A stretch of DNA of 64,000 nucleotides from Streptomyces sp. NBC_01197. GTDB taxonomy: Bacteria > Actinomycetota > Actinomycetes > Streptomycetales > Streptomycetaceae. The stretch is taken from the NCBI RefSeq assembly GCF_036010505.1, contig NZ_CP108569.1, positions 6,898,001-6,962,000 on the forward strand, in the 5' to 3' direction. Shown piece by piece: positions 1 through 64,000 of this stretch. The notes under the pieces are model-generated. The model searched no databases. It was not told where the DNA came from and saw nothing but the letters and a program-made list of their open reading frames with translations. The position numbers and the translations under genes are program-made. Positions within the stretch are counted from its first letter, which is position 1. Every line of letters begins with the position of its first letter.

Positions 1-1
1 A

Positions 2-88
2 TTCCCGCTGCTGGCCAGGCGCATTCGCGCCGCCCGCGACGGAGCACAGCCGGGCCCCCGGGCTGCCGAAAAGTCGGAGGCGTGGTAA
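2..88 (+). CDS. C-terminal end of an upstream gene (partial)
   Basis: An open frame enters from the left edge and stops at the TAA at 86-88. It encodes about 28 residues rich in Arg, Ala and Pro. Only this tail is visible, so no function can be assigned. It could also be chance read-through, because the region just downstream is degenerate. Confidence 0.3.
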   Translation, partial: FPLLARRIRAARDGAQPGPRAAEKSEAW

Positions 89-159
89 CGATGGTGCCGA
101 CAGCAGAAGTTGACGTGGGTTGGGTCTAGTTCAGTCTGGTCTCAGGGGGTTGGTGTTTG

Positions 160-690
160 TGATGCCTTCGCCGATGACGCTTTCGATGTGGTGACCGCCA
201 ACTTCGTGCTGGACCACGTCGGTTGGCCGCAGCGCGCGCTGGTCGAGTTGGGCCGGGTGAGCCGGCCTGGTGGCCGGATCGCGGTGACGGTGTGGTCGGT
301 GCCGACCGGGGCCGGGCAGGCCCTGCTGGGGCGAGCGATGGAGGCCGCCGGTGTGGAGCGGCCTGTCCACCGGCCGGTCCTGGCGCCCGAGACCGATTTT
401 GCGCGCACTGAGCAGGGGCTTGTGGACTTGCTGCTGGCCGCCGGCCTCTCCGGGCCCACTTGCCGGACCATCGCCTGGAATCACCGGGCATCTGCCCAGG
501 AGTGGTGGCATGGCGCGGCGGCGGGTGTCGGCTTCACCGCATCGCCGCCCAGCCGCCTGGCACCAGAGCGGAGATCAAGCGGCATTTCGATCTGCTCAGC
601 GCGGAGTTCGCCGGTCCGGACGGAAGGCTCGCACTGCCGCACAGGGCACTGCTCGCCACCGGAACAGCCCAAGCAGCCGATCCCCGCTGA
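160..690 (+). pseudogene. Truncated, frameshifted SAM-dependent methyltransferase
   Basis: Translation from about 160 gives the second half of a class I methyltransferase fold: a DxFDVV strand, the FVLDHVG helix region, then the SRPGGRIAVTVW block that usually follows motif III. The N-terminal SAM-binding GxGxG region is absent. The frame is lost near 535-555 and continues in another frame (TRAEIKRHFDLL to TGTAQAADPR) up to 690. A working enzyme would need both the missing start and the repaired frame. It may be the remnant of a small-molecule methyltransferase. The neighbouring multicopper oxidase is intact and need not be related. Confidence 0.6.
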
Positions 691-889
691 CAAAACAAGG
701 TCAGACCGCCGATAATTTAATCGGTTCCCTTTCCGGTTCTCTTTCTGGTTTCCCCCATGCCTGCCAAATTGCCGCTGAGAACGGCTTATTGAGTGGCCTT
801 CTCGGACTGGACCGGCGTGCTGCCGCAACGTTCCGAACCAGCCCTGTATCTCTTTGCCGTTACGTGAGGCGACGGAAGGCTGGTAAAAG

Positions 890-2764
890 ATGGTCGGGCG
901 AAGAGAATTCCTCATGGCTGGAGCTGCGGGCAGTGCGGCCATGCTTCCTTGGGGTGTCAGGGGAGCACAGGCGTACGCGTCGACTGGCGAAGGGACAGGG
1001 GCCGCGGACAGTGCCGTGCCGAAGACCCCTCCGCTGAAGAAGTACGTCGACCCGCTGCCCATCCCCTTGACTGCCATCCCGGATCCTTCTGTCTATCCGG
1101 GCGCCGACTACTACGAGATCACGATGCGGCAGGGCTCGTGGCGCTTCCACCGGGATCTCGGACCGGCGAAGGTGTGGGGTTACTGGGCCAGGAACCCGCA
1201 TGCTCCCCACAAGTCGATCGGTATGGGCTATCTCGGTCCGACCATCAACGTGATCAAGGACCATCCGACGATCGTCAAGTCCCGCAACGAGCTGCCGACC
1301 ACCCACATGTTCCAGTCCGTGGTCGACGCCATTCGCAGCGGAAACCCCCAGCTCGCCCCGATCCCTCCGGCTCCCTACAAGACCGTCCTGCCCTTCCCTC
1401 CGAACGTCAACGTGTGGAACGTCGTGCACAAACACGGCGGTTACACGGCCCCCCAGTCCGACGGAATGCCGAAGCAGTCGTTCAGCCCGGACGGCATTCA
1501 TGCCGAGTCCTACTCCACTCTGGACCCGGGCCGGGTAAAACCCAACGAGGCGATCTTCGGCTACACCAACCATGAGCGTGCGTCCACGCTCTGGTATCAC
1601 GATCACGGCATGGGGCTGACAAGCGTCAACTGCTATGCGGGCCTTGCCGGTCTCTACCTCGTCCATGACCCCGCCGACGAGCGGCTCGGGCTGCCGCGAG
1701 GCGAATTCGAGGTTCCCCTCATCCTGCAGGACCGGACGTTCTACCGGGACGGCTCGCTCGCCTACACCATGATGGCGCAGGAAGGCGAGGACACCCCGGT
1801 CGTCAACGGGAAGGCGTACCCCTTCCTGGCCGTCGAGCCGCGACGCTACCGGCTGCGCATCCTCAACGCTTCGAACGAGCGCTTCTGGCGGCTGAGGTTC
1901 ACCGTTCCCGCAGACGTACTGCCCCAGCCCACACTGCCGTTCTGGCTGATCGGTACCGACGGCGGCTTCCGTGCTCCGCTGCACATGCTGGACTTCCTGA
2001 TCGCATCAGGCGAGCGGTACGACCTGATCGTCGACTTCAGCAAGCTGCCCATGGGCACGAACGTCACCCTGACGAACTACAACGCGCCCGTCCACTACCC
2101 GACCGGCGTCGGACCGGAAATCTCGGAAGTCATGCAGTTCCAGGTCACCAAGCCCTTGTCCCGCGCGGACAGGACGACGCTGCCCGGGAAACTCGAACTG
2201 CCGCCGGTCGAGCCCATCGAGCCCGAACCGGACACCCCGCGGCGGGAATGGGTGGTGTACCAGCACAAGCTGTTCACCACCATGACATTCAACGCGGTGC
2301 CGTTCTATGCGCCGTCCCAGGACTTCATCAAGGCGGGCTCGACCGAGATCTGGGAGTACATCAATCCCAACCACGACGCCCACCCGATGCATGTCCACCT
2401 CGTCAACTTCCAGGTGTTGAACAGGCAGCCACTCGACGCGGCCGGATACCAGGAGGATTACGAGAAGTGGCTTGACGGCGGCCGCAAACCGGAGGACAGG
2501 CCGGTGTTGGCGAACTATCTGACCGGCCCACCGATTCCGCCGGACCCGGATGAAGCGCAGTCCCACAAGGACACGGTCAAAGTCTATTCCGAGATGGTGA
2601 CCAGAATCATCATTCAGGGATTCGATCCACCGACGGACTCGCTCGCGGGTATCCCCGGTAGCGGCACCGAGTTCCCGGCGACGTACATCCATCACTGTCA
2701 CATTTTCGAACACGAAGATGACGACCTGATGCGCCCCTGGACCATCGTCAAGGCGGACGACTGA
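890..2764 (+). CDS. Multicopper oxidase (CotA / phenoxazinone-synthase-like)
   Basis: This 624-residue protein has all four copper-binding motifs of multicopper oxidases: HxHG at H180/H182, HDH at 237-239, HPMHVH at 498-503 and HCHIFEHEDDDLM at 602-614, which carries the type 1 copper Cys603. Length and motif style fit the CotA, bilirubin oxidase and phenoxazinone synthase group, which oxidise phenolic or metal substrates and reduce oxygen to water. The N-terminus (MVGRREFLMAGAAGSAAML) looks like a twin-arginine signal, so export in folded form is likely. The ATG is preceded by GGAAGG at 874-879. The gene stands alone. Substrate is unknown; phenoxazinone synthase activity is only one option. 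Confidence 0.9.
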   Translation: MVGRREFLMAGAAGSAAMLPWGVRGAQAYASTGEGTGAADSAVPKTPPLKKYVDPLPIPLTAIPDPSVYPGADYYEITMRQGSWRFHRDLGPAKVWGYWARNPHAPHKSIGMGYLGPTINVIKDHPTIVKSRNELPTTHMFQSVVDAIRSGNPQLAPIPPAPYKTVLPFPPNVNVWNVVHKHGGYTAPQSDGMPKQSFSPDGIHAESYSTLDPGRVKPNEAIFGYTNHERASTLWYHDHGMGLTSVNCYAGLAGLYLVHDPADERLGLPRGEFEVPLILQDRTFYRDGSLAYTMMAQEGEDTPVVNGKAYPFLAVEPRRYRLRILNASNERFWRLRFTVPADVLPQPTLPFWLIGTDGGFRAPLHMLDFLIASGERYDLIVDFSKLPMGTNVTLTNYNAPVHYPTGVGPEISEVMQFQVTKPLSRADRTTLPGKLELPPVEPIEPEPDTPRREWVVYQHKLFTTMTFNAVPFYAPSQDFIKAGSTEIWEYINPNHDAHPMHVHLVNFQVLNRQPLDAAGYQEDYEKWLDGGRKPEDRPVLANYLTGPPIPPDPDEAQSHKDTVKVYSEMVTRIIIQGFDPPTDSLAGIPGSGTEFPATYIHHCHIFEHEDDDLMRPWTIVKADD

Positions 2765-2870
2765 CGGAAAGGGCACAACGGAGCTCCGGCCGGCCTCGTG
2801 CGACCGTTCCAGAAGGTTGACGTCGTCAAGGCCGGGGCTCCGGCGCTGCTTTCTGGGGCGCGGGGCGGGC

Positions 2871-3749
2871 TCATAGAAGCGGAAGAAGAGCCTCAAGTGC
2901 AGGATTGTCGTTGTTTTTACGCCATACGTAGTCGAGCTCGACGGGCTGGGGCTGGTCGGGCAGGTGCAGCAGCCGGTAGACGACACCCTGGTGCTGCATG
3001 GTCCTCGCGGCTTCGGGGACCAGGGCGATGCCCCAGCCGGTGTTGACCAGGGCGAGGATGTTGTGGACCTGGCTGAGGTACTGGGTGAACACCGGCCGTA
3101 CCCCTGCGGCGCGGAACGTGGTGAGCAGCAGTTCGTGAAAGTAGCGGGCCTCGATGGGGGAGTACATCAAGAAGTCCTGACCGTCGAAGTCCGCCAGTTC
3201 GATGGGCCCGTCGACGGCTGCCAGCGGGTGGGCGGCGGGCAGCGCGGCCACCAGGCCCTCCTTGACGGCGGTGCGTGCGGTCAGGTCGTTGCCCACTGCT
3301 GACGGGCGGATCAGACCGAGGTCGAGAGAGCCCTCGCCGAGAGCCTCCAACTGGTCGCGGGTGACCAGCTCGTGGAGCAGTATCTCCACCCCTGGCAGCG
3401 AACTGCGGGCGATGTCGAGGAGCTCACCGAGCGCGGAGTAGGCACTGGCGGCGGTGAAGCCGACGGCGATCGCGCCGGACTCTCCGGTCGGCACCCGGCG
3501 CACGGCGAGGGTGGCGCGCTCGGCCTGGCGCACGATGCGGCGCGCCTCCGAGAGGAAGGCCCGGCCTGCGGGCGTCAGCCGCACTCTGCGGTTGGTGCGG
3601 TCCAGCAGCCTCACACCCAGGTCGTTCTCCAGCAGCTGGATCTGCCGGCTCAGCGGCGGCTGGGTCATACGCAGTCGCTCCGCGGCCCGGGTGAAGTGCA
3701 GCTCCTCCGCCACGGCCACGAAACACGACAGCTGAGTCAACGTGAACAA
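2871..3749 (-). CDS. LysR-family regulator beside an enolase-superfamily gene
   Basis: A complete LysR-type regulator of 292 residues. The N-terminal helix-turn-helix (about residues 1-60, FTRAAERLRMTQPPLSRQIQ) is followed by the effector-binding domain. The likely start is TTG at 3749, five bases after GGAGGG at 3755-3760. It is transcribed away from the dehydratase-like gene at 3915, the usual arrangement when a LysR protein controls the adjacent gene in response to that enzyme's substrate. An inverted repeat suited to such a protein lies at 3774-3791. The effector is inferred to be an acid sugar. Confidence 0.9.
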   Translation of the reverse strand: MFTLTQLSCFVAVAEELHFTRAAERLRMTQPPLSRQIQLLENDLGVRLLDRTNRRVRLTPAGRAFLSEARRIVRQAERATLAVRRVPTGESGAIAVGFTAASAYSALGELLDIARSSLPGVEILLHELVTRDQLEALGEGSLDLGLIRPSAVGNDLTARTAVKEGLVAALPAAHPLAAVDGPIELADFDGQDFLMYSPIEARYFHELLLTTFRAAGVRPVFTQYLSQVHNILALVNTGWGIALVPEAARTMQHQGVVYRLLHLPDQPQPVELDYVWRKNNDNPALEALLPLL

Positions 3750-3773
3750 TGATGCCCTCCTTGAATGGTCACA

Positions 3774-3791
3774 TCCAAAACTTATGTTGGA
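3774..3791. promoter_or_regulatory. Inverted repeat, probable LysR operator
   Basis: TCCAA (3774-3778), eight bases, TTGGA (3787-3791) form a perfect inverted repeat between the divergent LysR and enolase-superfamily genes. An outer ATCCA/TGGAT pair is centred close by (3773-3777 and 3794-3798). The position, 25 bp upstream of the regulator start, suits autoregulation and control of the divergent enzyme. Confidence 0.5.
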
Positions 3792-3914
3792 CGTGGATCA
3801 ATCGCGACCGTAGCGTTCGGATCTGCGGTCGGACACCGCCTTCCCGCTCCTGGGCCGTGCGGCCCTGTCCTCCACGCCCGCACCATCCCGACCGGACCGA
3901 CCCAGGGACACGAA

Positions 3915-5120
3915 GTGGCGACCACGACGAACACGACAACTCACGCCGCACACGCCGCACTCGCCGTGCCCTCCGCGGGCGAAGCCACCCTCGACCGCAT
4001 CGCCTGGCTACGTCTTTCTTCGGTGACCCTGCCGCTGGCCACGCCGATCAGTGACGCGAAGGTTCTGACCGGCCGCCAGAAGCCGATGACGGAGGTCGCC
4101 TTCCTCTTCGTGGAGATCGTCACCGAGCAGGGGCACGAGGGCATCGGCTTCAGCTACTCCAAGCGGGCAGGCGGCCCCGGCCAGTTCGCCCACGCCCGGG
4201 AGATCGCCGACGTCCTGATCGGGGAGGACCCCAGCGACATCGGCAAGATCTGGACCAAGCTCCTGTGGGCCGGAGCGTCAGTGGGCCGCAGCGGACTGGC
4301 CACCCAGGCGATCGCCGCCTTCGACGTCGCGCTGTGGGACCTCAAGGCCAAGCGGGCCGGTCTGCCGCTGGCCAAGCTGCTCGGCGCCCACCGCGACTCC
4401 GTGCGCTGTTACAACACCTCCGGCGGCTTCCTGCACACGCCGACAGCACAGGTTCTGGAAAACGCCACCTCATCTCTGGACGGCGGCATCGGCGGCATCA
4501 AGATCAAGGTCGGCCACCCCGACGGCAGATACGACCTGGCCCGTCTGACTGCGGTGCGCGAGCACATCGGCGACGACGTGCCGCTCATGGTCGACGCCAA
4601 CCAGCAGTGGGACCGGCCCACCGCACAGCGCATGGGCCGCGCCATGGAAGAGTTCAACCTGGTCTGGATCGAGGAGCCCCTCGACGCGTACGACGCGCAG
4701 GGCCACGCCGCGCTCGCCGCCTCCCTGGACACCCCCGTCGCCACCGGCGAGATGCTGGCCAGCGTCGCTGAGCATGTCGAGCTGATCCGGCACAACGCCG
4801 CCGACGTCATCCAGCCCGATGCCCCCCGCATCGGGGGTATCACCCAGTTCCTCAAGCTCGCCGCTCTCACTGAGCACCACCAGTTGCAGCTCGCACCGCA
4901 CTTCGCGATGGAGATCCATCTCCACCTTGCCGCCGCCTATCCGATCGAACCCTGGGTGGAGCACTTCGACTGGCTGGAGCCGCTGTTCAACGAGCGCCTG
5001 GAGATCCGGGACGGACGCATGTACGTCTCCGCCCGCCCCGGCCTCGGCTTCACGCTCAGCGATCAGGCCCGAGCCTGGACGGTCGACGATCACGAGGCCG
5101 GCGCCCGCCCCTGCGCCTGA
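3915..5120 (+). CDS. Galactarate/L-talarate dehydratase-type enolase superfamily enzyme
   Basis: A member of the mandelate racemase branch of the enolase superfamily. Visible signatures are KIKVGHPD (catalytic Lys pair), VDANQQW and WIEEPLDAYD and ATGEM (three acidic metal ligands), then QPDAPRIGGIT and HFAMEIHLHLAAAYP with the catalytic His. This pattern is that of the L-talarate/galactarate dehydratases, which remove water from acid sugars. The chosen GTG at 3915 has AGGGA six bases upstream and gives 401 residues, the usual length. An in-frame ATG at 3765 would add a tail without family similarity. The divergent LysR gene is its probable regulator. Exact substrate is inferred. Confidence 0.85.
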   Translation: MATTTNTTTHAAHAALAVPSAGEATLDRIAWLRLSSVTLPLATPISDAKVLTGRQKPMTEVAFLFVEIVTEQGHEGIGFSYSKRAGGPGQFAHAREIADVLIGEDPSDIGKIWTKLLWAGASVGRSGLATQAIAAFDVALWDLKAKRAGLPLAKLLGAHRDSVRCYNTSGGFLHTPTAQVLENATSSLDGGIGGIKIKVGHPDGRYDLARLTAVREHIGDDVPLMVDANQQWDRPTAQRMGRAMEEFNLVWIEEPLDAYDAQGHAALAASLDTPVATGEMLASVAEHVELIRHNAADVIQPDAPRIGGITQFLKLAALTEHHQLQLAPHFAMEIHLHLAAAYPIEPWVEHFDWLEPLFNERLEIRDGRMYVSARPGLGFTLSDQARAWTVDDHEAGARPCA

Positions 5121-5626
5121 CCTTCATGGCCACCCCGCTCCGCCCCTCCCTCAACCCGCCGCAGCGCCGCCAACCTGCCGATAACCGCAGAGAGTAAGAG
5201 GAGGTCGACAGAGCGTTCGCCACGTCTGCTCCGGGGTGGCTGCGAGGCGCCGCGACTGTGAGCCTGCCCATAGGACCTACGTCATGTACGAGGCATGGCA
5301 GTAGGGGATGCGCGGAGGGTGGCTGACCGGGCACCGGGGTCGTCGACGCCGCTCCGGGCCCGCACTACGTACACAGGTAGTAAGGGGCCTCGTTGCCCCC
5401 GCCTTCCAGCGGCGCTAACCATGGTCCGAGTCCCGGGGAGCTGAGTGCCGGACCGGTCGGGCCCCGCCCGCCACCGCTGCTCCGGCCCACGACACGTAGC
5501 TCCGCTGCCGCGGTCCCCGCGACCACCCACAAGTACGGCTCCATCGACAACGTCGACTCCGCCTACTGAGCACCCGCACACAGCGGACAGAGCACGCAGG
5601 ACAGCAAGCCGAAGGACTGATAGCTG
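5121..5626. other. Intergenic region holding a decayed gene end
   Basis: No intact gene is supported here. The recognisable item is a short remnant of a transglycosylase-like C-terminus ending at 5569. The rest is GC-rich sequence without convincing coding pattern. A ribosome binding site for the next gene (GAAGGAC, 5611-5617) lies at its end. Confidence 0.6.
5528..5569 (+). pseudogene. Remnant of a transglycosylase-like C-terminus
   Basis: Translation of 5531-5569 gives KYGSIDNVDSAY and stop. The C-terminus of the intact secreted protein at 62208-62813 is KYGSMDNVNSAY and stop. Upstream in the same frame only weak resemblance remains (an SAAAVPATTH stretch against the VAAANYAAD region). The match at an exact C-terminus, including the stop, suggests that most of a paralogous gene has been lost or scrambled. 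Confidence 0.55.
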
Positions 5627-6730
5627 ATGGCGTACGAGAGTGGGAACGCGATACCCGGGCCGGCCGGTGACGGGCCGCCCGGGCGGCGGCGTCCGCGTCG
5701 CAGGGCGCTGCGGATCACCGCCTGGGCCGCCCTCGGCGTACTGGCGGTGGGAGGCGGAGGCGCGGCGTACCTCTGGTCGCACCTCAACGGCAACGTCAAG
5801 GGCGTCGACATCAACGCGGCCCTCGGACACGACCGGCCCAGCGACGCGCACAACGGCGCGATGAACATTCTCCTCCTCGGGTCCGACTCGCGGGCGGGGA
5901 CGCACGGCGAGTACGGGAAGGGCATCAGCGGCGCCCGGTCCGACACGACGATGGTTCTCCACGTGGACAAGACTCACAAGAAGGCGAGCGTCGTCAGTAT
6001 TCCGCGGGACACGATGGTGGACCGCCCCGCGTGCCCGAAGCCGCACGGCGGCACCGTGCCCGGCGCGCACCAGGCGATGTTCAACGAGTCCTATGAGGTG
6101 GGTGGCCCCGGTTGCACCGTGAAGACGGTCGAGAAGATGTCCGGTGTCCGCATGGACCACTACGTCGAAGTCGACTTCAACGGTTTCAAGAAGCTCATCG
6201 ACCAGCTCGGCGGTGTGAACATCACGACCAGCCAGGCGATCGACGACAGCGACAGCCATCTCAACCTGTCCGCCGGCAAGCACACGCTCAAGGGCGAGCA
6301 GGCCCTCAGCCTGGTACGGACCCGGCACGGTGTGGGCGACGGCAGTGACCTCGGCCGTATCCAGCTCCAGCAGGCGTTCATCAAGGCCCTGACCGAAAAG
6401 GTCGACAACATCGGCCTGCTCGGCAACCCGGCCAAGCTCTACGACCTCGCCGACACCGCGACCCGGACCGTCAGCGCCGACTCCGGGCTGGCGTCCGCGA
6501 ACAAGCTGCTGGGTCTGGCGAAGGACCTCAAGGGCATCAGCCCGAAGAACATGAACATGGTCACGATGCCGGTGACTTACGACCGTCAGGCCCCGGACCG
6601 GGTCCTGCCTCTCACCAAGGCATCCCAGCAGGTCTGGAAGGCGCTGCGGGACGACAAGCCGATACCGAAGTCCGCCGTGCAGAACTCGGTGGGCGACAAG
6701 GGCAAGTCACCGGTCACCGCGAGCGCTTGA
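5627..6730 (+). CDS. LytR-CpsA-Psr (LCP) family protein
   Basis: A 367-residue membrane-anchored LCP protein. An Arg-rich cytoplasmic tail (about 1-27) precedes one transmembrane helix (about 28-50). The LCP domain follows, with NILLLGSDSR near residue 83, SDTTMVLHVD, the SIPRDTMV motif and RTRHGVGDGSDLGRIQLQQAF. These Arg and Asp motifs bind the pyrophosphate of polyprenyl-linked substrates. Family members transfer wall glycopolymers from lipid carrier to peptidoglycan on the outer membrane face. The ATG has GAAGGAC nine bases upstream. It appears monocistronic, with a terminator-like hairpin at 6812-6843. Confidence 0.9.
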   Translation: MAYESGNAIPGPAGDGPPGRRRPRRRALRITAWAALGVLAVGGGGAAYLWSHLNGNVKGVDINAALGHDRPSDAHNGAMNILLLGSDSRAGTHGEYGKGISGARSDTTMVLHVDKTHKKASVVSIPRDTMVDRPACPKPHGGTVPGAHQAMFNESYEVGGPGCTVKTVEKMSGVRMDHYVEVDFNGFKKLIDQLGGVNITTSQAIDDSDSHLNLSAGKHTLKGEQALSLVRTRHGVGDGSDLGRIQLQQAFIKALTEKVDNIGLLGNPAKLYDLADTATRTVSADSGLASANKLLGLAKDLKGISPKNMNMVTMPVTYDRQAPDRVLPLTKASQQVWKALRDDKPIPKSAVQNSVGDKGKSPVTASA

Positions 6731-6811
6731 CGTCGCGCCGCCCCCGGCGCTTGTCCATAACAACTCGTCGTTCCCACCTCTCCGCCCTCGACTCATGAGG
6801 CGGAGAGTGCC

Positions 6812-6843
6812 GGGCCGTCGGAGCCGCTGGGCTCCGGCGGCCC
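6812..6843 (+). terminator. Hairpin after the LCP gene
   Basis: Arms 6812-6825 and 6830-6843 pair over 14 bases with one G-T wobble and a four-base loop. A smaller TCCGCC/GGCGGA hairpin lies just before (6781-6804). There is no T-run, as is common in Streptomyces. Confidence 0.55.
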
Positions 6844-6925
6844 GTTCGCGCTGTGCACGAGGCGTCGGCTGGAGGTCATGAGGGCCGCCGGGCGGTCGGC
6901 GCGCCTCCGGTGCGACGGGGGAACG

Positions 6926-7219
6926 TCACTCCACCGCGGAAACCAGGCTGAGTACGGGCGCGGCCTGGTCCGTGAGCTGGTGCAGTTGGTTCAGTTCGTT
7001 CAGGTGGTTCACACCGGCCAGCTGGTCTTTCACCTTCGGCAGCCGGGCCGCGTACGGCGCGGGGATGCCGCTCGTGGCGACGGCATCGAGCTCGCCGATG
7101 GGATTCAGCTTCGAGCCGGCCCGGCCGGCGGCGTCAGCGGCATGCGCTGACGACATGGCAAGGCACGGGAGAGCGGCAGCGAGAGCGAGACATGCGGCGA
7201 TTCGTCGCGTTGTGGTCAT
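6926..7219 (-). CDS. Small secreted protein of unknown function
   Basis: Starting at the ATG at 7219, the product is 97 residues. It has a clear Sec signal peptide (MTTTRRIAACLALAAALPC through SSAHAAD) and a mature part of about 65 residues rich in Leu, Asn and Gln near the end (NHLNELNQLHQLTDQAAPV). No family is recognised. Small exported proteins of this size with hydrophobic repeats are common in Streptomyces. It is divergent from the monooxygenase operon. A longer reading upstream of 7219 would put charged residues before the signal peptide and is less likely. Confidence 0.65.
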   Translation of the reverse strand: MTTTRRIAACLALAAALPCLAMSSAHAADAAGRAGSKLNPIGELDAVATSGIPAPYAARLPKVKDQLAGVNHLNELNQLHQLTDQAAPVLSLVSAVE

Positions 7220-7294
7220 ACATGTGCAAACGCTCTGAAGAGCCGATGGACACGGCGGATACCGGCTCCTGGTGGACTGCGCTCGTCTCTGATG

Positions 7295-7317
7295 CATCTG
7301 AATCTATAAATCAGATG
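7295..7317. promoter_or_regulatory. Palindrome upstream of the monooxygenase operon
   Basis: CATCTGA (7295-7301), nine bases, TCAGATG (7311-7317). The spacer is unusually AT-rich for this genome. It sits about 115 bp before the operon start and between divergent genes, so it could be an operator. Which regulator binds is unknown. Confidence 0.35.
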
Positions 7318-7430
7318 ACCTGCAACGGAAACATCTGTTGGACAGAATTTCCGGCACGGCCGAGGATTTCCCGTGCGGTAGCACAGTCAACGCGACACAG
7401 GGATGAACTACCGCCTGAGTGGAGGCTGAA

Positions 7431-8717
7431 GTGCCAAGTGAAGAGACCGAAGTAGTCGTCGTCGGGGCCGGCCAGGCGGGCGTGGCGATGAGCGAGCACC
7501 TGGGAGCCTGCGGCATACCGCACATCGTCCTGGAGCGGAACCGTATCGCCGAGCGGTGGCGCTCGGAGCGTTGGGACTCCCTGGTCGCGAACGGGCCTGC
7601 GTGGCACGACCGGTTCCCGGGGCTGGAGTTCGCCGATGTCGACCCCGATGCCTTCGCCTCGAAGGACCAAGTCGCGGACTACTTCACTGCGTACGCCGAG
7701 AAGATCGGTGCCCCCGTCCGTTGCGGTGTCGAGGTGAACTCGGTGCGCAAGCACACCGGCCGGCCCGGCTTCCGGGTCGAGACGTCGGAGGGCTCCGTCG
7801 GCGCACGCTTCGTCGTGGCTGCGACCGGACCGTTCCAGCGGCCCGTGATCCCGCCCATCGTCCCGGACGGCACCGTCCCCGTACAGATCCATTCCAGCGG
7901 GTACCGCAATCCGGAGCAGCTGCCCGATGGCGCGGTTCTCGTGGTCGGGGCCGGCTCATCGGGGGTGCAGATCGCCGACGAGCTGCGCCAGGCGGGCCGC
8001 CGGGTCTTCCTCTCCGTCGGGCCTCACGACCGTCCGCCCCGCGAGTACCGCGGACGTGACTTCTGCTGGTGGCTCGGTGTGCTCGGGCTCTGGGACGCGG
8101 AGACGCCTCCCCAGGGCGCCGAACATGTCACCATCGCGGTCAGCGGTGCCCGGGGCGGCCACACCGTGGACTTCCGTGCCCTGGCCGGCACCGGCATCGA
8201 GCTCGTCGGCCTGACCGCGTCCTGTGACGACGGCGTACTGCGCTTCGCGCCGGATCTCGCCACGAACATAGCCGTCGGCGACGCCAAGTACCTCGCGCTT
8301 CTTCAGGCGGCCGACGCGTACGTCGAGCGCAACGGGCTCGACCTTCCCGAGGAGCCGGAGGCCCATGTCCTGGGCCCGGACCCGGAATGCGTGACCGACC
8401 CGCTCCTGGAGCTCCGCCTGGCCGAGGCCGGTGTCACCTCGATCGTGTGGGCGACGGGCTTCGCCACCGACTACAGCTGGCTCGATGTCGACGCTTTCGA
8501 CGAGAACGGCCGGCCGGACCAGCGACGAGGAGTGTCCTCCGAACCCGGCGTCTACTTCGTGGGCCTGCCCTGGCTGTCCCGCCGCGGGTCGAGCTTCATC
8601 TGGGGCGTCTGGCACGACGCCAGGTACATCGCCGACCACATCGCGACCCAGCGGGGCTACCTCGCGTACACCACCACCGACCGGACCGGCGCCGTGCCGG
8701 CGACGCAGCAGAACTGA
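7431..8717 (+). CDS. Flavin-containing monooxygenase-like NAD(P)/FAD protein
   Basis: First gene of a five-gene operon. The N-terminal FAD-binding GxGxxG motif (VVVVGAGQAGVAM) and a central NADPH-binding motif (VLVVGAGSSGVQIADEL) give the two-dinucleotide-fold layout of flavin monooxygenases and CzcO-like proteins. An ATGFATDYSWLD motif near the C-terminus is also typical. The GTG at 7431 has GGAGG at 7421-7425 and gives 428 residues. Its place before RidA, DUF1028, M20 and transporter genes suggests that it oxidises a nitrogen- or sulfur-containing compound imported by the MHS carrier. The substrate is not known. Confidence 0.85.
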   Translation: MPSEETEVVVVGAGQAGVAMSEHLGACGIPHIVLERNRIAERWRSERWDSLVANGPAWHDRFPGLEFADVDPDAFASKDQVADYFTAYAEKIGAPVRCGVEVNSVRKHTGRPGFRVETSEGSVGARFVVAATGPFQRPVIPPIVPDGTVPVQIHSSGYRNPEQLPDGAVLVVGAGSSGVQIADELRQAGRRVFLSVGPHDRPPREYRGRDFCWWLGVLGLWDAETPPQGAEHVTIAVSGARGGHTVDFRALAGTGIELVGLTASCDDGVLRFAPDLATNIAVGDAKYLALLQAADAYVERNGLDLPEEPEAHVLGPDPECVTDPLLELRLAEAGVTSIVWATGFATDYSWLDVDAFDENGRPDQRRGVSSEPGVYFVGLPWLSRRGSSFIWGVWHDARYIADHIATQRGYLAYTTTDRTGAVPATQQN

Positions 8718-8727
8718 GGAGCAGACG

Positions 8728-9198
8728 ATGACCTCCACGAGCGAGAGCCGCCCGGTGAGGGCCCCGATCACCGCGGGCGGCCACACCCGGATCAGGCCGT
8801 TCAACACCCGCGACACCTATCCCGAGCAGAACCTCGACAACGACCTCTGTCAGGCCGTCGTGGCCGGCAACACCGTCTACGTCCGGGGCCAGATCGGTCA
8901 GGACCTCGACACCAGCGAGTCGGTCGGTATCGGTGACGCCGGGGCCCAGGCCGAGCAGGCGATGGCCAACATCAAGATGCTGCTCGAAGAAGCGGGCAGC
9001 CGCATGGAGCATCTCGTCAAACTGACGATCTATCTGGTCGATCCGCGCTACCGCGAGGCCGTCTACCGCACGGTGGGCCGCTGGACCAAGGGTGTGCACC
9101 CGATCTCCACCGGCCTGGTGGTGTCCGCACTGGCCCGTGCCGAGTGGCTGTGCGAGATCGACGCCGTCGCGGTGATCCCGGAGGGGGAGCGGTCATGA
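8728..9198 (+). CDS. RidA family (YjgF/YER057c/UK114) protein
   Basis: 156 residues with the RidA fold signatures: QAVVAGNTVYVRGQIG near the N-terminal third, AEQAMANIKMLLEEAGS, then LVKLTIYLVDPRYREAVYRTV. RidA proteins hydrolyse reactive enamine/imine intermediates to keto acids and ammonia. The catalytic Arg of archetypal RidA is not obvious at the usual place, so this may belong to another Rid subgroup. ATG at 8728 follows GAGGAG at 8716-8721. The stop overlaps the next start (ATGA at 9195), indicating translational coupling. Confidence 0.85.
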   Translation: MTSTSESRPVRAPITAGGHTRIRPFNTRDTYPEQNLDNDLCQAVVAGNTVYVRGQIGQDLDTSESVGIGDAGAQAEQAMANIKMLLEEAGSRMEHLVKLTIYLVDPRYREAVYRTVGRWTKGVHPISTGLVVSALARAEWLCEIDAVAVIPEGERS

Positions 9199-9869
9199 CC
9201 TTCTCCCTGGTGGCCCGTGACGGCGAGCGGTTCGGTATCGCCGTCAGCTCGTCGAGCCCAGCGGTCGCGGCGCGTGTCGCCCATCTGAAACCCGGCGTCG
9301 GTGCGGCGGCTTCGCAGAACGTCACCGACCCCACCCTCGGCACGAGCCTGCTGACCGGGCTCGCGGAACACGGCGACGCGCGGCGCGCCCTGACCGACGT
9401 CACGGGTGCGGCGCGGAACGCGAAGACCATCGGCTACCGGCAGTTGACGGTGCTCGGCCGGTCGGGCCCCGGGTTCGCGTACAGCGGCTCGGGGACGCTG
9501 GGCACGTACGCGTCGGCCACCGCGGACGGTGCGGTCGCGGCGGGCAACATGCTGTCCGGCGAGCACATCCCGCAGGTACTCATCGACGCGTACGCGGCGG
9601 CCACCGGCGAGCTGGAAGAGCGTCTGATCGCGGGTCTGCGTGCGGCGGTCGCGGCCGGCGGGGAAGAGGGGCCGGTGCACTCAGCGGGGCTGGCCGTCGT
9701 CACGGACGTGGACTGGCGGGTGACCGACCTGCGCGTGGACTGGGCCGACGACCCCGTCGACCGGCTCGCCGATCTCCTCGACGTCTGGCTGCCGCAGCGC
9801 GACGATTACGTGCGGCGCGGACTCGACCCGCAGGCCGCGCCCTCGTACGGCGTCCTGGGCGACCTGTGA
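9195..9869 (+). CDS. DUF1028 family protein
   Basis: 224 residues starting directly with MTFSLVARDGERFGIAVSSSSPAVAA, the hallmark start of DUF1028 proteins, which have an Ntn-hydrolase-like fold. Later blocks (SQNVTDPTLGTSLL, AAGNMLSGEHIP, DVWLPQRDDYVRRGLDP) also fit. The biochemical function is not established. In many genomes these genes occur beside RidA and amidohydrolase genes, as here, so a role in processing an amide or imine intermediate is a reasonable inference. It is coupled to RidA by a 4-bp overlap and to the following M20 gene by a one-base TGATG overlap. Confidence 0.85.
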   Translation: MTFSLVARDGERFGIAVSSSSPAVAARVAHLKPGVGAAASQNVTDPTLGTSLLTGLAEHGDARRALTDVTGAARNAKTIGYRQLTVLGRSGPGFAYSGSGTLGTYASATADGAVAAGNMLSGEHIPQVLIDAYAAATGELEERLIAGLRAAVAAGGEEGPVHSAGLAVVTDVDWRVTDLRVDWADDPVDRLADLLDVWLPQRDDYVRRGLDPQAAPSYGVLGDL

Positions 9870-11014
9870 TGGGCGCGCCGAAGGCGGCCGCCCGGCGCGA
9901 GGTCGACCGTCACGCCGACGAGCTGATCGGTCTCTCCGAGCGGCTGCACGCCGACCCGGAGACGGCCTGGGAGGAGCACCGGGCCGCCGCCGCGGTGCCG
10001 GAGCTGCTGGACCGCGCCGGGTTCGAGATCACCTCGTCCTACCTGGGCCTGGAGACGGCGTTCCTGGCACGGTTCGGCAGCGGGCCCACCCGGATCGCGC
10101 TGTGCGCCGAGTACGACGCGCTCCCCGGGCTCGGCCACGCGTGCGGGCACAACCTCATCGCGGCGAGCTCCGTCGGCGCCGCGCTCGGCCTGGCCGCTGT
10201 CGCCGACGACGTCGGCCTCACCGTGGAGGTCTACGGCACCCCCGCCGAAGAAGGCGGCGGCGGCAAGATCGAGATGCTTGACCGGGGCGCCTTCGCCGGA
10301 GTGGACCTCGCCATGATGGTGCACCCGGCGCCGGTCGACGTCGCCGAGGCCCGCCCGTTCGCGGTCACCCACTCCAAGGTCTCCTACACCGGGAAGTCCG
10401 CCCACGCCGCGGCCTACCCCGAGGCCGGGGTCAACGCGGCCGACGCCTTCACCGTGGCCCAGGTCGCGATCGGGCTGCTGCGGCAGCAACTGCCGCCATC
10501 GGCCCGGGTGCACGGCGTGGTGACCCACGCCGGGGACGCGCCGAACGCCATCCCGGAGCGGGCCGCCGGCCGTTGGTACGTACGGGCGGAGACGCTCGCA
10601 GAACTTGCCGAGCTGGAGCCACGCGTCATGCGGGCCTTCGAAGCGGGTGCCCTCGCGACGGGCTGCGAGCTGGTGATCGAGCCGGAGAGCAAGCCGTACG
10701 CGGAGTTCCGCACGGACGAGACCGCTCTGGGGCACTACCGGGCGAACGCCCTCGCGCTGGGACGCGAGTTCGCGCCGCCCGGACAGGCGGCGCGGATGAA
10801 CCGCGCATCCACCGACATGGGCAACGTGTCGCAGGTGGTGCCGGCCATCCACCCCTACATCGGCATCGGGTCGCTGCCCGCCACCAACCATCAGCACGAG
10901 TTCGCCGCGTTCTGTGTGGGCGGACAGGCCCAGCGGGCCCTGCTCGACGCGGCGACCGCGCTGGCCTGGACCGGTCTGGACCGCAGTGGCACGGCCGTGG
11001 GACCGGTGGCGTGA
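9869..11014 (+). CDS. M20 family amidohydrolase / metallopeptidase
   Basis: 381 residues of the M20D amidohydrolase type (N-acyl amino acid amidohydrolase, p-aminobenzoyl-glutamate hydrolase group). Metal-site motifs visible are ALCAEYDALPGLGHACGHN, TPAEEGGGGK with the catalytic Glu, and MVHPAPV. The dimerisation insert begins at KVSYTGKSAHAAAYPEAGVNA. Start is ATG 9869, overlapping the stop of the DUF1028 gene; GTG 9866 is an alternative. It probably cleaves an amide bond in the compound handled by this operon. Confidence 0.85.
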   Translation: MGAPKAAARREVDRHADELIGLSERLHADPETAWEEHRAAAAVPELLDRAGFEITSSYLGLETAFLARFGSGPTRIALCAEYDALPGLGHACGHNLIAASSVGAALGLAAVADDVGLTVEVYGTPAEEGGGGKIEMLDRGAFAGVDLAMMVHPAPVDVAEARPFAVTHSKVSYTGKSAHAAAYPEAGVNAADAFTVAQVAIGLLRQQLPPSARVHGVVTHAGDAPNAIPERAAGRWYVRAETLAELAELEPRVMRAFEAGALATGCELVIEPESKPYAEFRTDETALGHYRANALALGREFAPPGQAARMNRASTDMGNVSQVVPAIHPYIGIGSLPATNHQHEFAAFCVGGQAQRALLDAATALAWTGLDRSGTAVGPVA

Positions 11015-11162
11015 CGGGAGCGGCCGCCGCCGCGCCGGCACCCCCGGCGTAGCGGGGACCGGACCAGTCCCGCCTCCCTGACCGGCCTGCCCGGGTTCCG
11101 ACGGCTCGCGCCGACGGAACCCGCAACAGCTCAGCTTCTCCCCCATCCCCAAGGAGGCGTGT

Positions 11163-12539
11163 ATGTCCACCCGTAACACCGGCGCCACGACGACCGAGGT
11201 CGAGGTGGCCACCGATGTGGTCGCACTGCGCAGGAACGTCGCCGCGGGAGCCATCGGCGTGTTCGTGCACTGGTTCGACTGGGCTGCCTACGCCTACCTC
11301 GCAGGCACCGTCGCGACCGTGTTCTTCCCGGCCGAGGACAAGACCAGCGGACTGCTCGCCGTGTTCGGCGTGTTCGCCGTGTCGTTCGGCATCCGGCCGA
11401 TCGGCGCCATGGTCTTCGGGCCGCTCGGTGACAGGATCGGCCGCAAGCGCACCCTGTCGCTGGTCATCTTCATGATGTCCGGTGCGACCCTGACGATCGG
11501 ACTGCTTCCCGGTTACGCCACGATCGGGGTCGCGGCCCCGGTGCTCCTGCTGGTCCTGCGCCTGGTACAGGGCTTCGCCGCGGGCGGCGAGTTCGGCAGC
11601 GCCGCGAGCTTCCTCGCCGAGAGCGCCCTGCGGCGCCGTCGAGGATTCGGGGTCAGCTGGCTCGAGGTCGGCTCCCTGCTGGGCTTCCTCGCCGGATCGT
11701 TCGTCTTCCTGCTGCTGTCGACGGGGCTCGACGACAGCCAGCTGTCGTCGTGGGGCTGGCGCATCCCCTTCCTCATCGCCGCGCCCCTGGGCGTCATCGG
11801 CTTCATCATCCGGAACAGGATCGAGGACACCCCCGAGTACCGGGCACTCGAAGCCAACGACACCGTCCCGCGCAGCCCCGTACGAGAACTGCTCCGCACC
11901 GAGAAGCGGCAACTGCTCCAGGCAGCGGGCCTCATGACGGCCATGCACGTGCCCTTCTACATAGTGCTGACCTACCTGGTGACGTACGAGACCGACCACC
12001 TGGGGCAGTCGTCCGGAGATGCCGCCCTGCTGTCGACGGCGATCTCGCTGCTGGGGCTGGTGTTCGTTCCGGTGTTCGGCCTGCTGTCCGACCGTGTGGG
12101 ACGTAAACCGGTCTTCGTCGGAGCGACGGTGGCCCTGCTGGTCCTCGCCGTCCCCGCGTTTCTCCTGATGCGGACCGGGCTCGTCGGAACCTGGGCGGCG
12201 GGTCTCGTGCTCGGCGTGATCCTGGCGGCGATTCTCGGCACCTACGCGGTGTGGTCGGCGGAGATCTTTCCCACCCGCACCCGTCAGAGCGGCCTGTCCA
12301 TCGCCTACAACATCACCGCCGCGCTCTTCGCCGGCACGGTGCCCTATCTGATGACCGTGCTGATCTCCGCGACGGGCAGCACTCTGCTGCCCGGCTTCTA
12401 TCTGATGGTGTTCGCCGTGGGCGGCCTCGTCGCCGCGCTGTCCCTCCGGGAGACAGCCGGCTCCGCCATGCTGCGCCCCGGGGACGTGTCCGATCCCGCA
12501 CCCGAGGATGTGGCCGTGCCGGCCACCGAGCGTCGCTAG
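11163..12539 (+). CDS. MFS transporter, metabolite:H+ symporter (MHS) type
   Basis: 458 residues with 12 predicted membrane helices. MHS features are visible: HWFDWAAYAYLA in the first helix, GPLGDRIGRKRTL in loop 2-3, RLVQGFAAGGEFGSAASFLAE in helix 4, and a second RxGRK-type loop (LLSDRVGRKPVF). The family includes ProP, KgtP and ShiA and imports organic acids and compatible solutes with protons. As last gene of the 7.4-12.5 kb operon it is the likely uptake system for the operon's substrate. The ATG has AAGGAGG upstream. A lysR gene follows after 8 bp. Confidence 0.88.
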   Translation: MSTRNTGATTTEVEVATDVVALRRNVAAGAIGVFVHWFDWAAYAYLAGTVATVFFPAEDKTSGLLAVFGVFAVSFGIRPIGAMVFGPLGDRIGRKRTLSLVIFMMSGATLTIGLLPGYATIGVAAPVLLLVLRLVQGFAAGGEFGSAASFLAESALRRRRGFGVSWLEVGSLLGFLAGSFVFLLLSTGLDDSQLSSWGWRIPFLIAAPLGVIGFIIRNRIEDTPEYRALEANDTVPRSPVRELLRTEKRQLLQAAGLMTAMHVPFYIVLTYLVTYETDHLGQSSGDAALLSTAISLLGLVFVPVFGLLSDRVGRKPVFVGATVALLVLAVPAFLLMRTGLVGTWAAGLVLGVILAAILGTYAVWSAEIFPTRTRQSGLSIAYNITAALFAGTVPYLMTVLISATGSTLLPGFYLMVFAVGGLVAALSLRETAGSAMLRPGDVSDPAPEDVAVPATERR

Positions 12540-12547
12540 AGTCCCGC

Positions 12548-12981
12548 ATGACGTCACCGGTGGGCTTCACCCTCGTCCAGCTCCGTTATTTCCTCATCGC
12601 CGCCGAATGCGGTTCGATGACGGCGGCGTCGGCCGAGCTGCATATCGCGCAGTCCGCGGTGTCCGCTGCCATCCACAACCTGGAAGGCGACCTGCGGGCA
12701 CAGCTGTTCATCCGCCGCCGCGGCCGAGGGCTGGTCCTGACACCCGCGGGTGAGCGGCTCCAGCACCAGGCACGTCAGCTGCTGGCCCGGGCGCGTGAGG
12801 TGGCGGGGGAGCGCGCGGCAGCGGGCAGATCCTGTCGGGGCCGGTGAGCGTCGGATGCTTCATCACGCTGGCCCCGTACTACCTGCCCGCCCTGTTCAGC
12901 GAATGCACCAGCCGGTACCCGGGGATCGAGATCGACGTCGTGGAGGCCGAGGCCGAACATCTGCTCCAGGTACTGCGCGCG
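12548..12981 (+). pseudogene. LysR-family regulator, N-terminal piece (first of three)
   Basis: Begins with a normal LysR helix-turn-helix (FTLVQLRYFLIAAECGSMTAA to LQHQARQLLARAR). A frameshift near 12790-12815 moves the frame. The substrate-binding domain then reads SGQILSGPVSVGCFITLAPYYLPALF through EHLLQVLRA, up to 12981. There the Tn7-like element begins. The reading continues exactly at 20476 (GRIDFALTY), after the duplicated target GCGCG, and again at 34584. It followed the operon at 7431-12539 by 8 bp and was probably its regulator. It is now broken by a frameshift and two insertions. Confidence 0.9.
12977..12981. repeat. Left copy of 5-bp target site duplication GCGCG
   Basis: GCGCG immediately precedes the left terminal repeat. 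The same five bases follow the right terminal repeat at 20471-20475. A 5-bp duplication is the length made by Tn7-like and Tn5053-like transposases. Confidence 0.85.
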
Positions 12982-12996
12982 TGTAGGGTCCGCGTT
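12982..12996 (+). repeat. Left terminal inverted repeat of the Tn7-like element
   Basis: TGTAGGGTCCGCGTT, identical over 15 bases to the complement of 20456-20470. GAT at positions 18-20 is shared too. The terminal TGT matches the TGT/ACA ends typical of Tn7 relatives. Confidence 0.92.
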
Positions 12997-13082
12997 CTGA
13001 TGTCACATGGCGAGTCCGTGAGGTGTGCGTTCCTTTGAATCCGCGCTCCGTGTCACCTTGATCGTTCCGGCTTCCGTGTCAC
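12990..13082 (+). repeat. Three direct repeats at the left end, probable TnsB binding sites
   Basis: Related sequences occur at 12990-13006 (CCGCGTTCTGATGTCAC), 13041-13056 (CCGCGCTCCGTGTCAC) and 13067-13082 (CCGGCTTCCGTGTCAC). All are in the same orientation and the first begins inside the terminal repeat. Arrays of about 20-bp repeats at the ends are how TnsB-type transposases recognise their element. The right end shows only a partial copy of the first repeat and a diverged, oppositely oriented similar stretch near 20395-20414. Confidence 0.65.
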
Positions 13083-13142
13083 TTCCCTGGACGGTCTCTT
13101 AATCGAGTGCGAGAGTCCCTGTCCGGGTGATACAAGGTCTGC

Positions 13143-13907
13143 GTGACTGAGCATCTTTACTTCCCCACCCTGCTGCGGATGATTGACGAGCGGTCCGCCG
13201 CGTTCCGCGCCGCCGTCGCCGCGGCCCCCAGCCTCGACGCCGACGTCCCGTCCTGCCCGGGCTGGACGCTGTACGACCTGGCGAACCACCTCAGTGAGGG
13301 GGACCGCTTCTGGGCCTACATTGTGCTGAACACCGCGCCGGGCGACGAGCGGCCGAGCAAGGACGGGCTGGCGGCGCCCAGGGAGCGCGAGGCCCTCATA
13401 ACCTGGCTGGCCGACTCGACGGAGCAGCTGCTTACTGCTCTGCGCGAGGCCGACCCGGACCGGGGCTGCTGGGCCTGGTGGGAGCCGTTGGCCTCGCCGC
13501 ACACGGTGGCCGCCGTGGCCCGCCGCCGCGTCCCGGAGTCGCTGATCCACACCTACGACGCCCAGCTGGCCTCCGGTACCCCGCAGGAGCTGCCGACGAC
13601 CGAGGCGGTCGACGCCATCGAGGAGTTCCTCGCCACCGTCTGCACCGTCACGGTCCCGTGGCCGGGCGAGCCCGCCACCATGGACTACCACGCGGCCGAG
13701 GCTGGCTCCTGGCGCCAGACGGTGGACGCCGCCGGTTCCCGTTTCACCCGCCTCACCGCGGCGGAGGCCGCCGAGAGCAAGCCCACCGCCGCCATCTACG
13801 GCACGGCGAGCGAGATGGCCCTGCTCATGTACATGCGCATCCCGGCCGGCTCGCTGCGGATGGAGGGCGACGCCGACCTGCTCCAGCAGCTGCAGGACTG
13901 GGACTAA
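13143..13907 (+). CDS. Maleylpyruvate isomerase family, mycothiol-dependent-type protein (transposon cargo)
   Basis: 254 residues of the MDMPI/DinB-like metalloenzyme family. The typical N-terminal helix motif VPSCPGWTLYDLANHLSEGDRFWA provides the first metal-binding His, and RRRVPESLIHTYDAQLASG provides the later His region. Members use mycothiol or act as other actinobacterial thiol-dependent enzymes, often in detoxification. It starts with GTG at 13143 behind a weak AAGG site and is the only non-transposition gene in the element. Its stop (13905-13907) directly abuts the tniQ stop on the other strand. Its benefit to the host is unknown. Confidence 0.8.
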   Translation: MTEHLYFPTLLRMIDERSAAFRAAVAAAPSLDADVPSCPGWTLYDLANHLSEGDRFWAYIVLNTAPGDERPSKDGLAAPREREALITWLADSTEQLLTALREADPDRGCWAWWEPLASPHTVAAVARRRVPESLIHTYDAQLASGTPQELPTTEAVDAIEEFLATVCTVTVPWPGEPATMDYHAAEAGSWRQTVDAAGSRFTRLTAAEAAESKPTAAIYGTASEMALLMYMRIPAGSLRMEGDADLLQQLQDWD

Positions 13908-16343
13908 TTAAAGGGAGCGGTTCTCCCTGAGTGTGTCCTCCAGTTTCGCCTCGGACTCTTTCAGCGCTTCTCGCAATCGGTCACGCTCGGCTTCGGTCTC
14001 CCGCAGCCGGGTCGTGTCCGCCCTGAGCCTGTCGCGTTCCGCGCGCAAGATCCTGAGCTCGGCTATGGCCAGTTCCAGGTCGGCCGTGAGCGATTCGATT
14101 GAAGCACCTGAGCCGACCCCTACTTCGCGAACGCCCCTGCCCTGCTTGTCGATTGCCTCCTCGATGCGCTCGCGCAGTCCCTCGGCATATACCAGCCAGT
14201 TCGAGACCCGCGCAGTTCGAGCGAGTCCGAGGAAGGTGATCTTCTCCCCGGCAGCGGCCATCTCGTCGAGGACCTTGAGTACTCGGCCTCGCTTGATCTC
14301 GCTGTCGCGTGCTCTGGCCTCGCGCAGCACCTGGGCCGGGGTCCGTTTGGCCGTGGCCCCGTCCAACGGTCTGACACAGACCTCATCCGAAGGGGTGACA
14401 TCAGTGTTCCTGGGCACGGGCTCCTCGGCTCTTGCACGACGATCTGACCGATGCCGCGGCCAGGGCTCCGGCATCGGGTTCCGGGGTTCGAAGGCAATCG
14501 TGAGGTGCTCAAGGCTGATGCCGAGCGCGCTGGCGGCGGCGGATGGCGAGAGGCGGCTCCTGATCAGCCTGGATGCGCGTTCACTATCGGGCAGGAGCAT
14601 GCCTCGGCCGGATAGGTCGAGGTGATCGACCAGCGCCAAGGGCGGCGACCAAGTGACAGGCTCATGGATGCCGTGCGAGGCCAGGTAGTGCGCGGCGTGC
14701 TCGTCGAGAGCTGCTAGGAGCGACGAAGTCAAGATGATCGGCAGGTTCCGGGTCTTGTCGGTGAAGTCCAAGTTCAGCGAAGCGGAGGGTGAGTAGAGGT
14801 CAGAGCCGGTCATGCGCTGGTAGAGGTATCTGCGCACCGCTGTAAGTCGGTACGGGGCGTCAGGCGGGCTGCCGGTCCGGTGGCGGATATCGATCCAGGT
14901 GGCCTCGGGCAGCAGGTCGCTGCCCTTCAGCTTCCGCCGACGGGCGTAGTCGATGGGTGCTGGGTGTTGGTCGAGGTACTCGGCGAGAAGGCAGATCGCG
15001 GCGGGTAGGTCGGTGTCGGCCGGGGCGATTTTGGGGAGGAGTTGCGCCATGGGTAGCGGCCGGTTGCCGTGCAGGAGCGAGGTCGCGAGGTCGTAGCGCT
15101 GCTGCCACCAGCCGGGGAGCACGACGGCGGCGGCCAGAGCGGCGCGCCAGAAGTGGTAGTTGTAGCGGTCGGCGAGGTTGCTCTGCGGGGGGAACAGCAG
15201 CAGAGCCCAGTCCAGCCAGAGCAACTGTGGCAGCGAGTGCGTCCGCATGATGACCGCGTGGTCGCGGCGTTTCGGGACTCGGGGCCGGGCGGTGCAGGTG
15301 CGGTAGCGAAGCCGGGGCCCTGTGGCCAGGTGGGGGTCGGCGGCTCGCCAGAACTGCTGTTCCAGATCGACTGAGGCCAGCCGTGTGATGCCGCGGCGTA
15401 TCTGCTCCGTTGGCCCCTTTGGCATGACCGCGACCTCACGGTCGACCAGGGTGCGTATGGCAGTGAAGGCGGCCTCGGCGAGAGGGTCGCGAACGATCTC
15501 GACGGCGACGGTGAAGGGGCCGGCGATCACGGCCGCGTCGACCGGCGCGTAGAGGGCGCTGTTCCCGTGGCGTTGGCGTGCCTGCTCGATCTGCGGGCCG
15601 CAGTCGGTGAAGTCACCCGGCTCAGCTCGCAGGAGACTGCGGGCGGCGATCGCGGTGACATCGGTGAAGGCGTCATGCAGGTAGGGATCGTCGTCGCCGG
15701 CCTCGATCCGGCTCAGCAAGCCGTTGATCCATTCCTGCGCATCGAGGACTGGGCTGTCCGGGGGCAGCGGAATGACCTCGCTTTGCGTCAGGTCGGTTCG
15801 GCAGGCTCTGCCGTCGCCGGCCCGTGCCGAGCACTCGTGCTGGCCGACCTTGTGGCTGATGGAGGGGCGGCGGTGCGGCCATCGGCCGCAGGCCGGGCAG
15901 GTGTGCGCGAGCAGCACCTGGTGCTGGGTGCAGGCGATCGACCAGGTGAGGCGCCAACGGAGGGGCCAGCGGCCGGCGCCTTCGGCCAGGCATTGCGGGC
16001 AGTATCGGGAGCCGACGCCGCGGCCCCAGAACCTGACACGACGTACCACCCGGCGGCTGTCGTGCAGTGCGAGTGCGTGGCCGTCGTAGCGGCGCAGTGT
16101 CATGGCGTGCAGGAGCCGCGTGTTGGTGCCGGTGACGTGGGCGAGCCGGTCGGCTTCCTCGGGGGTGAGGTAGGTGGTGTAGTCCGGTGTGTGGTCGGTC
16201 CGGGTGGGGAACGGCGATCCAGCGGCGATGAGCAGGTCGCGCAGGTCGATACTGCTGCGGTGCATGATGGCGCCCAGCCACGAGTCCAGAGCCTCACCCG
16301 GGAGCGCGGGCAGCCGGATGGGCAGCGTCCGGGGCATCATCAC
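13908..16343 (-). CDS. tniQ: TniQ-family target selector with a C-terminal TnpC-like domain
   Basis: 811 residues. The N-terminal TniQ domain (about 7-160) starts LPIRLPALPGEALDSWL and contains the zinc-finger cysteines C115/C118 and C149/C152 with H141. A long middle region is typical of TnsD-like proteins. From about residue 668 the sequence becomes a different module: TPAQVLREARARDSEIKRG, then RTARVSNWLVYAEGLRERIE, then a coiled coil of Arg/Glu/Leu heptads. This module closely matches the TnpC protein at 30225-30794. TniQ/TnsD proteins choose the insertion site and recruit TnsC. The start lies inside the end of tnsC (50-bp overlap). ATG 16343 is one of three adjacent ATGs. Confidence 0.9.
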   Translation of the reverse strand: MMMPRTLPIRLPALPGEALDSWLGAIMHRSSIDLRDLLIAAGSPFPTRTDHTPDYTTYLTPEEADRLAHVTGTNTRLLHAMTLRRYDGHALALHDSRRVVRRVRFWGRGVGSRYCPQCLAEGAGRWPLRWRLTWSIACTQHQVLLAHTCPACGRWPHRRPSISHKVGQHECSARAGDGRACRTDLTQSEVIPLPPDSPVLDAQEWINGLLSRIEAGDDDPYLHDAFTDVTAIAARSLLRAEPGDFTDCGPQIEQARQRHGNSALYAPVDAAVIAGPFTVAVEIVRDPLAEAAFTAIRTLVDREVAVMPKGPTEQIRRGITRLASVDLEQQFWRAADPHLATGPRLRYRTCTARPRVPKRRDHAVIMRTHSLPQLLWLDWALLLFPPQSNLADRYNYHFWRAALAAAVVLPGWWQQRYDLATSLLHGNRPLPMAQLLPKIAPADTDLPAAICLLAEYLDQHPAPIDYARRRKLKGSDLLPEATWIDIRHRTGSPPDAPYRLTAVRRYLYQRMTGSDLYSPSASLNLDFTDKTRNLPIILTSSLLAALDEHAAHYLASHGIHEPVTWSPPLALVDHLDLSGRGMLLPDSERASRLIRSRLSPSAAASALGISLEHLTIAFEPRNPMPEPWPRHRSDRRARAEEPVPRNTDVTPSDEVCVRPLDGATAKRTPAQVLREARARDSEIKRGRVLKVLDEMAAAGEKITFLGLARTARVSNWLVYAEGLRERIEEAIDKQGRGVREVGVGSGASIESLTADLELAIAELRILRAERDRLRADTTRLRETEAERDRLREALKESEAKLEDTLRENRSL

Positions 16344-17466
16344 CGCCGCCTTCTGCTCTTGTCCGGTTGCTGGTCACCTTCCCGGAGGCGAGGAACGCCT
16401 CCCACTTGGCCAGCTGCTGCTGGGCTGCCCAGTCGAGCTTGACCTGGGCGAGCACGTCCTTGGTCAGGCGCTCCTGCCCGGTGCGCATCGCACGAAGGCT
16501 GCCGAGCCTGATCAGCGACATGAGCGAGCCGATATGCCCGCTGCAGCGGGCATAGAGCTGGTCGGACAAGTCATCGGCGAGCATCCCGGGGTACTTGTTG
16601 GCCAGGACCAGACGCTGCTCAAGGGAGAGCAGGAAGCGCCGCCACTGCTCTCGCCCGGCCTCGTCTTCGATGCTGAACGCCTGGAGTCCGAGCGGCGTGA
16701 TCCGCCGGGCGAGCTGCGGATCGTCGTAGAGACCTTTGCCCTCAAGGTCGTGGCCGATGAACAGGATCATCAGCGGGAACTCATTGGCGATCGTCTTGAA
16801 CTGGTTGGCCAGCTCGGTCCCGCGGCGGGAACGGAACTGCAGGAACTGCAGGTCGTCCACCAGCAAGAGCCGTGATTGACAGGACACCGCGCAGTCCAGG
16901 GCGCGCGATAGGAACGCGTTGGCGCTGCCGCTGTTGCGCCCGGCGTGGGCGAAGAACTCCAGCATCGCCCAGTTGAAGTCCTTGACGCTGGTGTCGCCCA
17001 TCATGCCGACCCGGATTACGGGCCAGCGCTCGTGACCGGCCTCGGTGAACCGCCCATGCCTACTGATCAGGGTGTTGTGCACCTTCTTGGCGAACGAGAG
17101 GCCGATGGTGGTCTTGCCCAAGCCGGGGAACGCGTCGATCGCGGCCATGCCCTTGGCCTGCCAGTTGGGCTGGTCGACCCCCGCGTCGAAGATGTCGGTG
17201 AGGTCCGCGGAGAGCTCCTGGACCTGCATGGTCTTGATCGGCCGCAGGTTGGCGAGGAACCTGCGACGGTCATCGTTGTAGTGTTCGAGCGCCGCAGGAT
17301 CGAGCGCTCTGAGGTCCGCCATGGTCAGCGTGAGCGGAATAGGCGTCTCTCTCGCCTCGGCGAACGCCGCGAAGCCTTCCTTCCTGGTGAGCGTCAGGTT
17401 GTCCAAGGGCAACGCGCGCCACGCCGGATCCTCCGATGCCGCCGGGCCGGCTTCCGCCATGGTCAC
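16294..17466 (-). CDS. tnsC: TnsC/TniB-family AAA+ ATPase
   Basis: 390 residues with Walker A AFPGLGKTT (residues 112-120) and Walker B RLLLVDDLQFL (199-209), in the arrangement of TniB/TnsC regulators. These ATPases assemble on target DNA, link the TniQ selector to the transposase and control activation. GTG 17466 overlaps the tnsB stop (GTGA), showing coupling; an ATG two codons later is an alternative. The C-terminal tail is Gly/Asp/Ala-rich and overlaps tniQ. Confidence 0.92.
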   Translation of the reverse strand: MTMAEAGPAASEDPAWRALPLDNLTLTRKEGFAAFAEARETPIPLTLTMADLRALDPAALEHYNDDRRRFLANLRPIKTMQVQELSADLTDIFDAGVDQPNWQAKGMAAIDAFPGLGKTTIGLSFAKKVHNTLISRHGRFTEAGHERWPVIRVGMMGDTSVKDFNWAMLEFFAHAGRNSGSANAFLSRALDCAVSCQSRLLLVDDLQFLQFRSRRGTELANQFKTIANEFPLMILFIGHDLEGKGLYDDPQLARRITPLGLQAFSIEDEAGREQWRRFLLSLEQRLVLANKYPGMLADDLSDQLYARCSGHIGSLMSLIRLGSLRAMRTGQERLTKDVLAQVKLDWAAQQQLAKWEAFLASGKVTSNRTRAEGGGDDAPDAAHPAARAPG

Positions 17467-19547
17467 AGGTCTTCCAGGGCGTCGGCGTAGAAGGCGTCCT
17501 CGTCGAGGTCGGTGCCGCCGTCGAAGTCCTCGAAGTCGGCCGCGTCGTCATCGCCGGCCTCCTGCGCGGGCGGCGGTGAGTCCTCGGCCACGGGCTTGTC
17601 GTCCTCGATGTCGATCGCGAACGCCGCCTGATCGCGGGCCATGCGCAACGCCATCCGCCGCTCGGCCAGCGTCTGGCCGAAGCCCAGATTCCACCGCTCG
17701 AACAAGTCGGCCGTCACCAGGCGGTCGTTGGGGTGCCGGTACTGCTTCGCGGCCAGCCCGCGTCCGTATCGCAGTGCATCCCTGCTCATCGGCATGTTCA
17801 GGACCGGGGCATGCTCCCAGTGCAGGACGCGCCAGCGCCGGCCCTGGTCCCGGAAGTAGGCGCGGGTGATGTCGTCCGGGTTGACCTGGAACGGCCACAG
17901 CCCGTTGGGGTAGGGGCTCGGCCGCCCGTCCTTGGGCAGCCCCGCGCCGTCGTAGCGGCACCCCCCGATCTCCACCCCATAGGGCTGAATCGTTCGCCAA
18001 GAGGTCTCCAGGAACTCCAGGCCCAGATGAGGATCCCGCGGCACCTCGATGTAACCGGCCCTGGCCATACCGTGGGCAAACATCTGCGCCGGGGACATCC
18101 GCAGCCCGGGAACCCCCGGCTCCACCAGACTGCGGTGCGGGTTGCAGTGGTAGACCGCCGCAATCCACTGCCGGATCTTGTCGGCGAGCTCGTCGAGGAA
18201 GAAGAACGCCTCTCTCTCCGGATCTACTCCGCGGGAGAAGATGTCAGGGCCCTTGTAGCCGGGCAAGCCGTAGAGCAGGTCCTGACGCAGGGTCCGAAAA
18301 AATCTCTCGACCGGCCCCTTGTCCCGGCCCGTGCGAAGCCGGACCGGCTGTATGGAGATCCCCATCCGCGCGCAGACACTGGTCAGGTGATCCGAGACGT
18401 AGATCTTCCCGTGGTCGACGACGATGGTCTCCGGTGCCAACGCGGGCCCGGCAGCTCGCGAGATCGGACCCTCGATCGCCTGAGGGTCGACCAGCACCGA
18501 CCGCGGGATCCCGTGCTCGGGCCAGACCGCCCCGGACGGCCAGCTCGGCAGCATCGGCAGCGGCCGGTATGCCTGGTAGAGGACTGCGGCCGCGTCCACC
18601 GCCTTGGTGGAGACCGGCGTCAGACGCATCCCGACGATGCAGCGTGTGTACCAACACATAGCGACTGTCAGCTCGCAGTTCACCCATCGCAGCGTCAGCG
18701 GATCCAGCGCGAACACGTCGAGCCGGGTGGTGTCCATCAGCACGTACTCACCCGGCCGGGTCGCACGCAGCCTCCCGTAAGCCTCCTTCGGCCGCCTGGC
18801 GATATCCCTGTTCCGCTTCGTGCTCAACCGGAACGTTGGATGCTGCCGCTCCAACAGCGCCAGCGCCTCGTAGCCCTTGCTCCTGGCCGGTATCGCCACC
18901 GCGCCCTCGCCGAAGCGGGCAATCACACGCGCCCGGGTTCGGTCGAGCACTTCCTTCTGCATCGGCGTGGCCTGGTCCACGAACTCGACCATCGCCTCCA
19001 ATGCGGTCTCCACCCACCGCGGATCACACCGATCAAGGACCGTCGTCCCGCGTAGTTCAGGCGCCAGGCCCGCTTCGCCGTTCGCTGCGGCGTCTGCCAC
19101 CCAACGCTTGACCGTCCGCACCGATACCCCAAGCTCATCGGCCTTCGCCCGGTAGCGGACCATCTTCGGCAGGCCCGGCTCGAACCCCGGCCGCGGCTCA
19201 CCCTGCAGAGCCAGCTCCGCGCTGCCGGATTTGTAGCCGGTGCGGATCTCGCGGACGTGCTCGGCCCGCTCCAGGACCCGCTGCCGCACCTCAGGCACCA
19301 GCTGGGACAGCACAACCGAGGCAATCTCCCGATCGTCAGCAGACGACGGCCCGGGGCCGTCCGCCACGACCTGCGCTCGGTCGGAGAACAGCAACTCCTT
19401 CACCGACACCCGACAGATCCGGCCGAGCCGGTCTTTCAGTACCACCTCGTTACCGGTCATCGTCGCGGCCATCTCGACGATCTCAACGGCCTCACCGTCG
19501 TAGAGCAACCGGGCGCCGACCCCCAGTCGCACCGATCCGGTACTCAC
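17463..19547 (-). CDS. tnsB: TnsB-like DDE transposase (Mu/rve family)
   Basis: 694 residues from GTG 19547, which overlaps the tnsA stop as GTGA. Order: N-terminal beta-barrel-like segment, helix-turn-helix (DELGVSVRTVKRWVADAA), then the integrase core with D272 (YVLMDTTRLD), D378 (IVVDHGKIY) and E414 (GRDKGPVERFFRTL). The last two are separated by 35 residues, the canonical DD(35)E spacing. A Mu-type C-terminal domain and an acidic tail (DDDAADFEDFDGGTDLDED) follow; acidic tails often contact the ATPase. It cuts and joins the 3' ends. The catalytic set is intact. Confidence 0.93.
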   Translation of the reverse strand: MSTGSVRLGVGARLLYDGEAVEIVEMAATMTGNEVVLKDRLGRICRVSVKELLFSDRAQVVADGPGPSSADDREIASVVLSQLVPEVRQRVLERAEHVREIRTGYKSGSAELALQGEPRPGFEPGLPKMVRYRAKADELGVSVRTVKRWVADAAANGEAGLAPELRGTTVLDRCDPRWVETALEAMVEFVDQATPMQKEVLDRTRARVIARFGEGAVAIPARSKGYEALALLERQHPTFRLSTKRNRDIARRPKEAYGRLRATRPGEYVLMDTTRLDVFALDPLTLRWVNCELTVAMCWYTRCIVGMRLTPVSTKAVDAAAVLYQAYRPLPMLPSWPSGAVWPEHGIPRSVLVDPQAIEGPISRAAGPALAPETIVVDHGKIYVSDHLTSVCARMGISIQPVRLRTGRDKGPVERFFRTLRQDLLYGLPGYKGPDIFSRGVDPEREAFFFLDELADKIRQWIAAVYHCNPHRSLVEPGVPGLRMSPAQMFAHGMARAGYIEVPRDPHLGLEFLETSWRTIQPYGVEIGGCRYDGAGLPKDGRPSPYPNGLWPFQVNPDDITRAYFRDQGRRWRVLHWEHAPVLNMPMSRDALRYGRGLAAKQYRHPNDRLVTADLFERWNLGFGQTLAERRMALRMARDQAAFAIDIEDDKPVAEDSPPPAQEAGDDDAADFEDFDGGTDLDEDAFYADALEDL

Positions 19548-20275
19548 CGCGCGCTCCGCAAGACGTGGTCGCCACTGAGCGGGCTGTCGAGTTCCGTCAG
19601 GAAGCGACCGGTCCACAGCAGGTGAAAGACCGAGGCGCGGACCAGCAGCGCATCACAATCAGGCGCCGCGGTGAATGCCTCGGCCAGCGTCGCGCCGTCC
19701 AATCCGGCCTGGTCCAGTGCCTCAAGGAGAACCGGATTGAACAGCCAGCCTCGCCGGTAGCCCGCCAGGAAACGGAGGTTCTCCAGCTCAACGGCCGGCG
19801 GCTCGCTCCATACCTGGTAGCCCCAGCCGCGCGACTCAATGACTTCCCGGCTCCAGCGAAACGAGAACGCCACATCGGGATGAGACAGCCTGCGCGCCGG
19901 TTTCACGTCGACGACCACCGGCCCAGAGCCGGTCAACAGCAGGAAGTCCGGGATGTGCCTGCGGACAGCTCCATCGACGCGAGCGGTCATCAGGAACGGC
20001 TGGGCGATGATGCGTAAGACATCGTCATCGAAGTCGGCGTACAGCAGCCTCGCCAACTCCAGCTGAGACTCGTAGATCACGTGGCCATGCTCGGTTGCCG
20101 ACCAATATGTCCCCGAGTAGTGCTGCTGCCCCAGATGCCATCGAAACGTCCGCCATGGACCGGCATCGAGCAGCTGCCCCAAGGGAGCCTCACGGAAGCT
20201 GGACTCCTCAACTTCGCCCTTGCCCACCGGCTTCGTCTGCACGGTAGCGCTGTCGATGACGCCCTTGACGGACAC
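19544..20275 (-). CDS. tnsA: TnsA-like endonuclease
   Basis: 243 residues from GTG 20275, ten bases after AGGAGG. The nuclease core shows the Glu in VIYESQLELARLL, the Asp in RHIPDFLLL and the Lys in VVVDVKPA. This is the E-D-(X)xK layout of the TnsA/VSR restriction-like fold, although Asp occupies the place of the Gln found in Tn7 TnsA. TnsA cuts the 5' strands so that the element leaves by cut-and-paste, with TnsB cutting the 3' strands. First gene of the four-gene operon, closest to the right end, as in Tn7. Confidence 0.85.
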   Translation of the reverse strand: MSVKGVIDSATVQTKPVGKGEVEESSFREAPLGQLLDAGPWRTFRWHLGQQHYSGTYWSATEHGHVIYESQLELARLLYADFDDDVLRIIAQPFLMTARVDGAVRRHIPDFLLLTGSGPVVVDVKPARRLSHPDVAFSFRWSREVIESRGWGYQVWSEPPAVELENLRFLAGYRRGWLFNPVLLEALDQAGLDGATLAEAFTAAPDCDALLVRASVFHLLWTGRFLTELDSPLSGDHVLRSAR

Positions 20276-20455
20276 GAGATCTGCACCTCCTGATGCGGCT
20301 CTCCAACCCACATCACCAAGGTGAAGCTGCAACCACCGAGTTGGGGCTACAGGCCGGAGGTGCCACCCAAACGAGTGACGCCAGCGACCTGCAGATCCGC
20401 GATAGGTGTCCCTTAGGACAAGCTGGGGACAGACTCGCGTGGAAAGGGATATCGA

Positions 20456-20470
20456 AACGCGGACCCTACA
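20456..20470 (-). repeat. Right terminal inverted repeat of the Tn7-like element
   Basis: AACGCGGACCCTACA, the exact complement of the left repeat, ending in ACA and followed at once by GCGCG (20471-20475). Confidence 0.92.
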
Positions 20471-20502
20471 GCGCGGGACGCATCGACTTCGCCCTCACCT
20501 AC
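20471..20502 (+). pseudogene. LysR regulator, middle piece (second of three)
   Basis: After the duplicated GCGCG, codons from 20476 read GRIDFALTY. This continues the frame that ended in LRA at 12981 and gives the usual LRAGRIDFALTY strand of LysR effector domains. The similarity ends at about 20502-20508, where the ~14-kb island begins. The next LysR residues (DNLGLSADLEV) are found at 34584. Confidence 0.85.
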
Positions 20503-20687
20503 GGCGGCGGTTATCTAAGGGCTGTCAACTGATTTCCCAGGTCAGCACCACTTCGTAGTGGCGAGGCAAGTTAGGCAAGTAGGCGACGAATGTCTCCCAC
20601 CGCTGCCATTTTTTGCGGACAACTGTTGCCGTAGGGTCAGTCACCGTTGGAACGGCCAAGAGGGCTGGACGCGCCGAGGAGAGGCAT

Positions 20688-22151
20688 ATGCCACCGGTAC
20701 CTGCTGGTTCGTCTGCTGCTAATGAGCCATGGCTCCAGGTCGTGCCGTTGGCCTCGGAAGAGGCGGAGCGGATGGAGGCGGTGCGCCGCTACGACATTCT
20801 CGACACGCCGCCCGACGGTGCGTTCGACCGGGTTGCGGCGATGGCGGCCCGGTTGTTCGAGGTGCCGGTGGCGAGCGTGACGATCGTCGATGAGGACCGG
20901 ATCTGGTTCAAGGCCGCGCACGGGCTGGAGGGGGTCAGCGAGATCGGCCGGGATCCGGGGCTGTGTTCTTCGGCGATTCTCAGCGACAAAGCTCTGGTGA
21001 TCGAGGACACGCTGGCCGACTCGGTGGCCTGCGCCAATCCGCTGGTCGCCGGCCCGATGGGGGTGCGGTTCTACGCGGCTGCTCCGATCATCACCCCCGA
21101 CGGGCACCGGCTGGGCACGGTCAACATTCTCGACACCAAGCCGCGATCGATCACCGAGTCCGACACCGCCACGCTGAGTGACTTGGCTTCCATGGTCCTC
21201 GACGCGATGGAGCTGCGTCTGTCGGCGCTGCGGCTGCTGCGTGAGGAGCAGGAGCGGCGCAAGGAGCAGGAGGCGGCGCGGGAGCAGGCCGAGCGGGACG
21301 CGGCGGCCATTACCGCTTTTGCCTCGACGCTGCAGCGCACGCTGCTTCCGCCAGCGCTGCCGGCGGTGCCCGGGCTGGAGCTGGCCTGCCACTACCAGAC
21401 CGACTCCCCCCGTGATGTCGGGGGCGATTTCTATGACGTCTTCGCTCTTGGCGGCGAGCGGTGGGCGTTCTTCCTGGGTGATGTGTGCGGCAAGGGTGCT
21501 GAGGCCGCCGCGGTGACCTCACTGACCCGTTACACGCTGCGGGCGGCAGCCGGTCACCATGACGAGCCGGCCGATGTGCTGGCCGAGCTCAACGGCGCAC
21601 TGTTGGGGGATACGTCCCTGGGCAGCCGGTTCTGCACCTGTGTCTTCGGCACGCTGACCCCGGTGCCCGGCGGCGGCTTCTCCGTGACCGTGGCCACTGG
21701 CGGCCATCCGCCGCTCTTCCACCTCCATCAGGGCGGCGCTAATGGGGCGATGCGGGTGGATGCCGTGCACCCGGCGGGCGGGATGCTGGTCGGGGCCTTC
21801 CATGAAGCTCAGTTCGCCTCCTGCACCCTGCATCTGGCGCCCGGGCACAGCCTGCTGCTGTATACCGATGGGCTCACTGAGGCCCGGCTGGCTGACCAGA
21901 GCATGCTCGGCGAGGACGGTTTGGCCGACTTCCTGGCCCGGCGCACGTCACCGGCAACCGCCGGGGCCCTCGTGGAGGACGCCGTCGCTCTCATACAAGA
22001 TCTGCCGCAGGGGGCCGGTGACGATGTCGCCCTGCTGGCCCTGTCCGTCCCGCTGTATCCGGCTGTTTCCGGTGGCCCCGGTGCCAGTGGGGGCTCCCGT
22101 GCGATCGCCGCTCCTGTACCCCGCCGGACGTCGCCGGCCAGGGAGCGCTGA
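20688..22151 (+). CDS. GAF-SpoIIE (PP2C-type) serine/threonine phosphatase
   Basis: 487 residues. A GAF domain (about 35-190, with ILDTPPDGAFDRV, VDEDRIWFKAAHGL and NILDTKPRSI) senses an unknown signal. A short coiled-coil linker rich in Glu/Arg (about 200-230) follows. The SpoIIE/PP2C phosphatase domain has RDVGGDFYDVF, LGDVCGKGAEAA, ATGGHPPLFHL, LLLYTDGLTEAR and GAGDDVALL, which supply the acidic metal ligands. Such proteins dephosphorylate anti-sigma-factor antagonists and so release alternative sigma factors. The ATG at 20688 follows AGGAGAGG. Because a SigB-type sigma factor lies 4.6 kb downstream in the same island, they may act together. Confidence 0.88.
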   Translation: MPPVPAGSSAANEPWLQVVPLASEEAERMEAVRRYDILDTPPDGAFDRVAAMAARLFEVPVASVTIVDEDRIWFKAAHGLEGVSEIGRDPGLCSSAILSDKALVIEDTLADSVACANPLVAGPMGVRFYAAAPIITPDGHRLGTVNILDTKPRSITESDTATLSDLASMVLDAMELRLSALRLLREEQERRKEQEAAREQAERDAAAITAFASTLQRTLLPPALPAVPGLELACHYQTDSPRDVGGDFYDVFALGGERWAFFLGDVCGKGAEAAAVTSLTRYTLRAAAGHHDEPADVLAELNGALLGDTSLGSRFCTCVFGTLTPVPGGGFSVTVATGGHPPLFHLHQGGANGAMRVDAVHPAGGMLVGAFHEAQFASCTLHLAPGHSLLLYTDGLTEARLADQSMLGEDGLADFLARRTSPATAGALVEDAVALIQDLPQGAGDDVALLALSVPLYPAVSGGPGASGGSRAIAAPVPRRTSPARER

Positions 22152-22410
22152 CGGGGCCCGAAACCTCGCTGGGAGGCAACTCCGTCTCGCTGCGGCGTCG
22201 GGCCACGCGGGATATAGGGCTGGCAAGCGGCCGGAGCGAAGGACGCTGGAGGCGCAAGGTTCCCTGCGAAGACGCCTTCCGCCCCGGCCACGCTGATACG
22301 TCTGCCCAGCAATTCCAGCCCTATATATCTGTTTACCCGCTATCGGATCCGCAGGCCCTTTCCGTCGCCCATGGCAGGTCTACGCATGTGCTGGTCTACC
22401 AGGCATCTCT

Positions 22411-22629
22411 TTAGTGGAGGTGTTGGAGGCCGTGCACGGCGGTTTGTATTGCGGAGCGGATGAATCGGCCGAACACGGTATTGGCGATGAGGATTCCCAC
22501 GATGATGCCGAGGCCGGCGTGGTGGGGGCGGTGGTTGTTCCACCGGACGGTGGCGAGGAGGACTGCGATAGCTACTGCGGCGACCACGAGGCGCTCCCTG
22601 GAGGTGAGTGATTGGCGTGGCTGTGCCAT
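22411..22629 (-). CDS. Small membrane protein, unknown
   Basis: 72 residues with two hydrophobic segments (about 15-28 and 38-52: VVAAVAIAVLLATV and LGIIVGILIANTVFG) separated by a WNNHRPHHAG loop. No family is recognised. The ribosome binding site is weak, so the ATG at 22629 is not certain. The coding-like composition and clean membrane topology argue for a real gene. Confidence 0.5.
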   Translation of the reverse strand: MAQPRQSLTSRERLVVAAVAIAVLLATVRWNNHRPHHAGLGIIVGILIANTVFGRFIRSAIQTAVHGLQHLH

Positions 22630-22950
22630 GGAGCCGATGGGTGGGGGATTGTGTCGTGCTGGTCAGGGCTGATGCCGTTGGGGGCTGCTGCAGTAGTGTC
22701 CTGCTTGACGCGGTCACACGGTGGCCGCGTTGGCTTCGCGGCCCGGGGCGCCATCATGGCACTGCCACGGTTGACGCTGGCTGGTGTTGCACGCAGTCGG
22801 GGGGGAGCAAGCTGTCCAGCAGCTCACGGGCAGTTTTTGTCGGCGGCCTTGACATCAGCGCGGCGGGCGAACGCTCCGAAGGCGCTCAGTTGCGCAGACA
22901 GTGCTGGTCCGGACAGCCGGGGCTGTCCGGACCAGCACTGTGGAGTTCGG
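22630..22950. other. Gap without supported gene
   Basis: Between two minus-strand small genes. Apart from the strong hairpin at 22899-22940, no coding region or recognisable site is seen. Confidence 0.5.
22899..22940. terminator. Perfect 20-bp hairpin after csbD-like gene
   Basis: Arms 22899-22918 and 22921-22940 are fully complementary with a two-base loop. It lies 11 bp beyond the stop of the minus-strand CsbD gene, so it is most likely its terminator. A perfect stem of this length would also protect a transcript 3' end. Confidence 0.75.
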
Positions 22951-23133
22951 CTACTTCGGCTTGACGGCGTCCTTGATCTTCTCCTTGGCCTGCCGCGCGT
23001 CACCCTTGGACTCCTCGGCACGGCCCTCGGCCTCGAGGGACTCGTTGCCCACCGCGCCTCCGGCGACCTTCTTGACCTTGCCCTTGGCCTGCTCTTCCTT
23101 GGCCTGAGCCTTCTCGTCCGCAGCCACAGCCAC
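22951..23133 (-). CDS. CsbD family stress protein
   Basis: 60 residues, very rich in Lys, Glu, Ala and Gly with repeated KAK/EEQAKGKVKKVAGG patterns, the standard CsbD-like sequence. These small hydrophilic proteins belong to the SigB-type general stress regulons of Gram-positive bacteria; their molecular role is unclear. The gene lies in the same island as a SigB-type sigma factor and a SpoIIE phosphatase. It is divergent from the small hydrophobic protein at 23317. Confidence 0.9.
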   Translation of the reverse strand: MAVAADEKAQAKEEQAKGKVKKVAGGAVGNESLEAEGRAEESKGDARQAKEKIKDAVKPK

Positions 23134-23316
23134 TCACACCCTGCCGTACTCGAAATAAATTAGGTCATTGCCTGTCTTACCGGAGTACCGAAGTTCAAAC
23201 CCCAGACGATTGCCGGACGGAAACTAGCGTGACGCAGCGTGCCATAAGGATTACGTAAGATTGGCAGGAGTGGAGCGACCGAGCCGGGGCATGAGATGCC
23301 TCGGAGGTTGATAACA

Positions 23317-23487
23317 ATGGTTCCCATTCTGCTCGTTCTTCTTCTTGCGCTGATCCTCTTCGGTGCGGGTTTCGCACTCCAGGCCCTGTGGTGGATCGCC
23401 GCTATCGTGCTGGTGGTGTGGATCCTCGGCTTCGTGATTCGCCCGGCAGCCAGTGGCGGCAAGCGCGGCCGGTGGTACCGCTGGTAG
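23317..23487 (+). CDS. Small hydrophobic membrane protein
   Basis: 56 residues: two closely spaced hydrophobic helices (MVPILLVLLLALILFGAGF and LWWIAAIVLVVWILGFVI) and a basic tail ending GKRGRWYRW. The ATG at 23317 has GGAGG nine bases before it; an upstream in-frame ATG at 23296 is less well placed. Short proteins of this design are frequent in Streptomyces and annotated only as hydrophobic proteins. Its divergent CsbD neighbour suggests co-regulation under stress. Confidence 0.75.
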   Translation: MVPILLVLLLALILFGAGFALQALWWIAAIVLVVWILGFVIRPAASGGKRGRWYRW

Positions 23488-23509
23488 ACGGTCCCGGGAG
23501 CTGATGTGA

Positions 23510-23551
23510 TGTGGGTGGGTCCCGACAGATTCCTGTCGGGACCCACCCACA
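23510..23551. terminator. 19-bp hairpin with T-rich flank
   Basis: Arms 23510-23528 and 23533-23551 are fully complementary around an ATTC loop, followed by CTTCTTTT. It lies between convergent genes (23317-23487 and 23646-24869), so it can act in both directions. Confidence 0.8.
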
Positions 23552-23645
23552 CTTCTTTTCCGGATGCGCCATCAGCTCCGGTCAGCGCCGGGGCATGGCT
23601 CCGGTCGTGGCATGGAGTGAAAAAGCGATCGGCCGGCCCGCTGGT

Positions 23646-24869
23646 TCACAGGAACCGGCGGATGGGGGTAACGGCTGCTTCCCGCATACGCTGGCCGGCC
23701 GAGCGGCGCTTCCAGCGGCCCGGTGCGATCAGTTCACTCACCTGCAGGTCCTGCTCGAAATGGCCGTCCAGCACCGCGGTGAAGTCCTCGTCCAGGACGG
23801 CGAGCATGACTTCCTCGTCGTGGTCCAGGGAGCGGCGGTTGAAGTTGGTCGAGCCGACCAGGGCCGCGACGTTGTCGACGGTGATCGCCTTGGTGTGCAG
23901 CATCGTCGGCTGGTACTGCCAGATCTTCACCCCGCAGGCCAGAAGGTCCTCATAGAAGTGCTGTCCGGCCAGCTGGCACACCCGCTTGTCGGTGTGCGGG
24001 CCCGGCAGCAGGATCTCTACCTCGACGCCGCGCCGAGCGGTGGCACACAGCAGTTCGATGAAGTAGGCGTCCGGTGAGAAGTAGGCGGTGGTCAGGCGGA
24101 AGCGTTCCTCCGCGGACTCCAGCATCACCCGGATCAGGGTCTGCATGTCCTGCCATCCGAAGCTGGCCGAACCGCGTACCACCTGAACGATCGCCTCGCC
24201 CTGCGGCGCGTGTTCGATGAACCGGTCCCGGTCATCGAAGAGCTCGGCATGGCACTCGGCCCAGTTCTGCGCGAACGCCGCGGCGATGCCGTCCACGGCC
24301 GGGCCGCGGACCTCGACGTGGGTATCACGCCATTCGTTCTCATCGCGGGCGTTGCCGCACCACTCCTCGGCAATGCCGACACCGCCGGTGAACCCGGTGT
24401 GCTCATCAATGACGAGGACCTTGCGGTGGCAGCGGTGGTTCTGCTTGAACGGCGAGAGATGCAACGGCTTGCGGAACCATGCCACCTGCACTCCGGCCTC
24501 CTCCATGGCCTCCAGTTGGTCCGTCTCGATGAGTCGGCTGCCGAAGCCGTCCAGCAGCAGCCGCACCCGCACGCCCGCGCGGGCACGTTCCGCGAGCGCC
24601 TGGGCGAACTGGCGGGCGATGTCACCCTTCCAGTACACGAACGTCATCATGTCCACGGTGTGCTCGGCCCCGCGGATGCCCGCCAGCATGGCGGCGAAGA
24701 TCTCGTCCCCGTTGCGCAACGGGATGAGCGCGTTGCCCTCGGTGGCCGCGATGCCGATCAGCCGCTCCAGACGCCGCCGTATCCGTACGACGCGCTCGTC
24801 GAAAGACGGTATGGCCCGCGCTGTGGAGGTCTCGGCGGTGAGCTCGGGTGGTTCCTGTGTACTGGGCAT
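23646..24869 (-). CDS. Phospholipase D family protein, cardiolipin-synthase-like
   Basis: 407 residues with two HKD catalytic motifs. The first is HRCHRKVLVIDEHTGFTGG near residue 140-160. The second is MLHTKAITVDNVAALVGS near 320-340, followed by TNFNRRSLDHDEE. An N-terminal PLD fold (NGDEIFAAMLAGIRGAEHTVDMMTFVYW) precedes them. The layout fits bacterial cardiolipin synthases, which transfer phosphatidyl groups, but no N-terminal membrane helices are seen, so other PLD activities are possible. A change in membrane lipids would fit the stress theme of the island. Confidence 0.85.
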   Translation of the reverse strand: MPSTQEPPELTAETSTARAIPSFDERVVRIRRRLERLIGIAATEGNALIPLRNGDEIFAAMLAGIRGAEHTVDMMTFVYWKGDIARQFAQALAERARAGVRVRLLLDGFGSRLIETDQLEAMEEAGVQVAWFRKPLHLSPFKQNHRCHRKVLVIDEHTGFTGGVGIAEEWCGNARDENEWRDTHVEVRGPAVDGIAAAFAQNWAECHAELFDDRDRFIEHAPQGEAIVQVVRGSASFGWQDMQTLIRVMLESAEERFRLTTAYFSPDAYFIELLCATARRGVEVEILLPGPHTDKRVCQLAGQHFYEDLLACGVKIWQYQPTMLHTKAITVDNVAALVGSTNFNRRSLDHDEEVMLAVLDEDFTAVLDGHFEQDLQVSELIAPGRWKRRSAGQRMREAAVTPIRRFL

Positions 24870-25324
24870 GGGTCACCTGGCCGGGACAAAGAGGGGAAAA
24901 CGGTGCCCGTGCCGACCCGGTCCGGCACGGGCTGGCACAGCGAAGCGACTGTACCCGCGCCCGCACCTCGGCAGGACAGCCCCGGCGGCCTGCCGACCGG
25001 CATGCACCGGCGCGCCCCGGTCATACCTGGCCAGCTCATCAGCCCGGCCGCAACAGTCCCAGCGCTTGCGGGTAGCACCGGTTCCACCAGCCGATGGGGC
25101 CAGCGTCGTTCCAAGAGAGCACCACCCCGGTCCGAGACTGGATACCCGCGGCAGGCGGCCAGCGCTCCGCCAACGGGTCAAAGAGTCTACTGGCCAGCCG
25201 ATCCGGTGATCGCGACCCATTGGGCTCCCCGGTCTCGTTTTTCCTACCGCCGGCAGACATGCACGTCGCCTGCCGGGGAATACGCCGTTGCGGAACGCAG
25301 TGCATACCAGGGAGGGATGGGGAC
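24870..25324. other. Divergent promoter region without supported gene
   Basis: 455 bp between the divergent PLD and sigma factor genes. It must hold both promoters, but no confident -10/-35 pair could be picked. The in-frame extension upstream of the sigma factor start has no family similarity. Confidence 0.5.
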
Positions 25325-26206
25325 ATGGCAGCGACTTCTGCGCCTACCGCCGACATTATGCGAACGGAGGGCGCGGCGCTGTCCGTAGCGACCGGTGCGG
25401 CCACGAGCGGTGAGTTGCCGTGGATCGAGGACGGGGCCAAGCTCGCCCCCAAGAACGCCCGGGCCCTGTCGAAGCTGTTCTTCGACCAGCTCCAGGTCCT
25501 GGAAGAGGGCACGCCCGAATATCAGTACGCGCGCAACACCCTGATCGAGATGAACCTCTCGCTGGTGCGGTTCGCGGCAGGCCGGTTCCGCAACCGCGGC
25601 AGCGGCGACATGGAGGACATCGTCCAGGTCGGCACCATTGGTCTGATCAAGGCCATCGACCGGTTCGATCTCTCCCGCGAGGTCGAGTTCACCACCTTCG
25701 CCATCCCCTACATCATCGGCGAGATCAAACGTTTCTTCCGCGACACCACCTGGTCCGTCCACGTACCGAGGCGCCTGCAGGAACTGCGGGTGGAAATCGC
25801 CAAGGCGAAGGACCAGCTCGCCTCCTCCCTGGGCCGTGAAGCGACGGTCAAGGAACTCGCCGAGCGTCTGGATCTCAGCGCGGACGAGATCGTTGAAGGC
25901 ATCATCGCCTCCAACGGCTACACGGCAGGCGCTCTGGAGATGCCCACCGACGGTGAGGGCCCCTCCAGCAACTATGCCGACGTGCTCGGTGAGCCGGACC
26001 CTGCCATGGAAACGATGGAAAACCTGTACACCCTGGCACCGCTGCTGACACAGCTCGACGACCGCCAGCGCCGCATCCTTGAGATGCGCTTCGGCCAGGA
26101 GATGACACAGTCCCAGATCGGCACCGCCCTGGGCATCTCGCAGATGCACGTCTCCCGGCTCCTGTCCCGCACCCTCACCCAGCTCCGCACCGGCGTGCTC
26201 ACCTGA
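25325..26206 (+). CDS. SigB/SigF/SigG-type sigma factor
   Basis: 293 residues of the sigma-70 group 3 stress/sporulation type. Region 2 is clear (RNTLIEMNLSLVRFAAGRF, GDMEDIVQVGTIGLIKAIDRFDLSREVEFTTFAIPYIIGEIKRFFRD). Region 3 begins TWSVHVPRRLQELRVEI, and region 4 contains LDDRQRRILEMRFGQEMTQSQIGTALGISQMHVSRLLSRTL. The ATG at 25325 follows GGAGGGATGG. No anti-sigma gene is adjacent. In Streptomyces several SigB paralogues direct osmotic and oxidative stress responses. It may be released through the SpoIIE phosphatase 3.2 kb upstream, but that link is inferred. Confidence 0.92.
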   Translation: MAATSAPTADIMRTEGAALSVATGAATSGELPWIEDGAKLAPKNARALSKLFFDQLQVLEEGTPEYQYARNTLIEMNLSLVRFAAGRFRNRGSGDMEDIVQVGTIGLIKAIDRFDLSREVEFTTFAIPYIIGEIKRFFRDTTWSVHVPRRLQELRVEIAKAKDQLASSLGREATVKELAERLDLSADEIVEGIIASNGYTAGALEMPTDGEGPSSNYADVLGEPDPAMETMENLYTLAPLLTQLDDRQRRILEMRFGQEMTQSQIGTALGISQMHVSRLLSRTLTQLRTGVLT

Positions 26207-26374
26207 ACCAGGCCCGTCATGCCGACCCAGCACGCCACACCCTCCGGGGGGCAAGCGCGCTGTGCGCCCGCCGGGCCAACGCTGCCCGGCACCCTCAGAA
26301 CCAGAGCGGCCCCCGGCGGGGCCCCTACAAGCAGACGGGCCGGGAATCTCGGCCCGGCAAGCGGAGGAGTCCCT

Positions 26375-26626
26375 GTGCTGTTGCCCCACCCTGCGATACT
26401 GCGCAACCTGGTCGAACAGTACGAAACCCTCGTCGCCCAGGGAGGCGGCCAGGACGCTGAGACCCGGCGGCAACTGGAAGACATCACCTACACGCTCTGC
26501 GTCTCCACCGGCACACTCACCGCCGAAGCGGCGCTGACCGCCGCGCAACAGCAACTGACCGCCGCCCTCGCCGACCCGACGACCCCACACAACGGGGCAG
26601 CAGGCGACGTGCAGCTCACGGCCTGA
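26375..26626 (+). CDS. DUF5133-like small protein
   Basis: 83 residues starting VLLPHPAILRNLVEQYETLVAQ, then RRQLEDITYTLCVSTGT, which I recall as the conserved pattern of Streptomyces DUF5133 proteins. GTG 26375 has GGAGGAG at 26362-26368. The C-terminal half is Ala/Thr-rich. Function unknown; members often sit near stress sigma factor genes. It starts 168 bp after the sigma factor and may share its transcript. Confidence 0.75.
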   Translation: MLLPHPAILRNLVEQYETLVAQGGGQDAETRRQLEDITYTLCVSTGTLTAEAALTAAQQQLTAALADPTTPHNGAAGDVQLTA

Positions 26627-26936
26627 CACACAAAGCATCACCACAACGACGCGGGACACGGCTCCCGCGGCAAACCGGGGTCTTCTCCCGGGGCAGATCG
26701 ACTGATCGGCGATGTCCTTCAGTAGGTGCGCTCAGACAGCCCCCGAGACCGTTGGAGGCAGCCCCAGCCGCCCGCGGTCTCCCGATAGGTGCACCCTTCG
26801 TAGGAACAGTGCCCGTTGCCGTTGGCGCAGAGCGGGGAACCGGACGAAAATGGGGAGTAGAACCTCGCAGGCTTCGCCAGGAGCGGTGGGCCGAGGAGTT
26901 CAGCCAGTGGCGCGGGGTGGCTTGGAGGCACGTTCT
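26627..26936. other. Gap without supported gene
   Basis: 310 bp between two small genes. Only a weak GC-rich hairpin around 26653-26695 was seen. The end carries the ribosome binding site GGAGG (26924-26928) of the next gene. Confidence 0.45.
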
Positions 26937-27065
26937 ATGTTGCGGGCAATTGCAGATGTTCTGCGAACGATCGGCGGAGCGATCGCCACCGTGGTCACCC
27001 TGCCCTTCCGCTTGGTCGCGAGGCTCTTCGGCGGCGCTTCGGACAGCGCGCACGGCCGCCACTAA
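26937..27065 (+). CDS. LPFR-motif small protein
   Basis: 42 residues, MLRAIADVLRTIGGAIATVV followed by TLPFRLVARLFGG and a polar tail. It is an amphipathic helix with the LPFR motif that names a family of tiny Streptomyces proteins of unknown role. GGAGG lies eight bases before the ATG. A terminator hairpin follows at 27072-27100, so it is probably a separate short transcript or the end of one. Confidence 0.75.
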   Translation: MLRAIADVLRTIGGAIATVVTLPFRLVARLFGGASDSAHGRH

Positions 27066-27071
27066 CGCCCT

Positions 27072-27100
27072 TGCCTGCCCGGCCCGAAGCTGGGCAGGCA
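27072..27100 (+). terminator. Hairpin after the LPFR gene
   Basis: TGCCTGCCC (27072-27080) pairs with GGGCAGGCA (27092-27100) across an 11-base loop, followed by TCTT. Confidence 0.7.
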
Positions 27101-27169
27101 TCTTCACGCGATCAGTACCGTTGAGGTGGCGGCCAACTGGCAGACGCAGAGGACAGGTGCAGAGGAGGG

Positions 27170-27427
27170 ATGGCGGTGGCCATCACGACGGATCCGGCTG
27201 GGTGGGGGGACCTGTTCACCCGGGATGTCGACGGACAGATGGTGCAGTTCGTCAGACCCGCTGACATTGAGGGCCCGGCCTGGGGCGCGTACGACGGGGG
27301 CGGGTTCCTCGGCATGCTCTACGCCGAGCCCGATCATGAGGGGCCGCTGTGGCGAGCGGGTTTGATCGCCGGGCGACACCATGAGCTTGAGGATGCGGTA
27401 CGGGCTCTGCGCAATAGGTCCGGGTGA
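27170..27427 (+). CDS. Small hypothetical protein
   Basis: 85 residues with a good ribosome binding site (GAGGAGGG just before the ATG). Hydrophilic, with a YDGGGFLGMLYAEPDHEGP stretch and a C-terminal helix ELEDAVRALRNRSG. No family recognised and no signal peptide or membrane helix. It lies between the LPFR gene and the unknown operon at 27774, all within the island. Confidence 0.6.
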   Translation: MAVAITTDPAGWGDLFTRDVDGQMVQFVRPADIEGPAWGAYDGGGFLGMLYAEPDHEGPLWRAGLIAGRHHELEDAVRALRNRSG

Positions 27428-27773
27428 ACCAGAGCGGCCGGGCACCCGTGTCGGGCCGCTCCGACGTGGAGCCGACCATGGCGCCGACTGCCAACTCCTC
27501 CAGAGTGAGACCGGCGGACCCTGCGACTGCCTCTGTCGGCCGAGGAGCTGCGTTCCTGCGGCTTCGTCGCCACCGCCGAACTCTGAGCCCCCGCAAGGGA
27601 TGAGACATTCACCGGCACCGGTGCGTCTCTACCTCGACGTGACGGCCTAACCGCGCTGATCAGTGCTGGTGAGCGTCAACGTGGCACATCTCAAAGCATC
27701 TTGGAAGATCAAACGGTACGCATTCACACGATTACTCTGTGCGCTCATCCCATCGGCGCAATGAGGAATCCGT
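27428..27773. other. Gap with possible gene remnant
   Basis: 346 bp without an intact gene. A short reading ending AEELRSCGFVATAEL before a stop near 27587 looks like a C-terminus but has no visible beginning. The last 100 bp are comparatively AT-rich and probably hold the promoter of the operon at 27774. Confidence 0.4.
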
Positions 27774-28617
27774 ATGAGCTACACAGACCAGGACGTGCGT
27801 GAGGGCCGCCGGCTGATGAACGAGGGCTGCGAGAACCGCCTCGTCATCGGCGACAAGCTGCTGGCCGGCACGGCCGCGGGCGGCCCGGACAGCGCCTTCG
27901 ACCAGTACTGCGACGAGATCGGCCTGAGCCCCAAGACGGCCCGGCAGTACCGGCATACCGCCCGCCGTGTGCACCCCGCCGGTGCGGCAGCTCGTGGCCG
28001 ACAGTGGCGTCCACGTCAGCTACAGCACGCTTCGTGAAGGCGCCCGCCTTGCCCCCTCCGGCAAGCCGTACGACGAGGGCTACAGCACCCTGCGCTCGCT
28101 GCTGCAAGAAGCGAGCGAGGGCGGCATCGGCCGCATCAGTGCTCCGCGGTACCGCCGTGCCCTGGGCATCGGCCCGGCCTTGCAGGACTTGTTGGACCCC
28201 TCCAGCAACACATCCCTGGCGGACTATCTCGCCTCCCTGGCGCCCCAGGAGCGTGATCAGGCTCTTCGGGACCTGGTGGAGCAGAAGGCGGAGGTGCACG
28301 ACGCCCTCAAGCGGGTCATGGACGAAAAGCGCCGCCGGGACCGTGAGACCCGCGGCCCCGAGTGCGGTGGCGGGAAGCCCGACAAGGCCGCGGCCGTGGC
28401 CCGGGATCTGGTGCGGCTCAGCGACCAGGGGGCCGCTTTCATGAGCCGTTACCCACCGTCCGCCTCGCTGGCCTTCACCAACGAGCAGAGGGTCGCCTGC
28501 AAGGAAGTGCTGGGGACCCTGGACGTCCTCGCCACGTGGATCAGGGTCAGGGTCATCGACGACCAGCCGGCTGCCGCTGACGACCGGGCCGGGGCCCGCG
28601 ATCTGGTGGGTGTGTGA
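27774..28617 (+). pseudogene. Frameshifted helix-turn-helix-like gene, first of an unknown operon
   Basis: Starts MSYTDQDVREGRRLMNEGCE behind GAGGA. The frame runs to about 27960 (DEIGLSPKTARQYRHTAR) and continues in the next frame as CTPPVRQLVADSGVHVSYSTLREGARLAP to the stop at 28617. Together this makes about 280 residues. The GLSPKTARQYRHTARV segment resembles a DNA-binding helix-turn-helix. The middle is charged (KRVMDEKRRRDRETRG). No family is assigned. Two intact genes follow with overlapping stops and starts. A sequencing error cannot be excluded as the cause of the shift. Confidence 0.6.
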
Positions 28618-29597
28618 TGGAGCCGGCCGCAGCAGACGATGGCGAGGATCGCCTCAACGCTGATATCGAGGACTTCGCCACCCACGACCGAAAAGGCGGC
28701 TGGGCCCGAGCACTCCTGATCGCACGGCGCGTCGAACCGCGTGCAGGACAGGGCGAACGGACGGACCTGCAACCTTGTTTCGGCCGAAACAAAGTCTTCC
28801 GCCGCATCAGCGCACAGGAGTTCGCCCGCAGGTCGGGCAGCTCCGCCAAGCGGATCATGGCCTTTCACGAGGCATGGAAACGGGCGGCGGCCCTCGGGCG
28901 CGTTCCCTCGGTCCACGAGCTGGAGCCCGGCCGCCATGTCGAGTTGCCGGACGAGGAGGAGGTTCCGTTCTTCGGCGAGCACGGCTACTACCGCAGCTAC
29001 GAGGCTCGCATGAACAACGGCGAGCGACGGCAGGCGATCGAGGATGAAGCCGAGCGGGCCGGGATCAAGCCGGGCTCCCCGGTCTACGTGGCTCAACAGC
29101 CGAAGGCGCTGAAGACGGCGATCCTGGCCGACGCGGATACCCGTGCCGCCGCCCAGGAAGCGTTGGCGGAGTTCGAACGGCGCGAGGCACGAGCCGACCT
29201 CGAAGACCGTGCCGCAGCCCGCCAGGCGGCCGAGGAAGGCGACCGCGCGCGTGACGTTCAGGACGTGCCCCCAGCCCGGCAGGTGCCCGGCGAGGAGGCC
29301 GCGGCAGTCGAGCGGGCGGTGTGCACCGCGTCGCGGGACCAGCCCGAACCCGACGTGGCTCTGCTGGTCTTCACTGAGATGACCGAGGTCCGTCTGGCCA
29401 CGCTGCGGGCGCTGTCGCTGTTGCAGCGTCACCAGGTGCAGTTCACCGGCGACCGCAGCCGGGCCATCACCGACCTGTGCACCGCGTCGGAGGCGGCCCT
29501 CGCCTTCATCCGCGACCTGGTCGCCGGCCCCTACACGGCGCTGAACGACGACGCCCTGCAAGCGTTCCTGGACGAGAGTCAGAGGAAGTTGGGATGA
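28617..29597 (+). CDS. Unknown protein, second gene of island operon
   Basis: 326 residues from ATG 28617, overlapping the previous stop by one base. N-terminal part contains a helix-turn-helix-like stretch (ISAQEFARRSGSSAKRIMAFHEAWKRA). The centre (about 130-230) is highly charged and likely coiled coil (AAAQEALAEFERREARADLE). The C-terminal part is helical (LVFTEMTEVRLATLRALSLLQRH). No catalytic motif or known family is visible. The overlap with both neighbours indicates one functional unit, perhaps a regulatory or DNA-binding complex of the mobile island. Confidence 0.7.
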   Translation: MEPAAADDGEDRLNADIEDFATHDRKGGWARALLIARRVEPRAGQGERTDLQPCFGRNKVFRRISAQEFARRSGSSAKRIMAFHEAWKRAAALGRVPSVHELEPGRHVELPDEEEVPFFGEHGYYRSYEARMNNGERRQAIEDEAERAGIKPGSPVYVAQQPKALKTAILADADTRAAAQEALAEFERREARADLEDRAAARQAAEEGDRARDVQDVPPARQVPGEEAAAVERAVCTASRDQPEPDVALLVFTEMTEVRLATLRALSLLQRHQVQFTGDRSRAITDLCTASEAALAFIRDLVAGPYTALNDDALQAFLDESQRKLG

Positions 29598-30238
29598 GCC
29601 GCAAGCGCCACAGTGAGACCACCTCCCAGCTGGAGCAGGACGCGATCGACGTCCTGCTGTGGCTCGGGCCCAACGCGGGCCGCGAACTGTCCTACGTGGA
29701 CATCTCCCGCGGTACCGGCATTCCCGACGGCAGCCGTCTGCGGCGTGCGGTGCCCAAAGCCCGTGCCGCCGCCCACGTGCTCGGGCACCGGGTGGAGCAG
29801 TTCAAGCCCTCCCGCGACCCGCTCAAGCGCGGTGCGAAGGTGACGCGCTTCCACAAGTGTGGCCAGGGCGGCGAGTTCGGCGCCCGTGACGCGTTGCGGG
29901 CCTGCCGCAAGGCGGTGGCCTACATGGGCGACATGCACCGGGCCTGCTCGTTCGAGGCAGGCAACCCCAACAGCCTCGACCGAGAGGCGTTCGGGCAGAT
30001 GGCGGAGGCCGCCGAAGGCAGCATCCGGACCTTCAGCGGCGTGGAGAGGCTGGGCAGCAAGGTCGTGAAGAACCAGGGCACCATGCGGCGCCAGGCCGAG
30101 CGGATCGCGGACCTGGAGGCCCAGATCGCCGAAATGACCTCGGCCAGTCCGCCGCCTCGGCCTGACCCCGTGTACGACACGGCCCGGCAGCGACAGCCGC
30201 CGGGCCGCCTCGTATCGCACCGGGTCAGGTGCGGTTGA
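29594..30238 (+). CDS. Unknown protein, third gene of island operon
   Basis: 214 residues. ATG 29594 overlaps the previous stop (ATGA) and follows GAGGAAG. The N-terminal 60 residues look like a winged-helix region (LEQDAIDVLLWLGPNAGRELSYVDISRGTGIPDGSRLRRAVPKAR). The C-terminal part ends in a coiled coil (RRQAERIADLEAQIAEM). No family recognised. Its last 14 bp overlap the end of the minus-strand tnpC gene, so the operon and the recombinase module are directly convergent and probably moved together. Confidence 0.7.
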   Translation: MSRKRHSETTSQLEQDAIDVLLWLGPNAGRELSYVDISRGTGIPDGSRLRRAVPKARAAAHVLGHRVEQFKPSRDPLKRGAKVTRFHKCGQGGEFGARDALRACRKAVAYMGDMHRACSFEAGNPNSLDREAFGQMAEAAEGSIRTFSGVERLGSKVVKNQGTMRRQAERIADLEAQIAEMTSASPPPRPDPVYDTARQRQPPGRLVSHRVRCG

Positions 30239-30794
30239 TCTGCTTGAGCATCCGCTTGCCCGCTTCGCGTGCGGCACTCAGGTCATCCTCGGTCTCCGTG
30301 AGCCTGCGCTTGAAGTCATCCCGTTCGGCGCGTATCTCGTCGCGTTCCAGGGTGATCCGCTCCACAGCCGCCAGAAGCTCGTTGACCCGCTGGTTGAGTT
30401 CCTTGGTTCCGGCCTGGTCGAGTTGGGCGCCCAGCGAGCGCTGGACGGCCTTCTTGAGGCGGTCGCACTCGTCGCGCAGGGCCTTGTTCTCCTCGCGGAC
30501 CAGGGCCAGATCGGTGGCCAGACTCACCGCGGAGGCATCCCGGCCGGCCTGGCGGGTGCGGCGGTCGGCCTTGGCCTGGCTCTTCATGGCGGCCTCGATG
30601 TGCTCACGGACGCCTTCGGCGTAGACGAGCCAGCTGGACACGCCCGCCGTGCGGGCGACCGCAAGGAAAGAGACCGCCTCGCCCCTGGTCTTCATCGCGT
30701 CCACGGTGGCCAGCACCTTGGCCCGCTTGGTCTTGCTGTCCTTCTTGCGGGTCTCGCGCAGGACGTCACCGGGGGTGCGTCTGGCCTCGCTCAT
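30225..30794 (-). CDS. tnpC: TnpC-like protein of a Tn554-type module (DUF6262-like)
   Basis: 189 residues. The N-terminal 70 form the conserved module TPGDVLRETRKKDSKTKRA, then RTAGVSSWLVYAEGVREHIE. A long coiled coil follows (ALVREENKALRDECDRLKK and ERITLERDEIRAERDDFKRR). In Tn554, TnpC assists the two integrases and influences insertion. ATG 30794 overlaps the tnpB stop (ATGA). Unlike tnpA and tnpB, this gene is intact. The same module forms the C-terminus of TniQ at 13908-16343. I recall this family as DUF6262 in actinobacterial annotations. Confidence 0.82.
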   Translation of the reverse strand: MSEARRTPGDVLRETRKKDSKTKRAKVLATVDAMKTRGEAVSFLAVARTAGVSSWLVYAEGVREHIEAAMKSQAKADRRTRQAGRDASAVSLATDLALVREENKALRDECDRLKKAVQRSLGAQLDQAGTKELNQRVNELLAAVERITLERDEIRAERDDFKRRLTETEDDLSAAREAGKRMLKQINRT

Positions 30795-33326
30795 GCTGTA
30801 CTCCCGCCGCGCTGGCCAGGAAAGCCCGGCATGCCCAACGACACCGCGGAGCCGTGCCCCTGGACGGCCCGGACCTTCCGCAGGACGGCCGATGCCTGCT
30901 CGACATCCTCGCGCTCGCCTGGGTCCATCGCTTCCATCAGCTTCCGCATCGTCTCGACGGTCCCCTTGAAAGCCGCGACCTGATCGTCCAGGTTCCTCAC
31001 CACGAACTCGTCCGCCTCCATCATCACCGCCATCTCCTTGTCGGCCTTCAGCGACCGGACATGGTCCTCGATCGCGGGCAGATAGGACGGGTCCGGCCAG
31101 TAGGAAGGGCAGGCAGCACACTGGAAGCGGATCGGGCATGCCTTTCCCCCCGCCTTGACGTTGGAGGGTTCGGTACAGTTGCCGAACGGCACCGCCACCG
31201 AGCGGGCCTCGTACGCGGTAGCTGACGCCATCGGCGCGGACCTGCCCCTGCGGTCCACGGTGTGCAGGCGCATCACGTTGACCGCCTCCCGCTTCCGCTT
31301 GTGACTGATCTTGTAGTACCGCTGGGTGGTTTGCATGGATTTGTGGTCCATGAGCTCCCGCAGTACCTCGATGCGTACCCCGGCGTCCGCGTACCGCTGG
31401 CAGAACGAGTGGCGGAACGCGTATGGGTAGATCAGTGAACGGTCGAACGGCACCCGGTCACCGTCTTGGTCGAACTCCTCGGACAGCAGGACCGGGACGC
31501 TGTCGGCCCACTTGCGGATCATCGACGAGATCTGCTCGGGCACCAGATGACGGATGATGCCGTTCTCACCCGCTGGGGGGGGAACAGGAACCCTTCGCTG
31601 CCGGTGGGCAGGTCGAGCGTGTCGCGCACGGCCCGCCAGGTGCGGATGGTCTCCACGGTGCCGTGCTCAAGCTCCAGGCGCCGGTTCAGACGGCGACCCT
31701 TGCGGTTGTCCCAGATCAACAGCCACTCGCGATCCGCGTGTTTGAGGCAGTTCGTTCGCAGCTCGGCGATCTCATACGGGCGCCGGCCGGTTTCCCGCAG
31801 CAGCTCGTAGACCGCGCGGGCCATCGCTTGGACCTGCTCGGGTGTCATCTTCCCGTGCGTCATGCCCTGTCCCAGCAGGTCCACGTAATCGTCGAGCTGA
31901 GCAATGAGGGACTCCGGCAGGGCCTTGCCGGCCTCGTCCTCGTCGACCTCCTCGGTCTTGATGACGTGGCTGGAGTGCCTCGCGAAGCTCGCGGACATGC
32001 CGTCCAGGTGGCCCGCGGCCCGGTTGTAGTCGAGGATCTTGAAGAAGAACGACAGCAGGGCCCCGCGCTGCTTGCTCGACAGGGGCCCGCCGTCCAGCTT
32101 GGGCAGCACGCGGAAGGTGTCGACCACGGCGTTCATGTCGGCGAACATCAGCTTGGCCGGGTCCATGCCGCCACCGATCCGCGTGTCCAGGGCCCGGGAG
32201 ACCGCCTTGCACACCCGCAGGCCCCGTCTGGCCTCGGTGGTGTTCGGCTTCATCTCGGCGATGAAGGTGACCAGGATGTCCCTGAGCCACGGCTGACGGA
32301 TGTCCGTCACGTCCAGGCCGAGAGGCCGCTGGGTGATACCCCCGCGCAGGCTCTTGACGCCGAGTTCAGACAGGTCCAGCACGTCCCTGCTGGTCGGGTC
32401 GACGCCCTCGAAGCGGTCGAACGCCGGCGCAGGATGCGGTGCGTCTCGCGAAGGAGCGCGTCCACGATCGCCTGCGTCCCGCTCGGCAACTGCCCGGCCG
32501 TCGCGGTGGCGATGGAGCCGACCCGCTCCGCGAGGTGCGAGACGGCCTGGCGCACGGCCACGGGGTCGATCTTCTGGCCGCGTTCGTCGCGCTGCTGCAA
32601 CGCGTACAGCATCTCCAGACGGGTCACCGGATGCAGCGGGGCCAAGGAGAACTGGTGGACGTTCAGGAACGGTGCCTGCCTCTCCAACCACGCCGGCGGC
32701 GGCGCGGACCGCCGCCCCCGGGCTGTGGCCGTGGTCTTCTTCCAGCGGCTCTGGTGTATGCTGCACAGCCCCCACACTTCCCGAGCGTCGTAGCGGCAGC
32801 CCGCCACCCGGCAGGCAGGAGAGGGCCCATACGGCGTCTGCCGCTCGATCCACGTCTCCAGTTCGGAGCCGGGGTCGCGTTGCAGATCCTTGTGCCGCAG
32901 CGAACCGTGCGCGTTGCACAGGCCCCACAGGACCGAGTCCCGCGGGCACCCCGTCACACGGCAGTCGGCCCGCTCACCAGAGATCACCCGGTTACGGTCC
33001 GGCACGTAGGTGGCCTTGAACTCCTTCAGCCCCAGACTGCCGGCGCGGTGGGTCTTCTCGCAGATGGCGCACAGGCCCCGCCGGGTACGGGTAAGGGCGT
33101 CGCAGGCGGCCACATCGCACCGGTAGACGGCCGTGCCCGCGTGGTCGACGTCACCGCTGAACAGGCGGGTGTCAGCGTCCCATTCACCGGGCCGCCAGGC
33201 GGATTCGAACTCCGCGCGCAGCCACGCGGTCCACTCGGTGAGGACCTCTTGCGGCAGACCGCTCGCCGCCTGGCTGGCGTCCCGCCGGGGCTGGTGGAGC
33301 GGAACGACGTTGCCGGACACCGTCAC
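30791..33326 (-). pseudogene. tnpB: TnpB-like tyrosine recombinase, two frameshifts
   Basis: Reading from GTG 33326 (overlapping the tnpA stop) gives about 845 codons in three frames. The first breaks near 32420-32435 and the second at the G8 run 31575-31582, where one more G would restore the frame. The N-terminal part has three zinc-ligand-like repeats of the form CxxxxC...GLCxxH/C. The catalytic domain shows YEIAELRTNC (Arg), FRHSFCQRY (HxxR), LMDHKSMQTTQRYYK (His and Tyr) and a Cys-rich insert after it. It is the partner recombinase of TnpA. As sequenced it cannot be made as one protein. Confidence 0.8.
31575..31582. repeat. G8 homopolymer at a tnpB frame break
   Basis: Eight G on the plus strand (eight C in the gene). 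Adding one base links FLFPP to AGENGIIRHLVPEQI and restores the recombinase frame. Such runs slip in replication and are also weak points of some sequencing methods. Confidence 0.7.
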
Positions 33327-34497
33327 TGACTGGCTTCCTTCCTCTTGGCGGCCACCAGCTTGACGGCGTCGCGTTTGTCCTGGTCGGTCGCGTGGGTGTA
33401 GGGGTCCATCGACTGCGGCGACTGGTGTCCAGCCATGTTCTGGGCCACGTCGCGGTCCATCCCGGAGCGGAGCCACCGGGTGATCGCCGAGTGCCGCAGC
33501 ATATGGGGGCGGGCGCGGAACCCGGCGCGGGCCGCGAGCCGCTTGAACAGCTCATACGTGCTCGGGTACTTCATCGGCTCGCCGAGCGGGGCGCGGAACA
33601 GGTTCACGAACACCATGTCGCAGCCCTCGGCCTCCGCTACCGCGTCGCGCTCGTAGCGGTAGGCGGCGTACAGCTCCACGGTCTCGGCCTCCACTGGAAT
33701 CCACCGCGGATAGTGCGACTTGGCATACGCGTCGTTGCTGTTCAGACGGCGCCGCACATGTACATGCGGCCTCTCGACCCGGCAGCCCAGCGAGGCGGAG
33801 TCGGGCAGGAAGTGCATGTCCTCACGCCGCAGCCCCAGCCCCTCGCCGATACGCATGCCGGTGACCGCCAGCAGAGACACCAGGAACCGGTCACGGGCAT
33901 GCGTCGTGCAGTCGAGGACCTTCTCGATCTGGTCGTCGGACAGCCACTCGTAACCCGGCACCGCGACACGGTACTGTACTTGATCGGCCTCTCCTGGATC
34001 GTGCGGTGCTGGCCGTCCTCGCCCGGATCGAACCCGGGCGGGGTGTAATGCAGGAACTTCGGCTGCACGAGCTGGCTCACCACACTCGCCGGCACCCAGC
34101 CCTGAAGCGCCGACCACGTCAGGAACTCCCCGACCGTGCCCATGATCTTGTTCGCCGTGCCCTTGCCGCGAAAGCGCGGCTCAGCAGCCGGGCGGCGGCC
34201 CTTCGGCGGTAGCGGCTCATCGACCAACCACCGCATCATCGCCATGAGCTGGGTCAGGGTGGGGCACGTCCAGTCGACTGCGTTCCCGGTGCAGTACGAC
34301 AGATACAGGGCGATCCGGCCGGCATACGTGCGCTGAGTGTTGTAGGCCCGGTCGTTGCTCCTGAGTCCCGCCAGCCAGGCGCACGCCTCGATGTGCAGCT
34401 CGAAGGCTTCGTTGACGACGACCCAGTGCGTAGACCCGTCGCCCGATATGGCCCGCTCAGCTCGATAACGCCGGTACAGAAGAGCAGACGTAGCCAA
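33323..34497 (-). pseudogene. tnpA: TnpA-like tyrosine recombinase, broken by a 5-bp tandem duplication
   Basis: Starts with TTG 34497 behind AAGGGG. An N-terminal SAM-like core-binding domain (YNTQRTYAGRIALYLSYC) leads to RPIKY. There GTACTGTACT at 33971-33980 (plus strand) is a direct duplication of five bases that shifts the frame. The catalytic domain continues in the other frame as YRVAVPGYEWLSDDQIEKV, TGMRIGEGLGLRRED (Arg), HMLRHSAITRW (HxxR), NMAGHQSPQSMDPYTH (His, Tyr nucleophile). Removing one repeat unit would give about 390 residues. It is the first gene of the tnpABC operon. Confidence 0.85.
33971..33980. repeat. Tandem GTACT duplication inactivating tnpA
   Basis: Two head-to-tail copies of GTACT. 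One copy keeps the integrase frame open (KY-RVAVPGYEW), two copies do not. Replication slippage is the simplest cause, and loss of one unit would reactivate the gene. Confidence 0.8.
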
Positions 34498-34583
34498 CGT
34501 GCCTAATACCCCTTGGATACCGTTGAGGCAAGTACAGAACTACCCTACTTGTCTTGCATGCCTGACCTCATTCAGGCGCCCAA

Positions 34584-35054
34584 GATAACCTCGGCCTGTC
34601 CGCCGATCTCGAAGTGCGCGGAGAGACGATCGCCCGCGTTCCGGCCCATGTCATCGTCCCGGCCGGCCACCGCCTGGCCGGCCAGGCGGTGGTGGACTTG
34701 ACCGAACTCGCCGCTGAGCCACTGGTGTTGCTCGACCTGCCCTACAGCCGGGACTACTTCCGCGCGCTCGTGGCGGCCACCGGCACCGCACCCGAGGTGC
34801 GATACCGCACCCGGAGCTATGAGACCGTCCGCTCCATGGTCGCCAGAGGTCTCGGCTATTCGGTGCTGAACCAGCGCCCCGCGACCAGAGAGACGTATGG
34901 CGGCGGAGAGGTCGTGGAGTTGGAGCTGAGTGAGCGATACCCACCGCTGGAACTCAAGCTGGCAACGGTGCAGGGCGTGACGCAGACCGCCCGTGCCCGG
35001 GCGGTCATGGAGACGGTGCGGGAGATGGCGGCCGGCACCATCCCGGTGACCTGA
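34584..35054 (+). pseudogene. LysR regulator, C-terminal piece (third of three)
   Basis: Reads DNLGLSADLEVRGETIARV and on through HRLAGQAVVDLTELAAEPLV, RYRTRSYETVRSMVARGLGYSVLNQRP to the stop at 35054. This is about 155 residues, the second half of a LysR effector domain without any DNA-binding part. It starts exactly where the fragment at 20476-20502 leaves off (LTY then DNLGLS). The three pieces together make a normal-length regulator. Confidence 0.85.
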
Positions 35055-35068
35055 CGTGCTTCAGGCAG

Positions 35069-35430
35069 GGCTTGTCCCCCCTGTCCCTCCGTGATCCCAC
35101 GGAGGACGGGACCGACCCCGAACAGCGGGCGCTGATCGACCAGTTCACCGCGTCTCTGGGCCCCGGGGAGCCGATGACGTACTGGACGGCGCGTGCACGC
35201 TGATTCTCACCGAGGCCATCCCCACCATGGCCGGTCTCGTCATCGCGGCGGGCACCGGCCTGAGCCCCAGCCTGTGGCGCAAACAGTACGGAGACTGGAC
35301 CCAGAAGGAGATGGCTTCCCTTGAAGTCACCGCCTTCCTGCTCGCGGAGCACATCAACCGCATCACCGACGATCCCGGCTTCGCCACCCGCTTGATCACC
35401 GAAGCCCTGTCCAGTTCGGACGGAGCCTGA
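35069..35430 (+). pseudogene. Frameshifted remnant of an unknown gene
   Basis: One frame reads LSPLSLRDPTEDGTDPEQRALIDQFTASLGPG up to about 35165. The next frame continues ADDVLDGACTLILTEAIPTMAGLVIAAGTGL to a stop at 35430. No start codon with a binding site is seen. The two parts look like one protein with a shift, with a short hydrophobic segment (AGLVIAAGTGL). No family recognised. A 67-residue protein from ATG 35227 would be the alternative. Confidence 0.45.
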
Positions 35431-35473
35431 CGAGCCGGGACAGGCGGCGGTGCGCCGCCCGCCATGGAAGGTC

Positions 35474-37909
35474 CTAACCGGCCCCGGGGAGGGCCTGTTC
35501 GGTCCAGATGGTTTTGCCGGAGCGGGTGTAGCGCGTTCCCCACCTCTGGACGAGTTGCGCGACGATGAACAGGCCGCGCCCGCCTTCGTCGTCCTCGCCG
35601 CTGTGGCGCAGATGCGGTGAGGTGTGGCCCGTATCCGCGACCTCGCACACGAGGGTCCGGTCGCGGATGAGGCGCACCTGGAGCGGCCCATCGGCGTATC
35701 TGACCGCGTTGGTCACCAGCTCGCTGACGATGAGCTCGGTCGCGAACGACAACTCCTCAAGTCCCCAGTGGTGCAGTTGTGTGGTGGCCAGCTCCCGGGC
35801 ATGGCCCGCGGCGGACGGTTCCGCGGGCAGCTCCCATTCGGCGACCTGCGAGGCGTGGAGTTCGCGGGTGCGGACGAGCAGCAGGGCGGTGTCGTCGGCC
35901 GTTGTTCCGTCCGGCAGGAGTTCTGCCACAGCCCGGTCGCAGAGCTCTTCGAGCGACGCGTGGTGGTCGCGCAGTACACGGCCCAGGGTGTGCAGCCCCT
36001 GATCGATGTCGCGGTCGCGGGCCTCGACCAGGCCGTCGGTGAAGAGAGCCAGCAGGCTGCCCTCCGCCAGCTCGATCTCCATGGACTCGAACGGCAGGCC
36101 GCCGAGACCCAGCGGCGGCCCGGCCGGCAGGTCCGGGTAGGACAGCCGGCCGTCCGGATCCACGATCGCCGGCGGCAGATGCCCGGCCCTGGCCATCACG
36201 CAGCGCCGGGAGACCGGATCGTAGACCGCGTAGAGACAGGTCGCCCCGGTGGTCACATCGGCGTAGGCGCTGTCGGGTGTGGCCGGATCGACCCACTGCT
36301 CGTCGGCCGACTGCCCCACCAGGTCGTCGAGCCGCGACAGCAGCTCGACAGGGTCCATGTCCAGCTGGGCGAAGGCGCGTACGGTCGTACGCAGCCGTCC
36401 CATGGTGGCGGCTGCCTGCAGGCCGTGGCCGACCACGTCCCCGACCACGAGTCCGACCCGGGTTCCGGACAGGGGGATGACGTCGAACCAGTCACCGCCG
36501 ACCCCGGTCACGTCGTCCGCGGGCAGGTAGCGATGGGCCAGGTCGACCGCTGACTGCTCCGGGAGGTGTTGCGGCAGCAGCCGGCGCTGGAGGGCCAGGG
36601 CGGCGGTGCGTTCACGGGCGAAGCGGCGAGCGTTGTCGATGGACACCGCCGTACGGGCGGCCAGCTCGTGGGCCAGCGCCACTTCGCCGCTGTCGAAGGG
36701 GGCCGAACCGGTGTCGCGGATGAAGGTGACGAGCCCCAGCATGCTGCTCTCGGTGCGCAGTGGCACGACCAGGGCCATGTCGTCGAGTACGAGCCCGCCC
36801 GAGGAGAGGCTGCGGTCCTGCGGCGAACCGGGCCGGTACTCGACGGGTGCGTGGTTCACGAGGGGAGGGGGAGAAGGCTGCCGGCCGGGCTCCCGCTGTC
36901 CTGGCTCCCCCTGTCCGGCTTCCTCGTGGTCCCCGGCCGGGCGGCGGGCGACCCGCACCAGCGATATCGCGGCCGAGTCGCTGGCGGGCGGCACCTCGCC
37001 TTCCAGTACCGCCCTCGAAAGGTCGACCGTGACCGTGTCGGCGAACTCCGGTACCGCGACCTCGGTGATCTTCTCGGCGGTGGCCAGTACATCGAGGGCG
37101 GTGCCGATGCCGCGGCCGGCCTCGACGAGCAGGGCCAGCCGCTGCTGTGCCCGGTACCGATCGGTGATGTCGAATGCGTCCTCACACACCCCGAATACGT
37201 GTCCGTCGGCGTCCTGGAGCCGGTAATAGGCGCAGGACCAGAGGTGGTCCGTTTCCGGGTCGCTGGGCGGCCGGCCCAGGAAGTGCAGGTCCAGAAATGG
37301 TTCTCCGGTGTCCAGCACTTGACGCATGACCGCGTCGAGAGTGGGCGGGTGCCCCTTGGTCACGAATCTTCCCTCGGAGTACATCTCGTCGGCCCGAGAG
37401 CCGCGGAACTCGGCGAACGGCCGCCCCATCTCCTGTTCGTACGCCGCATTGCACCAGGCGAGGCGGAGGTCGGTGTCGTAGATGGCCAGCCCGACGGGTG
37501 ACTGGGTGGTCAGTCCGTGCAGCAGGGCCAGCCGGGATTCCCACAGCCGGAGATCCTTCAGCTCCGTCGCGACGAGGACGCGCTCCGCCGTGCCCGCGTC
37601 CGACAGAGGGCACACCGCGGTGGCGACGATCAGCTCACGCCCGTCACGGTGCCGGGCGGCGCGGATCTCGTTTCCGCGGAGCCGGGGAGGGAGGGGAGGG
37701 CGGGGCCGGGCAGAGGGTGCCGGGCCGGGTGACAGGAACGTGGTCAGGGGCCGGCCGAGGATCTCGTGCGGCTGGTAACCGAGAAGCTGCTCCGCAGCGG
37801 AGCTCCATCCGATGACCGTGTCCTGGGCATCGAGGACCACCGTGGCTGCCCTGGTGATGTCGAGGGGACCACGAAAGTCCGTACTGTGCTCCGTGTTCCA
37901 TACAGTCAT
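35474..37909 (-). CDS. PAS-GAF-SpoIIE phosphatase-HATPase multidomain protein
   Basis: About 811 residues. Domains in order: PAS (about 15-120, VVLDAQDTVIGWSSAAEQLLGY), second PAS (about 140-250, VGLAIYDTDLRLAWCNAAYE), GAF with a low-complexity Gly/Pro insert (about 265-440), SpoIIE/PP2C phosphatase (about 450-670, VGGDWFDVIPL, VVGDVVGHGL, ARAGHLPPAIV, LLALFTDGLVEARD) and a C-terminal HATPase like anti-sigma kinases (ELIVSELVTNAVRYA, DEGGRGLFIVAQL). Such fusions, common in Streptomyces, combine sensing, phosphatase and anti-sigma kinase activity. Start: ATG 37909 is preferred over the GTG at 37966, which has no ribosome binding site; neither is strong. Confidence 0.88.
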   Translation of the reverse strand: MTVWNTEHSTDFRGPLDITRAATVVLDAQDTVIGWSSAAEQLLGYQPHEILGRPLTTFLSPGPAPSARPRPPLPPRLRGNEIRAARHRDGRELIVATAVCPLSDAGTAERVLVATELKDLRLWESRLALLHGLTTQSPVGLAIYDTDLRLAWCNAAYEQEMGRPFAEFRGSRADEMYSEGRFVTKGHPPTLDAVMRQVLDTGEPFLDLHFLGRPPSDPETDHLWSCAYYRLQDADGHVFGVCEDAFDITDRYRAQQRLALLVEAGRGIGTALDVLATAEKITEVAVPEFADTVTVDLSRAVLEGEVPPASDSAAISLVRVARRPAGDHEEAGQGEPGQREPGRQPSPPPLVNHAPVEYRPGSPQDRSLSSGGLVLDDMALVVPLRTESSMLGLVTFIRDTGSAPFDSGEVALAHELAARTAVSIDNARRFARERTAALALQRRLLPQHLPEQSAVDLAHRYLPADDVTGVGGDWFDVIPLSGTRVGLVVGDVVGHGLQAAATMGRLRTTVRAFAQLDMDPVELLSRLDDLVGQSADEQWVDPATPDSAYADVTTGATCLYAVYDPVSRRCVMARAGHLPPAIVDPDGRLSYPDLPAGPPLGLGGLPFESMEIELAEGSLLALFTDGLVEARDRDIDQGLHTLGRVLRDHHASLEELCDRAVAELLPDGTTADDTALLLVRTRELHASQVAEWELPAEPSAAGHARELATTQLHHWGLEELSFATELIVSELVTNAVRYADGPLQVRLIRDRTLVCEVADTGHTSPHLRHSGEDDEGGRGLFIVAQLVQRWGTRYTRSGKTIWTEQALPGAG

Positions 37910-38264
37910 GGCGCCATACCAGCCCCGTTCATCCCTTACAGAATCCGCTGTCCCCGGGGCAGGCACAACCGCGGCTGACCATCAGGGGTGGGACGGTGCT
38001 CCCACCCATGGCCACACAGGCGCTTTGACGCCGCCCTCGGTCCCGGACGCGAAGTTCTGGACGTCGGTGAGATCTGGGCTGAGTCCGGGCCGTGTCGGAG
38101 CCTCGCCGAGCATGAGAGGGGTGATCCGGGAGTGGGGGTGAGCCCTGCCTTTATTTATTCTCAAGGGTTGACTAAAAAGTTGGCGGCCTCGTACGGTGCC
38201 GATCGGCGGCCGGCCAGTCCCGAACGCCCCGGCGCCGTGCACTCTTCCCCCCTTGGAGCCGCCC
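37910..38264. other. Divergent promoter region
   Basis: 355 bp between the phosphatase and sulfatase genes with no supported gene. It contains an unusually AT-rich stretch (38150-38180) and a candidate promoter for the sulfatase. Confidence 0.5.
38168..38197 (+). promoter_or_regulatory. Candidate promoter of the sulfatase gene
   Basis: TTGACT at 38168-38173, 18-base spacer, TACGGT at 38192-38197. It follows an AT-rich run rare in this genome and lies 68 bp before the sulfatase start. Confidence 0.4.
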
Positions 38265-39731
38265 ATGGCAAGCCGTGATCCGCTGCACCCGAACATTCTG
38301 GTCATCCTCAGCGACGACCAAGGCCATTGGGCGCTGGGCTGCGCGGGCAACGACGAGATCATCACCCCGCGCCTCGACGCGCTCGCCGCCGGAGGCACCC
38401 GCCTGGAGAACTTCTTCTGCACCTCCCCGGTCTGCTCTCCGGCGCGGGCCAGCCTGTTCACCGGGCAGATCCCGTCCCGCCACGGGGTGCACGACTGGCT
38501 CTCCGGCGGTCATGCGGGGCAGGACGGTGTCGACTTCCTGGCCGGGCAGCGCCTGTTCACCGACGACCTGGCCGCAGCCGGATACCGTCTGGCGCTGTCC
38601 GGCAAGTGGCATCTCGGTGCGAACGACCGGCCCCGGCCGGGTTTCACCCACTGGTACTCCCACGAAAGCGGCGGCAGCCCCTATCACGGTGCACCCATGT
38701 ACCGCGACGGCGTACCTGCCCCGGCCGATGGCTACCTCACCGACCTGCTCGCGGACGACGCGGTGGCCTGCGTACGGGCCGAGGCCGGCACCGACGCCCC
38801 GTTCTACCTCTCCCTGCACTTCACAGCTCCGCACAAGCCCTGGAAAGGCCAGCACCCGCCCGACATCGAGAACCTTTACGCCGACTGTGCCTTCGACAGC
38901 TGCCCGCAGGAGCCGGCGCATCCCTGGCAGCCTCTGGTCGACGGGGTGCCTGTCGGAGGCGAGCCGGATGTGCGTGCGGCCCTCGTCGGCTACTTCGCCT
39001 CGGTCACCGCTATGGACACCGGCATCGGGAGGGTGCTCGACACACTGGCCGAACAGGGGCTGACCGACAGCACCCTCGTCGTCTTCTCCAGCGACAACGG
39101 GTTCAACTGCGGCCACCACGGCATCTGGGGAAAGGGCAACGGCACCTTCCCGCAGAACATGTACGACAGTTCGGTCAAGGTACCCGCGATCATCTCGCAA
39201 CCGGGGCGGATCACCGCGGGTCAGGTGCGCCAGGAACTGCTGTCGGCCTACGACTTCGCGGCAACGCTCCTGGAATGCGCCGGCCTGGACCCCGAGCCGT
39301 ACGAACAGGGCCCGGGCAGCTCCTTCGCGGGTCTGCTTCTCCGCGACGGAGTGTGGCGGTCCGGAGAGCGGCGGTCCGCACCGGCCCGGCCGGTGGTGGT
39401 CTACGACGAATACGGGCCGGTACGGATGATCCGGACCACGGACTGGAAGTACGTCCACCGCCACCCGTACGGCCCACATGAGCTCTACCGTCTGTCCGAG
39501 GACCCGGGCGAGCGGGTCAACCTGGCCGACGCCCCGGCCCACCGTGAGCAAATCAGCGCCCTGCGGCGGCAGTTGGACGCCTGGTTTCTGGAGCACGGAG
39601 AACCTGAACGGGACGGGAGCCGCCTGCCGGTCACCGGGGCGGGGCAGTCCGCGCCGCTCGACGACGACCCGACGGGAGCGTTCGGCGCCCCGGACTGGCA
39701 GCTGCGGTATCCGCCGCTCAGCCCGTCCTGA
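38265..39731 (+). CDS. Sulfatase (arylsulfatase family)
   Basis: 488 residues of the alkaline-phosphatase-superfamily sulfatases. The maturation motif CSPARASLFTGQ (near residue 61) holds the Cys converted to formylglycine. N-terminal VILSDDQGHWALG gives the Asp pair for calcium. SGKWHLG and FSSDNGFNCGHHGIWGKG supply further metal and sulfate ligands. No signal peptide is seen from ATG 38265, which has GGAG upstream, so it may act in the cytoplasm. The sulfated substrate is unknown and no formylglycine-generating enzyme is adjacent. Confidence 0.9.
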   Translation: MASRDPLHPNILVILSDDQGHWALGCAGNDEIITPRLDALAAGGTRLENFFCTSPVCSPARASLFTGQIPSRHGVHDWLSGGHAGQDGVDFLAGQRLFTDDLAAAGYRLALSGKWHLGANDRPRPGFTHWYSHESGGSPYHGAPMYRDGVPAPADGYLTDLLADDAVACVRAEAGTDAPFYLSLHFTAPHKPWKGQHPPDIENLYADCAFDSCPQEPAHPWQPLVDGVPVGGEPDVRAALVGYFASVTAMDTGIGRVLDTLAEQGLTDSTLVVFSSDNGFNCGHHGIWGKGNGTFPQNMYDSSVKVPAIISQPGRITAGQVRQELLSAYDFAATLLECAGLDPEPYEQGPGSSFAGLLLRDGVWRSGERRSAPARPVVVYDEYGPVRMIRTTDWKYVHRHPYGPHELYRLSEDPGERVNLADAPAHREQISALRRQLDAWFLEHGEPERDGSRLPVTGAGQSAPLDDDPTGAFGAPDWQLRYPPLSPS

Positions 39732-39872
39732 ACGGAGGGCGTACGGTCGCGGACCCGGCCCCGCCCGCAGCGCGCTCTGCCGACGCATCGGGAACACCCG
39801 CTCACCGGCTTCGCCGGGTGCGACTTCTCGTACCTGCGCTCAGCGGGCAGGCCCGGGGCCGGGCGGGCGGAC

Positions 39873-40679
39873 TCAGGCCGGTTCGGGTCCGCTCGTCTTG
39901 ATGATGCCGAAGACGCCGCCCTGCGGGTCCTGCACCAGCGCCATCCGCCCCGCCATCATGTCGAAGGGCGGTGTGAGGACATTGCCGCCGGCCCGTACCA
40001 GCGCGTCGACCGTGCTGTCGGTGTCGTCGACGGCGAAGTACGTCAGCCAGTGCGAGGACACGTCCGGGCGCGGGCTCTCCACGTTCACGAGGCCCTGCAT
40101 ACCGCCGACCATACGGCCGTCCACCGACAGCGCGAAGTATTCCGGCGCGCCCTCCATGGGGGCGGCTTTGAGACCCAGCACCTTGGCGTAGAAGGGTGAG
40201 GCGGCGGCCGGGTCGGTGGTGTTGACCTCGTTCCAGATGACCGCCCCCGGCTCGTTGACGATTCCGGCGCCGGGGAAGTCCCGGGCCTGCCACAGACCGA
40301 AGGCGGCGCCCGTCGGGTCGCTCGCGACGGCCATCCGGCCGAGCGTGAGCACGTCCATGGCGGGCATCGTCACCTGGCCTCCGTTGTCCGTGATCGCCCT
40401 CTCGGCGGCACTCACGTCGGTGGTGGCGAGGTAAGTGGTCCAAGCGGCCGGGGGCGCCGGGTCGGGTCTGCTGCCGTCCGGGTTCATCGCTGTCATGATC
40501 CCGGCGACGGGCTTACCGTTCAGCGTGCAGACGGCGTATCCCCCGGTCTCGGGGGACCCCGCCTCTCCCTGCCAGCCGAACAGGTCACGGTAGAAATCGA
40601 GAGCAGCTTGCTGGTCGGGGACCAGGAGATCGACCCAGCAGGGGGTGCCGGGCGTGTACGGACTGGTGACATCGGGCAT
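39873..40679 (-). CDS. VOC family protein with two glyoxalase-like domains
   Basis: 268 residues made of two vicinal-oxygen-chelate halves. The first starts PCWVDLLVPDQQAALDFYRDLFGW; the second starts VIWNEVNTTDPAAASPFYAKVLGL. Each ends with a DPTGAAFGLWQ or DPQGGVFGIIK strand. In Streptomyces such proteins are often annotated as hydroxylases or glyoxalase/bleomycin-resistance-like, but activity cannot be told from the sequence. ATG 40679 has GGAGG upstream. Stands alone. Confidence 0.88.
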   Translation of the reverse strand: MPDVTSPYTPGTPCWVDLLVPDQQAALDFYRDLFGWQGEAGSPETGGYAVCTLNGKPVAGIMTAMNPDGSRPDPAPPAAWTTYLATTDVSAAERAITDNGGQVTMPAMDVLTLGRMAVASDPTGAAFGLWQARDFPGAGIVNEPGAVIWNEVNTTDPAAASPFYAKVLGLKAAPMEGAPEYFALSVDGRMVGGMQGLVNVESPRPDVSSHWLTYFAVDDTDSTVDALVRAGGNVLTPPFDMMAGRMALVQDPQGGVFGIIKTSGPEPA

Positions 40680-40838
40680 GACGGTCCTCCGTGATGGTGG
40701 TGTTCCCACCGCTATCCCTGCCCTGGCAGGGACAGCGGTGACGTTGGAACCCGTGAACATCACCCGACCGTGGACCGGGCTGCCCCGGCGGGCCGGCCGG
40801 CCCCGGCCGCGCCCGGACGGCCCTCCTGCTCACGAGTC

Positions 40839-40871
40839 CGGCCCCGCCCCGGACCGTCCGGACCGGGGCCG
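40839..40871. terminator. GC-rich hairpin between the VOC and PLD genes
   Basis: CGGCCCCG (40839-40846) pairs with CGGGGCCG (40864-40871), with further pairing possible inside the loop. It lies 42 bp past the stop of the minus-strand PLD gene. Confidence 0.5.
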
Positions 40872-40912
40872 AACTCCGGCAGAGCTGCGCCGTACTCGTG
40901 ATCCTGACGCGG

Positions 40913-41902
40913 TCAGGCCGAGCCGGAGCTCTTGAGGAAGTCGGCGCCGAATGCCTTCTCGATGCCGCTGACCACTGCGGAGTCACTGACGATCAGGCCG
41001 AGTTCGCGGTTGTGGTTGAGCGAGTTGTCGGAGAAGTTCTCCGAGCCGGCGAACACCTTCGCGGAGGACGTGCCGTAGTCGGCGACGATCGCCTTGGCGT
41101 GGATGTAGTAGCCGGTGGAGCTGGTGTAGGTGGTCACCTTGCCGCCCGCTGCAGTGACCTCCTCCAGCTCCTTGCTGTACTTCGAGGACTGGTTCTCCGC
41201 GACGACGCGAACGGTGACGCCGCGCTTCGCGTCCGCGACGACCGCATTCACCAGGGCGGAATCACCGAACTCCTCCTCCTGGACATCGAGGCTGCTCTTC
41301 GCCCCGGAAACCAGGGCCAGCAGGTGGCTCTGCGAGTCGGTGGGCGACCACACCAGGTCCGTACCGTCGGACGGGGTCACCGAGGTCTTCGCGTAGTCGG
41401 CGTCGAAGACCTTCTCGATCGCGGCGACGTCGGCCTGGTCGGTGTCGAAGACGCCGTAGTCACGCGAGGTCGAGTAGTACTTCGTGTCGAAGTTGCCGGT
41501 GCTGATGTACGACGTGGCGCCGTCGACGGTGATCGTCTTCTGGTGGGTGTAGACGTACGCCGATGACGAGTACGTGACCCCGGCACCGGCCGAGGACAGT
41601 GCCTGGTAGGCGGCCCCGTCGATGGACGCGTGCTGGGAGTCGAAGACCACGCGGACCTTCACGCCCGCCTTCTGCTCCTTCACCAGATCGTTGACGAGGG
41701 TGGTGTCGCGCAACTCATAGATCGTCAAGTCGACCGACTTCCTGGCCGAGTTGACGAAGTCGTAGATCGCGCCTTCCTTCTGGTCGGGAAGGACCACCAG
41801 GGAGTAGGCGCTCGCGGCGTGGGCGGTGGCGGGCAGGAAGGCACATGCAGCGGCCAGGGCGCCTGCGGCCAGGGTGGGCATGAGGCGGTGTGTGGGGTTC
41901 AC
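40913..41902 (-). CDS. Secreted phospholipase D-like protein
   Basis: 329 residues from GTG 41902, which follows AGGAG. A Sec signal peptide (LMPTLAAGALAAACAFLPATAHAAS) is clear. Two HKD-type motifs follow: THQKTITVDGATSYISTGNFD (about residue 120-140) and IHAKAIVADYGTSSAKVFAGSENF (about 270-295). Two-motif secreted PLD proteins cleave phospholipids, nucleic acids or related phosphodiesters outside the cell. It differs from the island PLD at 23646 in having a signal peptide and a shorter catalytic core. Substrate unknown. Confidence 0.85.
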   Translation of the reverse strand: MNPTHRLMPTLAAGALAAACAFLPATAHAASAYSLVVLPDQKEGAIYDFVNSARKSVDLTIYELRDTTLVNDLVKEQKAGVKVRVVFDSQHASIDGAAYQALSSAGAGVTYSSSAYVYTHQKTITVDGATSYISTGNFDTKYYSTSRDYGVFDTDQADVAAIEKVFDADYAKTSVTPSDGTDLVWSPTDSQSHLLALVSGAKSSLDVQEEEFGDSALVNAVVADAKRGVTVRVVAENQSSKYSKELEEVTAAGGKVTTYTSSTGYYIHAKAIVADYGTSSAKVFAGSENFSDNSLNHNRELGLIVSDSAVVSGIEKAFGADFLKSSGSA

Positions 41903-42163
41903 CGGGGCTCCTGTACGTAGTCTCGTGGGGGGCGCGCGCAACGCGCGTAGCGCATCCCAGTAGGGCACAGCGCCGAGGCTCGCTGAAGCTCAGTTGAGTG
42001 AACAGAGGGGCAGCGTTGTGTAAAGCGCCACGGACTTCACACCGGCATCAACTGCCCCAAGGGGTTGTGCAGTTGGCGTACCTCTGTCCGACGGAACCCG
42101 GCCGGTCGGCAGTCCGTCCGGGTGGCGAGCCACAACCTTCTGTTGTACGCATAGGGTGGTCGT

Positions 42164-43114
42164 ATGGATCTCGACGCCGTGCGCACCTTCGTCGCCGCCG
42201 CGGATGCCGGCCAGTTTCAGGAAGCCGCCACTGCGCTCTCGATCACCCAGCAGGCCGTCTCCAAGCGCATCGCCGCGCTGGAGAAGGACCTGGAGGCACG
42301 CCTGTTCACCCGCACGGCCCGCGGAGCCCGGCTCACGATCGACGGCCAGGCCTTCCTGCCCCACGCCCGCGAACTCCTGCGGGCGGAAGAACGGGCCGAC
42401 GCGTCGGTGCGTCCCGGCCGGCGTGCTCTGCGCATCGATGTCGTCAGCCGGCGGATCGCGCCCGCAGTGCTTCTGCAGGACTTCCACCGCATGCGTCCCG
42501 GGATCGAGCTGGATGTCGTGGCCCTGCTGAGCGCCGACGTCGATGCGGCCGTCGCCGCCGTCGAGGCCGGGGCGATCGACGCCAGCTTCCATGCTGTCGC
42601 CCCGCAGCAGCGGCTGCCGGAAGCGATCAGGAGCGCCCGCGTGATCGACGAGCCGCATCAGCTGCTCGTCGGGCCCCGCCACGCACTCGCCAGCGCCCGC
42701 ACCGTCACGCCCGCGCAACTGGCCGGACACCGAATCTGGATGCCCGGCATCGCTGCCGGGACCGAGGTGGCCGGGTACTTCGACGAGCTCGCCGCCACCT
42801 TCGGGCTCGCCATCGACTTCATCGGACCCGTCTTCGGCAACGAGGCTCTGCTGGCCGAGATCGCCGACTCCCCGGAACTGGCCACCCTCGTCGGCGAAGG
42901 TACGCGCTACCTGTGGCCGGACAGCTACGACCTGCGGCGCATTCCGGTGCGCGGCCCGGCACTTATCTACCCGCTGTCACTGATCTGGCGGGACGACAAC
43001 CCCCACCCCGCGCTCGCCGAATTCCGCGAGTACCTCGATGCCAGGCGGCGGAATCCGCCCGACACCGAGGTCTGGACACCGACATGGGCGCAGTGGTCAG
43101 CCTCCAGGGCGTGA
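42164..43114 (+). CDS. LysR-family regulator next to the amidase-MFS operon
   Basis: 316 residues. N-terminal helix-turn-helix (FVAAADAGQFQEAATALSITQQAVSKRIAALE, about 9-40) and a complete effector domain. The final 18 bases overlap the end of the convergent amidase gene. It may control the amidase-MFS pair or the PLD gene upstream, from which it is divergent; the sequence does not decide. Confidence 0.9.
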   Translation: MDLDAVRTFVAAADAGQFQEAATALSITQQAVSKRIAALEKDLEARLFTRTARGARLTIDGQAFLPHARELLRAEERADASVRPGRRALRIDVVSRRIAPAVLLQDFHRMRPGIELDVVALLSADVDAAVAAVEAGAIDASFHAVAPQQRLPEAIRSARVIDEPHQLLVGPRHALASARTVTPAQLAGHRIWMPGIAAGTEVAGYFDELAATFGLAIDFIGPVFGNEALLAEIADSPELATLVGEGTRYLWPDSYDLRRIPVRGPALIYPLSLIWRDDNPHPALAEFREYLDARRRNPPDTEVWTPTWAQWSASRA

Positions 43115-44599
43115 CCCGGACAGTGGCGCGCCCGGACCCGTCGGGAGAAGACGTGCGTACTGGTGCCGCCAGGGAGATGCCTCCTCCAGCTGGGCGCTGA
43201 GCGAGATGAGGGTGGTCTCGTCGGCCGGGCGCCCCACCAGGGAGACCCCCACGGGTGTCCTGCCCTGTGACCAGTACAGCGGTACGCTCACGACCGGCTG
43301 GCCCGTCATGTTGTACGGGCTGGTGAAGGCGCTGAAGGCGCTCTGACGCCGCAGGTTGACGAGGGGGTCGCCGGTCTCGGCGAAGAACTCCACCGGCTGT
43401 GGCAGCGAGGCCAGTGTCGGGGTGAGGACGACGTCGTAACCGGCGGTCGCCTCGACGGCGCGGCGGCCCGCCCGCTGCATGCCGGTGATCGCGGCGGCGA
43501 AGCGCTCAGCGGTGACCGTCCTCCCGTACTCCCGCCAGGCGCGGGTCACCGGGCGCAGCAGCTCCTCGGCCTCGGCTTCCACGGTGTAGCCCAGTGACTG
43601 CACGCCCCAGACGGCGGTGAAGAAGTCGCCGAGCTCGGGACCGAACGGCGTGGGGATGTCCTCGACGTCATGTCCGAGCTCCTCCAGGAGCCGCGAGGCG
43701 TGCTCCCAGGCCGTCAGGCACCTGGGGTCGACGTCCACGCCCAGCGCCGCGGGCTTCGCGTACCGGCCGATACGCAGCCGGCCCGGGCCGCGGTCGGCGT
43801 GGGCCAGGAATGTCTCGCCCGCCGGAAGCGGTGGCGCCCAGTGCGGATCGCCCGGCATGGGCCCCGACAGAACGTCCAGCATGGCTGCGGCATCCCGTAC
43901 GGTTCGGGCCAACGGGCCTTGCACAGCAAGGCCGTTGACCTCGGACCCGGCCGGCCCGGAGCTCACCCGGCCACGGGACGGCTTGATGCCGAACAGCCCG
44001 CAGGCGCTCGCCGGAATGCGGATGGAGCCGCCGCCGTCACTGGCGTGTGCGATCGCCACCATGCCGAGTGCCACAGCGACCGCCGCCCCGCCGCTGGAAC
44101 CTCCGGCGGACAGAGCGGGGTCCCAGGGGTTGCGGGCGGGGCCCGTCAGGTCGTTGTCGGTGTAGCAACAGCAGCCGAATTCAGGGGTGTTGGTCTTACC
44201 CAGGCTGATCAGGCCGGCCTCGCGCAATCGCGTCACCGTGTGGGCGTCCACCTCCGGGACGGATTCGGCGAAGGCCCGGGAGCCGTACGTCGTGCGCACA
44301 CCGGCGGTGTCGACCAGGTCCTTGACAGCCGTCGGTACGCCGAACAGCGGTGACAGACCCACCTCCCCGAGCCGTTTCTGCGCCGCTGCGGCCTGCGCGA
44401 CGGCCTCATGGTGGTTGACGGTGAGAAACGCTCCGTAGCGGTCGTTGAACTGCTCGATACGGGCCAGTTGGTGCTGTACGAGTTCCAGGGGGCTGACCTC
44501 GCCTCTGCGTACGGCGGCGGCCTGGTCGAGGGCGCTGAGTCCGTGGAGGCCGTTCCCCGGCTGCGGGGGCACCGCGGCATCTCCCGTCACTTCCGTCAT
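43097..44599 (-). CDS. Amidase signature family enzyme
   Basis: 500 residues with the Ser-cisSer-Lys amidase signature: the Lys in GVPTAVKDLVD, then SAGGSSGGAAVAVALG and SDGGGSIRIPASACGLFGIKPSRGRV. These enzymes hydrolyse carboxylic amides to acid and ammonia; GatA of the tRNA amidotransferase is a relative but is not meant here, because no gatB/gatC genes are present. The start ATG 44599 overlaps the stop of the MFS gene, so the transporter and amidase are co-translated. The pair probably imports and cleaves one amide compound. Confidence 0.88.
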   Translation of the reverse strand: MTEVTGDAAVPPQPGNGLHGLSALDQAAAVRRGEVSPLELVQHQLARIEQFNDRYGAFLTVNHHEAVAQAAAAQKRLGEVGLSPLFGVPTAVKDLVDTAGVRTTYGSRAFAESVPEVDAHTVTRLREAGLISLGKTNTPEFGCCCYTDNDLTGPARNPWDPALSAGGSSGGAAVAVALGMVAIAHASDGGGSIRIPASACGLFGIKPSRGRVSSGPAGSEVNGLAVQGPLARTVRDAAAMLDVLSGPMPGDPHWAPPLPAGETFLAHADRGPGRLRIGRYAKPAALGVDVDPRCLTAWEHASRLLEELGHDVEDIPTPFGPELGDFFTAVWGVQSLGYTVEAEAEELLRPVTRAWREYGRTVTAERFAAAITGMQRAGRRAVEATAGYDVVLTPTLASLPQPVEFFAETGDPLVNLRRQSAFSAFTSPYNMTGQPVVSVPLYWSQGRTPVGVSLVGRPADETTLISLSAQLEEASPWRHQYARLLPTGPGAPLSGSRPGG

Positions 44600-46290
44600 A
44601 CGCTGAGCTCCTTCATCCCGGCGAGTTGCTGTGCCACCAGACGCTCGTGGGCCTCGGTGTCGCGGCGCGCTTCACGTGGGCGCCAGCGGCCGGTCATCAC
44701 GAAGACGCACGGCAGGAACAGCACCTGTCCTCCCAGGCAGACCCACCACCAGTTCTGCCACTGACGCGCGTTGTGTGCGGCGGCTCGCTGTACCTCCGGG
44801 CCGTGTTCGCGCAGGATCGTCAGTTGTGGAGCGGCCTTCCGGACGGTCTGCAAACCTCCGGCGCCGACCTCCTTCACCGCCCGCGCCAGCAGTGGTGCGG
44901 GTGCCTTGCCCGGGGGATAGGAGGAGAGCTGCGCGAAGAGCTGTGGATGGGCGCGTGTGATGGCCAGGGCGGGGGCGGCCTGTACGGAGGCCTGTTTGAC
45001 CTCCGTACCGTGTTCGATGAGCGGGGTCACGGTGCTCACGACCAGCGGCAGGCAGGCCGCGGAGGCGGCGACCGTGATCCGTATGAGCCACCCCCACACG
45101 GCCAGCCCGGTCGCGATGGCCGCGGGGTTGTGCCGCTCGACCGTCTCGGTGAAGCTCGCCATCCACGGCGAGTACGCGATGCCGCTGGTGGCACCGATGC
45201 CGGCCACGATGAACGCGAAGGTGTAATAGCCCGTGTGCGGCCGGGTGGCGTGCAGCACGAACGCGAGGGTGAAGCCGATCGAGCCGAGCGCACCGGCCAG
45301 CATGAACGGCTTGCGGACCCGCAGCCGGTCGGAGACGAGTCCGGCCGCCACCAGGAAGACCGCATTCGTCCCCCAGTACCAGTTGAGCAGGGAGTTCGTG
45401 CGCTGCGCGGAGTATCCGAAGTCCGTGGCGAAATAGACCACGAAATTGCCGACCGCGGAGAAGTACAGCAGCAGGTAGAGGCTGATGGCGAGGGCCGAGC
45501 CGAGGACGTCGAGGCGGAGCATCTGGCGCCACTGCCCGTGCAGGGCCGACTCGGCGTCGATCCCCTTGGCGCGGGCCTCGACCAGGGCGCGGTCGCGCAG
45601 GCTCACCATGATCTGGCCGCGCAGCGCGGGGGCGAGTTCCCGCAGACCGAGGAGCGCGGCCACGAACACGACCAGGCCGGCGGCCCCCGCGTACCGGATC
45701 TCGTCCTGCCAGGTCGTGGAGCCGGTGAAGGTGCGGCCGGTGACCGCAGTGACCACGAGACTTCCGACGACCGGGCCCATCGTCCAGTAGCCCATGGCCG
45801 ACGCGCGGCCGAGCTGCGGCGAGAAGTCGCGGATCAGGGCAGGGGTGGCCACCAGGATCATGCCCTCGACGAGTGCGACGCACGCGTAGACGACCAGGTA
45901 ACTCACCTTGCCCGGCGCGTTCGGCAGGGCGAATGTGGTGAGCAGGCCGACCAGGAGCAGGCCGTACACCGCGATGTTCGCCCGTCCCCAGCGGTCGGCC
46001 AGCCCGGCCACCAGGGAGGCGAAGGCGCCGACCGCGTTGGCGGCCACCGAGATGTAGACGAAGTACAGGAACGTCATGTGGTAATGAGTGATGATGGCCG
46101 TCGACACGGCGTACTGGATGTAGAGCTGGTAGTACAGAACGACGGTGGCCAGCACCACGATCGCCAGATACCAGTAGCGACGACGGCTCTCCGGATAGTG
46201 ATCAAGCCGGCGGTTGCCCAGACCCCTCAACGCTGAAGTGAACGTCCGGCCCTCCGGCCGCGCTGTCGCCGCCGGTGACGGAACCGTCAT
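44596..46290 (-). CDS. MFS transporter co-transcribed with an amidase
   Basis: 564 residues from ATG 46290, which has GGAGG six bases upstream. Twelve membrane helices, with a GLADRWGRANIAVYG loop between helices 2 and 3. A long hydrophilic insert of about 110 residues (VKQASVQAAPALAITRAHPQ through EVQRAAAHNARQWQNWW) lies before the last helix, an unusual extension for this family. It is coupled to the amidase gene by an ATGA overlap. It likely imports the amidase substrate. Confidence 0.85.
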   Translation of the reverse strand: MTVPSPAATARPEGRTFTSALRGLGNRRLDHYPESRRRYWYLAIVVLATVVLYYQLYIQYAVSTAIITHYHMTFLYFVYISVAANAVGAFASLVAGLADRWGRANIAVYGLLLVGLLTTFALPNAPGKVSYLVVYACVALVEGMILVATPALIRDFSPQLGRASAMGYWTMGPVVGSLVVTAVTGRTFTGSTTWQDEIRYAGAAGLVVFVAALLGLRELAPALRGQIMVSLRDRALVEARAKGIDAESALHGQWRQMLRLDVLGSALAISLYLLLYFSAVGNFVVYFATDFGYSAQRTNSLLNWYWGTNAVFLVAAGLVSDRLRVRKPFMLAGALGSIGFTLAFVLHATRPHTGYYTFAFIVAGIGATSGIAYSPWMASFTETVERHNPAAIATGLAVWGWLIRITVAASAACLPLVVSTVTPLIEHGTEVKQASVQAAPALAITRAHPQLFAQLSSYPPGKAPAPLLARAVKEVGAGGLQTVRKAAPQLTILREHGPEVQRAAAHNARQWQNWWWVCLGGQVLFLPCVFVMTGRWRPREARRDTEAHERLVAQQLAGMKELSV

Positions 46291-46802
46291 CCTGGCCTCC
46301 CTGCCGATGAGTGCGTACGCCTTCGCGCGCCGCATGGCCGGGAGGGTAGTACCGACTGGTCGGTACGGAACAGGGTGCGGACAGGATTCGTGGCTGCGAG
46401 TGTGGCCGGCTCGGTGAATCGCGGGGTCGGTGAATTGGAAGGGGTTCTGACTACTTGGCGGCGGTCCCCGTGCGGTCTGCGATGTGTGGTGGGGCTGGGA
46501 CGCCGGGGACGAGCAGGGGGACCGGTTCGACAGCGCCCCAGGCGGTGGGGAGGGGGAGAGTGCCGGCCCATATGCCCAGTTCGGCGTCGGAGCGCTCGCC
46601 GTCGTCCGGGGGGCCGGTGCGATCTTCACCGATGCCTCGTCGAGGGAGAGGGCAAGCAAGGCGGTGGCCGCCAGTTCCTTGCGGCTCGGACGACGGGCGT
46701 AGTCCCACTGGCCCGGTGAAGGCCACCGCCGAAGCCCTGCTCCAGCACAACGAGGACCTCCCCCGGATCGACTGATGCGACGGGGGCGCGCCCGCCCGCC
46801 GC
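46291..46802. other. Gap without supported gene
   Basis: 512 bp. A plus-strand reading ends VKATAEALLQHNEDLPRID at a stop near 46774 and looks like an isolated C-terminus without a start. A minus-strand stretch (PSRKELAATALLALSLDE) also looks gene-like. Neither extends to a complete gene, so decayed genes are the best description. Confidence 0.4.
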
Positions 46803-46982
46803 TCAGGCCGAGAAAATGCGCGCGATGAAGAAGGCGGAGAAGAAGAGGGCGCCCAGCAGGATGAGCCCCGCCCACAGCCTCGGGTGTTCCCACATGCCGC
46901 CGTCGGGCCGTTCTTCGTGGGCTTCGGCGATACAGCCCTCGGCCGGCGGTGTCTCGCCGGGAGGCGTAATGACATCAACCAT
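46803..46982 (-). CDS. Small membrane protein, DUF6480-like
   Basis: 59 residues. The N-terminal PPGETPPAEG motif followed by one C-terminal membrane helix (LWAGLILLGALFFSAFFIARIF) is what I recall of Streptomyces DUF6480 proteins. The ATG at 46982 has GGAUACA-like poor upstream sequence, so the start is chosen by the motif. Function unknown. Ends 205 bp downstream of the chelatase gene on the same strand. Confidence 0.65.
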   Translation of the reverse strand: MVDVITPPGETPPAEGCIAEAHEERPDGGMWEHPRLWAGLILLGALFFSAFFIARIFSA

Positions 46983-47007
46983 GTATCCATCGTGAGTCCG
47001 TACGAGG

Positions 47008-47784
47008 CTATCCGCATCCGGTGGGTGCACCTGGAGGCGGCAGCGGCGTGTGCGTCCCGAGGGCGGTGCGGGCCTCGTCGTAGCGGCGCGTGACCAGGCG
47101 GGCGAGCGCGTCGTGCGTGCCGAGCGGGGCGGAAGTGAGGCAGGCACCGGAACGGGCGGCGCGGCGGGCGAAGAAGCCCGGGCTCAGCAGGTACTCGGCG
47201 ACGGCGACGCGGGAGTGGCCCTCGGAGCGAAGCGCGGCGACCGCCTCGGCGGGGGTGGGGCCGGCGGCACAGAGGTAGGCGGGAACGACTTCGTCCGGGC
47301 CGGGGAGGTGTTCGCGCAGCAGTGAGGCCATGGCCGCGGTGTCGGCGTTGGCGCCGGGATCCGTGGATCCGGCCGCTGCGAGTACGACCGGCCCGTCCCC
47401 GGCGCGCCATCCGGCGTCGGTGAGACGGCCGGTGAGGGCCTCGGCCAGCAGCGGGTCCGGGCCGAGCGCGCGGGCGACCCGGGAGTTCAGATGCGGCGCT
47501 GCTGCGAGGGCCCCGGGGATGTCGACGCGTACGTGGTATCCGGCACCGAGGAGCAGCGGTACGACGACCACCTCACCGCTCAGCCGGGCCAGCGCCTCCG
47601 GCAGGGAGGGCGCGACCAGGTCGAGGAAGCACAACTCCACGCGCAGGCTGGGACGGAGAGCGCGTACCCGGGCGGCCAGCGCCCCGGTCACCGCGACACC
47701 CTCGGCGTCCCGGGTGCCATGGGCCACCGCGAGCAGGGTCGGCGGAACGCGGTGGGCGGGGCCGGGACAGGCAGGCACGGTCAT
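47008..47784 (-). CDS. Sirohydrochlorin chelatase-like (CbiX/SirB) protein
   Basis: 258 residues of the CbiX/SirB family. N-terminal PTLLAVAHGTRDAEGV holds the catalytic His, and VVVPLLLGAGYHVRVDIPGAL holds the second conserved His. A second half with the same fold (VVLAAAGSTDPGAN) makes it a two-domain form. These enzymes insert Fe2+ into sirohydrochlorin to make siroheme, the cofactor of nitrite and sulfite reductases. Placement beside the nirB cluster supports this role. ATG 47784 overlaps the stop of the NnaR-like gene. Confidence 0.85.
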   Translation of the reverse strand: MTVPACPGPAHRVPPTLLAVAHGTRDAEGVAVTGALAARVRALRPSLRVELCFLDLVAPSLPEALARLSGEVVVVPLLLGAGYHVRVDIPGALAAAPHLNSRVARALGPDPLLAEALTGRLTDAGWRAGDGPVVLAAAGSTDPGANADTAAMASLLREHLPGPDEVVPAYLCAAGPTPAEAVAALRSEGHSRVAVAEYLLSPGFFARRAARSGACLTSAPLGTHDALARLVTRRYDEARTALGTHTPLPPPGAPTGCG

Positions 47785-48920
47785 GCTGCCGCCAGCCGGT
47801 AGCCGCGCTTGGGGACGGTCCTGACCAAGTCGCTGTGCGGCCCGAGCGAGGCGCGCAGCCGGCCGATCGCGGCCTCCACGGCATGCTCCTCCGCATCGGA
47901 GTCCGCCCAGGCGCGGCGCAGCAGTTCGGCGCGGCTCAGCACCCGGCCAGGCTTCTCCGCCAGTGCGCGGAGCAGCGTGGCGCCCTTCGGCGACAGCCAG
48001 TAGTTCTCCCCGTCGACCAGCAGCGCGCTGCCCTGGAGCACCAACGCCCGCCCTGCGACGTGGAGTTCCTGGCGGCTGCGTCCGGGAAGCGTCTCGGTGA
48101 GCGTGCGGACCAGCGCGCCCAGGCGGCCGCGTTCGGGCCAGACCACCGGCAGCCCGGCGTCCAGCAGTGGCCGGCCGCAGACCGGGCCGACGCAGACCGG
48201 CAGTACGTCGCCGGACATCGCCTCCAGCACCAGCTTGTGCAGGCCGTCGGCGGCCGCGGTCTCCAGGAAGGCGGTGATCGCGGGCGCGCTGGTGAAGGTC
48301 AGCGCGTGGACCTCGCGGCGGACGGTCTGCTCGACCAGCCGTCGGACCGGGCCCGGGTCCTCCGGCGGAGCCCAGCGGTAGACGGGGACCGGCACGACCT
48401 CGGCGCCGCGCTCGCGCAGGGCCGCGCTGAAAGCGGTGAGTGGCAGGCCGTGCTCCTGCACCGCGATCCGGCGGCCGGCCAGCGGCTGGGCCAGCAGCCA
48501 CGTCAGCAGTTCGCCGGTGACTTCGCTCCCGGGGGAGTACGCCTCGTCGAGCCCGCTGGCGCGGACCGCGCCCGTGGCCTTCGGGCCGCGCGACAGTACG
48601 ACGGCGTTCCGGCAGGCGGCGGAGAGTGCGGCGCCGCGCCCCCAGCCGTCGGCCGCGCTCATCCAGCCGCGCCAGCCGACGCCGGTGGTCGCCACGACGT
48701 AGTCCAGCGGCGCGGTCAGGCACAGCTCGGTCGCCCGGCGCAGCGCGATGTCGTCCTCCAGCGGGAGGATGCGCAGCGCCGGCGCCTCGACCACGCGTGC
48801 TCCGCGCCTGGTCAGCAGTGCGACGAGCTCGTCGCGGCGGCGGGCGGCGGTCACGCCGACGGTGTAGCCCGTCAGCGGGCCCGTCGGCGCGGTCGGAGAG
48901 GGGATGCCGGAGCTGCTCAT
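47781..48920 (-). CDS. nnaR: NnaR-like regulator: uroporphyrinogen-III synthase domain fused to winged helix
   Basis: 379 residues. The first 270 form a HemD-like domain (GYTVGVTAARRRDELVALL; RIAVQEHGLPLTAFSAALRE; FTSAPAITAFLETA). The C-terminal 95 form an OmpR/PhoB-type winged helix (YWLSPKGATLLRALAEKPGRV, HAVEAAIGRLRASLG, LVRTVPKRGYRL). This fusion is that of NnaR in Streptomyces coelicolor, which activates nitrite/nitrate assimilation genes together with GlnR. It is divergent from nasA, and a GlnR-type site lies between. It forms an operon with the siroheme chelatase gene. Confidence 0.88.
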   Translation of the reverse strand: MSSSGIPSPTAPTGPLTGYTVGVTAARRRDELVALLTRRGARVVEAPALRILPLEDDIALRRATELCLTAPLDYVVATTGVGWRGWMSAADGWGRGAALSAACRNAVVLSRGPKATGAVRASGLDEAYSPGSEVTGELLTWLLAQPLAGRRIAVQEHGLPLTAFSAALRERGAEVVPVPVYRWAPPEDPGPVRRLVEQTVRREVHALTFTSAPAITAFLETAAADGLHKLVLEAMSGDVLPVCVGPVCGRPLLDAGLPVVWPERGRLGALVRTLTETLPGRSRQELHVAGRALVLQGSALLVDGENYWLSPKGATLLRALAEKPGRVLSRAELLRRAWADSDAEEHAVEAAIGRLRASLGPHSDLVRTVPKRGYRLAAA

Positions 48921-48942
48921 GCACGCAGACTCGGCCCGCCCG

Positions 48943-48980
48943 GTTACCGGGAGGTTGCCCAGCCGTCACGCCCGCGTGAG
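48943..48980. promoter_or_regulatory. GlnR-type binding site between nnaR-like gene and nasA
   Basis: Four half-sites at strict 11-bp spacing: GTTAC (48943), GTTGC (48954), GTCAC (48965), GTGAG (48976). The GlnR consensus alternates GTnAC and GAAAC boxes with six-base gaps; the first and third boxes fit well, the second and fourth only partly. The site suits nitrogen control of both divergent operons. Confidence 0.5.
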
Positions 48981-49110
48981 ATAACGCCGTGCGGTGTTAC
49001 GGCGCATGTCCGCGACCGCACCCCGTCCCGACCGCGGTGTGAGCGACGCGTACCGCGGGCGCAACACGGGTGAGAAGGCTGCGTAACGACCGGCGGTCAA
49101 GGTCGAAGGC

Positions 49111-51255
49111 ATGACGACCACCACCGACACCCACTGCCCGTACTGCTCGCTGCAGTGCGGGATGCGCCTCGCCGCGGCCGACGGCGCCGAGACGCTGGTC
49201 GTCGAGCGGCCCGGGTTCCCGGTCAACCGGGGCGCGCTCTGCGGGAAGGGCCGGTCCGCCGCGGCGCTGCTCGGCCCGGCGAGCCGACTGAGCACACCGC
49301 TGGTGCGGGAGCGCGGCGAGCTGCGGGCGGCGAGCTGGGACGAGGCGCTGGGCCGGGTCGCGCGGGGTTTCGCGGCGATCCGGGCCGAGCACGGCGCCGA
49401 CGCGGTCGGAGTCTTCGGCGGCGGCGGCCTGACCAACGAGAAGGCGTACCAGCTGGGCAAGTTCGCCCGGGTCGCACTCGGCACCGCCAACATCGACTAC
49501 AACGGCCGCTTCTGCATGTCGTCGGCCGCCGCCGGGAACAGGATCGCCTTCGGCCTGGACCGGGGACTGCCCTTCCCGCTGGATGACATCCCGCGCACCG
49601 AGTGCCTCATCCTGGTCGGCAGCAACCCCGCGGAGACGATGCCGCCCGCGCTGCGCTACTTCCGTGAACTGCGCGAGAACGGCGGCACGTTGATCGTCGT
49701 CGACCCACGCCGCACCAGGACCGCCGAGCAGGCCGACCTCCATCTGCAGCCGGTGCCCGGAAGCGACCTGGCACTCGCGCTCGGCCTGCTGCACCTGCTG
49801 ATCGCCGACGGGACGGTCGACACCGAGTTCATCGAGGCGCGCACCACCGGTTTCGGGCAGGCCCGCGCCGCGGCGATGGCCCACTGGCCGGAGCGCGTCG
49901 AACGGCTCACCGGCATAGCGGCGACCCAACTCCGGGAAGCAGCCCACCGATTCGGGCGGGCCCGGACCGGCATGGTGCTCACCGCGCGGGGCCCGGAGCA
50001 GCAGAGCAAGGGCACCGACACCGTCGGCGCGTGGATCAACCTCTGCCTGGCTTCGGGCAAGGCCGGCCGGCTGTACTCCGGGTACGGCTGTCTGACCGGC
50101 CAGGGCAACGGACAGGGCGGACGGGAGCACGGTCAGAAGGCCGACCAGCTCCCCGGCTACCGCTCGATCGAGGACCCGGCCGCACGCGAGCACGTCGCCC
50201 GCGTCTGGGGGGTGGACCCGGACACCCTGCCGCGCTCTGGCCGTTCGGCCTACGAGCTGCTCGACAGCCTCGGCGCGCCGGGGGATGACGGCGTACGCGG
50301 GCTGCTGCTGATGGGCTCCAACCCCGTCGTCTCAGCCCCGCGAGCGGCCCATGTGACGCAGCGGCTGCGCTCGCTCGATCTGCTCGTGGTCAGCGACCTC
50401 GTGCTCTCGGATACGGCGCAGCTCGCCGACGTCGTCCTGCCCAGCGCCCAGTGGGCGGAGGAGACCGGCACGATGACCAACATCGAGGGCCGGGTGATCC
50501 TGCGGCAGCGGGCGGTGGACGCGCCCGACGGCGTACGCGGAGACCTGTGGCTGATGCGCGAGCTCGCCGAACGGCTGGGCATCGAGCGGGGGTTCCACGA
50601 CGATCCCGAGACGGTCTTCGAGGAGCTGCGCCGCGCGTCGGCCGGTGGCCAGGCCGACTACGCGGGCATCAGCTACGACCGGATCCGCGCCGGGGACGGT
50701 GTCTTCTGGCCCTGCCCGGCCGATGACCACCCCGGCACACCGCGGCTCTTCCTGGACGCCTTCGCCACGCCGGACGGCCGCGCCCGTTTCGCCCCGGTCA
50801 CCCACCGCCCGGCGGCGGAGGAGCCCGACGCCGAGTACCCGCTGTACCTGACCACGGGGCGCGTGCTCTCGCAGTACCAGAGCGGGGCGCAGACCCGGCG
50901 GGTCGAGGCGCTCAACTCCGCAGCGCCGGGGCCGTTCGTGGAGCTGCACCCACTGCTCGCGCGGCGGCTGGAGGTGGCCGAGGGGGAACTGCTCGCGGTC
51001 ACCTCCCGGCGCGGCCGGGCGGTCGCGCCCGCCCGGATCACCGATGCGATCCGGACGGACACGGTGTTCATGCCCTTCCACTGGCCGGGAGCGGGCCGGG
51101 CCAACACACTCACCAACCCGGCGCTGGACCCGACATCGAAGATGCCCGAGTTCAAGGTCTGCGCGGTGCGGGTGGAAGCGGCAGGCGCCGGAGCGGTACG
51201 GGCCGGAGCACTACCGGCCGGAGCGGCGCGGTCCGATCAGGGGGAGCCCGTATGA
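49111..51255 (+). CDS. nasA: Assimilatory nitrate reductase catalytic subunit
   Basis: 714 residues, molybdopterin-guanine-dinucleotide oxidoreductase. The N-terminal 4Fe-4S site is visible: CPYCSLQCGM and, after a gap, ALCGKGRSA. Molybdopterin-binding stretches include NGRFCMSSAAAGNRIAFG, VGSNPAETMPPALRYF, and the dinucleotide-binding domain near LTTGRVLSQYQSGAQTRR. It reduces nitrate to nitrite in the cytoplasm. The last base region overlaps the next start (ATGA at 51252). First gene of a coupled nas-nir operon. Confidence 0.92.
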   Translation: MTTTTDTHCPYCSLQCGMRLAAADGAETLVVERPGFPVNRGALCGKGRSAAALLGPASRLSTPLVRERGELRAASWDEALGRVARGFAAIRAEHGADAVGVFGGGGLTNEKAYQLGKFARVALGTANIDYNGRFCMSSAAAGNRIAFGLDRGLPFPLDDIPRTECLILVGSNPAETMPPALRYFRELRENGGTLIVVDPRRTRTAEQADLHLQPVPGSDLALALGLLHLLIADGTVDTEFIEARTTGFGQARAAAMAHWPERVERLTGIAATQLREAAHRFGRARTGMVLTARGPEQQSKGTDTVGAWINLCLASGKAGRLYSGYGCLTGQGNGQGGREHGQKADQLPGYRSIEDPAAREHVARVWGVDPDTLPRSGRSAYELLDSLGAPGDDGVRGLLLMGSNPVVSAPRAAHVTQRLRSLDLLVVSDLVLSDTAQLADVVLPSAQWAEETGTMTNIEGRVILRQRAVDAPDGVRGDLWLMRELAERLGIERGFHDDPETVFEELRRASAGGQADYAGISYDRIRAGDGVFWPCPADDHPGTPRLFLDAFATPDGRARFAPVTHRPAAEEPDAEYPLYLTTGRVLSQYQSGAQTRRVEALNSAAPGPFVELHPLLARRLEVAEGELLAVTSRRGRAVAPARITDAIRTDTVFMPFHWPGAGRANTLTNPALDPTSKMPEFKVCAVRVEAAGAGAVRAGALPAGAARSDQGEPV

Positions 51256-52511
51256 ATGCGCGACGGAACGACAGCCTGAGTGGGCGTCATATCGCGGTCG
51301 TCGGGGCCGGGATGGCCGCAGCACGCTTCGTCGAGCGCTACCGCGCCCTCGGCGGGACCGCCCGGGTCACCCTGTACGGGGCCGAGGCCCGCGCCCCCTA
51401 CAACCGGGTGCTCCTCGCCGATGTGCTGACCGGACGCTACGACGCGGAGGCGATCGCCCTGCCGGCCGGCGGTGCTCAACTGCGGCTGGGCATCGAGACC
51501 GTTGCCGTGGACCCCGCCGCGCGCACGCTGACGCTGGCCGACGGCCGCCGCGAGGCCTGGGACGAACTCGTCCTCGCGACCGGCGCCAACCCGCTGCTGC
51601 CCCCGGTACGCGGCTTGCGCCGCCCCGACGGCACCGGACTGCGCGACGGCGTGCACGCCCTGCGCACCCTCGCCGACTGCGCCCGGCTGGCCGAGGACGC
51701 AGGACGGGCGCGACGAGCGGTGGTCATCGGGGGCGGGGTACTCGGCGTCAGCGTCGCCCGGGCGCTGGCCGCGCTCGGCCTCACCGTCGAGATCGTGCAC
51801 CAGGGACCGCATCTGATCGAGCGGCAGCTCGACGCCGAAGCGGCAGCCGCGCTGCGCGCCGGGCTGCGCCGGCTGGGCGTCGAAACCTATCCGGGCAACC
51901 GCGCCCGTGCGGTCGTGGACCGGGGTGCCACCGACGGCGCCGCCGTCGAACTGGCCAACGGCTACCGCCTCAGCACCGACCTGGTGGTGCTCGCCTGCGG
52001 TGTCCGGCCGCGCACCGCGCTCGCCCACGCAGCAGGGCTGGACGTCGGTACCGGCGTCGTCGTCGACGACGCGCTGGCCGCATCCGAGCCGCACGTGTAC
52101 GCCATCGGCGACTGCACCCAGCACCGCGGCGCGGTGCACGGCCTGTCCGAACCGGCCTGGGAACAGGCCGACGTACTCGCCGCCCGGCTCTCCGGCGCGG
52201 ACCCCGGGGCGCGCTACCGGGGCGCGCGCCCGCTGTCCCGGCTCAGTGCAGGACCGCTGGAGTACGCGGCCTTCGGCGAGGCCCACCTCGACGCCGACGA
52301 CCTGGCCGCCGATCCCGGACTGGACGTGCTGCGACTGACCGACGCGACGCGCGGCACCTACAAGAAGCTCGTGCTGCGCGGCGGGCGTCTGGTGGGCGCG
52401 ATCCTGCTCGGCGACCTGGCCACCGTGGGCGAGCTCGCCCTCGCCTGCGAACGCGACGACCTCATCTCCGACCGGTCCCTGCACCTGCTCACCCCTTACG
52501 GAGCCTCCTGA
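51252..52511 (+). CDS. nasB: FAD/NAD(P)-dependent electron-transfer subunit of nitrate reduction
   Basis: 419 residues with two Rossmann motifs (IAVVGAGMAAARFVERY and AVVIGGGVLGVSVARAL) and a C-terminal VYAIGDC FAD motif, followed by a YKKLVLRGGRLVGAILLGD block. It resembles the flavin part of NirB and the NasB-type nitrate reductase partner, delivering electrons from NAD(P)H. Start overlaps the nasA stop by 4 bp, and its stop overlaps nirB (TGATG). It is more likely the partner of NasA than a second nitrite reductase because it lacks siroheme motifs. Confidence 0.82.
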   Translation: MNARRNDSLSGRHIAVVGAGMAAARFVERYRALGGTARVTLYGAEARAPYNRVLLADVLTGRYDAEAIALPAGGAQLRLGIETVAVDPAARTLTLADGRREAWDELVLATGANPLLPPVRGLRRPDGTGLRDGVHALRTLADCARLAEDAGRARRAVVIGGGVLGVSVARALAALGLTVEIVHQGPHLIERQLDAEAAAALRAGLRRLGVETYPGNRARAVVDRGATDGAAVELANGYRLSTDLVVLACGVRPRTALAHAAGLDVGTGVVVDDALAASEPHVYAIGDCTQHRGAVHGLSEPAWEQADVLAARLSGADPGARYRGARPLSRLSAGPLEYAAFGEAHLDADDLAADPGLDVLRLTDATRGTYKKLVLRGGRLVGAILLGDLATVGELALACERDDLISDRSLHLLTPYGAS

Positions 52512-55117
52512 TGACGCAACACCGGACATCCGCCAGGCTGCCCCGCCGGCTGAAGGATCTCGTCCTGATCGGCCACGGCATGGTCGGTCAGCGCTTCCTG
52601 GAGGCGCTGACCGGGCAGCCCGGGTCCGCAGCCTGGCGGATCACCGTACTCGCCGAGGAGCCGCGCCCCGCCTACGACCGGGTCCACCTGACCTCGTGGT
52701 TCTCCGGCACCGGTGTCGAGGAGCTGTCGCTCGCTCCGCCGGGCTTCCTGACGGAGCACGGCATCGACCTGCGCCTCGCCGACCCGGCCGCCGCGTTCGA
52801 CCGGGCCGGGCAGACCGTCACGACCGCATCCGGCGATGTGCTGCACTATGACGCGCTGGTGCTGGCCACCGGCTCGTACCCGTTCGTGCCGCCGGTCCCC
52901 GGCCGGGACGCGGCCGGCTGTCACGTCTACCGGACCATCGAGGACCTGGAGGCGATCCGGGCCGACGCAGGCCGGGCCGGCATCGGCGTCGTCGTCGGCG
53001 GCGGTCTGCTGGGCCTCGAAGCGGCCGGCGCGCTCATGGCGCTCGGCCTGGAGACGCACGTCGTCGAGTTCGCGCCCCGGCTGATGGCCCTCCAGGTCGA
53101 CGAGGGCGGCGGGCAGCTGCTGCGCCGCAAGATCGAGGACCTGGGCGTCCACGTCCACACCGGCGCCGGCACCCAGGCCATCCTCACCAGTGAGGACGGC
53201 CGGGTGCGCGGCATGGGGCTCTCCGACGGCCGCGAACTCCCGGCCGGTCTGGTCGTCTTCTCGGCCGGCGTACGACCGCGCGACCAGCTGGCCCGGGAGA
53301 GCGGCCTGCCCGTCGGCGAGCGCGGCGGCATCGTCGTCGACGAGCGCTGCCGCACCAACGACCCGCACGTCTACGCCATCGGCGAGTGCGCGCTGGCCGC
53401 CGACGGCAAGGTCTACGGACTGGTGGCCCCCGGCTACGCGATGGCCGCCACGGCCGCCCGCTCACTCGCCGGCGAGTACCGCGACGAGGACGCCTTCACC
53501 GGTGCGGACACCTCGACCAAGCTCAAGCTGCTCGGCGTCGACGTCGCCAGCTTCGGTGACGCGCACGGCGCGACCGATGGCGCGCTCGACGTCCTCTACA
53601 GCGACAGCCGCTCCGGCGTCTACAAGAAGCTGGTCATAGGCCGCGATGGGCAGCTGCTCGGCGGTGTGCTGGTCGGCGACACCGAGTCGTACGGCCTGCT
53701 GCGCCCACTGGCCATCGGCGGCAAGCCGCTGCAGACGGCCCCCGAGCAGCTGGTGCTGCCGGCCGGACTCGGCCCCGCCGGGCCGGTCGCGCTGCCGGAC
53801 GAGGCCGTGGTCTGCTCCTGCCACAACGTCAGCCAGGGCCAGATCCGCGCCGCCGTCCGCGAGCAGGGCTGCACCACCGTCCCCGCGGTCAAGAAGTGCA
53901 CCAGCGCGGGCACCGGGTGCGGCAGCTGCGTCAAACTGCTGGGCTCCATCGTGACCGAGGAGCTGGAAGCGAGCGGCGTCAGCGTCGACACGAACCTGTG
54001 CGAGCACTTCGCGCACACCCGCGCCGAGCTCTACGAGATCGTCCGGGCCACCGGGATCACGTCCTTCTCGGCCCTGATCGACGGGCACGGCAGCGGGGAG
54101 GGCTGCGACGTCTGCAAACCGGTCGTCGCCTCGATCCTGGCCGGCGCGGACAACGGCCACATCCTCGACGGCGAGCAGGCCGCGCTGCAGGACACCAACG
54201 ACCACTTCCTGGCCAACCTCCAGCGCAACGGCTCCTACTCGGTGGTGCCGCGGATCCCGGGCGGAGAGATCACCCCGTACGGCCTGATCACCATCGGCGA
54301 GATCGCCCGGGACTTCGGGCTCTACACGAAGATCACCGGAGGGCAGCGGATCGACCTGCTCGGCGCCGGAGTCGACCAGCTGCCCGCGATCTGGCGGCGG
54401 CTGGTGGACGCGGGCTTCGAGTCCGGCCACGCGTACGGCAAGTCGCTGCGCACGGTGAAGTCCTGTGTCGGTGAGACCTGGTGCCGGTACGGCGTGCAGG
54501 ACTCGGTCGGCCTCGCGATCGAGCTGGAGCTGCGGTACCGGGGCCTGCGCTCGCCGCACAAGCTCAAGTCCGCCGTCTCCGGCTGCGCACGCGAGTGCGC
54601 GGAGGCGCAGGGCAAGGACTTCGGCATCATCGCCACCTCCGCCGGCTGGAACCTCTACGTCGGCGGAAACGGCGGTATGACGCCACGGCACGCGGACCTG
54701 CTGGCTGCCGACCTGGACCGGGAGACGCTGATCCGCAGTATCGACCGGTTCCTGATGTTCTACATCCGCACCGCCGACCGGCTGGAGCGGACCTCCGTCT
54801 GGCTGGACCGCGTCGAGGGCGGTCTGGAGCATGTGCGGGCGGTCGTCATGGACGACTCGCTGGGCATCTGCGACGAGCTGGACCTGCAGATGGAGCGTCA
54901 CATCGGCGGCTACCGCGACGAATGGGCCGCCGTGCTGGACGACCCCGAGCGGCTGCGCCGCTTCGCGTCCTTCGTCAATGCCCCCGGCACGCCCGACCCT
55001 GCCGTGGCCTTCATGCCGGAGCGCGGCCAGATCCGGCCGGCTCGCCCCGGCGAGAACGAGCAGAACCACGCCCCGGCCCTGGTGGCCGGGGCCCGACTGG
55101 AGGTGCGTACCGCATGA
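52511..55117 (+). CDS. nirB: Nitrite reductase large subunit
   Basis: 868 residues. N-terminal FAD/NAD domains (LVLIGHGMVGQRFLEALTG; GVVVGGGLLGLEAAGALMALG). Next is a BFD-like 2Fe-2S domain (VVCSCHNVSQGQIRAAV and TSAGTGCGSCVKLL), then the siroheme and 4Fe-4S ligands CVGETWC and SGCARECAEAQGKDFGI. It reduces nitrite to ammonia with NAD(P)H. The length matches NirB. ATG 52511 overlaps the preceding stop, and its own stop overlaps nirD. The chelatase gene nearby would supply siroheme. Confidence 0.93.
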   Translation: MTQHRTSARLPRRLKDLVLIGHGMVGQRFLEALTGQPGSAAWRITVLAEEPRPAYDRVHLTSWFSGTGVEELSLAPPGFLTEHGIDLRLADPAAAFDRAGQTVTTASGDVLHYDALVLATGSYPFVPPVPGRDAAGCHVYRTIEDLEAIRADAGRAGIGVVVGGGLLGLEAAGALMALGLETHVVEFAPRLMALQVDEGGGQLLRRKIEDLGVHVHTGAGTQAILTSEDGRVRGMGLSDGRELPAGLVVFSAGVRPRDQLARESGLPVGERGGIVVDERCRTNDPHVYAIGECALAADGKVYGLVAPGYAMAATAARSLAGEYRDEDAFTGADTSTKLKLLGVDVASFGDAHGATDGALDVLYSDSRSGVYKKLVIGRDGQLLGGVLVGDTESYGLLRPLAIGGKPLQTAPEQLVLPAGLGPAGPVALPDEAVVCSCHNVSQGQIRAAVREQGCTTVPAVKKCTSAGTGCGSCVKLLGSIVTEELEASGVSVDTNLCEHFAHTRAELYEIVRATGITSFSALIDGHGSGEGCDVCKPVVASILAGADNGHILDGEQAALQDTNDHFLANLQRNGSYSVVPRIPGGEITPYGLITIGEIARDFGLYTKITGGQRIDLLGAGVDQLPAIWRRLVDAGFESGHAYGKSLRTVKSCVGETWCRYGVQDSVGLAIELELRYRGLRSPHKLKSAVSGCARECAEAQGKDFGIIATSAGWNLYVGGNGGMTPRHADLLAADLDRETLIRSIDRFLMFYIRTADRLERTSVWLDRVEGGLEHVRAVVMDDSLGICDELDLQMERHIGGYRDEWAAVLDDPERLRRFASFVNAPGTPDPAVAFMPERGQIRPARPGENEQNHAPALVAGARLEVRTA

Positions 55118-55506
55118 GCACACTGGTGGAGATCTTCGACGGCACGGCGTGGACGCCTGCCTGTGACTACCGGGACCTGATCCCCGGGCGCGGGGTGGCC
55201 GTGCTCAGCGAGAGCGGCGAGCAGGTGGCGGTCTTCCGCGACCGGGCGGGCGCGCTGTACGCGGTCGACAACCGCGACCCGTTCAGCGGCGCTTACGTGA
55301 TCTCACGCGGCATCCTCGGCAGCCGGGGTGACGCCCCGACCGTGGCGTCGCCGATGTACAAGCAGGTCTTCGACCTGCGGGACGGCCGCTGCCTTGACGA
55401 GGACACCGCCCCCGACGGCACCCCGGCGGAGCTGCGGGTCTGGCCGGTACGGGCCGGAGCGGCGGCGGCCTCACAGCTGGTCGGAGCGGCCGTGCGCGAG
55501 CCGTAG
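55114..55506 (+). CDS. nirD: Nitrite reductase small subunit
   Basis: 130 residues with the Rieske-like NirD fold: VAVFRDRAGALYAVDNRDPFSGAYVISRGILG and SPMYKQVFDLRDGRCLDE. As usual for NirD, the Cys/His iron ligands of true Rieske proteins are missing. It stabilises or assists NirB. ATG 55114 overlaps the nirB stop. Confidence 0.92.
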   Translation: MSTLVEIFDGTAWTPACDYRDLIPGRGVAVLSESGEQVAVFRDRAGALYAVDNRDPFSGAYVISRGILGSRGDAPTVASPMYKQVFDLRDGRCLDEDTAPDGTPAELRVWPVRAGAAAASQLVGAAVREP

Positions 55507-55620
55507 CACGGTTGAGCGGCGACGGAGTGACCCGCGAAACCCGCCGCGCCCGGCGTAGGCGGCGCAAACACCCCCCCAGCCCAAATAATCCCCCCATCTC
55601 ACGAACCAGGGTGACAGCTG

Positions 55621-57009
55621 ATGAGCACTGCCGTCGGAACAGAAGACCCGGCCGGGGACACAGCCGGGGTGGTGGACGCGGGCCGGTCCCGCTCCATCAC
55701 GGACTGGCGTCCGGAGGACGAGGCGTTCTGGAGGGAGACCGGCGCGGGAGTCGCGCGCCGGAACCTGGCCTTCTCGGTCCTGTCCGAGCACATCGGATTC
55801 TCGGTGTGGAGCCTGTGGTCGGTGCTGGTGCTGTTCCTCGGACCGGAGTACCACATCGACGCGGCGGGCAAGTTCACACTCACCGCGCTGCCGACGGCGC
55901 TCGGCGCCGTGCTGCGCCTGCCCTACACCTTCGCGGTGGCCAGGTTCGGCGGCCGCAACTGGACCGTGTTCAGCGCGCTGTTGCTGCTGGTCCCGACGGT
56001 GCTGGCCGGGCTCGTGCTGCGGCCAGGCGTCTCGTACGGCACCCTGCTCGGGGTGGCGTGTGTCGCCGGTGTCGGGGGCGGCAACTTCGCTTCCTCGATG
56101 GCGAACATCAACGCGTTCTACCCACAGCGCCTCAAGGGCTGGGCGCTGGGCGTCAACGCGGGCGGCGGCAACCTCGGCGTCCCGGTCGTGCAGCTGGTCG
56201 GCCTGCTGGTGCTGGCCACGGCCGGTGCGGCGCAGCCGCGGCTGGTACCGCTGGTCTACCTGCCGCTGATCGCGCTGGCCGCGCTGGGCGCGGCGCTGAG
56301 GATGGACAACCTGACGTCGCTGAGGAACGACAGGAGGGCGCTGCGGGAGGTGGCCAAGGAGTCGCACAGCTGGGTCATGTCGCTGCTCTACATCGGTACT
56401 TTCGGCTCGTTCATCGGCTTCGGCTTCGCCTTCGGGCAGGTGCTGCAGGTGCAGTTCCACCAGCAGTTCGACACCCCGGTGAAGGCCGCGTACCTGACCT
56501 TCCTCGGGCCCCTTCTGGGGTCGCTGGTACGGCCGTTGGGCGGGAGGATGGCGGACCGCTGGGGCGGCGCCCGGGTGACGCTGTGGACCTTCGCCGCGAT
56601 GGCGGCGGGCACCGGCGCGGTGCTGATCGCCTCGCAGCAGAAGTCGCTGCCGATGTTCCTGGCCGGCTTCGTGGCGCTGTTCGTGCTGAGCGGGATCGGC
56701 AACGGCTCGACGTACAAGATGATCCCGGCGATCTTCCAGGCCAAGGCGCGGATCGCGGTCGCCGCAGGAGCTGACGAGGAGACCGCGGAGCGGGACGCCC
56801 GGCGCCGGGCATCGGCGCTGATCGGACTGGCCGGCGCGCTCGGGGCGTTCGGCGGGGTCCTGGTGAACATCGCCTTCCGTCAGTCGTTCCTGGCCACCGG
56901 GGACGGCGACGCGGCGTACTGGGCCTTCCTGGCTACGTACGCCGTGTGCTGCGCCGTGACGTGGGCGGTCTATCTGCGGCCCCGGGTGGGGCCGATGCCC
57001 GCGATCTGA
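55621..57009 (+). CDS. NarK-type nitrate/nitrite MFS transporter
   Basis: 462 residues, twelve helices. Nitrate-signature motifs are visible: AGVGGGNFASSMANINAFYPQRLKG in helix 5 and SGIGNGSTYKMIPAIFQAKA in helix 11, with conserved Arg in helices 2 and 8 regions (AVLRLPYTFAV; GGRMADRWGG). It brings nitrate in (and may exchange nitrite) for the reductases encoded just upstream, after a 114-bp gap. The start ATG 55621 follows AGGGTGA. An N-terminal hydrophilic tail of about 45 residues precedes helix 1. Confidence 0.92.
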   Translation: MSTAVGTEDPAGDTAGVVDAGRSRSITDWRPEDEAFWRETGAGVARRNLAFSVLSEHIGFSVWSLWSVLVLFLGPEYHIDAAGKFTLTALPTALGAVLRLPYTFAVARFGGRNWTVFSALLLLVPTVLAGLVLRPGVSYGTLLGVACVAGVGGGNFASSMANINAFYPQRLKGWALGVNAGGGNLGVPVVQLVGLLVLATAGAAQPRLVPLVYLPLIALAALGAALRMDNLTSLRNDRRALREVAKESHSWVMSLLYIGTFGSFIGFGFAFGQVLQVQFHQQFDTPVKAAYLTFLGPLLGSLVRPLGGRMADRWGGARVTLWTFAAMAAGTGAVLIASQQKSLPMFLAGFVALFVLSGIGNGSTYKMIPAIFQAKARIAVAAGADEETAERDARRRASALIGLAGALGAFGGVLVNIAFRQSFLATGDGDAAYWAFLATYAVCCAVTWAVYLRPRVGPMPAI

Positions 57010-57198
57010 GGGCGGCGACGGCCGGAGCACGAGGGGCCATGACCGCCCGCCTTCCGGAGAAAGCTCACGGTCCGCCCAGCGGCAACCCCACCATGCGCCT
57101 CCGGCAAGCGGCGGAGGGCCGACCGTGCCTCGGCCGTCCCGGTTCGCTTCCCGCGTGGGATCCAGCCGGCACGGAGCACGGCATCTTATGGTGATCCG

Positions 57199-57837
57199 AT
57201 GCGACTTGTACCCTGGTGGGCCTTGCTCTCGTCCGGGTGCGCGCCTGTGTTGCTCATCGGAGGCTCGAATCTCGCGGAGCTGATGCAGGGGCCCGGCTAC
57301 AACCCGAAGACCCGGACGATAAGCGTCCTCGCCGCGTACGGCACGCCCGGGTACGGGGTGATGACCGGGATGCTGCTCGCACTCGGGGCCTGTTACGTCA
57401 TCACCGCACTCGGGCTGCGTTCCGCCACGCTCCTCGGCCGGGCCGCGCTCGCCGGGGGCGGGATCTCCGCGATGGTGCTGACGCTGGTGCCCGCACCCCC
57501 CAGCGGAGGCTCGTTCGGTCACGGGGCTGTGGTCACGGTGGGGTTCGGGCTGCTGGCCGTCTGGCCGGTACTGGCCGTCGACCGTGGTGCGGGGGCGCCG
57601 TGGGGACTGCGGCCTGCCGCGGTCCGGGACGGGGGCGCGTCATGGGGACTGCGGCAGGACGTGGCGATCGCGGTCAGCGCCTCGATGTGCGCCTTCGCGG
57701 TCTGGTTCCTCGTCGGGCTCCAGCTTCACGGGCTGCCGGGGGTCGCCGAACGTGTCCTGACCTTCGCGCAGGCACTCTGGCCCTTCCTGGTCGTCATCTC
57801 CTGCTGGCCGCACGAGGTCAGCACCGAACAGGTGTAG
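57199..57837 (+). CDS. DUF998 family membrane protein
   Basis: 212 residues with six hydrophobic helices, N-terminal WALLSSGCAPVLLIGGSNLAELMQG and the NPKTRTISVLAAYGTPGYGVMTGMLL block usual for DUF998. A repeat-like loop (GAPWGLRPAAVRDGGASWGLRQD) separates helices 4 and 5. Function unknown. Stands alone; no relation to nitrate genes is evident. Confidence 0.82.
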   Translation: MRLVPWWALLSSGCAPVLLIGGSNLAELMQGPGYNPKTRTISVLAAYGTPGYGVMTGMLLALGACYVITALGLRSATLLGRAALAGGGISAMVLTLVPAPPSGGSFGHGAVVTVGFGLLAVWPVLAVDRGAGAPWGLRPAAVRDGGASWGLRQDVAIAVSASMCAFAVWFLVGLQLHGLPGVAERVLTFAQALWPFLVVISCWPHEVSTEQV

Positions 57838-57883
57838 CGCGGTTGAGGCCTTTACGCGCGGTTGCCCCCTCCCTCCCACCCCC

Positions 57884-59248
57884 TCATCCCGCCCAGCGCC
57901 CCGACAGGAAGGTCAGCGCGACGGCAGTCGTGACAGGGGTGGCAACAGCGAGACAGAGCGTCTTGAACCGCGGCCTGCGCAGGCTCCATCCCGCCAGGGA
58001 GATCCACAGCGGCCACCACAGGAGGGTGGAGCGGGGGATGGACATGTACCAGTACGAGGTGCCCAGGGCCCACAGGGTGAGGCCGATGTACAGAGCCTCG
58101 GCCCAGCGTCGCTGCCGTACCAGGAGGACGAGGAGGGCGAGTCCGGCGACCATGGCCAGGAGTTCGGCCTGGAACATGACGGCGTAACCGGTCGTCTGGG
58201 CGTGGGCGAAGGCGTTGTGCCAGGTGTTGGACCAGGCCTCCCACGGAGTGTGGAACGTGCGGTTCCAGCCCTGTTCCTCAGCATGTTTCCAAGCCATCCA
58301 GTCGCCGGTGTGGGCGTGCAGGTAGCCGCTGTAGAGGGCCACGGGTAGGGCGGGCAGGGCGAGCCAGGGGAGCCGGCGCCAGTCGCGGCCGGTGCGGGCG
58401 GTGAGGATGAAGTGCAGCGCGATGGCGGCTGCGAGGAAGAGGCCGTTCACGCGGACCGTGGTGGCCAGGGCTGTCAGGGCGGTGGCGAGCGGCCAGTTGC
58501 GCCGCTGGGCGGCGAGCCAGGCGGGCAGCGCGAGAGCGAGGAAGAGCGCCTCGGTGTAGCCGGCGGCCAGGAAGACCGCGCACGGCGAGAGCAGCAGGAA
58601 CATCACGGTGCGCCGCCCGGCCCCGTGGTCGGGCAGGTGCAGCCGGGCGATGCGGGAGAGCGCCAGGACGGCGACGGCCCCGGCGGCGAAGGAGATCAGC
58701 AAGCCGGCCGCTGCCCAGTTCGTGACGACGGTGTGGACCGCCCGCAGGACGAGGGGGAAGCCGGGCAGAAAGGCCTCCCGGTGGTCCAGGGTGCTGTGCA
58801 GGAGTACGCCCTGCCCCGGGAAGTAGCCGTCGCGGGCTATATGCAGGTAGAAGTCCCAGTCCCACTGCTGGAAGGGAGCCAGAAGGGGGCCCCCGTCGCG
58901 GGAGTTGTGGTCGGCGGGAAACAGCCAGCGGGCGCAGTAGGCCGTGGTCCAGATGCCCAGGCGGGTCACCAGGTACAGCCACAGCACCTCACGGTCGGCA
59001 GGACTCACTCTCAGAAGAAGCCCCCGGAAGGCCCCCGGCCGGTGGCGGGGACCGGACTCGGCCCCGTACCACCCGCCCCTGTGCCACCGGTCCCCGCATG
59101 AACGGTTTCCGTTCGGCCGCTCTCCGTACGGCTGGGTTCCGCTCGGCCTGGCTTCGCTCCCTGCGGGGCGCCGACGCCGACCCGGCACGCGGGAGGGGCG
59201 TGCGGAAACGGGTGTGTTCTCACGCGGCCCGGACGGCAAGAACGGCAT
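57884..59248 (-). CDS. PIG-V-like mannosyltransferase family membrane protein
   Basis: 454 residues from ATG 59248, which follows AGGAGAG. A long basic, low-complexity tail (about 1-70) leads into a multi-helix glycosyltransferase of GT-C type. The QWDWDFYLHIARDGYF motif holds the first-loop Asp, followed by LLSPCAVFLAAGYTEALFLAL, typical of PIG-V-like enzymes that use polyprenyl-phosphomannose. The C-terminal helices run to the end. It probably adds mannose to a lipid or protein outside the membrane. The acceptor is unknown. Confidence 0.82.
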   Translation of the reverse strand: MPFLPSGPRENTPVSARPSRVPGRRRRPAGSEARPSGTQPYGERPNGNRSCGDRWHRGGWYGAESGPRHRPGAFRGLLLRVSPADREVLWLYLVTRLGIWTTAYCARWLFPADHNSRDGGPLLAPFQQWDWDFYLHIARDGYFPGQGVLLHSTLDHREAFLPGFPLVLRAVHTVVTNWAAAGLLISFAAGAVAVLALSRIARLHLPDHGAGRRTVMFLLLSPCAVFLAAGYTEALFLALALPAWLAAQRRNWPLATALTALATTVRVNGLFLAAAIALHFILTARTGRDWRRLPWLALPALPVALYSGYLHAHTGDWMAWKHAEEQGWNRTFHTPWEAWSNTWHNAFAHAQTTGYAVMFQAELLAMVAGLALLVLLVRQRRWAEALYIGLTLWALGTSYWYMSIPRSTLLWWPLWISLAGWSLRRPRFKTLCLAVATPVTTAVALTFLSGRWAG

Positions 59249-59603
59249 GGTGATTCTCTCCTGGTCTGCGGGGCGTGCCGGGATGACCGGTGGCCCCCGC
59301 GGTTCCCGCGTGTTTCGCTCTCCTTGGAGTACGCCTGGGACCGGGCATCCGGCTGACATGAGTCACGGGGAAATGAAGGTGATGATCGTCACGGAACCAG
59401 GAGCCGTGACTACGCATCAGGCCGAGGGCCCGCGCTTGAGGGGCCAGAGAGCGGCGTCGATGCCCCGACTCAGTGCAGCCTGCACCCCGTTGACGGGCCC
59501 GTCCGGCCCCGCGCCGACCTCGGATGTCTGCCGTCGGACCCCGGACGCCGGGGGACGCCCATGGATACGCCCCCTGAGGGCCTGCGCTCCGGATACCAGC
59601 GGG
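59249..59603. other. Gap without supported gene
   Basis: 355 bp between two minus-strand genes. No convincing coding frame, hairpin or promoter pair was found. Confidence 0.45.
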
Positions 59604-59816
59604 TCAGGCTGTTACGTACTGGTGGGCTGGCCCGCCCCGCCACTTCACCCAGGCCTCGTCGTCCAGCAGGGTGTCCGCGTCCAGCATTCCGGCCCGCCGC
59701 AGGAACTCGACGACGTCCGCGTCCTGGTGGGCCAGACCTGCGATCTCTCCTTGGATCGTCACCCGCCGTCCGCCGCTCGGGGAGGGTGGGTGCACCACTA
59801 TCGGTGTGCTGTCCAT
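59604..59816 (-). CDS. Small conserved hypothetical protein
   Basis: 70 residues: VVHPPSPSGGRRVTIQGEIAG, then a helical DADVVEFLRRAGMLDADTLLDDEAWVKWRGG part. The PPSPxGGRRVTxxGE start and the FLRRAG helix are a pattern I have seen in many Streptomyces hypothetical proteins. No function known. Start chosen at ATG 59816; a longer frame upstream lacks similarity. Confidence 0.65.
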   Translation of the reverse strand: MDSTPIVVHPPSPSGGRRVTIQGEIAGLAHQDADVVEFLRRAGMLDADTLLDDEAWVKWRGGPAHQYVTA

Positions 59817-60072
59817 GACCTCAGAGTGCGTCCGGCCGCCAGTTCCGGCACGCCGGGAGGGCAGTGCAGCCCGGCCTGTCCGGAGCCGCGGCCGTGCGCA
59901 TATGGCGGGCTGGCGCGCCCTCTCAGAGGCCCGGATACGGGGCACCGTGGGCTCCGAGCCCCTTGACCCATCGGGGTGACCGGCGAGCGGCACGGTGGCG
60001 CGGCCCGGGTCCGGTACTGCCTGGTCTGCCTAGCGTGAGGTGCCCTTCCCCCGGCACCCCCTGGAGTACGTC

Positions 60073-60627
60073 ATGACCATGCCCGCCCTCGCCGACCTGA
60101 CCGGCACCTACGTGCTCGACCCGGCGCACACCCGCATCGGCTTCGTGGCCAGGCACGCGATGATCACCAAGGTCCGCGGCTCGTTCGCCGAGTTCGAGGG
60201 CACGCTCAAGCTGGACGGCTCGGACCCGGCCAAGTCGGGCGTCCTGGTCGCCATCAAGTCCGACAGCATCGACACCGGCAACGAGCAGCGAGACGGACAC
60301 CTGCGGACCAACGACTTTCTCGATGCCCCGAACTACCCGCGGATCACCTTCACCTCGACCGGGATCAAGCAGTTGGACGGCAGCCACTTCCGGCTGACCG
60401 GCGACCTGACGATCAAGGACACCACCAAGCCGATCAGCATCGACTTCGAGCTCACCGGCACCGCCCAGGACCCCTTCGGCAACCAGCGGGTGGGCTTCGA
60501 GGGTGAGGTCGCCGTCAGCCGCAAGGAGTACGGCATCACGTGGAACGCCGCCCTCGAAGGCGGCGGCGTCCTCGTCGGCGACAAGGTGGTGCTGGAGTTC
60601 GACGTCTCGGCGATCAAGCAGAGCTGA
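60073..60627 (+). CDS. YceI family protein
   Basis: 184 residues of the YceI/lipocalin-like family: GTYVLDPAHTRIGFVARHAMI at the start, KSDSIDTGNEQRDGHLRTNDFLDAPNYPRITFTS in the centre, and RKEYGITWNAALEGGGVLVGDKVVLEFDV at the end. The barrel binds long isoprenoid or similar lipids. No signal peptide, so it is cytoplasmic. GGAG precedes the ATG at 60073. Confidence 0.92.
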   Translation: MTMPALADLTGTYVLDPAHTRIGFVARHAMITKVRGSFAEFEGTLKLDGSDPAKSGVLVAIKSDSIDTGNEQRDGHLRTNDFLDAPNYPRITFTSTGIKQLDGSHFRLTGDLTIKDTTKPISIDFELTGTAQDPFGNQRVGFEGEVAVSRKEYGITWNAALEGGGVLVGDKVVLEFDVSAIKQS

Positions 60628-60761
60628 GCAGAGCCTGAGAAGCCCTGAGCGGGGCTGGGCGGCCGGGCCCGGCCAGAGCCGAGACCTCCTCCGGGGCACA
60701 CTGCGTCAGAAGCCCAGGCCGTCCGAGGCGCGGGCGCGGGCCGGGTGAGGTAGGCAGGAGT

Positions 60762-61886
60762 ATGAGTTCGTTGCGCTTTCTGTCCTCGCTCCCGGGGCCG
60801 CGACGGTATCCGAAGGCGCTCATGGTTGTGCCGTTCGCTCTGATCGTCGCCATCACGGTGGTGGACGTCCTCACCCCACCGGCTGTGCATGTCGGGCCCT
60901 TCCTGGTGGCGGCGCCGGCCTTGACGGCGTCGTTCGCCGGTCCCCTCAGCACCGCGGTCGTCAGTGTGCTGGCCCTCGCGGCCGAGGCGTTCGTGGCCGG
61001 CACGCGGGGAAGCGTCACCGATCTCAACCACACCTACCAGCTCGCGGCGCTCTTCCTGATCTCCGTCTTCGTCACTTTCTTCGCGCATCTGAGAGTGCAG
61101 CATGAACGGGAGATGACCCGTCTGCGCTGGGTGGGGCGTGCGGTGCAGCGCGTGGTGATGAGGCCGCTGCCGGAACGCAGTGGGCCGCTGCGCATCGCGT
61201 CGGTCTATCTGGCCGCTGAGGCGGAGGCACAGCTCGGCGGCGATCTGTACGCGGTCACGCGCACGGCGGGCGGAACCCGCGTGATCATCGGCGACGTACG
61301 CGGCAAGGGCCTCGATGCCATGGGCGAGGCGGCCGGTGTCCTCGGCGTCTTCCGGGCGCTGGCCCACTACGATCCGGAACTGCCCGAAGCCGTGGGCCAG
61401 CTGGAGGCCGGTGTTGTGTCCGACCGGAGCTACACGGCCCGGGCACAGGGGGCCGGTGAGGACGACGGGGAGGCTTTTGTCACCGCGGCCGTGCTCGACA
61501 TCCCCGACGTTCGGCCGGAACTCCAGCTGGTCAGCTGCGGCCACCCGCCGCCGCTGGTGGTACGCGCGGGCCGGGTGCATACCCTCGACGTACGGGAGTC
61601 CGCCCCGCCCCTCGGCCTCGGCCACCTGCTCAGCAGCGTCTTCGCCGCGGAGACGTTCGTCTTCGGTGTCGGCGACGTCCTCCTCCTGTACACGGACGGC
61701 GTCATCGAGGCCCGGGACAGTGCGGGCCGGTTCTACCCGCTGCCGGACCGGATCGCTTCGTGGGGAGCCAACGGCCCGGAGGCTCTGCTCAAACGGCTCT
61801 GCGACGACCTGCTGCGCCATGCCGGAGGCAGCTTGGGCGACGACGCGGCGATGGTCGCCATCGAACGGCTGCCGGCCGGCGAATGA
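60762..61886 (+). CDS. Membrane PP2C (SpoIIE-type) phosphatase
   Basis: 374 residues. Three to four N-terminal helices (about 20-110: ALMVVPFALIVAITVVDVL; AAPALTASFAGPLSTAVVSVL; LAALFLISVFVTFFAHL) anchor a PP2C domain with AQLGGDLYAVTRT, IIGDVRGKGLDAMGEAA, LVSCGHPPPLVV, LLLYTDGVIEARD and LGDDAAMVAIERL. This design is common in Streptomyces, where such proteins act on anti-sigma antagonist proteins. ATG 60762 follows GGAG. Convergent with the transglycosylase-like gene. Confidence 0.9.
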   Translation: MSSLRFLSSLPGPRRYPKALMVVPFALIVAITVVDVLTPPAVHVGPFLVAAPALTASFAGPLSTAVVSVLALAAEAFVAGTRGSVTDLNHTYQLAALFLISVFVTFFAHLRVQHEREMTRLRWVGRAVQRVVMRPLPERSGPLRIASVYLAAEAEAQLGGDLYAVTRTAGGTRVIIGDVRGKGLDAMGEAAGVLGVFRALAHYDPELPEAVGQLEAGVVSDRSYTARAQGAGEDDGEAFVTAAVLDIPDVRPELQLVSCGHPPPLVVRAGRVHTLDVRESAPPLGLGHLLSSVFAAETFVFGVGDVLLLYTDGVIEARDSAGRFYPLPDRIASWGANGPEALLKRLCDDLLRHAGGSLGDDAAMVAIERLPAGE

Positions 61887-62207
61887 GCGGTCGGTCCCTT
61901 CGCCGCCAAAGCCTCCGGCCTCACACGTCGGTCCGGACGGTGAGGCCCTCGAAGCCGCGCAGGGTGCGGCGCGCTCGGCCCGGCCCCGGTGGCCGGTGCG
62001 CTGTAAGACCTGCACGCCAAGCTTGCGGGCATCAGTGAGGCAGACCGCGGGGTGTGCGGGGACGGGGACAAAGGGCGGGGGCTGGAACGGGTCCACCCAT
62101 GAACCTGTTCCAGCCCTCGCCAGGACCTGAGTCCTGCCGTCCCCCTGGAGGGGTTGGCCGTCCCACGGACTCAGGTGGTCGTGGGGGTGTGTGGTCGGTT
62201 TGCCTGG
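61887..62207. other. Convergent gap with terminator
   Basis: 321 bp between convergent genes. Holds the hairpin at 62080-62115 and no supported gene. Confidence 0.5.
62080..62115. terminator. Hairpin between convergent genes
   Basis: Arms 62080-62092 and 62103-62115 pair over 13 bases with one wobble and a ten-base loop. It can end both the PP2C and the transglycosylase-like transcripts. Confidence 0.65.
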
Positions 62208-62813
62208 TCAGTAGGCGGAGTTGACGTTGTCCATCGAGCCGTATTTGTCGGCGGCGTAGTTGGCTGCGGCGACGATGTTGGCGACGGGGTCGGTGAGGCT
62301 GTTCTTGGTGCCCTTGACGTGGTAGGTGTCGAAGGTGGGCTGGATGACCTGGAGGAGTCCCTTGGAGGGGATGCCGTTCTGGGCGTTGACGTCCCAGTTG
62401 TTCTGGGCGTTGGGGTTGCCGCTGGACTCGCGCATGATGTTGCGGTGCAGGCCTTCGTAGCTGCCGGGTATGTGCTTGGCCTTCATGATGGCCAGTGATT
62501 CCTTGATCCAGCCGTCGAGGTTGTTGCTGTACTTGGTGCTCTTGACGATCGCGGTGACGGCGTCGGTGTGCTTGGCCTTGGGGGCCTTCTTCGCCGCGGT
62601 GGTGTGCTGGGCGGCCTTCTCGGCGTGGGCGGCCTGTTTGGCGATCTGGGCGGTGGTGATGGCGGCGGCCGAGGCGGGCGCGGTGCGGGTGGGTTCGGCG
62701 GCGTGCGCGGAGTGGGGGACCAGGGTCAGCGCGATGGCGGCGGCGCCCGCGCCGGCGATACCGGCGACGGAGGTCTTGCGGAGGTTCAGGGTGCGGCGGG
62801 TGGTGGCAGTCAT
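62208..62813 (-). CDS. Secreted transglycosylase-like (SLT domain) protein
   Basis: 201 residues. A long signal peptide (TTRRTLNLRKTSVAGIAGAG to HSAHAAEPT) precedes a Lys/Ala-rich linker. A C-terminal lysozyme-like/SLT fold follows, with IMRESSGNPNAQNNWDVNAQNGIPSKGLLQVIQPTFDTY; the Glu in RESSG is the probable catalytic acid. The end is KYGSMDNVNSAY. Such proteins cleave peptidoglycan glycan strands in growth and spore germination. ATG 62813 follows GGAGAGG. A decayed C-terminus of a relative lies at 5528-5569. Confidence 0.88.
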   Translation of the reverse strand: MTATTRRTLNLRKTSVAGIAGAGAAAIALTLVPHSAHAAEPTRTAPASAAAITTAQIAKQAAHAEKAAQHTTAAKKAPKAKHTDAVTAIVKSTKYSNNLDGWIKESLAIMKAKHIPGSYEGLHRNIMRESSGNPNAQNNWDVNAQNGIPSKGLLQVIQPTFDTYHVKGTKNSLTDPVANIVAAANYAADKYGSMDNVNSAY

Positions 62814-63601
62814 GGGTGTACCTCTCCAGGTGGGACGTGGCGTGGGGAGGCCGACTGGGGGGTCGGCGACACGGTGGGGCGCTGGGGCCGTGGTTCGTGT
62901 CGTGGGGCCGGTGTCTGGATGGCGGGCGGTGTGCTGTGCCCGGTCCGGCGCTCGGCTCCCCGGTATGTCCAACACCTTGCGAGAGGGTCCTGGGGGTTGG
63001 CAATTATGTGACCTACGACCCCAGATAGTGACAAAACGGACAGAGGTGGGGTGGGGCCCGTAATGAAGGGGCGGAACCTGGTCGTGGGTCTACTAGGCGG
63101 CGTCCTGTGTGACGTGGGCCCTATGCCCGGGCTCACATATCACCGGCCTCGGCGCCCCTGATTCCTACTCCGCGTCACGGCCCGTACACATCGAAACCCC
63201 AGGCGTCTCGTCCCTCGTCGAGGCCGCCGACGGTTGGGAGCCAGGGGTCGGTTCGACGGGGCTGAGCGGGGTCTGGCCGCGTTGAAGGAGTGGAACGGCT
63301 ACGCCCCGACGGCGGCTGAGCGGCATGACCTGGGCGGTGGGCTGGACCGGCGCCTGGCGCAGGTGACCGGAACGGTGAGTGACGCCATGCACATCGTGGG
63401 GACCAGAAACCGCGGTGGCTGCGGTAAACAGAGGTGGCTGCGGCGGACCAGGGAAATGTCCTCGCGTCCCCGGCTCATCCACCGCGCTCACGCCGAGGTG
63501 AGCTGGTTCTTGTACGTCCCGGCCTGCGCGCTCGTCGAAGCACCGCCACCGCCGCACCCGGGCCGGTGGGCCGGGTGCGGCGGTGGCGGTGCCCTTCGAC
63601 T
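62814..63601. other. 788-bp region without supported gene
   Basis: The part next to 62813 is the upstream region of the transglycosylase-like gene and is long enough for a structured leader. No known riboswitch consensus was recognised. Around 63234-63420 a plus-strand frame (ERGLAALKEWNGYAPTAAERHDLGGGLD) looks weakly gene-like but has no good end. The right edge holds the terminator of the HAD gene. Confidence 0.45.
63541..63591 (-). terminator. 21-bp hairpin after the HAD gene
   Basis: Arms 63541-63561 and 63571-63591 are fully complementary around a nine-base loop, 11 bp beyond the stop of the minus-strand HAD gene. Confidence 0.75.
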
Positions 63602-64000
63602 TCACGCCTGCATGATCTTCTCCGGCCCAGCGGCACCGAAAAAGCTGTGGTCGAGTTGGGACAGAAGATCGGCGGGGTCCTGATAAACACTCCGGGCGCC
63701 CGCCCGCTCCAGGTCGACCCGTGGAATACCGCCACAGAGCAGAGCGATAGCAGGCACCCCGGCCCGCGAAGCGGCCTCCATGTCCCAGACCGTGTCGCCG
63801 ACGAACACAGCCTGCTTCGCGGGGACCCCGGCGAGTTTCAGCGCGTGCTCGACCGGCTCGGCGGCCGGTTTCCCCTCAGTGACGTCGGCGGCACTCGCCG
63901 TGTCCCGGATGGCGTCGCCCGCACCGATGGCACGCCGCAGCGCATCCAGCTCATGTCCCTCCGCCGAGGTGGCCAGCACCACTCGCCAGCCCTGCCCGGC
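63602..64000 (-). CDS. HAD family hydrolase, C-terminal part (cut by window edge)
   Basis: The last 132 residues of a haloacid-dehalogenase-type phosphatase. Motif II is visible as VVLATSAEG, motif III Lys in EGKPAAEPVEHALK, and motif IV as AVFVGDTVWDMEAA. The nucleophile motif DxDxT and the cap domain lie beyond position 64000. This is typical of phosphoglycolate-phosphatase-like or general small-metabolite phosphatases. The substrate cannot be inferred. Confidence 0.88.
   Translation of the reverse strand, partial: AGQGWRVVLATSAEGHELDALRRAIGAGDAIRDTASAADVTEGKPAAEPVEHALKLAGVPAKQAVFVGDTVWDMEAASRAGVPAIALLCGGIPRVDLERAGARSVYQDPADLLSQLDHSFFGAAGPEKIMQA

Follow-up and report, generated by a model that had tools for sequence, protein, structure and literature searches.

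In Tn7, TnsD recognises attTn7, the 3' end of glmS. As for target selectors common to elements of different kinds, the closest precedent for the present case is TnsF: according to the available portion of Faure et al. 2023 (PMC10293859), the Tn7-like Tn6022 and the tyrosine-recombinase transposon Tsy share this selector, and both insert in the host gene comM. TnsF is presented there as a separate, inactivated recombinase-type protein, and one fusion of its N-terminal region to TniQ is mentioned. The principle of a selector shared by a Tn7-like and a recombinase-based element was thus already known, and the statement of the first-pass annotation that no such case had been described is too strong. 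The same portion of the paper reports that some CRISPR-associated Tn7-like transposons target mobile elements. Regarding Tn554, TnpC is said, in the available portions of PMC3414803 and PMC5385486, to stimulate transposition and to influence its orientation.

The window considered here (the whole analysed stretch of 64,000 nucleotides from Streptomyces sp. NBC_01197, positions 6898001–6962000 of contig 1) contains a Tn7-like transposon whose TniQ ends in a TnpC-type module. As with Tn6022, the target selector of a Tn7-like element has a homologous protein in a tyrosine-recombinase transposon. In contrast to TnsF and comM as covered by the available text of PMC10293859, however, the module is of the TnpC kind (DUF6262) rather than a recombinase, a whole clade has it as part of TniQ, the probable target is the end of another transposon, and relatives have a different C-terminal array and a site at dnaB. 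The TnsF type combines zinc fingers with a tyrosine-recombinase fold; Pfam matches in the window TniQ are to TniQ and DUF6262 only. With Tn7 TnsD the locus has in common a TniQ-family selector, a variable C-terminal part, and an R end that faces the site at a fixed distance, whereas here a TnpC-type domain forms the variable part and the end of a mobile element is the putative site. CRISPR-associated relatives are likewise aimed at mobile elements via a co-opted recogniser; their targeting, as far as the available text goes (PMC10293859), is RNA-guided, while here it would depend on a protein domain from the targeted kind of element. TnpC of Tn554 and GinD of GInt are both small helper proteins beside tyrosine recombinases, but they are described in the available text as free proteins of the recombinase element (PMC3414803, PMC5385486), and here the domain is part of TniQ. 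Neither a TnpC module on TniQ nor a Tn554-like end as target was found in openly licensed papers; because only this part of the literature was covered, the absence is weak evidence.

The element occupies positions 12982–20470 (minus strand; L end at 12982 and R end at 20470, both exact in the sequence), has TGT..ACA inverted ends (TGTAGGGTCCGCG), and is flanked by a 5-bp target duplication, GCGCG, at 12977–12981 and 20471–20475. Its tnsA, tnsB, tnsC/tniB, and tniQ/tnsD genes lie side by side on the minus strand, all 4 with intact reading frames: tnsA, an endonuclease gene next to the R end (19544–20332; NCBIfam TnsA_like_Actin, E = 3.4e-71); the tnsB/tniA transposase gene, an open frame (17463–19616; NCBIfam IS481 transposase, E = 1.7e-18, which is below the cut-off of that model); the tniB/tnsC AAA ATPase gene (16294–17466; Pfam TniB, E = 8e-12); and tniQ (13908–16343, 811 aa; Pfam TniQ, E = 7.5e-20). 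The only cargo gene, at 13143–13907 on the plus strand, encodes a mycothiol-dependent maleylpyruvate isomerase-like protein (MDMPI; Pfam MDMPI_N/C). According to these genes and ends, it is a Tn7-like (TnsA-TnsB-TniB-TniQ) transposon, with transposition as the predicted activity of its proteins.

A Tn554-like element with tnpABC at its right end lies beside it at 20504–34589 (minus strand; the left boundary is approximate), with the core GATAAC at 34584–34589. It has 2 tyrosine recombinases, tnpC, and conserved ends. The tnpA-type recombinase region consists of 2 overlapping open frames (33323–34497; Pfam Phage_integrase, E = 4.5e-25), the tnpB-type region of 3 (30791–33476), and both are followed on the minus strand by tnpC (30225–30794, 189 aa; Pfam DUF6262, E = 2e-10). 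In another Streptomyces element, L033, the counterparts of the tnpA and tnpB pieces (30791–34497) form one frame each; the split frames in the window may reflect either decay or sequencing error. Among the scanned cargo genes at 20613–30238 are those for a GAF/SpoIIE-type phosphatase, a phospholipase-D-like protein, and a sigma-70-family factor, while 3 further scanned genes there had no Pfam match. AGGCAWGT-like repeats, recognised by eye, occur near both ends of Tn554-like elements at differing distances from TTATCT, and are possible arm sites for the recombinases or TnpC.

Both elements are inserted in a single lysR gene, the 5' and 3' parts of which lie at 12548–12981 and 34590–35053 (plus strand). 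Alignment to the intact lysR of genome G023 (L101) places the 2 insertions within ~30 bp of each other. In addition to the 2 interruptions, lysR has a frameshift near position 12840 (within 12548–12860). As for other Streptomyces Tn554-like elements (L033–L051), GATAAC stands at the tnpA-side end in 12 of the 17 printed flanks, with near variants in L039, L047, and L051; L035 is cut off, and in L042 the core was not located. Host sites are reused within 3 sets of these elements (L033/L034/L038, L036/L041, and L043/L044/L045). TnpC relatedness was rejected as a predictor of the site, since 5 elements with 80–86% identical TnpC do not all share one and L038 (60%) has the same site as L033 and L034.

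The first-pass annotation had proposed that the C-terminus of TniQ resembles the N-terminal part and coiled coil of TnpC, which is borne out by BLASTP: TniQ residues 665–774 and TnpC residues 4–114 are identical at 56 of 111 positions (50%, E = 2e-27). The module spans TniQ residues 665–811 (13911–14351, minus strand) and comprises DUF6262 and a coiled coil. Both proteins match DUF6262, TnpC above the cut-off and the window TniQ (residues 677–777) with E = 2.1e-5 and 25.1 bits against a cut-off of 29 bits in hmmscan. In the search of the host genome the same TniQ scores 29.7 bits, and its relatives P0003 and P0007 pass the cut-off (30.7 and 35.5 bits, respectively). Throughout this genome (7.7 Mb), DUF6262 is found in these 2 places only, tniQ and tnpC (E ≤ 0.001), and at E ≤ 0.1 the window TniQ contains no Pfam domains other than TniQ and DUF6262. 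The similarity includes a conserved S..LVY..G.R in the helical N-terminal part, ahead of the coiled coil. Generic coiled coil as its cause, which the profile search had been intended to check, is ruled out by the BLASTP alignment, by the match in the helical part, and by the position of the module among TnpC domains in the trees below. The TnpC-type domain is helical, with a coiled coil, and possibly includes a helix-turn-helix (HTH) of TetR-like kind. Regarding structure, the PDB sequence search returned 5 chains of coiled-coil type for TnpC (E = 0.14–0.9) and one other TniQ for TniQ, and Foldseek gave no match at E ≤ 0.001. Weaker TnpC-like matches were also seen in long open frames (493–1147 aa) of G209:C114, G104, G366, G257, G199, and G098, which are candidates for additional fusions.

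A phylogeny of 127 domains (123 columns) groups all 8 TniQ modules together as a single clade (SH-aLRT 100), nested in a supported clade (97) of 65 rows that includes the window TnpC. Another tree has 75 rows, among them 27 TnpC taken from genome loci, and more distant TnpC as the only outgroup; it again unites the 8 modules (100), with TnpC groups on all sides, but places them outside a supported clade (97) containing the window TnpC. The TnpC proteins most similar to the module (62–63% identical) also fall outside the latter clade. The module sits among TnpC domains in both trees and is homologous to TnpC, as had been suggested. These phylogenies give good support to a single transfer between TnpC and TniQ, and the direction from TnpC to TniQ is likely because TnpC is diverse and the fusion is rare.

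This rarity emerged from the count of other TniQ proteins with such a C-terminus that the first-pass annotation had called for. Among the matches listed (120 of 193 TniQ homologues), the module is covered by P0002–P0007 only, and a search with TniQ residues 655–790 alone returned the same 6 proteins; the TniQ of P0003 (Streptomyces sp. NBC_00893) is 90% identical to that of the window. The 392 Streptomyces genomes, including the one studied here, contain one other full fused copy (G149, 85%) and 3 remnants of the fused lineage (G097, G310, and G193), with the G310 and G193 pieces assigned by identity alone; the remnants lack an R end and are therefore uninformative on the target. Further draws that overlap the 392-genome set, 2 from the family (394 and 384 genomes) and one from the genus (383), added no fused copies. 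Of 2 genome-contig scans with TniQ, the first found nothing and the second yielded 77 loci with no match beyond TniQ residue 701. In viral contigs, neither the TniQ alignment nor the R-end/distal-end pattern had a match, and no plasmid record matched >80% of TniQ. Among the TniQ matches listed, the TnpC-type module is confined to one rare clade.

Regarding the insertion site, the 2 fused copies with a readable right end have the same arrangement, and both lie away from dnaB. Outward from the R end of the window copy, 41 bp precede TATCTAAGGG, with which the Tn554-like distal end begins; in the G149 copy (L052), exactly 41 bp precede TATCTAGGG. The distance between R end and Tn554-like distal end is thus 41 bp in 2 of 2 readable fused copies. 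The window spacer, running from the R end to the distal TATCTA (20471–20511), is mostly lysR DNA, and it is unrelated to that of G149: the 2 are identical at 11 of 41 positions, with a mean of 12.6 (sd 2.8) for shuffled sequences. The G149 copy has inverted ends but no target duplication; the Tn554-like end beside it is an orphan, with no recombinase genes nearby, and the G149 genome has no other TnpC match.

The distal end was modelled by a profile of 83 columns from 7 other Tn554-like elements, with the window and G149 left out. The 7 ends had been located from their resemblance to the window end and with a short motif derived from the window and G149 sequences, so that the TATCTA part of the profile is not independent, while the remaining columns are. 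The profile has one significant nhmmer match in the window (20511–20584, plus strand, E = 5.6e-10), the putative recognition region, and one in the 2 overlapping G149 loci (L052, 2755–2687, E = 1.7e-9), in both cases beside the R end. Leave-one-out recovered 7 of 7 distal ends, each as the top match, and 20 block-shuffled windows gave no match at E ≤ 0.001. Across 1.56 Mb of loci of sister Tn7-like elements, 2 weaker matches were seen away from R ends, in L175 (12797–12849, E = 4.2e-6) and L127 (14203–14260, E = 9.4e-5), both in non-fused Tn7-like loci and ~1–2 kb beyond the TniQ match.

The sister set comprises 81 loci, 77 from the second genome-contig scan and 4 others. TnsA is matched in 69 of them; an R end (chosen by the simple pattern TGT[AC]GG at 80–450 bp from TnsA) could be recognised in 61, and 56 have a flank of at least 150 bp, representing 53 distinct flanks; 13 of the 69 TnsA-bearing loci were left out, having no recognisable end or a flank <150 bp. 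None of the 81 loci contains tnp genes (E ≤ 1e-6), and none of the 56 readable flanks (53 distinct) has the distal-end motif within 150 bp of the R end or a significant profile match. Instead, the R-end site is the 3' end of dnaB, the replicative helicase gene, in 26 of the 56 (24 of 53 distinct), at 3–13 bp past the stop codon in 20 of 26 (19 of 24 distinct) and at 48–241 bp in the rest; the one such gene scanned with Pfam, in L119, matches DnaB_C with E = 4.3e-108. These loci (L095, L117, L119, and 23 others) make up a large actinobacterial Tn7-like group at this site, resembling Tn7 with its TnsD and attTn7, while some sister elements apparently use other genes, e.g., L171, L146, and L187. 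An insertion site at dnaB is not described for Tn7-like elements in the available text of openly licensed papers, and Tn7-like elements at dnaB in Streptomyces were not found in that literature.

As for the TniQ proteins of this group, a LysR-type HTH is present in 17 of the 18 scanned from dnaB sites, L095 and L117 being identical to each other; the other 8 of 26 were outside the scan (6 short or broken frames and 2 on the minus strand). In P0011, P0015, and P0019, too, the C-terminal part is longer and ends in a LysR-type HTH. On a tree of TniQ cores, elements at dnaB are found in the clade adjacent to that of the fused proteins and Catenulispora, and again in an outer clade; the site is therefore probably ancestral. 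The Catenulispora elements (L115/L116), the closest relatives with a readable flank, have their R end away from dnaB, and the switch to Tn554-like ends may not have been made straight from dnaB.

From comparative sequence data and 2 insertions, it appears probable that the Tn7-like transposon is redirected by the TnpC-derived module of its TniQ, and that its target is the end of a Tn554-like element. In this scheme, the C-terminal HTH array of many relatives would have been replaced by a TnpC-type DUF6262 domain from Tn554-like elements; the module would bind the distal end, presumably at a site that TnpC itself uses, and TniQ would recruit TniB and the TnsA/TnsB transposase, placing the insertion 41 bp outside that end, with its R end turned towards it. 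We infer that the module binds DNA, that the recognised site lies within the Tn554-like distal end, and that of the 2 elements the Tn7-like one was the later arrival. The lysR gene would be merely where the Tn554-like element sat. We lean towards a natural target switch by domain swap, in which TnpC would have taken the place of the HTH array of dnaB-homing relatives and the element would now be a hitchhiker on Tn554-like ends.

The first-pass annotation had suggested that the module is an acquired targeting domain, with lysR as its implied target. The former part is favoured by the TnpC homology, the trees, the position of the module in the target-recognition part of TniQ, and the different insertion site, but the latter did not stand. 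That the 2 elements had each picked this lysR sequence on their own, by means of the domain they have in common, might seem natural from their location within ~30 bp in one gene; the G149 copy, however, repeats the 41-bp arrangement with an unrelated spacer, the 2 sites having in common the Tn554-like distal end, and on account of it lysR was rejected as the recognised target. Moreover, no lysR match was found in any of the 5 stretches from relatives with 80–86% identical TnpC (only 91 bp of flank in L035), some of which share their site with elements of only 54–60% identical TnpC, and this explanation is highly improbable.

The 41-bp spacing by itself is compatible with either order of the 2 insertions, and a Tn554-like element could in principle insert at a fixed distance from a Tn7-like R end. 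We consider this decidedly improbable: a Tn554-like end is present at both readable fused Tn7-like copies, whereas Tn7-type genes are absent from all 28 stretches examined of 19 other Tn554-like elements (19 tnpA-side and 9 distal-side, the latter including the 7 located ends), a pattern that favours the Tn7-like element as the chooser. Coiled coils often bind proteins, and with no recombinase genes left near the G149 Tn554-like end, the module might instead bind another partner, e.g., TnpA/TnpB or the Tn7-like element's own ends, with proximity arising from protein contact or joint spread. This appears unlikely, as a constant distance of 41 bp argues for a DNA site at the Tn554-like end, and the unrelated spacers mean that the window and G149 copies are separate insertions.

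If the redirection of the Tn7-like element to Tn554-like ends is true, TnpC would gain a function, recognition of the distal end of its own element, and the domain would be a portable aiming module working in both tyrosine-recombinase and DDE transposition systems. Two questions become directly testable, namely the role of TnpC and whether the destination of a Tn7-like element depends on nothing but the C-terminal part of its TniQ. Nature has apparently performed the swap: the transposase set is constant, the C-terminal module is different, and so is the target. Confirmation would make TnpC variants a supply of recognition modules for insertion systems of the Tn7-like kind, and composite elements would have a recognised route of origin in which one transposon aims at the end of another.
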